Positions 1-64,000 of a stretch of DNA of 64,000 bases are shown piece by piece; positions within the stretch are counted from its first letter, which is position 1, and each line of letters begins with the position of its first letter. Location of the stretch: the NCBI GenBank assembly GCA_030280995.1, contig JASXTE010000005.1:33865501-33929500 (forward strand), in the 5' to 3' direction. Below the pieces are notes generated by a model. It was not told the origin of the DNA, searched no databases, and saw only the letters and a program-made list of their open reading frames with translations. The stretch comes from Hemileia vastatrix (taxonomy: Eukaryota; Basidiomycota; Pucciniomycetes; Pucciniales; Zaghouaniaceae). Both the position numbers and the translations under genes were made by a program.

Positions 1-384
1 CTCAACCAATATACTTCTTATTTCCTTTTTTTAGCGACTATAGATTTTCAATCTTGTCTTTTGCAGCATATGTGCTGACAATTCCAAGCTTTCTACGAGT
101 TTCATCGGTTCGATGAAAGCACTTCATTTACAGTCCTTTATCATTCTTATTTGTTGAGAGGTGTCTCTTAAATATATTTTCCTTAAATTTAATGTTCTAT
201 TTTCTGTTTTGCCGGGATAATTTTTGAAACTTGAAGGAAATGTATCAAGTGGAGAAATCTAAGGTTAAGCTGTCAAAATGGTGTTCCATCTATAAAGCAA
301 TTACATGCCGATTCTTACCTTTCAACTCAGTTTTTTTTAACTACATCTTAAACCTTTCTACATAACTCTTCTGGACAATTCTCA

Positions 385-3300
385 ATGCATTTTTCTTTTT
401 CTTTATTTTTACCACTGATGCTAGCTCATATACTACTACTACTATTTAACAGAACCGTTTTCACATTAAATTCGTCTTATTCGCTTTCTCACCATGCACC
501 CATAAAAGTATTGAAAGATTGTCGCGTTCAGCCACATATCAGTCCATCATTCGGTAGGAGACAGTTTGAACGGCGCTCAAGCGTGTTGCGGTCGATCACC
601 AGGCAGTTTTCTTCAAAAGAATTAGAAAGTTCAGATGTTGCCAAAGTTGCTCAGAATGCTGATTTGCCTCGCGATTTTAACAAATCCATCGGTCCCTTTG
701 TCAAACTGGATGGTTCTGGCAAGAAACCTGACACAGAAAAGGTAAGCAAACATTCAAGGAGCTCACCCGATGCTATTGCTGAGAGGCAGGACTGATCCAC
801 AGAGCAAGAGAACTAGAAATATCTTTAATAAATTTTTAAAGGGTTTTAAAAATTTTATAATCTTTTGTCAAAAACTCTATCTTAAAATTTGTAGGTGGGC
901 TTCAAAAAGTTTCAACACAACAAAAGAGAGTAAGTTAGATTTTTTTGCGATAGTAAAACTTTTTTCTAAAATGAGAGTTAAAAATTCTGACCGAAATATG
1001 ATATACAATGGTTCCTTTCGCTCTTTTAATTCAATTAGTGAATGTGGACGTGGTTCCTCCATATGGTAAGTCATCAACTATTTTTTTTGAGGAACTTTTT
1101 TTCACCTTAGGATTTTTATATTATTCTCTTTCTCTACACAAAAGGTATGAATAAATTTACTCTCACGTTTCAAAAAATAATTCTTGATTCATCAATTTTT
1201 TCATTTTAACTTGATCTAACTCAAAACCAAGGCGGTTAGTCAAATTATATTTCTTTGCTAGAAGTTCGTTGAAAAATTTATAAGCTCATCAAATTGATTT
1301 TTATAGTGGATCCAGAGGAGTTTGAAAACAGGAAGATTATTGCCCGAAAAATAAAAGCAGTAGTTCCGCCTGGAAATGATGATTTCAATATGTGGAACGA
1401 GATTGTGAAAGGTTTTTTAAAAATTGATAGCATGAGTGAGTGGGGACCTCATAGACAGCATAAAAATCCGCATGCACTTTTGGGCAATTCAATCTTGATC
1501 TTATATAGGGAGAAACTTCACCGGAGACAAAAGATGTTGGCTATAGAGATCATACTCCATATATATAAGTACAATCCGGAGGTTCATGATTACGTTATTA
1601 CCGATTCTATGATCCAAAATAAAGAAATGATGCGCACTTTCCTAAGATTAATACAATCCATGGACGATAAACAGATAAAGGAAATTAATGGCTTGGAGTC
1701 CTTCATTTCGGATATCAAGAAGAGTAAGATATTTATTGATGATGATGTCTACAATAATCATTGCTTAAAAATCACATTTTTCAAATTACGAAATAGACCC
1801 AGTTGGAGCTGAATTTTATGAGAGGACTATTTTGCTGAATAATGAAGACTTGAAATCTTCAACTCCTTTAAAAAGAAATGTTTCGGCGTTTAAGCACTTG
1901 AATATTGTAAATGACGAAAACCACGATGGCAAAGAAAATCAAAAAGTCTTAAGTTTTTGCCAATCCATTTTTAAGGAAATGTCCGGTAAGAACACAAATG
2001 AGGAGACGAAAAGATTGGGCTTCAAAATTCTAGAACATATAACAAAACATAATACACCGGCATATAATAATCTAGTGGAAAGAATTACATCAGATGATAA
2101 TATCCTCTTAGTCCTCGACTCTGTGATTAAGAGTTTATACGATGGCGATTTTTCAAAAAAAATTCCTTCCAATTCTCTACTTTATGCACTTTTAGACGGT
2201 ACGTCAATTTTCAAGTATCTTATTTTATATAGCGTAAAGCAAAATTTTGTCCGGAACTGACGTTAATTTATTGCTCAAGACCAACGGACAAGCTGGCTTT
2301 TTCAAAAATTGCTTGTAAAAAGGTTGATAAAGGAAGCTGGTATTATCACTGGAGATATCAGAAGATTTTCAAAAACAGCGTTAGAGAAACCGATTCTCAA
2401 AGATGGCCTAAGCGTATACAGAGAAGGTTTCTCCCTTATAAGTCAGGAGCTTACAGCCTCTAGTAACAGACCATTATATTATATATTACGTTATTGTGCA
2501 AATCATCCCGATGTTATGGAAGAAATGAAACAAGATGTTATCAAAAATAACTTTTTTTTCAATTTTATGGTAATCCAATTCAAAAGAGAATATCCTGAAG
2601 GTGTCATCGATACTGCTCACCCAATTGCGTTTGAATATAAGTTTCTCAAACGTAAGAACTTTTTTTTTCCGCAGGATCTGAGAATTGTTTCTGATCAAAA
2701 GTAGTTTATTCTTCGTACATTAAAAGTGGAACACCGAATTTCTCTTGCTGAAATGTTTGATCGTGCTGGAATAATCATCACTTATAAAAATGAGCTTAAA
2801 AGTCAAAAAATGCTCAACATTCGAGAAATTTTTTCCGCTTTACCTCAGGGTTTGTTTCCAAGAGAAAAAATAGTCACATTGATCAAACTTATTTTCAATT
2901 ATATTGGAAGTGGAGATGCCTCAAGGCATACGGGAACGAGAAGCAGGTTACAGTTCTGGAAAGGAATCGGACCAAGTATAGAAAGTGTAAACGAATGCGG
3001 AGATATCTTGCGCCACATATATTACTATTGTTTTGAACATAGAAAACTAATCCAAACTGAATTCAAATCATTTTATGCGCGGGTCAATTTGTTCAGATGG
3101 GCGACTCAGCAATGGAACCTTTCTCATGGAATCAGAGCACCAGATAATGGATATTATAGACTCTTTCCAGGTTGGATAACAAGTGGTGAGTTTTTTTAAT
3201 ATAATTTTACTAAGATGAAATATGATCTTTGAGTTTAATTAACCACTATGATATATTTTCTGGATGCATTCCCCAGAAGGTGAGGGGCCACCTTCCATCT

Positions 3301-3476
3301 ATTCAAGAATTTGTGATGCTATTAGTAGCTCATCTATTGTGACGGTACTTGCCTGCAAAAAAATTTATATGTAATTATTTTATTTTTCCATTTGAAGCTT
3401 CATGTTTTTTATTTAATTGTGTTTGCTTCATTTTCAGGGAACGTACTATTTCTCATCAGCTGGCAAAATTAGCTGA
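385..3476 (+). CDS. Putative secreted protein with four ~130-residue internal repeats
   Basis: I do not recognise the family. The ATG at 385 opens a hydrophobic N-terminus (MHFSFSLFLPLMLAHILLLL) that looks like a signal peptide, followed by a basic stretch. By eye the exons are 385-741, 803-1065, 1332-1723, 1797-2198, 2280-2651, 2727-3185, 3277-3344 and 3438-3476. All are phase-consistent, total 2352 nt and give 783 residues. The TAG at 2702 falls inside the 2652-2726 intron. The weak point is the exon 2/3 junction, because the nicer acceptor at 1306 is out of phase. Exons 3, 4, 5 and 6 each carry one copy of a helical repeat with related cores: IILHIYKYNPEVHDYV, ILEHITKHNTPAYNNLV, ILRYCANHPDVMEEMK and ILRHIYYYCFEHRKLI. 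No catalytic motif is visible. It is the only gene in the window that is not inside or part of a transposon. A secreted host-interaction role is only a guess from the signal peptide. Confidence 0.6.
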
Positions 3477-5386
3477 AGTAAATAAAAGTTTAGCGAAAAG
3501 TTCATACCGAAAATTACAAAACACTAACTAAGAAAATCCAAGTGGAGATCGGCCAAACCTTCACTTATGATAAAAATGAGTTGATAAATATTGTTTTTAT
3601 GAAATGATATTCTCTAGATGGATAAACTTTATTTTCTCAAAAAATGAAAGGTAAATTTGTCACAAATGTGCCTCATATTCACAATTACTATTTTAATTAA
3701 TTTTATGTAGCAAAAGATAAACCTATAAAATTGTGTGCCATAACTTGAAGAAACCCAATCCTTTTATAACAAATATAATAACAGAATCAATAAGTATTCT
3801 GCCCTTAAATCTATTGGTCTTGTACCAATGTGGCCTAATTACAAATATATGAAAATAAAAAATGGTTAATAAGGATAAAATAACTATAAAGTAAGTATAC
3901 CTTACCTATAGGTAAAATATAAAGTGTTAAATGAGAAAGAGAAGATGAAAGAATATAATGCCACAGACACAGTATATAAATCACTAACTGGCTCAATACT
4001 AACAGGTCATATTTATGGAAACAAATTATGATGGTGATTGTTAATATGTGTTTTTGGTTGTTGTATGATAAGTTAGATTGTTTAATGTATTCCCCTTCTA
4101 ATTTCGAGTCTAAAGGCTTTATATGCATAGTTAAGTCACTTGCCTTACTTTTCCTGCCAGAGCATCCCAGAGTTTGTACAGAGCTTGTACAGACTTTTGG
4201 ACTCAATTAGAGCCTTAAAACCTTAATAAAAGTAACTAAATATTACAGATGATAGAGGTACTTCTTTATTACATTCCCAACAAATTTTTTGTAGTCAGCA
4301 CAGCCTAATTCATTCAATTGAAAATCATCAAAGTTAAGGAAACTGTGAAAAATAAAAAATTATTAAAAATACTTTATAAAAAAAATTAAAAATATAAGAA
4401 AAATAGTAAAAATTCCCAGAAAATTCCTAAAGGATCATGAGACTCCTGAATTTTATTCCCATGTTCTTTTAAACCTATACTTGCATTTCTTTACCATTAA
4501 ATCATTGATTTCATCTTGACTGGTATAATTGACCCATTTACACAATATAACCATCCATTCCTTTTAAATAAAAAATTATATAAAATTGGATTGGCCTTTC
4601 CAATATCTAAAATAACCATCCTAAATCCATCTAAAAATTTTTTTGAGTGCCATACTAATCTTTAGACTTCCACATCCTCCCTCCAATGAAGAATGTCCCA
4701 AATTCTAAAATTTGAATATTTGATCAATCATATATCAATCTCCTCTTCATCCTCTTCAACAATCATCTCCAATCCACATATTCAGCTTCATCTTCATCAT
4801 CATCATCAATATAAAATTTCTTCAAAGAATTTATCTCTCTCATGTGAATTATGTGCCAAATACCAGGTTCCTTGTCTAATTTCTAATCCTGGCCTTCCTG
4901 GAAGAACTGCCTGTGATCTTTGAAAGCTCAAGAAAATCAAATTTATTTTTCCAATAATTAATTTCATGACTAATTTATATACTGGCCAAGCAACTTTACC
5001 TGATCCAACCATACCTAAAAAGAGACTGTCGAAAATTCACACTTTCTTCAGAAATATTAAGGCCAAAACAGCTTCCTCTTCTAAAAAACCTATTCCTGAT
5101 CCTAAAATACCTCATCCATCTCAAGATCCTAATCCAATTATGTCAGTCTCCCCTCTCAGTTTTTCTTAAAGTTTGTTTTCTGGCTCAAAAATTTAGTTCA
5201 TCATTTAATTATTTTAATTCATCATACTTATAACAAATCCATCTACATAATCCTCTTCCAAATCCAAGTTTCTTTTAAGTTATTGAGATCACCAATACAT
5301 ATGATGTTGGCTGGGTACAGATCGACTATATTAATAATTATCCTAAGTTCCATAGATATCTCTTTTATTAGTTTTCTGTGATGATA
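3477..5386. other. Intergenic AT-rich sequence
   Basis: I see no gene here. Open frames near 3.8-4.2 kb and 4.7-5.2 kb are short, low in complexity (Ser-, His- and Ile-rich, from TCATCATC-type repeats near 4.75-4.81 kb) and lack recognisable domains or convincing introns. Confidence 0.5.
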
Positions 5387-5389
5387 TGA

Positions 5390-7252
5390 CACCACACAAT
5401 ATGGGGGGCGGACTTGCTAGCAAGTCCCCAACCTTGAACCCTAATTCATATCTTTTTGAGCCCACATTGAATTAGTGATGAAACCACCAAGAAAAAATAT
5501 TGACATTCTGTTAAACTCAATATGAATACAACTTGAACATTTAATGAAGCATAGGTAATAATACTTTGAACAAATCTTGAGATATGAAGAATGAGATTTT
5601 TTATAGAAATTTTAATACAGTGCAGACCACACTCAAATTAATCTGAAAAATACATATTTTAAACTTTTTAAACAGTTTCTTTTCAATTTTAAAAAAAAAG
5701 AACCCCAATGTATAGATCCGGCAAGATACCATCTGACATTATTATATAATTTTCTTTGGCCAGAAATACATGGAGAAACTACAATTTGAAATATTTCAAT
5801 TTGTTTATGAAAGGTTATTTTGCGCATTTATATTATTTATTGTATTATTTTCAAGAATTGAAGAAATTATATACTTATTTTATGACTAGATAATATTGAT
5901 TATTGTAAATCATTAAAATATCTAAAGAAGGTGCAAAAATCTTAAAAATTATGTTACAAAGACTTTACTTAGACATATAATTTTCAAATTCGATTGACAT
6001 ACTATATTTCACTTTTAAAAAAAATTTCATACTAATATTTATTAAAATTAATTTTCCCTCTTCTTCAAAAATTTCAAAATATAAAAATGTATATTTTTAT
6101 TTGATTTAAGTAAATGAAGAGAATAACAGTATAGGAGTTGTAGATTTTTAGGATTAAAGGAATTTTTGTGCCCACTCTTTGTAACATATTTTATATATTT
6201 TATATTTTTTGTATATTTATTTTGTATTACTATCTTCTTTTATCATCCTTTTTTACTCTCTCTCAAGAATACCCCACTCTTTTCCCTTTGAAATATTTCT
6301 TTATCTTCACCTCATCTTTCTCCCCAAACTTTTCACTCCCTTTGTCAGCATTTTCAACCCCTATCCACATTTGCATCACCCTCTCCACTCCTCTCCTTCC
6401 AGTTTACTTACCTCCCCATTTCTCCCTAACACTTTGTTTTTATATACAGAAATAGGGACTGAGTTGAAAGGGAGGAAATCGGGGTTCAAGGATTGTGGAG
6501 GCAAGTTAAAGGGGAGGAATGGGGCTACAAGGGTTTGGGAGGCTGGATAGAGGGGTGAGGAAGGGTATATGGGTTAGTGAAAAGGTTGGGAAAGAGTTGG
6601 AAGGAAAGAGTAAGGGTTCTGAGGAGTTTTGAATGAAGAAAAGGGTCAGGGTGAGGTTGAGAGGGGTGAAATGGAGATCAAAAGAGGATGGCATACAATG
6701 GGGCTGGGAGGATAGCAAAAGGGGTGGGGAGGGAAGACAAGCATGTGTTGATAGAATTGAAAGGTATGGGGATTGGTGCAAACAGAGTGTGAAAATAGGT
6801 GGATGAACTCTGTTCTTTGGGTGAAGAACAGAGTTCACTTCCATAAAATATTAGCTGAAACATAGTTTTCAATCCTGTAAAAACAGTTGTAGGTAATAGA
6901 AAAAGTCACTAATTTTTTTTATATGAAATCTGAAAGTTTTTAATAAAATTATTTTATTTAAGAATTGTGATATTGTAAATTGATTTTTATTAATCAACTT
7001 AATTTAATAAACTATTATTTAAATAAGTTGCTTCAAAAAATACTATGCATTGGGTAGACTCATGGAACAATTTTTTCTGGCTTCCATTCAGTTATCCTCA
7101 CACTTTCACTATGTTTTCAATATAGATCCATTATTATTTTTGTGATACTTCAAGTTAAAGTTCAGTATTACTTCAGTCTGAGTTCCATCTGATTTCCATC
7201 TGACTTCAAGTTGAGGACTTGCTAGAGGGTCCCCCCCAAATATTGCGTGGTG
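5390..7252. mobile_element. Non-autonomous CACTA-like transposon, 1.86 kb
   Basis: The left end reads CACCACACAATATGGGGGG followed by the palindrome GGACTTGCTAGCAAGTCC. The right end is its inverted counterpart, ending in ATATTGCGTGGTG, with the terminal palindrome partly eroded. A 3-bp target duplication TGA lies at 5387-5389 and 7253-7255. Subterminal sequence matches the two short MITEs at 30558 and 33729 (the CAACCTTGRA side on the left, CAGTCTGAGTTCCATCTG on the right), so it is a longer member of the same family. No transposase is visible inside. The middle switches from pyrimidine-rich (about 6237-6440) to purine-rich (about 6450-6830) on the plus strand. Confidence 0.8.
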
Positions 7253-7255
7253 TGA

Positions 7256-9655
7256 AGCATAAATTTTTAACTTATTTTCAGGAGACTCCTGCCAATAATA
7301 ATGAAGATATTATGAAGAGAAGATTTCAAATGCAAAGTTGTGATACTAATGTAGAAAGATTTTAGTGCTGATAAATATTATTTCTGGTTGATTTTAATTT
7401 TCTCTCTGACTTTAATAAAATAAACTTGAAATAACTGTATTTGACTTGTGATGATTCCACTACTGAGAGCAAGGTTTTAATTCCTTCAGACTCCCATCTA
7501 ACAATCTTTACTTTGTTACGCCATGAGAAGGTGGGCTCCTCACCCACTGAGCCAAATAAATTGATTCCATTCTTTCCGTAAGGTCCTCCAAGTTTCCACC
7601 TTTATAGTCTACCAAAGAGACTCACTAATAATCCATCTCCTTTCCAACTTCAAAACATTCAGCACCACAACATTCAAATAAATTTCCATCTCTTTAAAAA
7701 CCTCCAAAACGTTTGTCAGAGTTTTTCATATTTGCCAGAATTTTTTAGCACCTTTATTTTCAGTCTTTAAAATATCCTTCAATAACCCTTTAAAATTTCC
7801 ATCTTTCCTTAAAAATAATAAAATAGGTCTGTTTTGACATCTTCATTTTCTAAAGTTAGTTGCACCATATCTATCAATTATTGAGTTGTCCAAATGAGTG
7901 AGTATCATTATTAGTACTGATGAACCAGTGATAAAATAAAAATTACTGAATTGAGCTTCCAAATAGATTATCATTCCTAATGGAAAAATATGGGAAACCA
8001 AAATTTTAACTGATTCCAGTTAATAGTCTTGGTGGACTACCCTTCTGAAAACCCCTACACAAATTGTCAATATAAAAAATTAAACTCCAGCTTAAGCTCT
8101 TTGTGGACCAAATAATGATTACTTGCCAGTTTAAGGTCATGGAGGAGTAAAAAGAAAGTAATTTCCAGTTTAGGGTAATAGTGGACCAATTCCAACACAA
8201 CCTTTACCATAAAAAATCAAAGGTTGATAGCATCCTCAGAATCAATAATTAAATCAAGACTTCTGAGGACCCTTCCATATTTTTATTGCTACATTTCCAA
8301 TACACTTTTTCTTATACACATCAATTTCCAGTTTAAGGTCTCAGAGGACCATCCAGAATAAGAAAAAAAATCCTCTCTACAAAAATGTTCATATCATCTT
8401 GTTTTTTGTTGAAACTCAGTTTTAATTCTTGATGGACTAGAAGATCAAAAAAATAAATCTGAAAAAATCCTTAAATATTCAGTATAAAGTCTTAAAGAAC
8501 TAACAGATCCAAAATAGTATTAAATAAAAATCTTTGAGAAATCTTTAAAACCAGACATTTAAAAGTCTTGGAGGACTAAAAGAATATCTTGAACTAAAAT
8601 TCAGCATATATTAAACTGCATTAGACCATTCTCTTTGTATAAAAATAGTAATAATAATATAAAAGAAATAAAATATATTTAAAAGAAAATTTAAAATTTA
8701 AAATCATATAATTATTATTTGATTTTGGATTTTTTGATATTATTATTATTATTATTGAGTTTATGATTTAGTATTTATAAACTTTAAAACATGAAAATAA
8801 AATTTTAATTGAAATATTTGAAATTAAAATATATTCAAATTTAAAAGATATTCTAAGATTAAAAAATTTACATTAAAAAATATAAGGATGCCCCCCAGTC
8901 ATTTGATGAGCCATACCCCTGAAATCATACCCACATCAAAGTGCATCTTGATGTGGGATACACAAGAAAGAAATTGAAAAAAAAACATAAATAATTCTGA
9001 AAATTTTTCAAAATCATAAATAGCATAGTAAATAAATGATCACTGGGTGGGCTCCCTCAAGTTTATAAAAATGATCAGAGACCACCAGTGAGCATTATCC
9101 CTGAAAAAATTAATTTGACAAAATTAAGAACTAAAAAAAATTCAAACAGAAAAAATAAAAATAAAAATTCAATAACAAAAATAAAACATAAAAAAATAAA
9201 TCTTGAATCCAGCTTCAAATGAGTGTAATAAATTGATGTCATATTGATGCAGCTTATAGTCTTAGAGGACTACCTATATGACAAAAAAAAGCCAAGATTC
9301 AACTAGAAACTGGAAAAATTTGGTAAAAACCATTGTGGTGTAATTGTGTATAGAGCATCCAGCCCATCAATTACCCCAGACTTTCCAATATTTAATTTAG
9401 AAGGTTCACCCTGTGAACACTTCTACCAAAAATCATTACATTCCAAAATGAATTATTCACCATAATATTTTTGTAATTTGAATTTGACAAATGTTTTCTT
9501 CAAAATGATTGTGGGTAGTTTATTCTCATTTTGGTGGAATTATTGATAAATGAGAGTAATTAATTTTTACTCATTTCAGAGTTGGTACATTGTATCAATA
9601 ATTAGTAGTATACCCTCATTTCAGAGTTAGACTTTGGAACTCCTTCTGCCTCTAG
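7256..9655 (-). repeat. 3' untranslated end of a minus-strand Gypsy element (Gypsy-B)
   Basis: No gene. The segment contains many degenerate copies of a motif reading, on the minus strand, roughly CCTCCAAGACTTTAAACTGG (plus-strand forms such as GTCTTGGAGGACTAAAAG near 8.57 kb, and others near 8.02, 8.12, 8.33, 8.42 and 9.26 kb). The same kind of motif, CCCCCAAGACTATAAACTG, is repeated just downstream of the integrase in the Gypsy element at 55.7-55.9 kb. This placement makes the segment the equivalent 3' region of the minus-strand element whose integrase tail lies at 9.66-10.2 kb. The remainder is AT-rich. Confidence 0.5.
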
Positions 9656-10215
9656 AGTAGAACTGCTTCACTTGTTCAGTAGCTACCCTATGTTTTAACA
9701 CAACACCATCCACCTCCTCTATAAAATTATGAGCCACCAGATAATTTATCTCTGACTGTATATGGTCTACTCCACCTATCAGAAAACATTTTACCCCATT
9801 GACATTCCAAACTCCTATTATACACCAAAACCATATCTCCAGCTTTCAAAGTCTTTTTAATTCTATGATACAACCTATTATCCAAATATCTTACTGACTG
9901 ATCTATAATGTTCATAATTATTGAATATTCCTTCTCCAAGGTTTCTTCTTTCTTTTCTAGCTGAACCATTCTTGCACATAATAGTTCTTCAGTAGATTTG
10001 ACTGTATCCCAGTCTACTCCAAGATATGATTCAGCCTCCAGATCAACTGGGAAAACAGATTTTTAACTAAAAAAATAGTTTGTAAAGTGAATATCCTGTT
10101 GTCCTTTTGGAAGTGATTCTTTCAGCAAATAAAACTAATGGTAAATAGTACCTTCACTTGTCAGAACTTGTTCCATAAATTTTAACCAAAGAATCCTTAA
10201 TAACTCTATGCCCTC
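9656..10215 (-). pseudogene. Ty3/Gypsy integrase C-terminal remnant (Gypsy-B)
   Basis: The open part (9727-9969) encodes DMVLVYNRSLECQWGKMF followed by RWSRPYTVRDKLSGGS, the post-core C-terminal region of Ty3/Gypsy integrases. It aligns with VLVYNRILESQWGKMF and RWNGPYRVRSQVSGGS in the element at 54.8-55.4 kb. Upstream minus-strand sequence to about 10.2 kb continues the homology (protein text around the LGVDW-type segment) but with stops. The homology stops at 10216, where the LTR of another retroelement begins, so the older Gypsy copy appears interrupted there. The rest of this copy is not visible in the window. Confidence 0.75.
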
Positions 10216-11410
10216 TTTCAGCCTAGGTATCCCCAGAAATGAGTATTTCTTATTCTTAAAATAAAATAACCTTTATTATATTAAGCTTATAAGTAAAAAT
10301 TATGGTTATAATACTTATATATATGGCTATAATACATATATATATGGTTATTATTTCTATATATAAATTTATTACACTATTAACTCATTTATATAAGTTT
10401 ATATAGCTTATCCATAGCCCTATAATATTTATTAAGGTGCTAATGGAGTCATATTATACTTATATTAAGTGATATTTAGTAATTATAGACATACATAAGC
10501 TTATATGTATGCATAAACCTCATATTCAATGAAATATGTAGCTATATTATGTATATATAGGTCTATAAGCAAGTTTAAACCTCTAAATAGCCTATAAGCT
10601 TAATTTTTCTATTTATTTTAGCTCATATGGATTTATTAAATGGAATCATCATGCATACATAAGTATATACACCTTTTTGAGGAGCATATATCCAGTTTGG
10701 ACAACTTAATCTGCTTTTTATGATGGATTTTCACGGATTTATGGTTAGGATATGATTACTGGGTTAATATGGATGCTTGGGGATGTTATTAGAGGCTTGG
10801 AGAGTTGATTGGTCTCCTTTATATTTTTTTTGCTTCATTTTATTCTCTTTGGATGAGTCATTTTAAATTTTTCTTAATGGTGTCTGCTTTTATCTGTTTT
10901 CTCTATTTATGGTATGGGTGTATGATATCATTACTTGTGTTGGAGGGTCCTTACTAGAGGTCTGGGTGTTTATAATTCTTGAAGTGAATTACATAGGGAG
11001 TTATGGGACCTCACAGTAATTTAATTGCCAAGGATAGCAGTGACATCATCTGGATTGAAGGTCTTTGCACTCCAGTGTATTTTGCTACAAGTAAGGGAGG
11101 ATTTGATGGGTTATTGGACATAAATTACTTACTAAAACTCAAATAAATATCATTAAACAATTATTATCATATAAAAATATATTTTAAATCCTTTATAAAT
11201 TAATATTATCTCTATATTAGCTATAAATATATGTTATTAACCTATTTTCCACAATTAGCCTGTACCAATCCAAATATTGTAAGTCAACACTGAGAATAAC
11301 TACTTTATTAGTATTCCCCTGAGGTTTAATCACTAAATAAGTTTTCAATAAGTAGTTGGACAATTAATAATTGCTATTAAATCAAACTTAGATACTTGAA
11401 TACACTGAAA
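10216..11410 (-). repeat. 3' LTR of the minus-strand Retro-A element
   Basis: This is about 1.2 kb, collinear with the solo LTR at 18982-20158 and, in reverse orientation, with the LTR at 44047-45221. Shared landmarks are the start CAGCCTAGGTATCC, the block GGAGGGTCCTTACT, the block GATAGCAGTGACATCATCTG and the end block CCCCTGAGGTTTAATCAC. Expected TGTCAG/CTGACA ends have drifted to TTTCAG and CTGAAA. It lies downstream of a minus-strand gag-protease region, so on that strand it is the 3' LTR. Confidence 0.75.
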
Positions 11411-13884
11411 AAGACTGTTTAAGAATTTATTTTAAATTTACTTTTACCATTCATTCCAATTGTAAAGTTATGTTTTTCAGGGTCTAATTTCACACCAAAC
11501 TTTGTAAGAATACCATTAACAATGACAAAAAAGCTTTTAAAATTGGTATTATCCATTACTACAAAGTCACAAGTCACTCTAACATATCCAGAAAACAGTA
11601 GCTTTGTATTCACCAATGATGTATATTACTAATCCAAAACATCTCTAATTTTTACTATGAAAGGTTTAAAGCTTTTAATTACAATAACTCTCAACTTTAT
11701 ATAATTTATATGCAGAAACAACAGAGCCAGAAGCCCCTGTATCTAATACTGTATTTACAGTTTCTCCAGAAATTATTTCTAGAACCATAATAGGTGTCTT
11801 TCTTAAGTTATCAGCTTCTAAATCCTTAACAATTTTAGAATCTTCAAAATTAATTAATGATACATTTGAGTCCATACTTAATAATGTATTTTCAAAGATG
11901 GAAAAAACATCTTACAACATACAGAACTCATTTTAATCACTATATGAGATATTACTATCACAATCACTTGAATATTTACTTTTTTCTGTTTCATTTTAAG
12001 ATTCTTGCTAATTTTCAACAATATTTATATTTTTCTCACATTTGTGACTTTAACCCAAGTATTGTTACACTTATAAAAAGTATTTGTCTCATTCTTTTTA
12101 GGTACTGCAGGTGCAGTAGGTTTTTTCTGCTTTTCCTGAAGTGGTTTTAAATTCTGATTTTTCACATGTTCATTTTTTGTTTATAAGTGGTGTACTTTGC
12201 TTCATACTTATGGTTTAATAGTATATCACTACAAATATTAATAAATTCAGAGTATTCCTTAACCAATATTGTTCTAGCTACAACAATTTCTCTGAAAGAT
12301 ATAGGTAATATATATGTTATTTTATCTTTCCAAAACTTATAATACATATTTGGCTCAATGGCTTATAATATTTTATTAAAATTCATTAAAAGTACGATAG
12401 GTTTGTCACAATTTAATAGATTATTCCTTGTTTTCTCATATAATCTTTGCTTAGTTAGTCTAAATTTCGAACCTCCAGTTTTTTTTTCAATTAAATGTTT
12501 CCATTCAGCCCAATGGTAATCTTTACCCTCACTTAATACACCTTCAAAACATAATAAAGTAACATTATTTAATCATGAAATTAGTTTTTATGATATTTCT
12601 TCATCTGGTAACTTATATGAGAGTTTTAAATTGTCAATTATTTGAATAAAATGTTACCAATCAGAGCTGGCTTCCCCATCATAAGTTGGGTACTGGTCAA
12701 TTTTTGGCCAATTCTTCTGATTAGATTTAATCTCACTAATCCTGGGAAAATTCAATAACTCATTTAATTTAGATAAATGGTCTTGTATTTCCTCTTGTAC
12801 TGATTTTTGACTCACATGATTCTTTTATATTTGAAACTTCAACCAGATGTTTGTATTTTTGGTGGAAATGGGAATGATTGAGTTTCATTTTTGCAAATGA
12901 ATGGATTATTATTATACTGTGTATACTTATGATTATCTCGATTCATTAGTAGTTTGGAAGTTTAAATCTCAAACTTAGTGAATCTTTGTAAAAAATCAGA
13001 GACAGTTTAATTTTTTGTGCAAAAAATAATTTTGTTTATATTCATATTATAATTAATGTGCTTCATACAGTTTTTCTAACTCACAGAATTTGTTTGAAAT
13101 GTCATTATATTTATTACTTAATGAATAATATTTAAGAGTTAGAGTGAAGTTTTTTTTCCCTAATTCTTTATTTCTTGTTTCCAGTTGAAAATTATTTAAT
13201 GTTAAGGACAAAACTGATTCACTTGTGAGCATAATTTCCTGTTCCTCACACTCAGTCATTCTATTCCATAATTCTGAAACAATTTTATGGAAAGTTAGTT
13301 TTTTTTAAAATACTCAACATCTTCCTTCTCACATTATTCACTATTTTGTGAAGCTCTCAACTAATTGATAAGTGGTGGAAACTGAGGGTTAACTGCATTA
13401 TCATTGTAAATAGTACTATTGTTATTGACAAAAGATAAATTAGGTTTATCTACATAAAAACCCAATTTTCTCAAGTCTTCCTCAATCTATTAGACAAATT
13501 TCACATCAATTAGACTACCTGCATTGTAATAATCAGTATTATCTGTAATCTTATAAGGAAATATACTTATTAAGGGATAGGAGAAATCCCTGGTTTTTGG
13601 TGTTTTTATTTTGGCTTTTAAGGGTGATTTGAAGGGTTTTGATGAGGGGATAGATCCCTGTTGCAGTTGTGACTGGCCCACTGTTGGTGAAACCAATCTT
13701 ATCTCCATTTCTCCACCAAGATCTTCTCCTGGGAACAAATTAATCCTCCTTGGTTATGAGGTGGCTGGTTTAGCTGTACTTCCTTAAGCTATGACAGAGT
13801 TTGTTTTTGATGCTGGGATACTATCCAGAAGTTGTTTTCCACCTTTTCCACCTCTTTTATGATGGAAGACTTTGATTCCTCCAG
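11411..13884 (-). pseudogene. Retro-A gag-protease, 3' portion (split by a nested insertion)
   Basis: This is a degenerate coding region on the minus strand. Near 11.72-11.78 kb it encodes NTVLDTGASGSVVSAYKLY, an aspartic-protease active-site motif (DTGA). Near 13.05-13.26 kb it encodes the gag segment MTECEEQEIMLTSES, homologous to MTECEEQEIKLTSET in the plus-strand copy at 46.05-46.5 kb. Only about 2.5 kb separate the gag break from the 3' LTR, and I see no reverse transcriptase or integrase, so the element looks like a gag-protease-only, non-autonomous retroelement. The coding sequence breaks at CTGGA (13880-13884), where a solo LTR is inserted, and resumes at 43312. Confidence 0.7.
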
Positions 13885-14480
13885 TGTCACGCCCATGTGA
13901 CACTCAAAGCAAAAGTATCTCAATTACACCACTATTCAAGTGTAACTCCTAGTGATACACAAGAAGGTATCTTGGAACAATTAAATTCTATTGTGTTCTC
14001 AAATTATTCGCTTTATTCAAACTTTTAAAATTATCTTAAAAAATAAATACACTTACACTTTTCAAATTTAAGCAATGTATGTACAGTCTAGCACTGAGGA
14101 TAAGGTAATCTTTAAAAGGGGTAATTGTGGGTCTGAGGTTAAATTAGGAGGTCTGTGATAGAAGGAACAGGATAGAAGGGATATAACATTAGATAATTGA
14201 TGGGAATTCAAGTGGATTAAATGAGTCTGTGGGTATATGGTGGCTAGGTATTTAATGGGTCATTGCAAGGAGGGATAGGATATTTAAAGGGGGTTAGTTT
14301 GGCTCAACTTTCTCTAGAATTATATTATAAAATATATTTGTGATAGTAGTCATATTCTTATTAGTTTATTATTATAATTGTCCTTTTCTCTCTTAATAAT
14401 CAATCTTATTAAATCCTAAATACTTAAATCTTCCCTTTAATTATTAAGTTGCAACCTTTTGTGAGATTTACCATAATAGT
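13885..14480. repeat. Left part of solo LTR X, split by the giant CACTA element
   Basis: It starts TGTCACGCCCATGTGACA directly after TCCAG (13880-13884). The matching right part ends GGTGACA at 43311 and is followed by TCCAG (43312-43316), so TG..CA ends plus a 5-bp duplication mark it as a solo LTR of about 785 bp. It is interrupted at 14480/43120 by the 28.6-kb transposon, whose AGT duplication lies in it. No coding sequence is seen. Confidence 0.8.
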
Positions 14481-14520
14481 CACCACAGAAAATTTGGGGG
14501 GGTATTGCTAGCAATACCCC
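14481..14520. repeat. Left terminal inverted repeat of the giant CACTA element
   Basis: It begins CACCACAGAAAATTT, then GGGGGGG, then TATTGCTAGCAATACCCC. Together with the preceding Gs the last part forms a 22-bp perfect palindrome. It differs from the right TIR only at positions 13-14. Confidence 0.9.
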
Positions 14521-15480
14521 TCATTTAAAAATGTTGGGAAGTGGTTGGAAAGCTGTTGGAAGGCTGTTGGGAGTTCATTGTGAAACCAGATTTAAGTTAA
14601 TTGGACAAAGATTTGGTAATCAGTTAGACCTAGGTTCAACCAAACTCAATCACAGGTTTCTTGGAGCTTGGTGATTACTTTGATTTTGAGCTGAGCACAG
14701 ATTGAGCAAAGCTTGAACATATCACTTAACATATCATAATATTCACTTTCCCATCTTGTGGAAAGCAAAATTTGATATTCGTTCTAAGAATATCTACATA
14801 TATTTTCTTGCCAAGTTGGTAACAGAAGGTTAAACTGTAGTATCTCAATTATTACACTAGACTACATAGATATTTGATAAAACATACAATTCAAATCAAT
14901 TTTAATATTATTGAGATCACCATAAGTGTCTTTCCAAAGACTTACAAAAAGTATGTTAGTATCAAGACATCGTTCTAGGTAGTAGTTTCAATTTGGATTT
15001 TGAACTGACATCTAAAGCATTTTACTATTAGACAGAAACATAAATAAATGTAATAAGAGTGAAATTATTCTATTTTGTGATTATAATGTAACAATAAAGC
15101 ACATTTTTATTGAGAAAATTTTTCTTCCTCCACAAACCAAAATTTACTCTATAGGCTCAAGATTTATTTTTAAGCCATATTATTCATTTCAGTTATCATT
15201 GATTTACTTCCAATATTTATTAAAAAGATAATAATAATACATGTGAAAGAATTATGAGCTTAGCATAGCATATGCTAAAAAGTTATTTTGTCGTTTTATT
15301 CAAAACTGATTCTTCATTTTTTGCTTCAATTCATCTTTTAACAACCACTATCTTCAGATACTATTCTTACTTAATATGTCAAGTCTCAGATGTGTTGGAC
15401 ATTTCTCAATAACAATCGATCAAATTTATATGAATGTAATTTGAAGATTTCAAAACTCACCGACCCCCACGATTTTACAG
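14521..15480. other. Left subterminal region of the giant element; possible first helicase exon
   Basis: The first 60 bases hold a short GGAAGCTGTTGG-like repeat (around 14535-14575). The rest is AT-rich. Conserved helicase coding starts after the TTTTACAG acceptor at 15480, so a first coding exon must lie somewhere here, but I cannot place it. Confidence 0.35.
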
Positions 15481-17805
15481 CAAGGCCATTCGAATGTTCA
15501 TATTTTTGGACTATTTGAAGAAAGAAAACCAACCCTTGTCGGTAATCTTTCTCAAGTGCAGAGTCAGCACATTGGACCACTATTGGGTGACATTGGCTCT
15601 GGATCTCACCATTTAAACCAAAGAAGTGCCTTGAATCCTTTGAAGCCTTTCTATTTTCATGCTTACTTGGTTCCAGTTTTTGGTAATCAGTATCAACTTT
15701 GGGGATGCCTCTTTTCTTCAAGTACACTAATAAGTCTTGCTAAAGAAGCATTTTCTTCTGCACAAATCGATTTATGTCCAATCCTGAACTACGACTCCAC
15801 TATCTTTTTTAATATCCCGCATGTAATTTTTGAAGGCTCTTTCCAAATATCTCAGAGTACTCAAGATTGGAAAGCTGATCAACTTATCCGAGGAATCAAA
15901 ACAGTTCTCAAAACACATCAACTTCAAGCAATAAATTTTATGATTGACAATGAAAGAATGTTAAAGGAAAAGTTGGATATCATGTGGAGGCACCAGGACA
16001 ACAATTGGCTTAGAACTGGATTCGATGACTATAAAGATCAGTTTCCTAACAATCAATTAACGCCTGAAGGAAACGGGTCAATACTTGCTGATGATATGGG
16101 TTTGGGAAAGACACTTTCAACTCTTTCTCTTATAAGTGCAACTCAAGGTGAAGCAAGACAATTCCAGGTATCAGAAAATCAAGAAGGTATTAATCGGAGT
16201 TCAGCCACACTGATTATATGCCCCCTGGCAACACTATCGAATTGGATCAATGAAATAAGTGTGCACTTTGAAGATAATGCGCTTCCTTTCAAGGTTCTTT
16301 ATGGGAAGGATTGTCAAAATACTAATGTCAATGAGCTACAGGACACTGCTATTGTTTTAAGGACCTATGAAATAGCTAGCCCAACGATGTCAAAAAACTC
16401 AAAGCCAAAAAAAGATACCGGTGACTCAAATGCTCTTTTGGTATAGAGTTGTTTTAGATGAAGCTCAGTTAGTGCCCATTTCTATATCTAAAACTTAAAA
16501 CTTAATTTTTATAATCAATTTTTATAAATATTCTTTTAGTTACATTAAAAATCCTTACTCGCAGAGGGCTCAAACAATATTTGACTTGGAATCCCAACAC
16601 CCACTATGCTTGACTGGAACTCCACTTCAGAACAGGCCCACTGACCTTCAAAGTCTCATATTTTTTCTTAGAATCGAAAAGTGGCAAGAAGACTGGTTAT
16701 TGAAGAATTTCCTTTTTCCAGGTTTGCAAAAAGGAAAGGCTAATTCTATTAAATCAATCAATCACTTAATGAAAGTCATAAGCCTACGTAGAACAAAGGA
16801 TGCAATTTTGTCTCTTCGAAAAAAGATTCAAAGGGGGATATTGGTTCAATTAGCAGAGCCATGGAGGTCTAAACTTGATGTGCTTCAAGAAGGATTCACT
16901 GAGCGATATGGGCCCTCCAGAAGCACTGACTTCCCTTGGGACTCATCTGAGTTTCTAAGAGAGCTGATGATTTTAAGAAAATTCTGCAACCATCCAATCT
17001 ACAAAAATCTGGATGAAACTCCAACTTTTGATTTCACCTGGCAGCATTCCACAAAGATTTGTCATCTTATAGGCCACTTAAAAAACTTTTTGTCTGGTGA
17101 AAGGGATATAAATTTTCCAAAAGCTGTTATATTCTCCAACTTTGCAGACTTTTTGCAGATGTAAGTGATTCTATAATGAATTGTTTTACAAAATTGTGTT
17201 GGCTTATTAAAAACAATTTTCTAATATTTCAAAATAGAAAAAAAATGGCTTTAGATGACCACAATATTAGGTATACCCAGCTTACGGGTGAACTCAGCAG
17301 GACAAAGCGAGACAAAAATATGCATGAATTCCATTTTAATAAAAATTGCCAAGTTTTGGTTGGAACGATTCAGGCTGCAGGAGTAGGTATAGATCTCAGG
17401 TGTGCTCAAAATGTATATATAATGGTGAGATCAATGTCTTTTATTTCATATTAAGAACAAAAATATTAAATTTTTTATATGTTCAATGTTGAAATAGGAG
17501 CCAAATTGGAATCCAGCTGTTGAGCAACAGGCTGTTGATCAGCTGTATAGAATGGGGCAGCAAAATGAAGTAAATGTTTTGAATTATTTTGTAAAAGGAA
17601 GTATAGAATTCAGCATGTATAAGATTCAAAGGAAAAAAATGGAGCTAACAATGTAAGCCAAATTTCATTTCTATAAATTTTAATGATAATAGTAATCATT
17701 AAAATTATGTTTTTGTTTTCAAGGCTAAGTGTCCCAAACAGTGGAAATGAGGAGTATGAGTGTGCAAACCTATTATTAAGGGAGTTTGTCAATCACTCAC
17801 ATTAG
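15481..17805 (+). pseudogene. SNF2-family (Rad5/Rad16-like) DNA-dependent ATPase, one frameshift
   Basis: Helicase motifs occur in order: DDMGLGKT (motif I, about 16092), LIICPLATLSNW (Ia), VVLDEAHYIKN (II, formed across the 16468-16539 intron), LTGTPLQN (III), QAAGVGIDL (V) and EQQAVDQLYRMGQ (VI). Visible exons are 15481-16467, 16540-17160, 17238-17424, 17498-17652 and 17724-17805. Introns are 71-77 nt and phase-consistent. The frame shifts by one base at about 16430-16439, just before FWYRVVLDEAH, and would truncate the protein before motif II, so this copy is probably non-functional unless the shift is a sequencing error. The N-terminal exon is not found. Family role: ATP-driven remodelling or translocation on DNA. 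It ends tail-to-tail with gene A, overlapping by 17 bp. Confidence 0.8.
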
Positions 17806-18910
17806 AGGAAGAAAGAATTTCAAGGAGAGCAGGTAAATTTATGGGATTTTGAGGATTTAAAAGTCTGAGTTGTTGAGGATTTAGAGATGCAAGATATAAG
17901 GGAGAATAACAGTCATTTGGCAAACCCCGGGGGACATGAGAAGGATTAAGGTTAGGGGATAATGTTGAAACCAAACTGATTCTTTTGTACAAGGCCAAGT
18001 CCTTTAGCACACTTCCAGAGTAGGTTGAATTATCTCGAATATCAAAGTGTTGTTGGTCAAGATATTGTGCAACTTTAGAAAAATCTTCAGACCTCCATTG
18101 CATTAAGATACGTCTTAACGATCCATCATTATCAATTTCGGTGTCTGAACAACACTTGATGTTTGTGAAAAGGTTGTGATAAGTTTCACAATGTGGAAGT
18201 TGTTTAAGAAGTTTAGTTCGGTTAACTGAATTCTAAGAATCTTTGTTATTTGAAATAAAGGTCATAAATAAAAACGGTTGAAAAAAAAGGGATTTTCATA
18301 CTTTTTTTTTTATTCTATATTTATGCTTTCTCACTTTGATTATTTCTTGAGAGCTATGAGAATCCTTCCCAAGTCTTAATCTATCAGCATGACCTAAAAA
18401 CAAACGGTGAAGAACTCCTATTTGATTTGAGAAGCTAATTTGAGTTGAGTCAATTGGATATGCAATCAAATTATTGGTTTTTAAGGCATTGTCCCAGTGT
18501 TTAATGAGAATATTTACCAAGACCTGGTTCCATTTGTCAAACCAATCTAGGTTCCAAGCGAAAGTTGATCCTGGGAAACCACACATGCGAAGGTGCTCAA
18601 TAAAAGATTCACGGAAAATTGGTGGAAACTTTTCCGAAACCGCTGAATTTGATTCTGGATGAGGTAGTTCAAAGGCAATGTTGCAAGAATTCATGTCGAA
18701 TGATGAAAATCTGTCTAATTGCTCTTCAGTAGGGTTTTGTTTCCATCCATTTGATTCTGGTGACATATCCAAAAGTGAACGACAAAAATTGTGTATAGAT
18801 CTACAAAAGTGAGAATTGAATGGAGGCAAAGTCTCATTAAAAATTCTATTAAGTGTTCTTGTGTTTGTGGGCAGGTTTCCATGAGGAAAGTAAGAGCTAC
18901 TAGGGTTCAT
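17789..18910 (-). CDS. Gene A: uncharacterised protein, paralogue of gene B
   Basis: I do not recognise a domain. The exons are 18910-18302 and 18232-17789 with a 69-nt intron, giving 350 residues with no lesion. It resembles gene B in three stretches: FAWNLDWFDKWNQVL against B's FVFDWTCHDFSESTWNQVM, the intron-flanking KYRIKKK against RYRTK, and HVPRGLPNDCYSPLYLASL against NVPKYLPKNCYSATFLQGL near the C-terminus. The intron sits at the same place in both proteins. Gene A lacks the Pro-rich N-terminus of gene B. Its location within the transposon and the retained open frame suggest a function in the element's life cycle, for example an accessory DNA-binding protein, but this is inference. Confidence 0.65.
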
Positions 18911-18981
18911 AAATAATTAGATTAAGAAAGTGTTCAATTAAATTAAACAAAGAGGAAGGATAAATTGTTGAGCTCCAAAAC

Positions 18982-20158
18982 TGTCAGCCTAAATATCCTT
19001 AGGACTGAGTATTTCTTATGCTTAAAATAAGATAACCTTAACTAGATTAAGCTTATATCTTAAAAATAAGGTTAAAATAATAATATATATTATTTTATTA
19101 TATATATATATAATTATTATTCTATTATATAATTTATAATAGTTTAAATAGCTTATCCATGGCCTAATAATACTTATTAAGGTGTTAATGGAGTCATAAT
19201 ATACTTATCTTAAGTGATATGAAGTAATTATTGACATACATAAGCTTATATGTATACATAAATCTCATATTCAGTGAAATATGCAGTATATTATGTATAT
19301 TTAGGTATATAAGTGGGTTTTAGCCCCTTAATAGCCTATAAACTTTGTTTTTCTGCTTATTTTAGGTCATATGGAAGAAATCAGTGGACTCACAACGCCT
19401 ACAGAAGCATAGACACCTATATCAGGCGCATACACCCAGTTTGGACAACTAAAATTACTTCCTTGGATGGTTATTCCCGGATTTATGGGTTGGAAAGATG
19501 TTTTTGGGTTAATGTGGATGCTTGGGGATGTTATTGGGGGCTTGGACATTTTATTTGTTTCCTTTATATGCATTTAGTTTCATTAAATCTCTTTTTGATC
19601 CTTTATTTTACCTGTTTCTTTATGGTATCCGCTTTTATCTGGGATTTCCATTTATGGTATGACTCTGTGTTATTATTAATAGTGATGGAGGGTCCTTACT
19701 GGAGGTCTGGGTGTTGAAACTGCTTGAAGTGGACGCCATGGGGAGTTGATGGGCCCTCACAGTGCTGTAATTGCCGGGGATAGCAGTGACATCATCTGGA
19801 TTGAAGGTCTGTGCACTCCAGTGGATTTGGGTATAAGTAAGGAGGGATTTTGACGGTTTATTATCATCATTCAATTACTACACTTCAAACAAACACTACA
19901 CTACAATTATTAACATTCAGAAATATATTATAAAGCCCTTATAAATTGATATTATCTTTATAAAAGCTATAACTATATTTTATTCTTCTATTTTCCACCA
20001 CTAGCACGCATTTAAATCCAAGTATTGTGAGTTTAATTTGAGTATAACTATTCTATTAGTCTTCCCCTGAGGTTTAATCACTAAATCATTTATTAATAAG
20101 TAGTAGGACCATAAAATAACACTATTATATCATACTTATATACTAGACTGTACTGACA
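18982..20158. mobile_element. Solo LTR of the Retro-A family
   Basis: It runs from TGTCAGCCTAAATATCC to TGTACTGACA with perfect TGTCAG/CTGACA ends and a 5-bp target duplication AAAAC at 18977-18981 and 20159-20163. It is collinear with the LTR at 10216-11410. No internal coding sequence remains. It inserted between gene A and tnp2 after the giant element had formed. Confidence 0.9.
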
Positions 20159-20163
20159 AAAAC

Positions 20164-21166
20164 TTTATGATCAAAGTTGATTTAAAGAGAAATATCACAA
20201 AAATTAAGAATAAGAAATATTTCGACTTTATGGAATTATAATATGCATAAATTATATTTTTATATGCAACTTGAACTCAAAAGGAATGGTATAAAATAAA
20301 GAGAATGATTATGTGATAAAAGCAGACTCATTTAAGAAACGGATTTTTTTTTCTTTTCAAAAAATTCTTCCACAAAAATAATTTGTTAAATGTGAGGCTA
20401 TGTTCATTTTTTGATTACCAAAAAATTATTTTTGGTCAAATATGATAGTAATACATATTCTATTGAGTAATTTTTTTCAACCTGAATAAATAGACTAGAG
20501 TGTCACTTCATCACATTTATGTATGAAAAGTTATACAAGGTTTCAGCTTTTAGGTAATTCTTTAAGGTTTACACTTTTGTAGCATCTATTATTTGAGTAT
20601 TTTTGATTTTTTCTTTATAGAAAATTCTACCTAGTACAGACAAATTTTCAAATTGAAAGAAATATGTTTGTGATTGTTTTTTACAAAATATTAAACTTAT
20701 TTTTGGGTTTAACTTTTATTTTTGGGGTAATTTTTTAAAAATTATGTTAAAAATATGGATTACTTTTCTTATAGTCCATAACTAAGAATTTTTATCAAAA
20801 TCAAATAATTATAGGGTAGTTAGATATAACTCAGAAGGAATTTGATAGCAAAATAATTAAGATGCTTGTGCGTACAACAGAATTTTTTCTATGATAGAAA
20901 ATATTCTGATAAACATGCATGCATTGTTGTACAAATGCAGAGAGTATACAGAATACAAATAAAGTAGACTGCATAACTTTAAATTAATATATAATTTATC
21001 CGATTAAAAATTAAACATTTAAACTTAAATAATTTCAACACATATTCCATCATATTCTTTTGATAAAAAAATGTAGCTTATATTAGCTAGTGCCTTTCAA
21101 AAAAAGGAATACCTTCAATCGGTAACTTCGAATAGCTAACTTATTCCTACAATTATCACAATTAAA
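20164..21166. other. AT-rich spacer upstream of tnp2
   Basis: I see no gene. It would hold the tnp2 promoter if the ATG at 21167 is the start. Confidence 0.4.
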
Positions 21167-24100
21167 ATGCCTCCATTTTTTCATGTATGTCAATGTCAAG
21201 ATCTTGGATGTGTCAATAGAAAGTATCAAACTTCTTCTGGGTCCTTTGAAGTTGGTATGGCTTTCAAAAGCTCTAATTCTTATGCAAAACACCAAGAGGA
21301 AAGAAATAGGAAGGCCCAGATGGTTATTTCTTCCAACAATCCACTTAACATTGGAAGTTCCCGCTCCACAGAAACAATAAGCTGTATATCTATAGTTCAA
21401 TGTGAGAATTAAAGTCTTTATGATGTTTCAATGATTTATTACATAGGGGCAGTTGCTATTGGGGGCAGAAGTATCTTCAACAGTCTCTAGAAACTCAAAT
21501 CTTGGGGAACGGTATAGCCAAATAATTATGTGGCAGGCAGCAAAGCTTTCTCTTATTCATCATTTGAGCAAAGAAGGTTGTACTCAATTTTTGGATGAAG
21601 AAATTAAGAAGCTCAAACTTCTAGGTGATAGTGGAATACTGGATTCTGATAGCATTGTCCGCCTGGTCCCACGCTCGATAGATACAGTTTTTAGTCGATT
21701 AAAGCTCAATCAATCATTTTTCACTAAAACATGCTGTCCTAAATGCTTTGCTCTTTATGAGTATAACTCTGAATCTCAACCATCTATACTATGTTGCAAT
21801 CAACCGTTTCTTTCATAATCAAAGCGCTATTTAAAAATGTTTGGAGCAGGAAAAATTGCAGTTAAATGTGATGAAAGGCTGTATTTGATGGAGGAACATC
21901 AAGAACATGTAAAATACTTATCTCTTAAAACATTTCATCACCATTCTTTTATTGACTGGCTTAAGGAAAAGATCAAACTGTTCAAATTTGAGCTTCTGAT
22001 TGAGAAGAAAACCCCTGTGGCAGAACGTGTAGAGTGTGATTTGATGAAGGATGTTTGTGATGGTTCAATTTGGAAAAACTTTCCCATAACCACTCCAGCT
22101 CTTGATAGCAATGATGATGAATATACAATAACTTCAGGCAACTTAATGTTTACTTTATATGTCGACTGGTTTAGGCCTGGTGGCAATAGGATTGGAGGTC
22201 ATCAGAAGTCTGTAGGCAATATTATGATGGTGTGTATGAACCTACCTCAAGAAGATAGATACAAAATGGAAAATCTTTTTTTGTATTCTATTATACCCGG
22301 ACCAACAGAACCCACAAGTGAACAGCTTAATCACCTTCTAAAACCACTGGTTAATGATCTACAAACTCTATGGGATGGTATATTGATTGAAAAGACACAT
22401 CTTTATCCACGAGGCCGGAAATTAAGAGTTGCATTGTTCTCTTTGATAGGTGACATTCCTGCAATACAAAAATTGGCTGGCTTTTCGAGTCACTCTGCAA
22501 AAATGTTCTGCTCTTTCTGTAATATCTCTAAAAATGAAATTAGTGAAAAGAATGTGGGAAATTTTTCATTACGGAATCATGAGGATCATATGTGCTGGGA
22601 AACAAAGTGGAAAAATTCTAAGTCACATTGGGAGCGTGTATCAATTGTTCAAAATCATGGGGTACAATGGAGTGAGCTGAATAACCTTGAATATTGGAGT
22701 CCAACTGAATATTGCTCAATTGATGTTATGCATTCACATATGCTTGGCAACCTAAAAGATCACAGTCTAAGCTATTTTCAAATCCAAAATGCAGCAAAAG
22801 ATCTAGAAAGAAAGCTGGAAAAGGATAAAAATTGGCATGTAAGAGAAGAAGATGATGATTTCTTTTCTGATACTTCACTGCACAAACATTCAAAAAAATG
22901 TAGAAGTAGCTTAAGCACCACGAATAATGATGATGATGATACAGGACACACGAGACAGCACAAGCGGCAAAGACGTACGAGTTCAAGACAGTCATCAAGT
23001 CATCATGGACTAGATAATGAAGGATTGGGAACAAATCGATCAAGAAGCCAGATTAGGTCATCCAGCTCCAAATTTATTCCTCCATATAGCGATGTGGCCT
23101 CAATACAGTCTCACAGCAGTGACAGTAGGAATTCATTGTATAACTTAAGGCAAAGAAGCATTAGCATATCACAGAGTGAAGGATCTCACTCATCAAATGA
23201 GACAGCTAGAGATGAAGAAAATAAAAGGAAAGGTAAGGAGAAAGAAAATGAAGGTAGTAGTAATCCACGAATCACAGCAGCAGAGCTACAGGTTGTATGG
23301 AAGATGATTGATCAAGTAAGAAGACCTTCCTGGCTAACACGAGTTCCAAAATCAGTAGGATCTAAAAAGGCAGGATCCCTCAAGGCAGCAGAATGGCACA
23401 TGCTGTATACTCTCTACTTCCCTTTGTCACTTATACCCCTTTGGTTTGAAAAATTTAAAGAATCTGAATCTTCAGCTTCCTCAGCTGATAAACCAAGAGA
23501 ATATTATCTTCTCAAGTCACTTGTAACATTATGCTCAATCACCAATTTTTTGACATTAAAAATATACAGACTAATGAGCTTAAAGATCTAGATCAATTTC
23601 TGTTAGAGTATTGTGAGTGCCTTGAAGAGGGTTGGAAGAATATTAATGCAAAGCCAAATCTGCATATCACTCAACATTATCCTGAAATGATAAAGCGTCT
23701 TGGTCCACCATCAGGTACAGCTACTTGGTCTGGAGAGCGGGTGAATCATATATTATCTGAAATTCCAAACAATCACCATCCACGTATGTAATGTTTGTAA
23801 GCAATGATTTAAAAACTCAGCTGTGCTAATTTATTAATATTTACCACAGGAGAGATACCGCTAAAAATGCTCAAACATTGGTATCGGAAGTCTAGGGTAT
23901 TAGATCTTGGTGAAGCTTAAGATAATGATCAATGTGAGACTAAAAAAATCCATATTGATCTTGATAAACAAAACAAATGGATCCATCTAAGTATGGCATT
24001 ATTTACTAAATGGGTAAGGGCACGAATGGGAAAAGAAACTTCAAGACGGGCTTTGACACCATCGGAGAAAAGTGGGGATCGGGTAGTTGAAAATGTAGCA

Positions 24101-24480
24101 AGAATATTGATACATGGAAAGAGGTTTACTAGTTACCATTGACACATTGCTAATTCAACAATTGAATTCTACTATGGAAAAGATAGCCAGTTTGGGCAAA
24201 TTGATGATCTTTTCAGATCAAAGGAAGAGATTGATCAAATATATTTAATAGTAAGTCCTTTCAAAGAGCTCCGTCCAGAAGAAACATCAAAGGATCCCTA
24301 TGAGCTTTTCCCACAAGTGCATTGTTGGTTAGTAAGAGTAGCCAAAGCAACTCAAATTGTGATTAAGAAAGATGCAATAATTGGACATGCAGCTACTGTC
24401 GAGCACAAAAAAGGAATGTTTGGAATCAAAGACGAGGTTGTCACTGCCATTGGACTGCAGACAGTAGTGAGTGAAAAAAT
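21167..24480 (+). pseudogene. tnp2: Tnp2-type (CACTA) transposase, degenerate
   Basis: The Transposase_21/Tnp2 family cleaves and joins CACTA ends. The N-terminal exon has a small Cys/His cluster (HVCQCQDLGC). The core has LYVDWFRPGGNRIGGHQ, then GDIPAIQKLAGFSSHSAK followed by FCSFC (about 22450-22530), then YCSIDVMHSHMLGNLKDH, which are the landmarks of basidiomycete Tnp2 proteins. A low-complexity charged linker (about 22850-23260) interrupts the core. The C-terminal part includes TATWSGERVNHIL and the phase-consistent intron 23784-23849. Lesions: in-frame TAA at 21816, a frameshift at about 23540-23570, TAA at about 23918 and TGA at about 24142. This copy is therefore unlikely to make active transposase. 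The C-terminal end after about 24480 is unclear. It lies inside the CACTA ends, as expected for the element's own transposase. Confidence 0.85.
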
Positions 24481-24544
24481 TAATCAAACTTATTTTCTGT
24501 TGACTAACATCTTTGTGTTAATTTGGGATTGGGGAAATTTGTAG

Positions 24545-24970
24545 GATTGGTGATATTTGTAAATGGTGAAAGAAATAATTCAATGCTCGATTAAAAAATG
24601 CAATGCATCCAACTTACCTTATCATAAATCGGTGAACAATTACTTTGGTTGCTTTTATTGCGAGAGAACCCATGCTTTCAATGAGTCATTTTTATCTTAA
24701 ATGTAAGAATGAAAGAAATAAAATCATGATAATGAGAAATATGATAAAATTTTTACTTAATGAATGATCGTCTTGCTCATTCATCTACTATAAATAGTTT
24801 GACCTTCCAACTTTAGCTGATAGCTATATATTATTCACTTTATTTTTCGACAAGAGAACATACACATTTACAAGACTATATACATAGTATCTTTTTTTAC
24901 TTTAGCTTTGATAGGTATAAATTTTAACAACTGATTATTTTTATTTTATTTTATTTTATTACAGTTCATT
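24545..24970. other. Spacer between tnp2 and gene B
   Basis: AT-rich with no gene seen. It ends in a TTTTATTTTATTTTATT tract immediately before the gene B start codon. Confidence 0.4.
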
Positions 24971-26630
24971 ATGGATGATAATTTTGAAGGGATGTCTGTT
25001 GACCCAACCGATTCTGATTGTTTTCTGCCTCAACATACTAATACTGGAAATACTCCTCCACCACCCTCTGCTGATCCACCTCCAGATGCATCTCAATCTG
25101 TACCACCTAATCCCAATCCAGGCCAAGAGTCTCATTCAGAACCGAGAAATTTTAATCCCAATCATCCTTCTGCTTCTGAAAGTGCTAATCAGCAAGCTGA
25201 TCAGCTAGGAAGAGATTGGGCTAGTGAAGTATTGAGGGAATTTTTTGGAGACCAATCATCATCTGCTCAGCCTAACCAAGGAGCAAGCACAAGTGGAGCA
25301 GGTAAGTCAAATTTGTAGTGTATTCTTTTATTGAAAAATAACCAATTTAATTAACTTATTTAAATTGTTAGTGAATCCCTCAATCATTATGGGTATCAGT
25401 GATTACCACAGACTCAATTCAGCAGAGTCTCATGAGCGAGAACGGGGGTTAAGGGCTGTAAGAGGCTTAGTTAGAAGGAATGATGTTCCCAGGAGCTCGG
25501 ACAGTCTAAATAGAAATATTTACCACTTTCTGAAGTATTGTCTTGGGGGACCAACACAAATATCAAAATATCCTGCGAGCCCAACACCTTTGGAGATTGA
25601 AAATTGGAAAGATTGGAGCCAATTCAAACTAAAAACCATTCAAACTGTCCTAACCCAAGTCCAATCTTCTAACCGTGCCAATTCTGCAGCTGATCGACAA
25701 TTTCTGATAACCAATTCTATAGCCTTCTTGCGATCCAAAATTCGACTACCCGAATTTTTTCCAGCACCTGAGCCTCGAGGACTAAAAGGAGGAGCACCGA
25801 TCCAACTTTCTGTCAAAAGAAACTTAGAGCGTGAATTGCAAGAAAAAGGTTTTCAGAAATTCGTGTTTGATTGGACTTGCCATGATTTTTCAGAATCAAC
25901 TTGGAATCAAGTCATGGGAAGCATAGTATGCGACCACTGTACCAGATGGCTCACCACCTTGAATACAATTGATCAGTCAAAGCTTCAGTTCACTCAATGT
26001 GTTATTGAGAAATGGGTAGTTAATAAGGGGAAGAAGATGATAAGGTTGTTTGGGCAAGAAGAGGAAAGGGTAGCAAGAGAAAAGATTGAAAAGAGGGCAA
26101 GGGCACAAGTAAAACGTTATCGGACCAAGGTAAGTTTTTTATTTTACTTTGCTTTTTGTTATTATGAAGCTGATTTAGTTGGAATTCAGATTGCTAGTGC
26201 ACGCTACAAGTTAGCAAGAGATCTCTGCAGTGATGTGCCAGGTTTTGTTGTGCTTTTTCATGATACTAGGTGCATCTCTGATATCGAGGAAGGCCCAGCA
26301 CCAGCCCCAACTGCACCTATCCGAGCTATTCCTGGATGGCGAAATCCTGAACTCAATGATTTGTTTAAAAAAATAGATAAGATGACAAAGGACTTAGCCC
26401 ATACACCAGCTCAAAAAAAATCAGCATTAAAAACATATTCACGGTCATCAGAAAGGACAGTTGCACAAAATGGTATATTCAATGTTCCCAAATACCTCCC
26501 CAAGAATTGCTATTCAGCAACATTTTTGCAAGGATTATCTGTGAATGAATGTGAGTCACTTGGGGTTGGAGCTGATATTGATCTGGTAAAGATTCGGGAA
26601 TCAATTAATAGAGCATCAACATCATCATAA
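24971..26630 (+). CDS. Gene B: uncharacterised 509-residue protein, paralogue of gene A
   Basis: The exons are 24971-25301, 25372-26129 and 26190-26630. Introns are 70 and 60 nt with matching phases, and the sum is 1530 nt with no lesion. The N-terminal 110 residues are acidic and rich in Pro, Ser and Gln. The rest contains a basic, helical segment with EERVAREKIEKRARAQVKRY and a C-terminal motif NVPKYLPKNCYSATFLQGL shared with gene A. No known catalytic signature is visible. An intact frame next to a decayed transposase is notable. It could be a TnpA-like accessory protein or an unrelated cargo gene; the sequence alone does not decide. Confidence 0.7.
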
Positions 26631-26845
26631 CTTAGGTATAACGGTGATCTTCTGTGTAATATAGCAATCTTATATTGAATTTTATGTATTCTGTTTCTTT
26701 TCAAAGCAGCTTGGTAAATGTTATAAAGTGATATTGAGATAGAGTAACATTTTATTTAAGAAAAACAAATAATGTATGAGATATAAAAATGTATTTTCAA
26801 CAAATTGATGGTCCATACCTCTTTATGTCACATTTATGTATCCAT

Positions 26846-28767
26846 ATTAATTTCAATCGAATTTAATGTTGACCAATACATAGTGAATACACGCTATGCC
26901 ACTTATACTTGCCAGGCATTGCTACCATTAAATATGCCAGTATCAAAAATTAATTTCGATCGAAATTAATGAGCATGATAATCATGAATTTCTGGAGTCA
27001 ACTGCTTATTTTTATGCATGGTGCCTTGCCAACATTAATTTCGATCGAAATTACTTTTGATACTGGCATATTGCATGGTGTCTATTCCTGGAAAGTGTAA
27101 GTGGCATAGTGTGTATTCATTACGTATTGGTCAACATTAATTTCAATAGAATTTAATATTGACATTTTCATATTGAACCCAAACCAGCAAACGACCCAAA
27201 AAATTCTTCATAAAACTGCTCATTAATTTCGATCGAAATTAGTGAGCACCATATACATATTGAATGGTAGTTATATCTGGTGTGTGTAAGTTGTAAAGCT
27301 TGTATTCAATGTTTATTGGTCAAAATTAATATTAATGTGTAAATGATATTTACATGCTCAATATGCATTGTAATGTGTTTACTTAAGAATAGAGTGCCCT
27401 ACTTTTCATCTTACATAAAAATGCTTGGTGGCATGTCAAATTCAATTTTTATTAAAATTAATGTTGACATGTTACCATGCATAACAGTAAGCAACTGACT
27501 GAATAAATTGATGATAATCATGAACCTTAATTTTGATCGAAATTAATGTTGCCAAGTGCAGATTGAAAAAAAGCTATGCCACTTACACTAGCCAGGCATA
27601 TCTACTATTTATAATGTATTGGTCAACATTAATTTTTATAGAAATTAATATGGATATGTAAATTTTATATTTACCCTCAACATGTATAGTAAATTTCAAT
27701 ACTTAAAAATACTTGCCGTCCTTTACATGTCATACAAAAAAGCATTATATCATTTCAACATTAATTTTGATCAAAATTAATGTTGGCATGCCATTATGCA
27801 TTGAAACAACTAACTGACTGAAAAAGTTCATGATCAAAATGCTCATTAATTTTGATCAAAATTAATGTTGACCAATACATATTGAATATAAGTAATCTCT
27901 GCTTACTCAGACCAGATATAACTACCATTCAATATGTATATGGTCAGCCTTAATTTCGATCGAAATTAATGGGAAGTTTTATGAAGAATCTTCTGGGTTG
28001 TTTTCTGGCTTGGGTTCAATATGCAAATGTCAACATTAAATTCGATCGAAATTAATGTTGACCAATACATAATGAATACACACTATGCCACTTACACTTT
28101 CCAGGCATATATACATGCAATATGCCAGTATCAAAAGTAATTTCGATCGAAATTAATGTTGGCAAGGCACCATGCATAAAAATAAGCAGTTGACTCCAGA
28201 AATTCATGATTATCATGCTCATTAATTTCGATCAAAATTAATTTTTGATACTGGCATATTTAATGGTAGCTATGCCTGGCAAGTGTAAGTGGCATAGCAT
28301 GTATTCATTATGTATTAGTCAACATTTATTTCGATTGAAATTAATATGGACATGGACTATGCATAAAATTCCTATAAGTATAGGTAAGCTAAGCAGTTAG
28401 ATAAACTGGTTTGATCAAGTACACCATATAAAAATTGATGTTTTAATGCCTTGTTTAATTTTGATCAAAATTAATTTTAAGCCATGCATGTTGAATTTTA
28501 TCTATGTCTGTGTAGTCCATGTGAAATGGCTTGTATTCAATATGCAGGGGTTTATATTAATTTTGATCAAAATTATGAGGTTCATTGCCTCATAAATTTG
28601 ATGGTTTCTGTCAGTGTTTCATGCATGGTGCCATCTGATACTTGTTGATTCCTATCAAAATTAATTTCAACACCAATATATTGAATACAAACCATGGCAC
28701 TTACAGTACTTGGTCATAGCTAAAATTCAATATGCTAGTCTCAAAATTAATTTCGATAGAAATTAAT
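26846..28767. repeat. Array of ~20 palindromes built on TTAATTTCGATCGAAATTAA
   Basis: Perfect or near-perfect copies occur at about 26949, 27034, 27222, 27526, 27760, 27844, 27950, 28034, 28138, 28221, 28454, 28554 and 28745. More degenerate ones lie at 26846, 27136, 27325, 27445, 27628, 28324 and 28650. Average spacing is about 100 bp. The spacers recur in both orientations (for example GGCATAGTGTGTATTCAT near 27105 against GAATACACACTATGCCAC near 28075, and TTTTGATACTGGCATATT against AATATGCCAGTATCAAAA), so the array is a mosaic of inverted modules joined at palindromes. No coding potential. Confidence 0.9.
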
Positions 28768-29801
28768 CAGGATCCATGAAGTTTATCAATAGTGTATGAG
28801 TTAAGTTTCAAGTCATATGTTTCATCATTTTCTTGCACCCATTTCTAGGTTATCTCAACAATTTTTTTCAAGTTTTATTATATTAATCAAAACTGTGGTA
28901 AGTTGTGAAAAATTAGCTAATCCAAATCTCAAATTGAATATTAATATTTTAATAATTTTGAATGTTGCTTAAGGTATTTCATTGGGTGATTCATAATAAT
29001 ATTTTATCAACTTAGTAGTCCTATAACTTTTGAAAAGTAACAATTTTGGTATAGTTAGGGACAACAATGCAATATCTTGTGCAGACTAAGATATATTGCA
29101 AAATAAAACTATTCAATTTTTTTTTTCCCTTAGTTGTATCCAAGTTTATCAAAGGTTTGGTCACGGTGCCCACACCCTAGCCTGACACTCCTCCTGTCAC
29201 TTAAAAAACAAATTCTTATCTTAAATTCTAATGTTACCAATTTTATATTTATAATTCATTTCTTGTTTGATGAGGCATATCAGTATATATGTGAATCTCG
29301 CATTGTCATCTGAAAGTAAATTTAACAAATATTCATAAAGGATTATTCTTTTTTTTCATATCATATACTAATTAAGTGTATCTCCATTGTTTAGGAGTAA
29401 ATTCTAATTTAAAAAATTTTGTATTTACCCGTGGCAATTTGCATATGGGATATAAATTTGTTATTATTTGTTTTTCACACTAAAAGTCCCCAAAGAATTA
29501 CTAGTATTTTCTGTTAGCTACATCAAATTTCGCTTCAATATAAACAGATTGTGATTTAGCATGTTACTCAGTTTACCCCACTATGAATAATACATGTTAA
29601 AAAAAGCTCAAATAATATAAAATCCCGCTCTTTATGTTTTCTGTTTCTTTCATCCTCACTTAAATTTTAATCTTATTCAATTTTTTATCCTATTAAATTA
29701 TCAACTTCAATTTTCTAGAATAGAGTTTCTTATAATTATTCATCATATTACATCATAATTTTTTGATATCGAATACTTTTTTTTAATATTCATTAATCAA
29801 T
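28768..29801. other. Spacer upstream of gene C
   Basis: AT-rich with no gene seen. Confidence 0.4.
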
Positions 29802-32495
29802 ATGTCTAGTATACAAAATCCTACACCTCCACTTTGTATGTATATCATGTTCCTCTCTCTTAATTTATATATTTCACTTATGTTCTATATCTTTTTTTTT
29901 CAAAAATTTGATTTTCCAGCACCCAAATGTGTTTCATCCCACTCTCTGATTGATACTCGCTTTGAAGCTTTTGAGCTTGCACCATGTCTGCCACATGGCA
30001 TGGCACCTAACCCTCCTGTACTTAGCAATGAGAGGCAGGAAATAAAAAGAGTTCAGTATCGCAATTTACTTGAATTGGCTAGAGATAAAACAGAAGAGGT
30101 TGTCAAGATCCTTAACAATAATCCTTCTCCTTCATATTTATCTAACCCTTGTAATGACTTACTCCAATATGTGAAAAGCCTTGAAAAATGTATGTTCATC
30201 ACCTTTTTTGTCTCCTTTTAAATTAGTAGATAAGATTATTAATATTTTTTTTTCTTCATATATATTTGTAGCTTATGAGGAGGGTATGATTCCTCCTGAT
30301 GAAGTCATTGTCATTAGGGATGATGATGAGACAGATGAACCATCAGCTTCAACTCATTCTTCAACTTCTAAGGAAAATCTTGAAACACCTGTTATCCGCT
30401 CCAAGAAAAAGAGATTATCCCAAGGCTCCTCTTTTGTTCGACGTATTAAACCGGCTTCTGCTAATGAATTTTCTGATGTATCAAATAATAAATCTCAAAA
30501 AAAAAGCAAAGGTTTTGATAATGAGTATATTCTTGTTTCCTTTTTTTTTATTGTTATCACTACGCAATATAGGGGGTGGACTTGCTAGCAAGTCCTCAAC
30601 CTGAACTCAGATGGAACTCAGATGGAACTCAGACTGAACTCAGACTGAACCCATACTGAACTCTACTTGAACACCCACCTAAAACTGTTCTGCTGAGTGG
30701 TGTTCATCCCTGATTGTATGGTTCCTTTATCAATAGCTCAATGTGTGTTCAATCTATGGTGAGTTTGGGTCCAAGGTTGCGGACTTGCTAGCAAGTCCGC
30801 CCCCCATATTGTGTGGTGTATTCTTTTATCTTTAAAATTCAATCATATATCTCTTTTATTGCTTACATATTGTACTTTTTATCTTTCTTTTGATATTTTG
30901 TACCAGAAACTCACCTTCTGTAGATTGTTCCATCCATAAATGCCCTCTCCCTGATGAAGATGATGAAAAGAGCAATGAAAATAGCGATGATCAACTGTCA
31001 GAATATGAAGCTATGCTTGTTCGTCAAAAAAAGCAAAGTTTAAAATCTTCTTCAAGACATGTTGATATGTTTGATAAAGATGATGATTCAAACAGCTCAT
31101 CACCAAATTCCTTCATTTCTAAGAAGCAATACCCATCACCTCCTAAATTACCTACTTTGACCTCTTTGAAAGCTTCTCTACCAATGAAATCAACTCCAAT
31201 CAAGATATCTAAAAAACCTCTAACTTATTCACCCTCAGTTCTAAAAGAATCTGATTTGCAGGAGGAATTCTGTAAAATTCATAATTTCTATAAAGGTAGA
31301 ATCAGCACGGCAAAGGTCCTCAGGTCGTGGTTGGAAATTGTTACTCTCCTCGAATTACGCTCTTCTACTTCTTCCCAAGAACCCATGTCAAATATTCCAA
31401 TGTTTACTTTTCATTGGGAAAAATCTTGTGGAGAAGATTGGCTTTCAAATCTTACTGAGTTATGTAAGTTACCATAATTTTTAGTCTTGACTTTTGTTCT
31501 TTTACTTATTTTTTTTTCCTTTTGTAGCAAATATTTTTTTAGAGATTGATAGCTCACAGCTATGGGTACTCGATAATATTGATTTCAAAAAAATGGAAGA
31601 TTTATGTGATCCTGATGGTTTAAATACTGAAATTCTTTCCTCAACAAAGAAAACGGATCACCCTGAATCCAATCTTATCCGAATGCTCATGAGATTAATG
31701 ATCCCAAGTGACCACTGCCGTTCTTCATGGGTATCTCTTATATCATCTTCACTTTATCTGACCGCACATGAATTCAGCCAGCTTCAATCACATCAAAACA
31801 TTAACTCAGATTGTCCAATTGAACGTGGTCTTCAGCTTCTAGCTCACCTTTCAAATCTGAAGAGTCCTATTTCTGATGGCTTAGAAGTTGGTCCCACTGC
31901 ACTTCAAACCCGTGATATATCAATGTCAACTCTTCTTCAAATCAGCAATATTATCATTGATATAATTATGTCAATTATCATTCTTAAATCAAAATATTGT
32001 GCTGCAACAATATCAAGTGGCAAGACTAGTGAAGCTCAACAATCAAGTGAGAAAAACGAAAATACTGAACTGACTATAATGAGAGAGAAACAAAAGGCTG
32101 CACTAAACAAAACAAATTCTGAATACTCCCACCACCAATATCAATCTTTCACATTCTATATAATCTATGGTGTCCGTGGTTTATTTCTGAGCTCTCAAGA
32201 TCATAGATTGGCTTCAGCAGCTGATTGCTTGGAGGTAATATCAGAAGTTAAGTTTCTTAATTTACATGAAAAAAAAAATCATTTGATGGAAGAAATAATT
32301 TGGAAAAATTTAAATAACTATATTTTAACATTAATAAAACCTTTTATAGGCAAGTGTGATCCATTTCCTTTAAAATTTGATACCCCAAGTCCTCCCGGAA
32401 TCGCAAGGGCTATTTCTGCAGATTTTCTTAATCACTGGAGCTCCATTCAGCCAGTATCACCTTTTTTTGCTAAACATAGCCTTTCAATAAATTAA
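29802..32495 (+). CDS. Gene C: uncharacterised 693-residue protein
   Basis: Five phase-consistent exons (29802-29835, 29920-30189, 30272-30524, 30907-31463, 31528-32495) sum to 2082 nt with no lesion. The middle third is acidic and Ser-rich (around VIVIRDDDETDEPSAS and CPLPDEDDEKSNENSDD) with basic patches such as IRSKKKR that could be nuclear localisation signals. The C-terminal 320 residues are helical, with an aliphatic stretch (LQISNIIIDIIMSIIILKSK). No domain is recognised. The third intron (30525-30906) contains a complete 261-bp MITE. Without the MITE and its duplication the intron would be 118 nt. Intactness suggests recent selection or recent arrival. Function unknown. Confidence 0.7.
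30558..30818. mobile_element. CACTA MITE, 261 bp, in an intron of gene C
   Basis: The left end is CACTACGCAATATAGGGGG followed by the palindrome GGACTTGCTAGCAAGTCC. The right end is the inverse, ending in ATATTGTGTGGTG. The target duplication is TAT (30555-30557, 30819-30821). The interior has short direct repeats of the type GAACTCAGACT near the left end. No coding capacity. Confidence 0.92.
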
Positions 32496-33293
32496 TATTC
32501 CAACATGTAAATAGATAAAGTTCTGTCTATATGATATATCTTGTATAATTCAAGTTATTTTCCTTCAAATACGTCAAAAATGTGACCATCTTTGAAATTT
32601 ATTAAGTAACCTTTGACATGATTTTCTAAATTAATTATTAAAAAAAATTATTGTAAGTCCAGCAATAACAAAGATTTTAAAATCTACTTATATGATTTCA
32701 AATACTTGTATTAAATTCTTAAATATTTTATTGTTTATATAAAAATATGATAACTGCTCTAGTTTTGTTACTTTACCTTTAATATTATATAATCTATTAA
32801 TTATTACAAATATTTTCGTTGATTGTAACATTTTTAATCAGAAGTAGAACAATTTAAATAATTAAATGAGTACATTCTTAAAAAAATACAATTTAATCTA
32901 TTATTGATTCAAAATTCTTTCTTCAACTCTTTATTATTAACTTTTTTATTAATAAGCCTGTTTGACCTAAAATACTATACAGTTAATTTGGTAGCATTAA
33001 AAGCACATTTTTATGGCTAATATATTTCAAATTCTTTATTATAGTTTTTTTTATTTTAGAACCTTTGCTACCAATTTAATAAAAATGACATTTAAAGATT
33101 TCACAACTTATATATTTCCTCAAAAGTAAATCAAATTTTCTTATAATATTATGAAAAAAAATTATTTTATTTCACAAATAAAAAAATAGATAATACTATA
33201 ATTATCAAAACTGAAAATGTTACAGCTACTCCCAGTATTTATCATGTTTAAATTTGCATTAAGTTGTGTATATATAATATAAATTTTTAATAT
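32496..33293. other. AT-rich spacer between convergent genes C and TET/JBP-like
   Basis: No gene seen; contains long A/T tracts only. Confidence 0.45.
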
Positions 33294-34766
33294 TTATATA
33301 TCTAGATTTTTTAGATTTGTCTTAACATTAGATAAATAATACTTTGCTGATTCTATTTCTTCCTCTATTAAGTCATCTCTTTTCAAAAAAACTCTCAAAG
33401 CACTAATCAAATATTCTAACCTAAATTTTTCGTTTTTAATTTCTAAGTATTCTGAAATATCAATATCAAAAACATTAAGCTTTTCTATAGCATGAAAAAG
33501 TCTAGTGCTGATTTGAATAGAAGAACCTATCCTAGTGAAGCCAGGAATTTCATGACATCTTGAGGTGAAATGCCTTAGTTGATTGGCAGGCCATAATGTC
33601 ACTGTTATTCCATTAGTTGCTTCAAAGTTGATTTTACTTCGAATTTCGGGAAACATAAGTTCTCCACCTATTTGTCGTGGTTGGGTCTTATCATACTTCA
33701 TATGAATGGTGTTTTTTTCTGTATCTTTCACCGCGCAATACGGGGGGCGGACTTGTTAGCAAGTCCGCAACCTTGGACTCAAATTCACCACAGATTGAAC
33801 ACACATTGAGCTATTGACAAAGGAACCATACAATCAGGGATGAACACCACTCAGCATAACAGTTTTTGTGGGTCTTCAAGTAGAGTTCAGTATGAGTTCA
33901 GTATGAGTTCAGTCTGAGTTCCATCTGAGTTCAGTCTGAGTTCAGGTTGGGGACTTGCTAGCAAGTCCACCCCCTATATTGCGTAGTGTTTAGGAAAAAA
34001 TATTCCTAAAGTATACTCACTTGCATCCTTATCGAGATGAACCTCATTAGAGAACCCATTACCATTCCCTCCAGATGTCCAAGTTAAATTACTAGCAAAC
34101 GGTACACCCTCTTCTTCACTAGAAACTTTTGAAAATCCAGGAATACCAAGTTTTGCGCAAAGATTAGTTGCCTCATTGTACTTTACATATGATATTTTTT
34201 TAAAAAAATATTCAAAGTACATTGCAATCCTCTTCATTCGTTTTTTATATTCATCCGTTTTTACAATATCATCAGTGTATTCATCTGCAAGGAAAAGCAT
34301 TCAAAAATTCAGTATTTAAATTAAAAAAAGTGATACTTACGAATATGTAAAGATTTCTTTCTATCTAAAATAAAGCCACCACCAAACATTTTTCCAAAAC
34401 CACCAGCTCTTTGATGATAACCATTATTTTTAATTTCATGTTTGCAGTAAGAAAGATCCTTAATGCATCGCACTGTAGCTTCTAACATATCTAGTTCTTT
34501 GAGCTCATGAATTTCAAAAGTCTGCACAAGAACATTAGGTATTAAGACACCTTTTGGTTTATAAATACTACATCCAGGAAAAAAATTGTAATAATTATTG
34601 CAATCTGTCATATTATTTGCATAAGATCGTGCATAGAAATGTGGCTTCTTCCCGTTTGTATCCATTCCAAGAGCGTTTACAAGTTTCATTCCAGTAGCAA
34701 TGTCTTTCGCCCACCTATTGTTAGAGTTCTTCCCTGGCCGTTTTTTTTTTTCAAATCGTTACTCAT
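33294..34766 (-). pseudogene. TET/JBP-like 2OG-Fe(II) dioxygenase gene, broken by a MITE
   Basis: This family oxidises the methyl group of 5-methylpyrimidines in DNA using iron and 2-oxoglutarate; rusts and other basidiomycetes have many copies. The minus-strand protein contains EVHLDKDASEYTLGIFF with the iron-binding HxD, then QIGGELMFPE, then ITVTLWPANQLRHFTSRC with the candidate distal His, then GFTRIGSSIQIS with the Arg expected to bind 2-oxoglutarate. A 56-nt intron lies at 34285-34340. The MITE at 33729-33988 sits in the exon between HxD and the distal His. It adds 263 bp including the duplication, so the uninterrupted gene was in frame across that point. A possible start ATG at 34766 is separated from the main frame by an 11-A run one base out of phase, so the true 5' end is uncertain. 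Assignment rests on motif order, not a search. Confidence 0.72.
33729..33988. mobile_element. CACTA MITE, 260 bp, in the TET/JBP-like coding exon
   Basis: Same family as the MITE at 30558, in opposite orientation. Ends are CACCGCGCAATACGGGGGG and CCCCCTATATTGCGTAGTG, each next to the GGACTTGYTAGCAAGTCC palindrome. The target duplication is TTT (33726-33728, 33989-33991). Interior direct repeats of the type GAGTTCAGTCT lie near the right end. Confidence 0.92.
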
Positions 34767-36511
34767 TGATGGTTCAATCCTAAGAGAATTCAATTTTGAT
34801 TTAAAATAGAAAAAAATCAAAAATTAGAAAATAGTAACATAATTTCAATTATCAGTCAATGATACCTTTAACTTTATCATATCTTCAATATTAGAAATAC
34901 AAAAGTTAGCATATCTACATATTAGTAAATTTATATACTTTTTCTTTATTTCAAATATTAAGAAAGCGTTTCAAAGGTATACTTTATTAAATTATACATA
35001 TAAAGAGTATAGCTTTATCCTGTATGCATTCAGCAAGTACGAGATTTGGCTCTACACTTAATATTAATAATATAATGAAAGTATAACTCCAATACACTAG
35101 TAATATTAAAAAATTTACGGAATTATGATATCCACTTATATAAAATGAAAAATCTTGCTCTGATCAATATATTGACTTAGAAAGTTATACTTCAATAAAT
35201 TATTAATTTTTAAATTGTAGCATTGTCCTGTATGCTTTCAGCAAGTATGAGACTTTGAAACAACTTAAAAATCAATAAATTAAAGGTAAAGTACAAACAA
35301 TCTAATTATTATTATGAAAAGCAAAACATTATCCTGTATGCTTTCAGCAAGTACGAGATGATGTTTTACTTTTCATATTAATAATATAATGGTTGAGAAA
35401 GTATTAAAGAAATATAGAAAAATGATAAGCAAAACATGAACTTACATGTCTATAAAATCTTCTTCCATTTGTAGCTGATTGATCAAAATTAATTTTAAAG
35501 TTTATTTTATAATCACTGTTTTAAAAAATAAATGGTTAGATAAATAAATTGAACATTTTTGATAAGGAATAAAGAAAAGTAAATTGACAAAGAAATAAAA
35601 AAACTTTAAGTTCACTGAAAAAGAATTATTTTATAATGAATCGAAAGGGTACAGTAAAAGATACCATAAAAATAAATTCAGAATTAGAATCATTAGATTA
35701 ACTTGTCAAAAGTGTAAAAAAGTGTAACAAACCAAAATGATATGAAATGCAATAGCAAGAAAAATTTGCTTACCGGTAATCAGATAAGTTCAAGAAAATA
35801 GTACCAATAATTCAAAATGATAAAGCAAAAATATGATTGATAATTTTTGAAAAAGGTAAGTGAGAAAGAGAAAGGAAAAATAAATTGGGTGGCAAACAGA
35901 TGTATATATCATGAATTTTCACTGATCACATTTTCAAAAAAATGCAGCTCTCCAAGTCATATGATAAACTTCATCTAAATTCCAAGAATGATATTGCCAA
36001 GGCACTGTACACAGCATGATCATTTTTTCCTATGCATATACTAATTCCAGCTAGAATTTACTTGGCTGCATGTTGTACAGATGCACATTTGTGGAAAACT
36101 GAATTTCACATCTAAAAAAAATTGACGCCACATAATTCTAGCTACCATGTTTCACGTAGCTAAAAAACATACACTCATCACATTTAAATTTACATTGCGC
36201 AAAAATTAATTCATTTTTGAATTTTTTTAAAGGAAACTATAATGTGCACCACCTATTTCTAAAATATGAACCTCCGCACCATATTAAATTGGGAGACTTT
36301 TAATTATGCAATTTTTTTGCCGTGACCTTTTTCCTGATCTTACTTGGTTCAAAATATTAAAACATGGCCAATGTTGATGAAAGAAACATTTGATTTTGTT
36401 TCTATGTGTAACAATGGAAGGCTGTTTCTTACTGGCTGAAGAGTGTTGTATACTTTATTTGAACAAATTTTTATTTTTTTATGTATTTTATTTAAAAATT
36501 TACTTTTTATT
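34767..36511. other. Upstream region of the TET/JBP-like gene with a three-copy repeat
   Basis: AT-rich with no convincing exon. Three copies of a 27-29-nt sequence with core CCTGTATGCNTTCAGCAAG followed by TAYGAGA lie at 35016-35045, 35226-35252 and 35331-35359. They stand out from the surrounding A/T-rich sequence. Confidence 0.5.
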
Positions 36512-37099
36512 GCAGCCAGATTTATACTGGCTGCTTTTTAGAAACCTTAATTTATGACCCAAGCCTTTGAAATTGGCTTGGGTCCCTTACATTGCAATTT
36601 AGTACTTCCAGCCAGGTTTCCCCTGGCTGGAAGTGTCTCTTTCAAGCAATTGAAGTCGCTAAAAGTGACTTCGATTTCTTGCTGTAATGTTTGCCACCCT
36701 CCCAGCTAATTTACTAGGCTGGGAGGTGGCCAAAGCAGTGTGCAACGCGCGTTGCTGCTGCAAGTAATGCGCGTTGCACAATCACCACCATATTTCATGC
36801 AGCTGATATCAAGTCAGCTGCATGAGATATGCGCAGCATGTGCAATGCGCGCTGCATGCAACACGCATTTCTTCTGCATGCAATGCGCATTACTTGCAGC
36901 AGTGATGCGTGTTGCATGTGCTGCATGCAGTGCATTGCACAGCCAGTTTTTTTCTGGCTGTGCAATGCACACAGAGAAACCAAAGTCCCTGCAAGGGACT
37001 TTGGTCTCTAAAATGGAAGTGACTTTCCCTACCAGGTGCAATCTGGTGGGAAAGTGAGAGAAACGTTAGACCGAAGTTGTTTGAAAGCAACTTCGGTCT
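36512..37099. repeat. Array of twelve consecutive, non-identical hairpins
   Basis: Back-to-back inverted repeats with different stems: 36512-36534 (8 bp), 36556-36584 (10), 36604-36634 (13), 36652-36672 (9, one mismatch), 36693-36730 (13, one bulge), 36739-36780 (12), 36789-36831 (18, one mismatch), 36855-36918 (14, with internal nested repeats), 36930-36970 (17 perfect, stem GTGCATTGCACAGCCAG, T7 loop), 36979-37005 (12, 3-nt loop), 37022-37055 (13, one bulge) and 37068-37099 (12). A further 9-bp hairpin lies at 37210-37233. The array is far richer in G+C than its surroundings. Open frames across it are artefacts of the repeats. Confidence 0.92.
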
Positions 37100-37233
37100 T
37101 AAAAACATTAAAAATCATAAAAAAAAATGAGAAATGTAGAAAAAAAAAAAAAATTAAAAATTAAAATGTGAGTATAAGAAAAAAAATAAGTTCTAGTGAT
37201 ACCAAAAATCCAAGCCAATTTCATTTGGCTTGG

Positions 37234-39390
37234 TTATTTAATAATTATTTTTTAATACATTAAATTTAAAATTCAAACACCATAAAATATATGAATTTTT
37301 TTTATATGAATATTATAAATTTAATCTACCTCTTTCTCATAATTATATTTATAATTTTGTTTTTTTAATTTTTGACATTTAAGTTTATTTTTTGGAAATA
37401 CAAAATTAAATTTTCAACTAAATTTTTTAGTAAGGTAAAATAAATTATAAATTTGACATTTTGTAATTGAATAATGAAAAAAATTTTAAATTTATTTAAA
37501 AAATATTTTTGTTAGAAGAATACCAATATTTTAAGGGTAGAAATATGGTGCAAATTGTAAGTAAAAAAAATTATATTTTTTTTTTGTGAGGGGTTATTTC
37601 TATTTTTAAAAATATTTTTCAAAAACATTCATTAAATACTGAATTAAATTACTTTTCAACTCAAATTTTTTGTAAAATAATTAAAAATGAAATAATAATA
37701 TTGTTATATTTGATATAAAATTTGAATTGGTAATATTAATGTCTCTTTAAGTAAATTTGAAAATCATTTAAAAAGACCATGTTGATAAGTACTTCATTTT
37801 TGATATACAATGGTTATATATATATCTTATATATATTTCTTGAGTGTTATCTTTATATACATTCAATAAAATTTGTAATATAAAATGCCATTTAATCATT
37901 AATTATTGTTCAACTTAGTTATAACAACTTCATATTTAATACCAGCCACTAGTATTTACTTTTTAATTTAAAACTCCAATATAATATGAGAGTATCCTTA
38001 TTTTGTCTGTATGTAATGAACAACAATAACAGACCATAAATGAGTGGGTAATTAATTACAATAAATAGTTGAAGAATAACCTATAAGAAATGATAAGTTT
38101 ATCAAAAAGAGTACATTAAAAAAATATACTTTTGAATTTTTTTTGATATAATTTGGGTAGTTGAATGAAAATTTAAATTATCAGACATCAAAATGGATAA
38201 AATCTAAAAGTGGTGTTTATATAATAAGCCTCATATAAAAAAAAGGATAAAAAATCTACTATGTAACTAAATTATTAAATATTAAGGTATTATTAAAATT
38301 ATTGAAAAACTTATTTTACAGTTATAATGAAATCTAAATGTGAAAATAATGGTGGGATAATAGTAAGACTATGTAGAAACACTTTAATTTATACATACTT
38401 TCAACTATGTTCAGATAAAAAAATTGTTAAAATTGTATAATAACATCTAGTTAATAGTGATGCAATTTTATTTAGATCAAGAATAAATTTTTCTGAGGAA
38501 AAACTAATTAAATTGAGATATGGCCATCTCCTTTCAAGAGATAGAATAATAATAAAAATTTAAAAAATTATAATAAGTATTCTTAATCACCATTTTTGAA
38601 AAGTCTCTAGTAAAATTCATTATAATATATCATTCATTTATTACATTATATGGAGTTTCATCTTGAAGTAGTGATGTGCAGCTTTGAACTTATGTTATGA
38701 AAAACAAAAAAGTTAAAAAATATATAGTTATACTAATGAAAAAGCCAAAAATAAAAATACTATTATAAATTAAAAAAATAAAACTACATAAATTTTATTC
38801 TGCTCTAATGATGGAAGGGTACTATGTATGAATTTCCACATGTTAAATCCAAACCTGCTTTAAGGCTAGTTTACAGGTAGAGCTATTAAGTTTCCTTAAA
38901 TTCTAAAAATAACTTATGCATTTTACTAATTATTTTTTTCTTGTTTTCTTTCCAAAGTTGTTAGAGTTGCTTAATTAATACTGTTATCTTGATTGTAAGA
39001 TATATAATTTTTTTTGAATACATGATTTATTGTTTCAAAAATTATATTATAAATTTAAATCATTTATTTCATTTTCTAAAGCTTCATTGTCAAAGACACA
39101 ACTCCATTTTCTATTACTTAAAAAATATATAAAATGTGATAGTAAAATTTGAGGAATTTTCTTTTTGAGAGGGTCAAACTATATTGTGAAGATTTTTATC
39201 TAGAAATTCTTGTACTCTAAAACCAAATAATTTTCTCCCTTAAGTAAGCCATTTCAAAAATATGAGAATAGAAACAAGAATATTAACTTATCTTATTTTT
39301 ATTTTCTTTACTGAAAGTTTTAGTTCAATCCCTTTTTTTATATGACATTAGTATAAAAACATGGTTAAATGCTACTATATAATTAATTTT

Positions 39391-39433
<43 letters not shown>

Positions 39434-41143
39434 TTAGAAGGTCATCCTTTTTTATTTACTTGAATAAATGGCTCAATTATAATACGCAACACTTATTAAT
39501 GTTTCCCAAACTCAATAACAAATTTCTCATATGAAATATTAGCTTCTAATATAAGAAGTTTATCTATAGATGATATTCAACATGTGATTTTACTTTTTAG
39601 ATTCAGCTAAAATTAAACAAAAGGAGAAATCATGCATATGTGTATAAATGGTAACCATATGTTACTTAGTGGATTGTGAAATTCACTCATCAGAATGGTT
39701 TAAGTATTAAAATAAATTGAGTTCATTATTTTCTAGTATTTGAAACTAATTAGGAAATTATTCTAAAAATATATTTTAATGTGTATCATGTTTAAAAAGT
39801 TGGAAATATGATTTTTGAAAATTGTGAGTTTCTTATGAGATACCAAGCTTTAGTTTACATTGTTTCAAGTAGAATAGAATTTTAGTATTAGAAATTGAAA
39901 GCAATGTACCATTATCAGATTTTAACTGTGTTCTACTTATAGAATGATTACATAACATTAAACATTATTTTAATCAAATAGGTTTAAAAGATATTTAGAA
40001 TTTCACCAAATTTCACCATTTATTAATCTTTGATTTGAAAACAAACTATGATGTACACTCACTAGAAATAAGCAATCCCAATTTTAACATAATTTATCAA
40101 TCCAAAAATAATGAGTCAATTAACATGAAAATATATATTATTTCAAAACCGAATCTCTAGATTTAAAATATGATGTTTTAATGAAAAATTATTACAAAAC
40201 TTTAATGCAATGAAGTCTCTTAAAAAATTCAAAAATAGAATATCAAAACAAGTAATTTCTGCAAAAAAAAACTACTAACTATTGTAGATAAAGCATAAAA
40301 ATAAGTCATATTTTTTAAAAAAATGATCTAACAATATTTATTTTTGTTAAAAAAATCAAAACATTGTTAAGTTTGCTTGTTATAATAATGTTAAAATCCA
40401 CTAAACATTATCTAAAGGTGGTAAAATATGTTAAAAATATGTTGAATTTTGTGAGATAAAAATCAAAAATTTTGTATCATTTCCTGTTGTGCTATGACTT
40501 TATTCCACCCTTTTTATCTGATTCTTCCAGTATTACTTTGCTATGATCACTAGTTTTCAAGTTAAAATTTACAAATGTTCATTATACTTGATAATATGAA
40601 AAATAACTCAAACTTTTATAACTACAAAATAAGATTTTGTAACTCCTTCTTTCAATCAATATTTGAAGAAATTTTTAGTTTATTTGAGTAATGATTTTAA
40701 GAATAACGAAAAATTTGAAATTCACAAGGAATTATTTCCAGAGACTATAATTATTTACTTCTGTAATGCATGAGCTACTTATCAATGATGTAAAACATCA
40801 GAAAAGTAAGTTATAGTTATAAATCTACAGATTATACTGTTTCTGGTATATATATCTTCAATAAATCTTTTAAACTTATCTTAGCCTTCATACCCCACAA
40901 TAAAAAATCATTATATTAAAAAAGGAAAAAATTCTATGATAATATCATAAAGAATGATAACCATGGATTAATATTCCATAAAAATGGTTAATAAAATTTT
41001 AAGAGAACCTAAATCAGTATTCTTTCATCAAAATATATCCTTTTTGTCTTTGTAATTTATTCCAAACAAATTTTTTGAAAGTTGAATCTATATATCTAAT
41101 GCCAAAACCACTATTAAGTTCCCTCTTAGACTTTTTAAGAAAT

Positions 41144-41174
<31 letters not shown>

Positions 41175-42876
41175 TATTTATCAAAAATTGAAATAAAGAA
41201 TAAAAACATAATTTTATTTACCTTTAATTATTTAAATATAGAGTATTTTCAGAATGCATTGTGGTTACTTGTGAAGGTAAGAAGATTTGAAGTTGGATTT
41301 ATGAGTTTTTAGAAGGGCAAATATTGTAAAATTCTTTCATAAATATTTATTTCATAGTTTCAAATGTTGAAATCTACTAACTAATGGGATTTAAAATTAT
41401 ATTGAGATTTAAAATCTGTTTTCTACTCAAGTAAAATAAAATAAAATGATGATATCAAAATTGAAATTAAGTTTAAACTTTTGATATTCTCTATCTTCAA
41501 TTTTATTGATAGTGCATCAAAAATTTAATAATATTTTTTTCCTTCATCACTTTTTGCATAAAAGATAGTTTTATCATTTTATGAATTAAAGATTGCTTAT
41601 ATAAATTTAACATCTATGTCAACTGTTTAGGACTATTAATCTATATAATAAACTTTTTAGAAGAAAAAATAACATCAATATATACTGAATTTGAAATTAT
41701 TCAATTTAAAATAGTTTACAGGTAGATAATGAAGGGTGATTTCATTTTTGAATATGAATTATAGAAGTCTTATTTTGTCAATTTTAATTCTTTTTGAGCT
41801 CAAATGTATCCACCGCAACTTATGTAAGAATAAAAATTATTTTTATTGAAATTTAAATGAGAAAGTATGCCTATTATTCAAAATCAAACTTGCTCTAATG
41901 GTGTTTTTCAATCATTATTTCCATTCATAACAATAAAAAACATTTCAATTTGCTGATGTTTTAGTTTTTGATATCCCCAAGTTTATATCTCAGGTGTACT
42001 ATTCACAAAATTATTAAAAATATAATTTTCGAAATACATGATAAACTTGAAAATGAGGGGGCATTAAATTTTTAAAAATGAATTCTAAATTCAGGATGGA
42101 TAGTATTTTTTCTATTTTCACAAATGAACAATTTTTTGTTTCAATTAATCCAGAAAGAAAATTTTGTTGTAAGCATATTATATTATATTTATTATGATTT
42201 TTAATACTATATTTTCAAGATTTGTGTTTAATATTTCCTGTGAAAGTTAATGTTAATGTGAATTTAAAGTAAGCTTGAAGAAATTTAATCAATAGGCATA
42301 TTGGATATTTAAAATAATATTTTGCTCCAATCTTGAATCATCCTGGGCTAAAAAATATCCCAAATAAGGTTTTTGTGGGTCAATTTGGATTTAAGTAGGA
42401 TTAAGTGAGGTTTAATAAAGGACAGATAAAAGGCTAAAATCATTACTAGTGACTTTTTTCTCAAAATAGTTATAAAATATGTATCATTCTGGAATCAAGC
42501 TTCAATAAAGTTGAATTGAAACAGAGATAATTTCTAGCAGCACAACACCATATTTACAAAGGTGTAAAATACCTCAAATATTACTCATAATATAGGAAGG
42601 CAAGGAATCTACAAAACTCACATTTCAAACAAGGATTTATATTTTGAATTTGAAATTGAGAAATGGAATATTATTTTCCAATTTAAATATCTATTAGTCA
42701 TTTTACCAAAAGTTTTCAGTAATCAGATTGAATTTTGATGGTATTTTGTTGTAGATTAATCATTTTGATGAGCCATTTACTCAAAATTACTGGTTTCGTT
42801 TCTAATATTCCATGTGAAATTCATTATGAATCATTTTGAAAGTGAATAGTTGACATATTGGATATGCAAAAGCTTA
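37234..42876. other. Gene-empty AT-rich right arm of the giant element
   Basis: About 5.6 kb without a usable open frame on either strand and without recognisable repeats. (TA)n microsatellites lie at about 39394-39426 and 41144-41174. It could be decayed filler or an unrecognised old insertion. Confidence 0.5.
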
Positions 42877-43079
42877 TGTTAGATCAAAGTGAGATCAAAG
42901 GGAGTTCAACTGATGATCAAATTAGGATTTTACAAGATCAAACGGTGATCAATGTAGGTTCATCTTGAGCTCAATTTGTGACAAATCTCTGACTAAATGT
43001 AAGACCAAACAATTTCCTACATGGTGATGATGTGTGCATAATTCAAGCATAGATTTGTGGCTCAACGGAGTTCAAGCAA
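42877..43079. repeat. Right subterminal repeats of the giant element
   Basis: GATCAA occurs at 42882, 42893, 42915, 42936 and 42947, and GAGTTCAA-type words at about 42902 and 43068. Clustered subterminal repeats next to the TIR are where CACTA accessory proteins (TnpA in En/Spm) bind. That role is inferred here. Confidence 0.5.
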
Positions 43080-43119
43080 GGGGTATTGCTAGCAATACCC
43101 CCCCATTTTTTCTGTGGTG
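43080..43119. repeat. Right terminal inverted repeat of the giant CACTA element
   Basis: It reads GGGGTATTGCTAGCAATA, then CCCCCCC, then ATTTTTTCTGTGGTG. It is the inverse of the left TIR with two mismatches and is followed by the AGT duplication. Confidence 0.9.
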
Positions 43120-43311
43120 AGTTAGTTCCCTTACATTATACATTAATTATTCCTCAAATATTATTAGAAAAATTTTTTAGTTACTCAGTTCTATCTTCAA
43201 ATAGCTTCTTCAAGGCAATCCTCTGTGCTTTGAATTTGTAATTTCCCTCATCATTTTATCTCACTTACTTTGGGATCATCCTCAAACTTTTGCATAGGTT
43301 TTCTGGTGACA
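43120..43311. repeat. Right part of solo LTR X
   Basis: It continues solo LTR X from 14480 after the giant element and ends in GGTGACA. TCCAG follows at 43312-43316, matching 13880-13884. Confidence 0.8.
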
Positions 43312-43667
43312 TCCAGCTTCAGAATTTGTTTGGCCAAGTGTAAAATTATATCCTTAAGATGAGGTGATGTCTTCTTTATAGTTATCCTTTTTAGATGGGT
43401 GTCCTTTTCTTCTATGTAATTTTTTTTGGATTGGGATAAGACTGTCCTTCCATAGTGATTTCCTGGTACATTGTTTTTAGCTTTAGATTTGGTAATAAAA
43501 GCAGGTTTATCACTTAAATTGTCTTGTGGAGAACTGATAATTTCAAAAATAACTATTTAATACTTCTAAAAAAAGGAAAACCTATATGGTTATCAGTAGA
43601 CAAAATATATTAGTAGTATAAATACTAATAAAAGCACTAGAGCTAACCATGAATTTATATTTTTATT
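43312..43667 (-). pseudogene. Retro-A gag, 5' portion (other half of the 11.4-13.9 kb gag)
   Basis: On the minus strand this aligns with 45.23-45.56 kb of the plus-strand Retro-A copy. Shared blocks are TTTTATTAGTATTTA, CTAATATATTTTGTCTACTGA, GTATTAAATAGTTATTTT, and AGAAGAAAAGGACACC. Homology ends at the CTGGA site, exactly where the 13.88-kb half starts. It is degenerate, with stops. Confidence 0.75.
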
Positions 43668-44046
43668 TATTTAAATAAATTTGAATAAAAATTAAAAAAA
43701 TCTGTTAAAAATTATATAATAAGTTTAAATAGACCTTTATAAGGGTGAATAACTAGCATTCTAAGCTTTAACCAAATACAAATTTAATTGGGTGCTATAT
43801 TGGTGACCAAATACCAAGTGAAATTAGGTTTAAATTAAGTACAGTTACTACTGTACATACCTAATTTTTATTTAAAATGATTAGTACAATTATAATAAGA
43901 ATTCTTTTCTGAAATTAATGAGTTATGATTACCCAATAATTTTCTTCAGACCCAAATATTTGGTTTATATGAGCTACACTAGAGTAAAAATCAAGTCCAA
44001 AGGCTTATACTAAATAACAAGTAATAATTAAGGAAAGACCCCCAAT
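43668..44046. other. Unassigned segment between two Retro-A copies
   Basis: A 5' LTR of the minus-strand Retro-A copy would be expected here, but I do not see the Retro-A LTR sequence. It may be a truncated or different LTR. No gene. Confidence 0.35.
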
Positions 44047-45221
44047 TGTCAGTGTATGCTAGTATCTAAGTATGATTTAATAGTAAATATTAATGCTTCT
44101 ACTGTTTATTTATAAAATATTTTATGATTAAACCTCAGGGGAAGACTAAAAAAATAGTAATTCTCAATATTAACTCACAATATTTGGATTGGTGCAGGCT
44201 AGAGGTCAAAAATAGGTTAATAAAATATCTTTATGGCTAACATAAAGATAATATCCATTTATAAATGATTTTAAGTCTATTCTTATATGATAATAATTTT
44301 TTTATAATTTTTATTTGAGTTTTATTAAGTAACTGATGTCCAATAAACTGTCAAATCCTCCCTTACTTATACCAAAATCCACTGGAGTGCACAGACCTTC
44401 AATCCAGATGATGTCATTGTTATACCTAGCAATTAAAGAACTTTGAGGTACCATCACCTCCTCATGGGGTGTAATTCAAGAATTTTCCATACCCTCACCT
44501 CAATTAACAACCCTCCATCAAAATTAATGATATCATACACCCATACCTTAAATAGAGAAAACAGATAAAAGCAGATAACATAAAGAAACAGGTAAAATGA
44601 CTCATCAAAAGAGAATAAAATGAAACCCAAAGCATATAAAGGAACCAAATAATCTTTCCAAGAACCCAATAACATCTTCAAGAATCCATATTTACCCATT
44701 AGTCATATCCCAGCCCATAAATCCATGAAAATCCATGAAAGGAAGCAGACTAAGTTGTCCGAACTGAATATATGCCCATAAAAAGGGTGTTTATGCATAT
44801 GTAGGCATGGTAAGTCCATTAAATACATCCATATGACCTAAAATAAGCAGAAGAATAAAGATCATAGGCTGTTTAGATGTTTAAACCTGCTTATAGACCT
44901 ATATATGCATAATATAACTACATATTTCACTGAGTATGATGTTTATACATACATATAAGCTTATGTATGTCTACAATTACTTAATATCACTTGAGATAAG
45001 TATATTATGACTCTATTAGAATCATAATAAGTATTATGGGGCTATTTAAATCTATTTAACCTCATATAAGTCTTTTAATAGTGTAATAAATGTATATATA
45101 CACATAATAACCAAATATATAAGTATTATAGCCATAAGTTTTACTTATAAGCTTAATGTAATTAAGTTTATCTTATTTTAAACATAAGAAATACTCAGGA
45201 ATGCAAATACCTAGGCTGAAA
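44047..45221 (+). repeat. 5' LTR of the plus-strand Retro-A copy
   Basis: It runs from TGTCAGTGTATGC to ACCTAGGCTGAAA and is collinear with the reverse complement of 18982-20158, sharing GTGATTAAACCTCAGGGG-type and CAGATGATGTCA blocks. It is followed directly by gag on the plus strand. Confidence 0.8.
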
Positions 45222-46629
45222 GGTAAGCTTTAGTGATTTTATTAGTATTTAAATTACTAATATATTTTGTCTACTGACTACCATGCAAGTTTTCCCTTTT
45301 GTAGGTGTATTAAATAGTTATTTTCAACATGTGAGTGTACCACAGGACAATGTAAGTTATAAAGCTGTCTTTGTTACTAGGTATAAAGATAAAAAAATTT
45401 ATCATGACATAACTTTGGAAGGGCAATTTTACCCTAAGATAGAAAAGTTATGCATAGAAGAAAAGGACACCTATCAAAAAAAGTAACTGTAAATAAGACA
45501 TCACATCTAGTTAAGGATAAAATGTCACAATTAACCAGAAAATTTCTGCAGCTGGAGGAGTTAAAGTCTTCCATCATCAAAGAGGTGGATAAAGTGCAGA
45601 ACAATTTCTGGTTAGGATTCAAGCAATTGAATCAAACACTTGAAGAATTGAAGGGCGTACATCAAAGCCAGCCAACCCGTACCCCAAAAGGAAGAGGTCA
45701 TTTACAGAAATATATCTCAGTAGAAAAATTGAAGTGGGATTAGTTTCATCAACAATGGGAAAGTCACAAATAAAACAGGGATTTAGCTCCTCATCAGACC
45801 ACTTCCAATCACCATTACAAGCCAAGGTTAAAGTCCAAAAATCAGGGCTATCCCCATCCCTTGGTAAGTAAATTACCTTTAAATTTTGTATATATTACTT
45901 ATTATTAAAATTCATGCAATAAATTCATAAAAAATCTGTACAAAAAATTTAGGAGGACCTAACACAATTGAGCTTTGATGTAGTTACACCTGACTTATAT
46001 TTTTCAATAACAATAGTAATATTTATGTTAATAATACAGTTAATCTTCAGTTGCTACCACTTATCACTGAATTCAGAACTTCACTAAACATTGATGAGTG
46101 TGAAAAGGAGAAATTTGAGTATTTTAATAAAAATTTAACTAATCATAGAATTGTCTCCGCATTGTGGAGTAGAATGACTGAGTGTGAGGAACAAGAAATT
46201 AAGCTCACTAGTGAAACAACTTCTTCCTTAAAATTGAATATATCTCAATTTTCGACAAGAAAAATGGAATTAGAGAAAGAACACTTGGCTCTAACCATTA
46301 AGTGTGATTCTTTAAGTAATAAAGATAGTGAAAAGTCAATCAAATTCAGTGAGTTAAAAAATTATTTGAAGAACATTTATTTAAATATTAATCAAGAACA
46401 AAATTATCATTTGCACAGACAAATGAAACTGTTTCAGATTTTTAAAAGTGTAACTAAAGTTGAGATGGAAACTTCTCATCTACAAATGAATCAGGATAAT
46501 CAAAAGTACACATAGTATAATAATAATACTTTAATTTTAAAAATTGAACCTCAATCACTCCCATTACCATCAAAAATAAAAAAATCTGGTGGATGTTTCA
46601 AATCTGAAAGAACACACATTGTGTTTTCC
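45222..46629 (+). pseudogene. Retro-A gag, plus-strand copy, truncated
   Basis: Degenerate gag in pieces: 45283-45486 (MQVFPFVGVLNSYFQH), 45450-45743 and 46051-46515 (MTECEEQEIKLTSET, coiled-coil-like). It preserves the CTGGA site at 45552-45556 unoccupied, which makes it an internal empty-site reference for the solo LTR X insertion. It is cut off at about 46.63 kb by the 5' LTR of the Gypsy element, and the rest is not found downstream. Confidence 0.7.
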
Positions 46630-46634
46630 AACAT

Positions 46635-47716
46635 TGGAGGAGCCCTTTGTTGCGCTATTCGGCATTGTTTTGATATGTCTTAAATGGCATTATTTATTAA
46701 TTAGGTTATTTTCTGGAATTACTTGGCGAATATTGGGACTGCAGGGATGTGGGTACTATTATTGGATAGCCCCGGATTTTCTCTACATTTTATGTCTTGA
46801 TGAAATTTTTCTGATTTTAAGTATTAAAGGGATTACTTCTCATTTCTCATTTTAAAAGATAGCTGTTTAATTTTGTTTTTTGTGTTTAACTGGCTAACCT
46901 TAAGTCTTAGGATTAAGTGCTTAGTACAAATAGAATGAGCTAATTTTTCTCTACATTTTATGTCACAATGTTGTTATAGCCTAATTATGTGTTTTAAAGG
47001 TTTTAGTAGCTGTAGAAGATTTTTCTAAGTATTTTGGGTATTTTTGGAGGTTTTTGGTGGTTTTCTGGCTTCAGGGTGGTCTGGCAGCCTCAGGCAGGCC
47101 TCCAAACATTAGGCAGACTGCCTGACTTGGTGCTAGAAGGCTGGGAGGCGTTTCTAGAGGGGTTTTATCCAATTTGGCACTCAGAAACACCAAATTCATT
47201 GGTGTGCATGGGCTCTTAGATAGTGGTCTGTGTGTATATAGTGAATAAAACAGTTTGGGAAACTTTAATTATCATACAACCATCCGGAGGTGATATCCTT
47301 GTTCCTCACTCAGTTTTCACTGTTTTTTGGCCACAATTGGCTGTGTTTGTTGCAAGATGAGTTCTTCATTTAACTTAACTTGGCAACTGGTTTCTCTGGT
47401 ATTGTCTTACAAGCTATATCAAGTATTATTGCTGTCTCTGGTGTGTATTTGCAACCTACATCAAGTATCATTGCTTTCTCTGGTGTAGACATTGGTCTAC
47501 ATTTCAGTTCTTTGGTTTGGTAGTCTGTCTGAAGACTACTTTCTTGGCTGATCAGGCAGTCAAGTGTGTTTGAAAAGGGGATTTAGCAACAGGGACCAAT
47601 TTACTGTAGCAGGTAAATCTAACTTTGTTTTTCTAAAGGGAAAGGGGATTTCCTCTTTGGGTTTTCTCCAACTACCTCTGTCAAGGCCTATAGCTAGTAC
47701 TATAGGATTGTCTACA
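46635..47716 (+). repeat. 5' LTR of Gypsy-A
   Basis: Nearly identical to 56635-57708, for example AGCCCTTTGTTGSGCTATT at the start and AGCTAGTACTATAGGATTG at the end. It contains a TATA-like GTGTATATAGTGAAT at about 47231. The exact first base is uncertain by a few nt. Confidence 0.85.
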
Positions 47717-47720
47717 TTTC

Positions 47721-47740
47721 TGGCGCCCAACGTGGTGGGG
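47721..47740 (+). other. Primer-binding-site-like sequence of Gypsy-A
   Basis: TGGCGCCCAACGTGGTGGGG lies four bases after the 5' LTR, where a tRNA primer would anneal. TGGCGCCCAACGTGG is a common retroelement PBS form. Confidence 0.6.
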
Positions 47741-47859
47741 AACCTTCTAGTTCTTTGAAATATCTGTTTTCTTTGGTTGGTCATTTTTGGTGATTTTGGT
47801 CTGGAGGAATGGCTTCTGGTTCCTCTATTCCTTTGGTAACTGTCAATGGGGGGAAAGTA

Positions 47860-49181
47860 CTCCTGCTGTGATGGTTAGGGAGTGTGTGAGGATTAAAACT
47901 TGGGATGGTACCAAGTTTAATGGGGAGGATGTCAAGTGATTTCTAGAGAAGTATGAAAATGCTTCTGGAGTGGATGGTGCTTCCTACCTGGACATGGTGA
48001 AGCAGATTATCTTCTTCATTGGTGATAGGTCAGTGGAGAAGGAGATTGTGGCCATGTCTGGCTACAAGAAGAGGGATTGGAAATTGTTGTGTAGGGAGAT
48101 GGTGGATAGATGGGGTGTCAGGTTCACTTTGGTGGATCTGAACAAGGTTGTCAGTGAATGGCAGTCTTATGGTGGTGTTGGTAACTTGCACAGTTACAGG
48201 AAGTTTCTGCTACAGTTTGATCCTGTGGTGGAATATTTGGTGGAAGTTGAAGAGCTGGCACATGAAAATGCTTCCAAGGATGTTTTTTAGTCTTCCTTGG
48301 CTAGAGATGTCAGGATGGATGTGTTGAAGGAGCTGTCAAGGAAGGACTTGATGAAGACTCTTTCCAATGGGGATCAGAAGTTTCCTGCCTTGGACAAGGT
48401 GAAGGAGGCTGTGGAGGCCCATTTTAAGTTATTGACTGTGGACACCTATCAGGAGGGGTGTGCCAAATATGTCATAAAAGTCAGTGAGGCTTTGGCTGAA
48501 GAAGAGAATAGAGTGAAGAAGGAAGATAAGAATATGGTGAAGGTTTCCAAACAGGAGAGGGACCCAGTTTTGTAGCAGTTTTCTTATCTGACAAAACAGC
48601 TACATATTTTGGTTCAGGAGGCTAAGATGTCCAATAAGGCTCCTTCTCAGCCTAGAGATTTTGATAGGAGGGCTGGTAGGAGTGATCCTTGGGTCTGCTC
48701 TTATTGCAGCAAGAGGGGGAATAAGTCCAATGATTGTTGGGCTCTGAACAGAGATGTGTCAGAAGGGAAGGTGGAGTTATACGGCAGGGTGTTCAAGTTC
48801 CCTAATTTTTTATTTGTAATTCCCAGTGAGGAGAAAGCTCCTGTTGATTTGGTCAGGAGAAAGAATGGTCTCAATCAGGGGAGGCCAAGGTTTGAGGAGA
48901 CTCCTGATCAGGGGAAGTCTTCTGGTAAGGAAGGTGATGATGTCATGGGAAAAGGGAACGAGGTGAATATGGTCTCTTTTTCTACTTCCTTTGGTGGATT
49001 GGAGTTTTATTCTTGTGGAGGACAGTCAAGTGGTGAATGCTTGGCTGGTGTTTATGATGTAGAAGCAGGAAAGGTGGGAAGGCCTAAGAGCAGTTCTCAG
49101 GCCCAACCAAAGCCTAAGGCTCCAAAGGTGGATCCTAAGCTGAGTGCAGCTATCAATAAGTACAGAAAAAAGGATCTGTAA
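47860..49181 (+). pseudogene. Gypsy-A gag
   Basis: Open pieces at 47970-48290, 48297-48575 and 48609-49181 share one gag. The first has a capsid-like segment (DMVKQIIFFIGDRSVEKEIV ... WKLLCREMVDRWG). The last holds a CX2CX4NX4C knuckle (CSYCSKRGNKSNDC) in which the zinc-binding His is Asn. In-frame stops separate the pieces, so it is not functional as it stands. Confidence 0.7.
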
Positions 49182-49299
49182 AAGATGCAGAAGGGGATTG
49201 CTGATATGGGCCCCCCTAGTTTTGGTGCATTTGAAATAAATAGTGATCCAATGCCTATGGATGTTGTTTTTGACTCTGAGGAGGATGTCCCTTTGGCTT

Positions 49300-50085
49300 C
49301 ATTTCTAAAGCCTGCTTGAGTTAGAGGTTCAGGTGAGGGATCTGGTTTGATTCCTGTTGATGGTAAATATTTTGGTGGTTCTGGTCTTCAGGAGATTTCT
49401 AGGACCAAGGTAGTGAAACCAAGGTCTTGCTTTGAGAGGCCAGTAGTTTCTTTCCAATCTAATGTTATGGACTCTGTTCTTGAAAGGATTAATGAGGGTC
49501 AGGTTTCCCTTTCTTATGGGGAATTGTATGCTATCAGTCCTGGGTTGGCTGATAGACAAAAAAATTGTTGACCAGAAGAAGGGTTTCTTCTAGGGAGGTG
49601 GAATACATTTGTGATTCTTCTGAGAAGTTTATTGAGGGGTTGGAGAACCATTTTCCTGCACCTCTGGGTTATGTAAACATCATTCTGAATGGCAGGGATG
49701 CTAGGGAATAGGTTGATTCAGGTTCTCAGATTAACCTGATTTCTTTGTTTGAGGCTACTCATCTGGGCCTCCCCATCAAGACAGGATATGGTGACCATGT
49801 CACTTAGTTGATTGAGACAGCTGAATTTGTGAAGCTGGATGTTGGTGAAGCCTCAGGGAAGGTTCATTTTTACATTGCCAAAGGTAATGTAAAAGCTGTT
49901 TTGGGTGGATCATTCTTGATGGATTTTAAAGAAAGAATTGGTTGTCAGTTTGATATGGGAATCAGTTTGGAGTTGACACATGAAGATGAAAAGGAGGATT
50001 CACATGAGGTTTTCATCTTCTGGAAATTATGGTTGGTAGACAAGGCTAGGCTTGTCTTCAATGTGCCAGTGCATGGCTTGTTTTA
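49300..50085 (+). pseudogene. Gypsy-A protease region
   Basis: VDSGSQINLISL at about 49711-49746 is a retropepsin-type active site (DSG), preceded immediately by an in-frame TAG. The following frame, FVKLDVGEASGKVHFYIAKG and LGGSFLMDF, matches the downstream protease fold (the I-LG element). Degenerate. Confidence 0.6.
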
Positions 50086-51063
50086 GGAGAAGAAAGGAAG
50101 TGGGTTCCGCCTCTGGTTTTTTGGAGTGTGGCTCAGGCTCTAGAAAGATTCTGTCATTTTTAGAGTGATGAGGGCTGATTGCCCTAGTGCTAAAACCTCT
50201 CCCCAAGATGAGGAAATCCCAGGTTATAGTAGGTCAGCTTCCTTGGAGATATACCAAGTGGATTTTCAACTTTCTCATTTAATGTTTCTATTCTCTGCAA
50301 GTATTCTTCCTGTTTTTTTGTCAAGTATCTGTTCTCTCTCAAAATTTTATATTATTTTTAATTCAAGTTCAAAAAAGAAGATTGGCTATATATCTTTATT
50401 GAAATATATGTGGAAAATCCGTGGTGTGGTGAGATTGGCGTCTAAAAGTAAGTCCTTCCAATTGTGCATCTCTAGGGTTTCTTCTACACCTTTCAAAAAA
50501 ATTACCATCACCATGTCTGTGAGAATTGGGGAAACCCCTGGTTATTTTTGTAGGATGGAAGAAAACTCAAGAAAAAAAATAAAAATTTCAAGATAACTGA
50601 AGAAAAGAAAGAAAAAAATCTGAAGATAATCCAAAAAGAAGAAAAGAATTATTTTTTGAAAGATCATCAAGATCAATTTTTGAGACTCCAGAATGAGGTT
50701 AAACTGCATGAAATTTTGAAGAAAGATGATTAGCAAGATCAAATTTTTGGGCCTCTAGCATGAGGTTAAACTGCAAAAATTTTTGAAGAAAGAAGATTGT
50801 CAAGATCAATTTTTTGGCCTCGGGAATGAGGATAAACTGCATAATTTTATGAGATGTGATTCAGAACATAAATGAAGATATTAAGATTTTGAAGATGGAA
50901 GTGAGGATGAAGATGTGGAATTGCGGAAAAGTTGTGGAGTGGTGAGATTGGGGTCTAAAAGTAAGTCCTCCCAATTGTGCACCACTAGGGTCTCTTCTAC
51001 ACCTTTCAAAAACATTACCTTGGTCACACATGTGAGAAATGGGGAAACCCTTGGTTTTGTTCC
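50086..51063. repeat. Repeat-filled gap between protease and RT of Gypsy-A
   Basis: An approximately 125-bp segment (50419-50545) is repeated directly at 50931-51058, with shared blocks GTGGTGAGATTGG, TCTAAAAGTAAGTCC, TTCTACACCTTTCAAAAA and GGGGAAACCC. Between them a 65-75-bp unit with GAGGTTAAACTGCA and AAGATCAATTTTTG occurs three times (about 50665-50850). Confidence 0.65.
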
Positions 51064-52245
51064 ATGTCTGGTGGTAAAGACGTTCTGAATATCCCTCAAG
51101 TTGACAGTGGAGCCACAAAGAACAAGAAGGTGGCGCAGAAGATTAGGCCTGTCAATGATCCTATGTCTGTAGGTTTTAATCCTCCTTTGAGGAGACCTCC
51201 GTTGTCAAGAGATCTGTACTGTAATCCTCTGGTGAAGAATCCTCCTGATTTTGTGGAAACCGCTCGGGTGACTGAGGAAAGTTTGAAATTTGTTAATTAC
51301 GGTCCTGATGGGTGGTTTTCTGATGAAGAAAAGAAGTTATTGTTGCATGTTATTGGGCTCAGGGAGAAAGGGGTGTGATTTTTCGAAGAGGTCCAGGGTG
51401 TGTTGAAACACTCTTATGGGGAAACTTACTTGATTCGTCACAAACCTTGGCAAATAAAACCTATTCCAATTCAAGCTGCTATTAGGAATAATTTTGTGGA
51501 GATTTTTAGGGAAAAAGTTAGGACAGTATTGTATGAACAATCAACTTCTAGTTAGTAAAGTCCATTTTTCTGTGTTAAGGAGCAGAATGGGATATTGAGG
51601 GTGGTGCATGATCTTAGGGCCTTGAATAGAGTCACTATCAAGGATTGGGGGATTCCTCCAAGTGCAGAAGACTTTGTGGAAGCTTTTTCTGGAAGGTTGT
51701 GTTATGGATTGGGTGATATTATGGGTGGTTACAATGAAAGGGAGATCCACACTGATTCACGGCTACTCACAAGGTTTGAGACTCCTCTGGGAAGCTTTCA
51801 GCTCACTAGGTTTCCTCAAGAAGCAAATAATTCAGTAGTAGTATATCAAGCGCAAATGGTTTGGATTTTACAGGATGAGGTTTTGACTAATGCTGGTATT
51901 ATTATTGATGACTGTGGAATTAAAGAACCCTCCACTGATTATGGAAATGAGGTTCTGAAGGAGAACCCAGGTATAAGGAGATTTGTTTGGGAATATGCAA
52001 TTACTCTAGAGAGAGAATTTTTTAGAATTGAAGAGGCTGGTTTGACCGTTTCTGGGTCAAATTTTTGTTGTTGTGTTCCTGCTCTGGAAACTCTGGGTAA
52101 TGTTTTATAGAAGGAGGGAAGGATTATGGCAAAGAAGAAAGTTAATAAAATTCAGTCATGGCCAAAGCCCAAAAATACTAATGAAGTTAGGGGATTTTTG
52201 GGAGTTTGTGTGTATGTTGTGGCATTCCAAATCTGGGTAGGCCAC
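51064..52245 (+). pseudogene. Gypsy-A reverse transcriptase
   Basis: RVVHDLRALNRVTIKDWGIP, then CYGLGDIMGGYNEREI, then TPLGSFQLTRFPQEANNS mark the RT fingers and palm of Ty3/Gypsy elements. The catalytic aspartate pair survives as IIIDDCG. NKIQSWPKPKNTNEVRGFLG at about 52148 starts the connection to RNase H, but the frame is lost at 52245. Stops occur throughout. Confidence 0.8.
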
Positions 52246-53509
52246 TTAGGTGAAAATTTGATTGGAACTTGGTTTTAAGAAAAACATGGTGTTACCAGGT
52301 GTTAATTTGGTTGGAGGGAGTTAACTGTAATTTTTTTGGGTTGATTTTTGGTGTTTTGGAATGGTTATATGTGGTATTTCTTTTGTGATTTGATGGTTTT
52401 ATGGATTTGTATTTTTGGTGAATAAAGTGTGCTCTTGGAATGGCCACTTTTTTTCTGGTGAGCTCTGGTGTGCTCTGGTGTGCTCCGGTGATTTTCCGGT
52501 GCAAAAGCGAAGTGTACTAGAAAACTTCTGTCATTGTGGCCAAGTTTGGTCATGGTGACAAAATTTACTCACTCTGTCCAAATTAGCTCATTGTGGAAAA
52601 AAGAGCTCATTGTGGCAAAATTTGCTCACAATGGGAAAGTCTGATCACCAGTGCAAAGTTTGGTCACTGTAGAAAAGTCTGATCACCAGTGCAAAGTTTG
52701 GTTACTTCAGAAAAGTCTAGGAACTGTGTTAAAGTTTGGTCATTGTAGAAAAGTCTGATAACCAGTGAAAAGTTTGGTCACTGTAGAAAAGTCTGACCAC
52801 CAGTACAAGGTTTGGTCCCTGCAGAAAATTTTGGCTATTGTGGCAAAATTTGGTTAGAATTTATTATGCTTGTTAGATCAATAGTTTATTGTAGATCCTA
52901 TGCATGTAGGGTATTGTTGGAAAGGTCTGGAGTAGGAGTATCAGATAGAAGGGGGAATCTTAGTCTGCTACATGTTTTTTTGGTCTTTTAGTTTCGATAT
53001 TGAGAGTCTTTTTGGATGATTAACAATTTTTAACCTATAACAACAAAATAATTAATCATTTATAATACCCTTATAAAATAACAATTTTACATAACACTTT
53101 AAATATTTTATTCAACAACTCTTAAAAGTTAAAATATAGAGTATCATTAGAAAGGTCTCAACTCCAGGGACTCATTTATAGTATCTGTTTTCAAAAATTA
53201 TTAAATTCTAAAAACATTAAATCTTCATTCTTTTAAAATATTGTTTCTGGTGTAACTTTATTGTTGCATTTCAGTTTTTTTGCACAGAAGAACTGCTCAA
53301 TCATACTAAAAAGCATTAACTAGACAGGGTTTCATTATTTATTATTATCAAATAGACTTTTAAGCTTATTGATCTAAAAAACTCACAAATTCATTTAGAG
53401 GGACAGGGTTTTCTCCAATTATCCAACTCCTTCAGATTCTGTTTACAGAAAGGTGACTGTAAGAGTCTACCTACAACTTCAGGATTTATATTAAATATTT
53501 TTCTTTGTT
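52246..53509. other. Insertion between RT and RNase H of Gypsy-A
   Basis: About 1.26 kb without retroelement homology that I can see, separating the RT end from the RNase H segment. It contains the minisatellite at 52537-52858. Its ends and any target duplication are not evident. Confidence 0.45.
52537..52858. repeat. Degenerate ~38-bp tandem repeat
   Basis: About seven to eight imperfect copies of a unit like AAAGTTTGGTCACTGTAGAA followed by AAGTCTGATCACCAGTGC. GTCTGATCACCAGTG occurs at about 52640 and 52678. Confidence 0.75.
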
Positions 53510-53735
53510 GGATTCAACTTTAAGAATGTTGACCAGGAAAGATGCGGAGTGGGAATGAGGAGCTGCATGTGGATGCAAAACCTCTGGTTCAAATGATCAA
53601 TACACCTAGTCTTCCAAATGCTCCAATGACTAGGTGGGTTGCATTTATTCAACATTTTTCTTTTGACCTGGTGCACAAGCCAGGTAAAACTTTTACGATG
53701 CCAGATGGATTATCTAGAAGACCATCCACAGATTA
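53510..53735 (+). pseudogene. Gypsy-A RNase H end and tether
   Basis: MTRWVAFIQHFSFDLVHKPG and FTMPDGLSRRP are the characteristic end of the Ty3/Gypsy RNase H region (usually HxPGxxNxxADxLSR). Only the terminal part is recognisable. Confidence 0.75.
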
Positions 53736-54229
53736 AGATTCTGATTCTGAAGAGTTTGATAAAGATTTTCCAGTGGTTAGAGCCAGCACAAAGGGTGCTG
53801 AAGATTTTTATCTACCCTCCCATGAGGCTAAACTGGATTATCATTCTCTCCTCCCCCATGAGGCTAAACTGGAAGATTTTTTGATCCTTCACCAAGAGGT
53901 TAAACTTGATGGTTCTGATCTTGATTGTGGTGATCAAGATGTTTTTTTTGATGAAGATGGGTAGTTTTTTGGGATTCCTAGAATGGTTTTTTTTGTTGGT
54001 GAACTTGATTCTCTTAAGATTCAGTGGAAGAAAAAGGAGGTACCAAAATTTAAGAATTGGTGTCCTGGATGGGCTGGTTGTGTTGCTCATGTGTACACTG
54101 GAGATTTTGATGACAGGGTTGTACCCTTGGAAGTTGTTTTATTGGATTTTGAAGATGAGACCTGGGGTCAGACTGGGTTTTATTTTATTACGGTTGAATA
54201 TCTGTTAACTTTTTAGAGGCCATATATTT

Positions 54230-55457
54230 GTGATGATGATACTTGGGCAGCTATCAAGAAGAAGAGTCCTGGATTCTATGTGTCAGGAAGGAGGTTGATG
54301 AGGAGGAGACATCCAAATCCTCAGGTAGTGGTGACTCAGAAGAAGGGTCAAGAGTTGGTGTTGAAGTCTTTGCATGAAGACCTTGGTCATAGAGGCTTTG
54401 GGGAGACTTATAGAAGAGTAGCATATAGATTTTGGTGAAAAGGTATGAAGTTAGCTGTGCAGGGTTGGTTCCAATCTTGTGATTAATGTCAAAGAAGAAG
54501 TCACTTGAAACCTAAAGAGGTTTGCCATTCTACTGGTGAAAAAACTGTGTTTGGAAGAGTCAGACTGGATGCTGTCCATATCAAATAGGGCAGGTATAAA
54601 TACTAAATTTTTTCCAGGGATAATTTGTCTGGTTGGGTTGAGGAAGTGCTTTGGGTTAATTTGACTTCTAAAAATATGGCAGAATCTTTTAAGAAAGAAT
54701 GGGTGTTTAGGTATGAGTTGATGAATTTGGTGACTGTTGATAGTGGGCCAGAGTTTGGAGCCAAATTTAAAGAAGCTGTGGAAAGTATTGTTCAAAATTC
54801 AGAGTGGCTACACCTTATTATCCTTAAGCTGAAGGCATGTTTGAAAGAGGCCATCATGTTATCAAGAATGCTTTGGTGAAGATGAGTGGGGATAGTGCTG
54901 AAAAATGGAGACATTATTTACCCTTGGTGTTATTTGCTGATAGGTTCTCTTTGAAAAGGAAAACTGGCTATTCCCCTTACGAATTATTTTTTGGGCAGAA
55001 AGCCATTCTTCCAGTGGATTTGGAGGCATTCTCTTATCTTGGAATTGATTGGGATGTTGTGTGCTCAACTGAAGATTTGCTCTGTTCCAGGATGCAACAG
55101 TTGGGATGTAGAGAGGAATGTCAAGAGAAGGCATACTCTAGAATGATGAAGATAAGAAATCAATCAATCAGATACTGGAAAAAGAAGTTGGCTCATAGAG
55201 TCAGGAATCCCTTGAAACCTGGTTGTTTGGTTTTGGTGTATAATAGAATTTTGGAGAGTCAGTGGGGAAAGATGTTTACTGGCAGATGGAATGGACCTTA
55301 CAGAGTCAGATCTCAGGTCTCTGGAGGTTCTTATGTTTTGGAGGAGTTAAATGGCACAGTCTTAAAGAAGAAAATGGCTGCTGACCAGGTGAAGAGATTT
55401 TATCCTAGAGGCACTAGAAGTGAAGAAAATGGACTCCACAAGGATGATAAACTATGA
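54230..55457 (+). pseudogene. Gypsy-A integrase
   Basis: The N-terminal zinc-finger-like part (LHEDLGHRGFGETYRR) starts near 54370, followed by core fragments VDSGPEFGAKF (54737) and GHHVIKNALVKMSGDSAEKW. A longer open part at 54837-55457 covers YSPYELFFGQKAILPVDLE and the C-terminal LVLVYNRILESQWGKMFTGR. Stops and frameshifts occur in the core. The C-terminal part parallels the Gypsy-B remnant at 9.7-10.2 kb. Confidence 0.8.
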
Positions 55458-55689
55458 AACATTCTTTAATTTTGGATTTTGGTGATGCTGTGCATCTCTT
55501 TTGTTGGAAGCTTTTTTTGTTAGAAGGTACCCAGGGGGGCTTCTAGATTTTATTTTGGAAAGTGTGGGGGTAACTGATGGGCTGGCTACTCTATCATTAT
55601 TTACCCCAAATTGTCTGTTTCCAACCCCTTCTCTTAATTTGGTTGAACCCTAGTATTAGTTTTTCTTCACATGTTGCAGTCCTCTATGA

Positions 55690-55860
55690 CTTTAAACTGG
55701 AAATTCTTTTGGTCTTTATGTCTTTTGATTTAAGTTTTGTGTCCCCCAAGACTATAAACTGAGGGTTTTTGAGTCCCCCAAGACTATAAAATGAGGGCTG
55801 TTAGTCCCCCAAGACTTAAAAATGTGGTTTAGTCCCCCAAGACTGTAAACTGAGGAACTT
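55690..55860 (+). repeat. 3' leader repeats of Gypsy-A (CCCCCAAGACTATAAACTGAG)
   Basis: Four to five copies of a motif of the form AGTCCCCCAAGACT followed by ATAAACTGAGG lie between integrase and the 3' LTR. Related copies fill the minus-strand 3' region of Gypsy-B at 8.0-9.3 kb. Confidence 0.75.
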
Positions 55861-56634
55861 TTTTTTATGATTATCTACATTCAGGAATTCTGGAGAGGTC
55901 AAGAATTTTTTTATTTATAAGTCAAGAGATTAATCAAGAGTCAAGAGGCAGAAGAGAATCAAGAGATGTAACAAAATGTTCAGAATTGGCTTTGAACTGG
56001 TGAGAAAGGTTCTTCCTTTTCTCAAGGTCCTGTGGATTCCTGGAAGGAGTGGATTGGAAGTAATTTAGAATGAGATGCTTCTGTTGAGAAGAATGTTTTT
56101 AGAATTTGTCTTTGATGGTGAGAAATGGATTATGTGGGGGTGGTTCAACGGTTCCCACATTGTTATCATCACTTTCTGGATGAAAATGAACTGGAAATTT
56201 GTCAGATAGAATTTCAGTATGAATAAGTATTGGGCTTACCATCAGAAGGACCAGGGATGGTAGAGCTAGTGGTTTTGGCGGGGTTGGCACTCTTTTTCAA
56301 AGGGTGTAATTTGTTTACCAGTCTGGGGATCAGGATGAATGGTCTGGATCTTTTTGTGCTGGTAGAAGGTGGATCAGGTTGTGGAGGAAGAGAAGATTTT
56401 GAAGAGGACAATGGACCAGGTCTGAAACAAGTCTTCTTCCTAGAGTGACAGGAATCACAGGAGATTCTGTAGGGATGAGCCAGTGGTGTGATATTGCAGA
56501 TGATATTGTTGTCAATGCATTATTGGCAAGGACCCATGTCAGTAGCAGATTTGGAAAGAAAGCTGAACATGGTGGTGGTGATGTAAGAGAATGTTGACAT
56601 TCTATATTGTAGGGAGGATTTGGTCCTTGAACAT
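55861..56634 (+). other. Gypsy-A 3' untranslated region up to the 3' LTR
   Basis: No coding function seen. Short open frames are Pro/Ser- or Gly-rich and lack known domains. Confidence 0.4.
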
Positions 56635-57708
56635 TGGTGCAGCCCTTTGTTGGGCTATTTGGTATTGTTTTTATATGTCTTAAATGGCACTATTTATTAA
56701 TTGGATGTTTTTCTGGAATTCTTTGGCAAATATTGAGACTGTGGGAATGTGGGTACTAACATTGAATAGCCCTGGTTTCTCTCTTTATTTTATGTCCTAA
56801 TGACATTTTTCTGATTTTAAGTATTAAAGGGATTATTTCTCATTTTTCATTAAAAAGATAGCTGTTTAATTTTTTTTTTGTGTTTTACGGGCTAAACTTA
56901 AGTCTAAGGTTTAAGTGCTTAGTACCATTAGAGTAAGGTAATTTTTCTCTAAATTTTATGTCACAATGTTGTTATAGCCTAATTATGTGTTTTAAAGGTT
57001 TTAGTAGTTGTAGTAGATTTTTCTAAGTATTTTGGGTATTTTTGGAGGTTTTTGGTGGTTTTCTGGCTTCAGGGTGGTCTGGCAGCCTCAGGCAGGCCTC
57101 CAAACGTTGGGCAGACTGCCTGACTTGGTGCTAGAAGGCTGGGAAGCATTTCTAGAGGGGTTTTATCCAATTTGGCACTCAGAAAGACCAAATTCATTGG
57201 TGTGCATGGGCTCTTAGATAGTGGTCTGTGTGTATATAGTGAATAAAACAGTTTGGGGAAACTTTAATTATCATACAACCATCTGGAGGTGATATCCTTG
57301 TTCCTCACTTAGTTTTCACTGTTTTTTGGCCACAATTGGCTGTGTTTGTTGCAAGATGAGTTCTTCATTTAACTTAACATTGCAACTGGTTTCTCTGGTA
57401 TTGTCTTGCAAGCTATATCAAGTATTATTGCTGTCTCTGGTGTGGATTTGCAACCTACATCAAGTATCATTGCTTTCTCTGGTGTGGAAATTGGTCTAAA
57501 TTTCAGTTCTTTGGTTTTCTAGTCTGTCTGGAGACTACTTTCTTGGCTGATCAGGCAGAAAGTGTGTTTGAAAAGGGGCTTTAGCAAAAGGGACCAGTTT
57601 TCTGTAGCAGGTAAATCTCACTTTATTTTTCTAAAGGGACAGGGGATTTTCTATCTGGGTTTTCTCCAACTCCCTTGGTCAAGGCCTATAGCTAGTACTA
57701 TAGGATTG
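56635..57708 (+). repeat. 3' LTR of Gypsy-A
   Basis: Collinear with 46635-47716 to GGATTG at 57708. The 5' copy then has TCTACA, whereas here TGTAAGCC begins, so the last bases of this LTR may be replaced by the next element. Confidence 0.8.
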
Positions 57709-58351
57709 TGTAAGCCTGTATATCCCCAGGACTAATTAAAAAGTACTTATAAGTTATGTTAAACACATGAACTATACATGGGAATAATAATTAAGAGTAC
57801 ACAAAGAGTATACATAAGTAAAATTATGATAATATACAAAATATGCCATTATAACACCTTATATATACACATATATCCACCTTTTATAGTTCTTATGTAC
57901 TTAATATTAAGCTGGAATATGTTAGGGTAATCTTAAGAACCTTAAGTATAAGGCTACATAATTTATAAGTACACTTAAAGCTGTTATTTTCACTGTTTTA
58001 TGCAAAAAACAAGAAATGCGCTTTATTTCACTTGAAAGTTGACTATATGCGTCATAAATTTGAGAATATCAAAATTGCTCTTTGACAGATCAATTTGTCT
58101 CATTTGGGACTATTGGTTTGGCTGTTTAAATGCATAAAAATAACACTTTTCAAATTTGGTGTTTTTTATGCCAGAAATGGCTTCTGTGTACTGGCCACAT
58201 ACTGCCTGCTTTTTTCCCGTGTGAATAGCTTCATTTTTAGCAAATTTAGCTTTTTTACGCTATAATTACCCCACATTCTACGTCCACTGTGGGGAAACAA
58301 ACTAAAATAGGCAACAGACGCTTATGTAGTGTCCTAGCTTAATTAATAATT
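57709..58351 (+). repeat. LTR-like sequence Y, left part, interrupted by Copia
   Basis: It starts TGTAAGCCTGTATATCCCC. It stops at the Copia target duplication TAATT (58347-58351) and appears to continue at 63345. No gene seen. The assignment as LTR rests on its start and on the promoter-like sequence in the right part. Confidence 0.4.
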
Positions 58352-58495
58352 ATTGTGCCGGTACCCAAATCCACGGGTAGTCAGTCTTGCCTGTTCCACT
58401 CTCCAGTAGGAATGAGGAACAGGCGAGTGGGTCCCAGCACACTATATACAACTCTTGCCGTGTAACCTAATTTAACCTAAAATTCACTATAACAA
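58352..58495 (-). repeat. Copia 3' LTR
   Basis: Plus-strand text runs ATTGTGCCGGTACCC to CACTATAACAA, matching 63201-63344 with few differences. Confidence 0.88.
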
Positions 58496-58614
58496 CCCCC
58501 CACACGGCAAGAACCAAGCAACTAAAAGACTGTAGAGAAAAAAGAGAAGAGAGAAAAAAAAATGCTTGAAATAGTTTGGACAGAAGAAAAGAAAAAGAAA
58601 AGAATAAAAGAAAG

Positions 58615-59980
58615 TTAAGAGAGACACAAGTCATTTAGTGCCTTTCTAATATTGATAGATCCTAAAGGTTTTGTGAAAACATCTGATATTTTCTCTGTAC
58701 TTCTAATCCATGACAGTAAAACCTCTTTATCAAAAATTAATTGATTAACAAAATAAAAATCACGTTTACAGTGCCTAGTATCTTTATTAGATGAGCTATC
58801 ATTACCGTTGCCTACTGTAGTTTGATTATCACAGAAAAAGTAAATAGGATTTGAAAAATTAATAAAATCTTTTAATAAATTTTTTATCCATAAACCATTT
58901 TTAACTCCAAATGACAGTGCCATGTATTCAGCTGTGGCAGTAGAAGGTGCTACCATCCTTTGCCATCTTGCACTCCAGGATATTGGAATACCTAGCACTT
59001 TGACAACAAAGCCATGAGAACTCCTATCATGTTCACCTCCCCAGCTGGAATCAGAATAAACTTTTACAGAAACATCCTCTTCCATATTCAGAAAAATTTT
59101 AAGTGAATGATTAGCAGTGTTTGTGACATATCGAACCAAATGTAGTAACACTCCCCAATGATCTGAAGTAGGGTAGCTTGCAAACCGTGCTAAATAATTC
59201 ACTGCAAATGATATATCCAGTCTGGTGCCCTGTGAAAGATAACTTAAAGACCCAACAATGGAGAGAAACTTTGTAGAGTTTTGTGGAGGGATAGACTTAT
59301 CAGCAGACTTCAATTGAACTTTATACAGTAGGGGTGTAGTTGTGAGTTGTTTGGTGGGATTATGTTCAGAAATGATTTTTGAGACAAGTGCATGTTGTGA
59401 GAATATGTAACCTTCAGATACTTTTTCCACTTTAATGCCTACTATTTGATCAACATCTTTTTGCCATTTGACATCTACACAAGTGCTTAAATCTTTCCCT
59501 AATTGGGATAAGGCATGTAATGATGACAAAGCAACTATGCCATCATCAACATGCATCCATACCACTGACTTAGTTGATTCTTTGCTTAAGACGTATACAG
59601 AGGAGTCAAACAATCGAGGGTTGATAACCTAATTGACGCAATTTTGATGAAATGAATTTCCACCAACACCTGGCAGCCTGTTTGGTTCCATAAAGAGCTT
59701 TGTTTATCTTGTAGACTTTGTCAGTGGAGCCAGTAACGAAGCCATCCGGCTGTTCAATAAAGACATCTTCATCAATTGGCGCATTCAGATAAGCTGATAC
59801 CACGTCAAAGGAATGTAAATGCCAATTGAATCAAGCTGCAAGTGTAAAGATAAGGCGTAAAGACGTAAATGTTGCAGTAGGTGCAAAAGTCTCATTGAAA
59901 TTTTTTCCATATTCTTAACAAAACCCTTGAGCTACAAATCACACCTTATATTTAATAGGCAAATTTGTTTTGACATCTTT
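58615..59980 (-). pseudogene. Copia reverse transcriptase and RNase H
   Basis: RT fragments: MVSAYLNAPIDEDVFIEQPD and KALYGTKQAARCWW (59606-59803), then, after a frame break at about 59610, VVWMHVDDGIVAL with the catalytic DD pair. RNase H follows: VKVYSDSSWGGEHDRSSHG, then STATAEYMALS, ending RKALNDLCLS. The 3' 332 residues are open. Stops and a frameshift lie upstream. Confidence 0.88.
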
Positions 59981-59982
59981 TT

Positions 59983-61544
59983 TCACTGCCAGAACCCAGC
60001 CCCCCCCAAAACTGTAGTTGACTTAGGCTGATATACCAACTGCCAAATGCCACAATCCGCAAAACTACCCAATTCTGCTTTGCATGCCTGTTTCCAAAGA
60101 TGAGCATCTGCCTGTTTTAATGCCATACAAATAGATTTTGGAGCCAAAGGGCACAACTTGTTACATTCATTTTGTATAGTAAAAGCAATTTTTTCTTGAT
60201 CTTCTATTAATGTGTCAACTGTAGTGTCACCTAGAGTTAATGTATTGAGGATATAATCAAGATTGCACTTCTGCACAGAGTCTCGCAAATTTGGAGATGA
60301 ATGAGGCGGTTTATTGAGAGAGGGGAAAGTAGAAGTAGCAGATTGAATCACCATTTTTCTGGATGGGTCCCAGAAAAGCCAGCCTTTTCCACCATCTACA
60401 TATCCTATAACAAAATATTTACAACCTCGTTCATCAAGTTTGTGCCTGTTTTGCTTTGGAATATGAACAAAAGCTACATCACTAAACCCTCGAATAATAC
60501 CCATCTGCGGTTTTACCCCAAACATTGATTTGTAGGGTGTTTTGCTGCCAGTGATAGTGTTTGGAAGTCGATTGTGAGATATGCTTCCCAGAGAAAAGCA
60601 GCGTTCCAAAACTTTTTGCCAAGCCTTCTTTCATATAAAACAGAACGACCAATGTCTGAGACTGTCCTGTTGAAACTTTCTGCAACACCATTTTTCCGTG
60701 ATAAATAAGGCATTGAATTTTCAAATTGAATGCCACACTGTTCCAATAATTTCAAGAAGCAAACATTTACATATTCTGTTCCATTGTCTGAGAAAAAAGT
60801 TTTTACTTTATAGTAAGTTTTCTTCTCCATCAAAACTAGGAATCTAACAAAACAATCAAAGACATCTGATTTGCTTTTTATTAACTCACTGACAGAGTAA
60901 GATGTGAAGACATCTCAGAAGGAAACTATGTAAAGGGCTTCATGGAAAGTTTCAACCTCAAAAGGACCCATTACATCTGAAATCACTAAAGAAAGGGGTT
61001 CAAGAATCCTTTCAGTAGGTAATAGTGACCCCACATTCATGTTTTTTGTGATTTTACATGTTTCACAGTCTACCTCGCCATCCGGTAATGACGTTGGAAG
61101 ACCAAATCCTTCTCCGGAAGATATAAGTTTTCGAATTACTCTAAGACTCACATGGCCGAGTGCGCAATGCCAGTACATTAGAGGATCCTCTTTCATAGAC
61201 GGAGTCTTATGTTCAAGATATGGAGGGTCAAGAGTAAGAGGGGGCTTAGAAGTCGGTGCTGATGAGTAAGGTGGAGTTATTTGGATTGCATTGCAGTCAA
61301 CAAGAGGGGCCAACTCTACAATCCATTTACGTTGATTGGTAAAGTGAGAGATAAATAATAGACTATCGTGTTTTGAGACAAAAACATTATTATAAGAAAC
61401 AAACATAAATGTAGCACCCTGTCTAATCAAGGAAGAGGCCGATATAAGTGTTCCAAGGGCGATCAGACAGTAAAACACTCTGGAAACTTTAATATCATTA
61501 TTATAGATCCCCTTTATCATAATAAACCTATCGCTGTGAGTCAT
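59983..61544 (-). pseudogene. Copia GAG-pre-integrase and integrase
   Basis: YWHCALGHVSLRVIRKL and CETCKITK form the HHCC zinc-binding N-terminus (61.0-61.2 kb). The core has VISDVMGPF (first Asp), FFSDNGTEYVN (second Asp) and NGVAESFNRT (Glu). KTPYKSMFGVKP and the C-terminal GYVDGGKGWLFWDP follow. Frame breaks fall at about 60.9 and 60.6 kb. Confidence 0.88.
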
Positions 61545-61863
61545 GCTGGTTCATCTGATTTGGACACAAAATAAGAGGAATGTGATTTATTAGCTCTTGA
61601 AAATCAACAAAAAAAACTCAAACTCCACTTACATGTTCAGTTGCACCCATATAAAATAGGCCAGAAGCACCATCTGAGGTCCAGGAGGTTGAGTGAACTG
61701 CAAGGGCCGTTGGCAATGTTTCCTCTGATGTGCTATAATCAAGTGATAAATCGGTAAATTTAGCTTTAGCTATATTCATTGAACTTGCAGCATTAGGATT
61801 CTGACAAGCTGGATAGACTGGTTGATAAGAATCTATTTGCTGGTTGGGAAAAGATGATTGACA

Positions 61864-62930
61864 CTAATTTTGAAGTTGCGCTAATAAAGGACCATATGCC
61901 AGCCATGGATTGAAATGAAGATGAAAGTTGCAGATATTACTTTTCCCAGTTTGAGGAAACTGCTGACGCATCGGAGGAGGATTACTTGAACGAGGAGGTA
62001 AGGGGCATGAGGCTTTCCAATGGTTTAGATTTCCACATCTAAAACATCCCGATCCTTTATAATTAACCCAGGCTGCGTTTTTTTCAGCAACTTCTTCAAT
62101 CGCCGGGTCAGGCATACCAGGGTAAAATGAAGGAGCTGATTAAGCATGCATGGCAATAGCTTCGGACTTCGATGTAATTGGCTTTTTCATATTAGTGGCA
62201 TTGAAAAGGTTTGTGATTAGTGTTTCAACTTCTCTCGACTTCAAACCATCTGGTAAGCTTTTCAGGCGTTGGTAAATTTGATTTATCATGAAAATAGCAA
62301 GTTGGGAACCAGGTTCAATGGACGCCATAAAATAGGCAGCAAGCTGTTGATAGTTACCACCCTTATATCCTTTTCGGAATAATGTTTCAAATTTAGATCG
62401 CAGTTTTCTGAAATGAGTCGTAATGTCTGTGGAAGCCGGCATGAAGACAATCGAAGACATCTCAAGAAGTCCGCTAACAATTGATAAAAACGATATGATG
62501 TTATATTTGTCGACAAGAAATAAGAAAGTGTCGTATGCAGGGCAAATTCTAGCAATTGATTCTTTATAAATATCCGCAACAGAATGAAGAATTATTTCGA
62601 ATGCCAGTTTATCAATCGTAGGATTAAAAAGCGTGTCAGGAATGGAAACTTTCAAATAGTTTTCATTCAAGAGGAAAGTGCCAAGGGTTTGCTCGATATT
62701 GAGGTGCCAGGCATTGTGGCTGTAACCATCTTCAGACAGGATTACACCATTCTTGCTGAAGAGTTGGATCTCCTTGACAGCCTTGTAAAGGGGGTCACCA
62801 TGAAGTATAGCATTTACCAGCTCAGAGTGACCGCGGGGAACTTGCTCCTCAGGAACATGAGGCAGAGAATCCCGAGATTTACCTTTATAGTCAGAGGTAG
62901 GAAGTGGTTGTTGAGAAGTAGAGGCAGATG
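61864..62930 (-). pseudogene. Copia gag with CCHC zinc knuckle
   Basis: An N-terminal part around AWHLNIEQTLGTFLLNENYL and a helical middle (62140-62670) precede CFRCGNLNHWKASC, a CX2CX4HX4C nucleic-acid-binding knuckle. Stops lie at about 62140 and 61864. No in-frame ATG was identified near 62.93 kb, so the start is open. Confidence 0.75.
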
Positions 62931-63107
62931 ATTAGTCGGATAATTGATATGAAGGAGTAAATTGATGAGTTGATTTGTTTTATCGAGTTGTGACCATACA
63001 AGAGAGGGTGTAAGGAATCAGGCAAGAGAAAAAATTAATCGGAACACAAATAGTGTGACAAAATGGAGCTGGTGCGCAAAGAGAACTGGTTTAAATGTCC
63101 ATAACCT

Positions 63108-63169
63108 ATTGTGCCAGTACCCAAATCCATGGGTAGTCAGTCTTGCCTTTTCCACTCTCCAGTAGGAAT
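63108..63169 (-). repeat. Partial second copy of the Copia LTR end
   Basis: It starts ATTGTGCCAGTACCC and matches about 62 bp of the LTR up to CTCCAGTAGGAATA. It sits 31 bp inside the complete 5' LTR. Confidence 0.8.
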
Positions 63170-63200
63170 AATATATTTATTACTAATGTTAAACTGACCT

Positions 63201-63344
63201 ATTGTGCCGGTACTCAAATCCATGGGTAGTCGGTCTCACCTGTTCCACTCTCCGGTAGGAATGAGGAACAGGAGAGTGGGTTGCGGCACACTATATACAA
63301 CTCTTGCCGTGTAACCTAATCTAACCTAACATTTACTATAACAA
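63201..63344 (-). repeat. Copia 5' LTR
   Basis: ATTGTGCCGGTACTC to TACTATAACAA, the partner of 58352-58495. Confidence 0.88.
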
Positions 63345-64000
63345 TAATTCATTGACCTTGTTTATATGCACTAATTTAATTAATAACCTCACTCTTGGCA
63401 ACTTATTTCACTACCACGCTTAAATTTGCCTAAATTTAGCCAAGGATTTACTTTCGCAGCGCCTGCCAAGGACTGCATGTAGTTACCCCACATCTCATGC
63501 TCTTTTTTGAGTTTTTGGGTAACTTCTCAGTCAATATTGGTTATTTTTGAATGGGAATTTCACGTAGTATAATGTCAGGATTAGCCCCATCATTTTTACA
63601 GTGAATCCCCCTTACTATTAAGCTATTATTAACCTTAAAAATTTCCTCTTTAGTCTTTTATATTATTTTTTAATACGCAAATACTCTCTTTTTATCTTAT
63701 TCTTTAATTTTGATGGATTTTCCTTATTATTACAGGATTTTGACGGTTGTTACTCTTCTAATTATGTCATGGTTTACTGGGAATGTTGATGGGAATTTCT
63801 ATTAGTTGCTTAGAGGCGTCATTAACTTTGTATTGGGTGGTACATCAAGGGAATCATTGGGGAACTCATTGTGTATAAAAGGAGGAGGTTTTTGGGTTGT
63901 GTTTCTTCATTCTTTATCATTTACAATTTAACCAATATAATCAAATAAATTACAATACATATCAATTAGTAATTTTATAAGACTTTTGAATAGTATCTGA
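63345..64000 (+). repeat. LTR-like sequence Y, right part (runs off the window)
   Basis: It continues sequence Y after the Copia insertion. A TATA-like GTGTATAAAAGGAGG at about 63871 with a cluster of downstream A/T tracts resembles an LTR promoter. The end is outside the window, so terminal bases cannot be checked. Confidence 0.35.

Follow-up and report, generated by a model that had tools for sequence, protein, structure and literature searches.

The 64,000-bp window analysed here (the whole stretch of Hemileia vastatrix contig JASXTE010000005.1 from position 33,865,501 to 33,929,500) contains one copy of a young, high-copy CACTA/EnSpm transposon of about 26.9 kb. Beside its transposase, the element carries genes whose predicted products are a TET-like DNA-modifying enzyme and an SNF2-type motor, and several further genes. 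The original prediction of a 28.6-kb CACTA-type transposon was right in that this is one element, but its length was inflated because three insertions are nested in the window copy; the element proper measures about 26.9 kb.

Ends and insertion site

The interval 14481–43119 is a single insertion, as had been predicted; the terminal inverted repeats (TIRs), the target site duplication (TSD), the flanks and the collinear copies all agree on this. The two 40-bp TIRs, located at 14481–14520 (+) and 43080–43119 (−), are identical at 38 of 40 positions, and the element termini CACCACAG..CTGTGGTG are inverted ends of the CAC type, as in the CACTA/EnSpm superfamily. Each TIR also contains a 22-bp perfect palindrome (14499–14520 and 43080–43101), which was absent from the earlier description. 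A looser TIR pattern (at most two mismatches) gave seven matches in the window versus 0.08 in shuffled sequences. CACTA/EnSpm elements have subterminal repeats to which a TnpA-like protein binds. Here the motif GYTCAA/TTGARC, picked after inspection, occurs four times in the 300 bp next to one end and five times in the 300 bp next to the other, with 0.6 occurrences expected for each. No TnpA-like protein was identified in the element.

The duplication AGT, with the 3-bp length typical of the CACTA/EnSpm superfamily, is present at 14478–14480 and 43120–43122. The flanks are, as proposed, the two parts of one solo LTR that the element entered (13885–14480 on the left and 43120–43311 on the right), which runs from TGTCAC at 13885 to GTGACA at 43311 and has its own TSD, TCCAG, on both sides (13880–13884 and 43312–43316). 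The LTR itself lies inside a host stretch, a relative of which at 46612–45222 (−) in the same window resembles the site without an insertion. When the flanks were aligned to it separately, the left one matched up to TCCAG and the right one from TCCAG onward, and the two alignments overlapped by exactly these five bases. The gag assignment proposed for this stretch received no Pfam confirmation in the one ORF of the relative that was scanned (45994–46515). A DTGA protease-like motif, judged by eye, is found in a reading frame at 11678–11911.

Copies in the host genome

An exact search of the 748-Mb host assembly with a 34-base TIR pattern returned 1,644 matches, i.e. hundreds of ends besides those in the window, and none for the reversed-pattern control. 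On contig C2, where left and right ends were paired, 90 ends formed 32 pairs, many of them about 27 kb apart (19 of the 32 span 26.89–27.23 kb). Two full copies read end to end are 26,939 and 26,960 bp long, are collinear with the window at 98–99%, and hold identical cargo in the same order and orientation. The TSDs were equal in all six further copies tested. The right end was found in 16 of the 20 regions fetched; region L023 has no right end, and in regions L019–L021 the cut lay too far inward to include it. Region L024 covers parts of two copies, and its zero values for gene D, the dyads, gene E and the TET gene are an artefact. The MITE 1 score of L019 stems from a MITE located elsewhere.

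At 149 loci besides the window, the TET exon tested matched at 99% without stops; as these are the best-scoring loci (scoring took in the best 150 of 6,813 first-look candidates), they say nothing about the share of intact copies. Of the 13 TET matches listed on C2, 11 are enclosed by a left/right TIR pair oriented as in the window, and in eight of these 11 the distance from the left TIR is 17.38–17.41 kb. The conditions set as refuting the original prediction, namely that no other copy combines the TIRs with any of the cargo or that the two ends do not belong to one collinear insertion, are thus contradicted by the copies found.

Compared with the two other full copies, the window copy has exactly three extra, later insertions, one LTR and two 0.26-kb MITEs, all of them missing from both of those copies. 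The nested LTR (18982–20158, TSD AAAAC) is not part of the element proper. CACTA MITE 1 (30558–30818, +, TSD TAT) lies, as judged by eye, between exons of gene E, and the automatic gene model placed two tiny exons inside it. CACTA MITE 2 (33729–33988, −, TSD AAA on the − strand) lies in the TET coding region. Both MITEs start with CACTACG and are related to the main element. A scan of the window for nested TIRs gave 98 matches versus 0–4 in ten shuffles, of which about 90 come from the dyad array and the others from the main element and the two MITEs, detected as one pair and not singly. Hence, the scan has poor sensitivity for MITE-like TIRs, and the window copy may contain further nested pieces.

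Gene content

The expectation of at least five non-transposase genes was confirmed, since SNF2, TET/JBP and genes B, D and E are integral to the element beside the tnp2 transposase. Pfam assigned PF00176 to SNF2, PF02992 to the transposase and PF20515 to the TET-like gene, and no accepted family to the other three.

The SNF2-family ATPase gene (15376–17653, +, exons approximate) also has relatives in the PDB. In the window copy an apparent frameshift separates its Walker A part from its DEAH part, whereas two other copies have the gene as a single open frame. The CACTA transposase gene (Transposase_21/tnp2; 21167–24553, +, exons approximate) matches PF02992 with an E-value of 4.7e-16. Its motifs LYVDWF, GDIPA, CSFC, HITQH and GERVN align with those of homologues (D, D, CxxC, HxxxH and E), with the catalytic residues assigned by eye and the C(2)C and H(3-4)H motifs of tnp2-type DDE transposases defined as in PMC12730594. 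The window copy has an in-frame stop at 21816–21818; the gene is open in one other copy, and a long frame covers it in a second. One transposase homologue, P0002, is labelled PF18759, which we take to be Plavaka, beside PF02992. None of 64 pattern-matched stretches of viral_contigs encodes a relative of the transposase, and no TIR match was found there either.

The TET/JBP-like 2OG-Fe(II) dioxygenase gene (33294–34758, −) is split in the window copy by MITE 2, and an uninterrupted relative exists. A PDB search with its upstream piece gave a best E-value of 0.37. Thus three genes, SNF2, the transposase and TET, are damaged in the window copy, and this damage is not seen in the two other full copies. 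The automatic gene models are rough; in the transposase they treat the conserved part that contains the stop as intron, and in SNF2 they join the exons wrongly.

Gene B (17801–18910, −) is a distant paralogue of gene D (24971–26630, +), with 24% identity and an E-value of 5e-11. No homologue at E ≤ 0.001 was found for gene D among 7,994 candidates scored or for gene E (29802–32495, +, exons approximate) among 7,989, and the roles of D and E are therefore guesses. The AF2 model of gene D and gene B pieces (pLDDT 38.8) was of no use for a fold search.

Noncoding arrays

The predicted palindrome and hairpin arrays are both real and integral to the element. The dyad array (26841–28770) consists of 17 near-palindromes, all of the type ACATTAATTTCGATCGAAATTAATGT, with a spacing that is often 85 or about 102 bp. 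The hairpin array (36512–37099) contains 11 non-overlapping perfect-stem hairpins in 610 bp and has an RNA fold z-score of −30 (20 shuffles). It is present in six copies cut for it and mostly lost in a seventh, L027, which is missing window positions 36660–38807 and hence most of the array; in L024, 69% of it is present. This array belongs to an AT-rich right arm (34800–43079, 24% GC), in which no genes were recognised and which matches other copies at about 98%. An Rfam search returned no matches.

Relationship to known elements

The suggestion that this is a previously undescribed class has to be narrowed. EnSpm elements that carry a TET gene, end in CAC..GTG and have 3-bp TSDs have been published from rust fungi (Kojima 2025, PMC12730594), as have EnSpm elements of 16–20 kb with 4–5 ORFs from the red alga Chondrus crispus (cited in PMC6431247). 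The element's size and SNF2 gene, its two arrays and its burst appear to be novel. The rust elements resemble ours in their ends and TSDs, in the C(2)C and H(3-4)H motifs of an EnSpm-type transposase and in a TET/JBP-like gene, which here too (as PF20515) lies inside the TIRs. Further marks of the published group are a PU-type TET, a place in its EnSpm tree and a rust host. A word search of the main text of that report found no SNF2, and its passages on EnSpm mention no element lengths, copy numbers or arrays; the present family may be one of those in its Table S1. A narrow literature search that included this main text found no SNF2 gene in a fungal EnSpm element in print.

The Chondrus crispus elements are likewise enlarged CACTA elements with several ORFs, but they are shorter, come from a red alga, and are described in the source (PMC6431247) without mention of TET or SNF2. 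Tgmt* of soybean, a large CACTA element of 20.5 kb (PMC2613891), shares the 3-bp TSD, stem-loop repeats near the ends and a tnp2-type transposase. As described there, it has one complex gene and its stem-loops come from a single motif repeated in the subterminal regions, whereas the element studied here has an internal array of unlike hairpins and an internal dyad array.

KDZ (Kyakuja-Dileera-Zisupton) elements of basidiomycetes also carry a TET/JBP gene on a DNA transposon, but have 8-bp TSDs, where these are stated, and another transposase (PMC12730594). They were ruled out by the 3-bp TSDs and by PF02992 being the only transposase family among the ORFs and gene models scanned. Plavaka was ruled out by the termini, which are CACCA..TGGTG here versus TGT..ACA or CATCA..TGATG (PMC12730594), and Starship by the lack of a tyrosine-recombinase captain family among the element ORFs and models scanned, some small exons lying outside the scan.

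Possible mechanism and alternative explanations

The best explanation as a whole is a young CACTA element of about 26.9 kb in which tnp2 acts on the TIRs, B, D and E have TnpA-like roles, and TET and SNF2 counteract silencing; we give it a probability of about 0.5. The TIR ends, the 3-bp TSDs, the collinear copies, the integral cargo and the absence of the window-copy lesions from two copies are observed directly, and from these we infer the rest. The tnp2-type DDE transposase would act on the 40-bp TIRs, whose palindrome is a putative dimer binding site, and one or more of B, D and E may fill the role that TnpA-like DNA-binding proteins have in CACTA elements of plants. As our best guess, the predicted TET/JBP oxygenase would form an element-encoded anti-silencing set together with the SNF2 ATPase; the TET-carrying EnSpm elements of rusts (PMC12730594) are a precedent. 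This set would open and oxidise methylated copies long enough for transposition, with the dyad array as a candidate recruiting site. After transposition, the copies would become methylated and lose CpG. Two results described below, the CpG decay and the dN/dS between two copies, count against this explanation.

Alternatively, and this we regard as possible though somewhat unlikely, the transposon family is as described, with TET, SNF2, B, D and E as captured passengers that have no part in transposition or silencing. For the pooled exons of six genes, dN/dS between the window copy and one other copy is 1.03 when CpG changes are excluded and 0.68 when they are counted; purifying selection on the cargo is thus not clearly evident from this pair of sequences. 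The value of 1.03 fits passengers, as do the strong CpG decay despite TET and the three broken genes of the window copy, whereas the same cargo in two other full copies, with open SNF2, tnp2 and TET stretches, and at least 149 other loci with an open TET exon (the best-scoring ones) speak against this reading. Furthermore, the burst is so young that neutrality after insertion is expected with or without a function.

A much less probable idea is that the TET gene shields its own element from methylation-driven mutation, which would explain why the element is richer in CpG than its nearer flanks. In 2-kb bins, the CpG observed/expected ratio is 0.26–0.52 over 14–38 kb versus 0.00–0.17 at 4–14 kb and 0.02–0.21 at 44–58 kb, and the LTR nested inside the element keeps eight CpG, compared with one in each of two relatives outside. 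However, the right arm at 38–43 kb is as CpG-poor as the nearer flanks, the outer window (1–4 and 58–64 kb), although free of the element, has a CpG ratio as high or higher (0.36–0.79), and the youth of the insertion accounts for the contrast. Moreover, the window copy and one other copy differ by transitions at 81 of 523 CpG positions (15.5%) versus 0.25% elsewhere, and per site these are about 60 times as frequent as other transitions. The copies are therefore not kept free of CpG methylation or deamination, and this comparison of two copies shows that the predicted TET enzyme gives no lasting protection from CpG decay. We set the shield aside, as the CpG contrast and the CpG of the LTR are outweighed by these transitions. 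Low GC and CpG depletion, as the text of PMC8063080 gives them for A. psidii, are also found in the DNA studied here.

Finally, the idea that several transposons piled up by chance between two TIRs that belong to one family but are otherwise unrelated, for which the three nested insertions could be cited, has practically no probability left, being refuted by the C2 span mode of 26.9–27.2 kb, the collinearity of two further copies over the whole length and the different TSDs around copies.

A parallel to the anti-silencing role that we favour exists in Arabidopsis, whose VANDAL elements are Mutator-like. There, VANC provides element-encoded anti-silencing aimed at noncoding repeats of the element (PMC10398659), although the element and the protein are of other kinds and no oxygenase is involved. 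By analogy, a DNA-binding B, D or E protein might bring SNF2 and TET to the CpG-bearing array of 17 dyads and so enable a 27-kb element to multiply in a burst to hundreds of copies within a fungal genome that methylates its DNA, the remodeller and oxygenase together being an analogue of plant VANC. In this specific form the proposal is speculative, and we consider it unlikely.

Significance

According to a published view (PMC6431247), DNA transposition falls off steeply once the cargo exceeds about 6 kb. The present element runs counter to it, being about 27 kb long, carrying no fewer than five genes beside its transposase and having about 1,640 ends in one genome. If the ends represent about 820 elements of 27 kb, they would make up roughly 3% of the genome; this figure is arithmetic from the end count, and as only 64 of the 90 ends on C2 were paired, fewer elements may be whole. 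The CpG decay already bounds the strength of any TET protection. With both TET and SNF2 in one element, the idea that TET genes serve fungal transposons to reverse silencing can be put directly to the test, and the many similarly aged copies within a single genome, including at least one whose TET gene is broken, constitute a natural experiment.

Structure and insertion history of the element

The large CACTA/EnSpm transposon at 14481-43119 has the ends, target site duplication (TSD) and transposase of a CACTA element. As the original prediction stated, its terminal inverted repeats (TIRs) are identical at 38 of 40 positions, and AGT borders both of them. A loose TIR pattern (at most two mismatches) matched the window seven times, compared to 0.08 matches expected from shuffles. 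Inside each TIR lies a 22-bp perfect palindrome, GGGGTATTGCTAGCAATACCCC. Two nested CACTA MITEs, MITE 1 (30558-30818) and MITE 2 (33729-33988), carry GGACTTGCTAGCAAGTCC at the equivalent position (perfect in three of the four MITE ends) and hence share the core TTGCTAGCAA with the large element. The arms of the two palindromes differ on both sides, with the dyad nevertheless preserved.

The flanks proved to be the expected two halves of one solo LTR, with TGTCAC..GTGACA termini and the TSD TCCAG. The empty-site relative, a retroelement stretch at 46612-45222 (-), aligns to the left flank as far as TCCAG and to the right flank starting at TCCAG, the alignments overlapping in those 5 bases only. 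The order of insertion was therefore host retroelement, solo LTR, large element and, finally, the nested insertions.

The window also contains other repeats. A 1.86-kb non-autonomous relative (5390-7252; CACCACACAAT../..TGGTG-type ends, TSD TGA) lies outside the element, and pieces of it recur within other copies of the large element. Copia-type pieces, namely RVT_2 (below its cut-off), gag_pre-integrs and SH3_retrovirus, are found at 58615-61550 (-). A direct repeat of about 1.1 kb (46630-47714 and 56630-57712, 92.5% identity, 10 kb apart) perhaps represents the LTRs of one element.

Copies in the host genome

The large element is mobile, has amplified recently and carries its cargo as an integral part. 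In the host assembly (747.6 Mb, 791 contigs), the exact 34-base TIR pattern occurs 821 times in the forward and 823 times in the reverse orientation, and the reversed-pattern control gave 0. A query with the 300 bp of the left end yielded 1,162 first-look candidates; 40 of them were scored, and all 40, the window among them, showed 100% identity (rounded). Pairing used the TIR places among the first 100 listed, 90 of which are on contig C2, complete by list order. When neighboring left- and right-type ends at most 60 kb apart were joined, C2 yielded 32 pairs (64 of the 90 ends, with 26 unpaired), 19 of which span 26.89-27.23 kb, within a full range of 25.8 to 49.2 kb.

Two other copies, on contigs C42 and C50, were read end to end. 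They measure 26,939 and 26,960 bp, are collinear with the window copy at 98-99%, carry all of its cargo between the same TIRs, and differ by the absence of exactly the nested LTR (18982-20158) and both MITEs, with one TSD copy remaining at each site. The 28.6 kb originally proposed is thus a single insertion, but the element proper is about 26.9 kb after removal of the nested pieces (26,919 by rough subtraction). TSDs were identical at both ends in all six copies tested. The right end was found in 16 of 20 fetched regions; three of the others were cut too far inward and one has no right end.

The start of the SNF2 gene is present in all seven other left-end loci. As far as they reach, three partial loci contain gene D and dyads (L019), dyads and gene E (L020), and gene E and TET (L021). 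A TET exon used as query gave 6,813 first-look candidates, and the 150 best, the window and 149 other loci, were scored. These other loci match at 99% without a stop in the exon tested but, being the best-scoring, are no measure of the intact share among copies. Thirteen of them are on C2: 11 lie within TIR pairs in the window's orientation, eight of these 17.38-17.41 kb from the left TIR, and for the remaining two the left TIR, at a distance of 17.6 and 18.2 kb, is unpaired.

Among the 16 fetched right arms, five (L012, L015, L024, L025 and L026) have an insertion at one common site, element position 38690, which in part resembles window 6518-6916. They represent a subfamily that was still multiplying after gaining the nested piece.

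Genes and their lesions

Pfam recognizes the SNF2 gene (PF00176), the tnp2-type transposase (PF02992) and the TET-like oxygenase (PF20515), and accepted no family for genes B, D and E. Gene B is distantly paralogous to gene D (24% identity, E 5e-11). At a cut-off of E <= 0.001, neither gene D (7,994 candidates scored) nor gene E (7,989 scored) had a relative. The transposase has seven relatives (the top two at 33 and 36% identity), with which its D, D, CxxC, HxxxH and E motifs align in the scheme of PMC12730594. The SNF2 model most closely resembles Rad54- and Rad5-type ATPases in the PDB.

Three genes carry lesions in the window copy: a stop at 21816-21818 falls in a conserved stretch of the transposase, the SNF2 frame shifts between the Walker A part and the DEAH part, and the TET coding region is interrupted by MITE 2. 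The SNF2 or transposase lesion may be a sequencing error. All three stretches are open in the C50 copy; in C42, SNF2 and TET are open and a 781-aa frame spans the transposase place. Copies with open frames therefore exist, and of the three copies read only that of the window carries these lesions.

Noncoding arrays

The region between genes D and E contains 17 dyads of type ACATTAATTTCGATCGAAATTAATGT, with spacings that are often 85 or about 102 bp. Within 2 kb, 18 dyad centers were counted; 200 shuffles averaged 0.78. Of the 17 cores at 26841-28770, six are CGATCG, four TGATCA and seven other or mixed. TGATCA is the product expected from CpG decay of CGATCG on both strands.

The hairpin array of the right arm (36512-37099) has 11 perfect-stem hairpins, versus 23 in the remainder of the window, and folding z-scores of -30 as RNA and -18 as DNA (20 shuffles each). 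All six other copies extracted for comparison have the array, two of them starting within it, and the unit number of its central block differs between copies. It is not universal, as L027 lacks window positions 36660-38807 and hence most of the array. In L028, one loop reads TTT versus AAA in the window and five other copies, with identical stem arms. This loop looks inverted, perhaps through hairpin extrusion in DNA.

CpG decay and age

Over 26,882 aligned bases, the window and C50 copies show 285 differences (sum of classes). Transitions affect 81 of 523 CpG positions (15.5%) and 0.25% elsewhere; hence, the copies are decaying at CpG, as methylated DNA would. CpG depletion of transposable elements has been described in A. 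psidii (PMC8063080). The decay between copies speaks against lasting TET protection.

In 2-kb bins, the element has a CpG observed/expected ratio of 0.26-0.52 over 14-38 kb. This is above the ratio of the nearer flanks, both at 4-14 kb (0.00-0.17) and at 44-58 kb (0.02-0.21), and does not exceed that of the outer window (0.36-0.79). The right arm (38-43 kb) is as CpG-poor as the flanks. The simplest reading of the contrast with the flanks is the youth of the element. Within the right arm (38001-43079), GC is about 22% over 38-42 kb and CpG o/e is 0.04-0.13, far below the rest of the element. Between the window and C50 copies, pooled exons of six genes give a dN/dS of 1.03 when CpG changes are left out and 0.68 when they are counted; at this depth, there is no clear indication of selection.

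Relation to known elements and proposed mechanism

The predicted "previously undescribed class" has to be narrowed. TET+ EnSpm elements of rusts are already published, and the large element belongs to this known kind (PMC12730594). Its total size, SNF2 gene, two arrays and copy number were not found in the sections of the published descriptions compared. The TET-EnSpm link, together with low GC, CpG depletion and genome size, makes a rust or another large-genome basidiomycete the probable host.

We propose that the tnp2 transposase would carry out cut-and-paste transposition, with the TIR palindrome as a putative dimer site. The dyad array is a candidate recruiting site, and B, D or E a candidate DNA-binding partner. 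An escape role has been proposed for transposon TET genes (PMC12730594), and VANC proteins act on repeats in noncoding parts of the elements that encode them (PMC10398659). With these two precedents, TET and SNF2 may constitute an anti-silencing pair, which would be active while the element moves.
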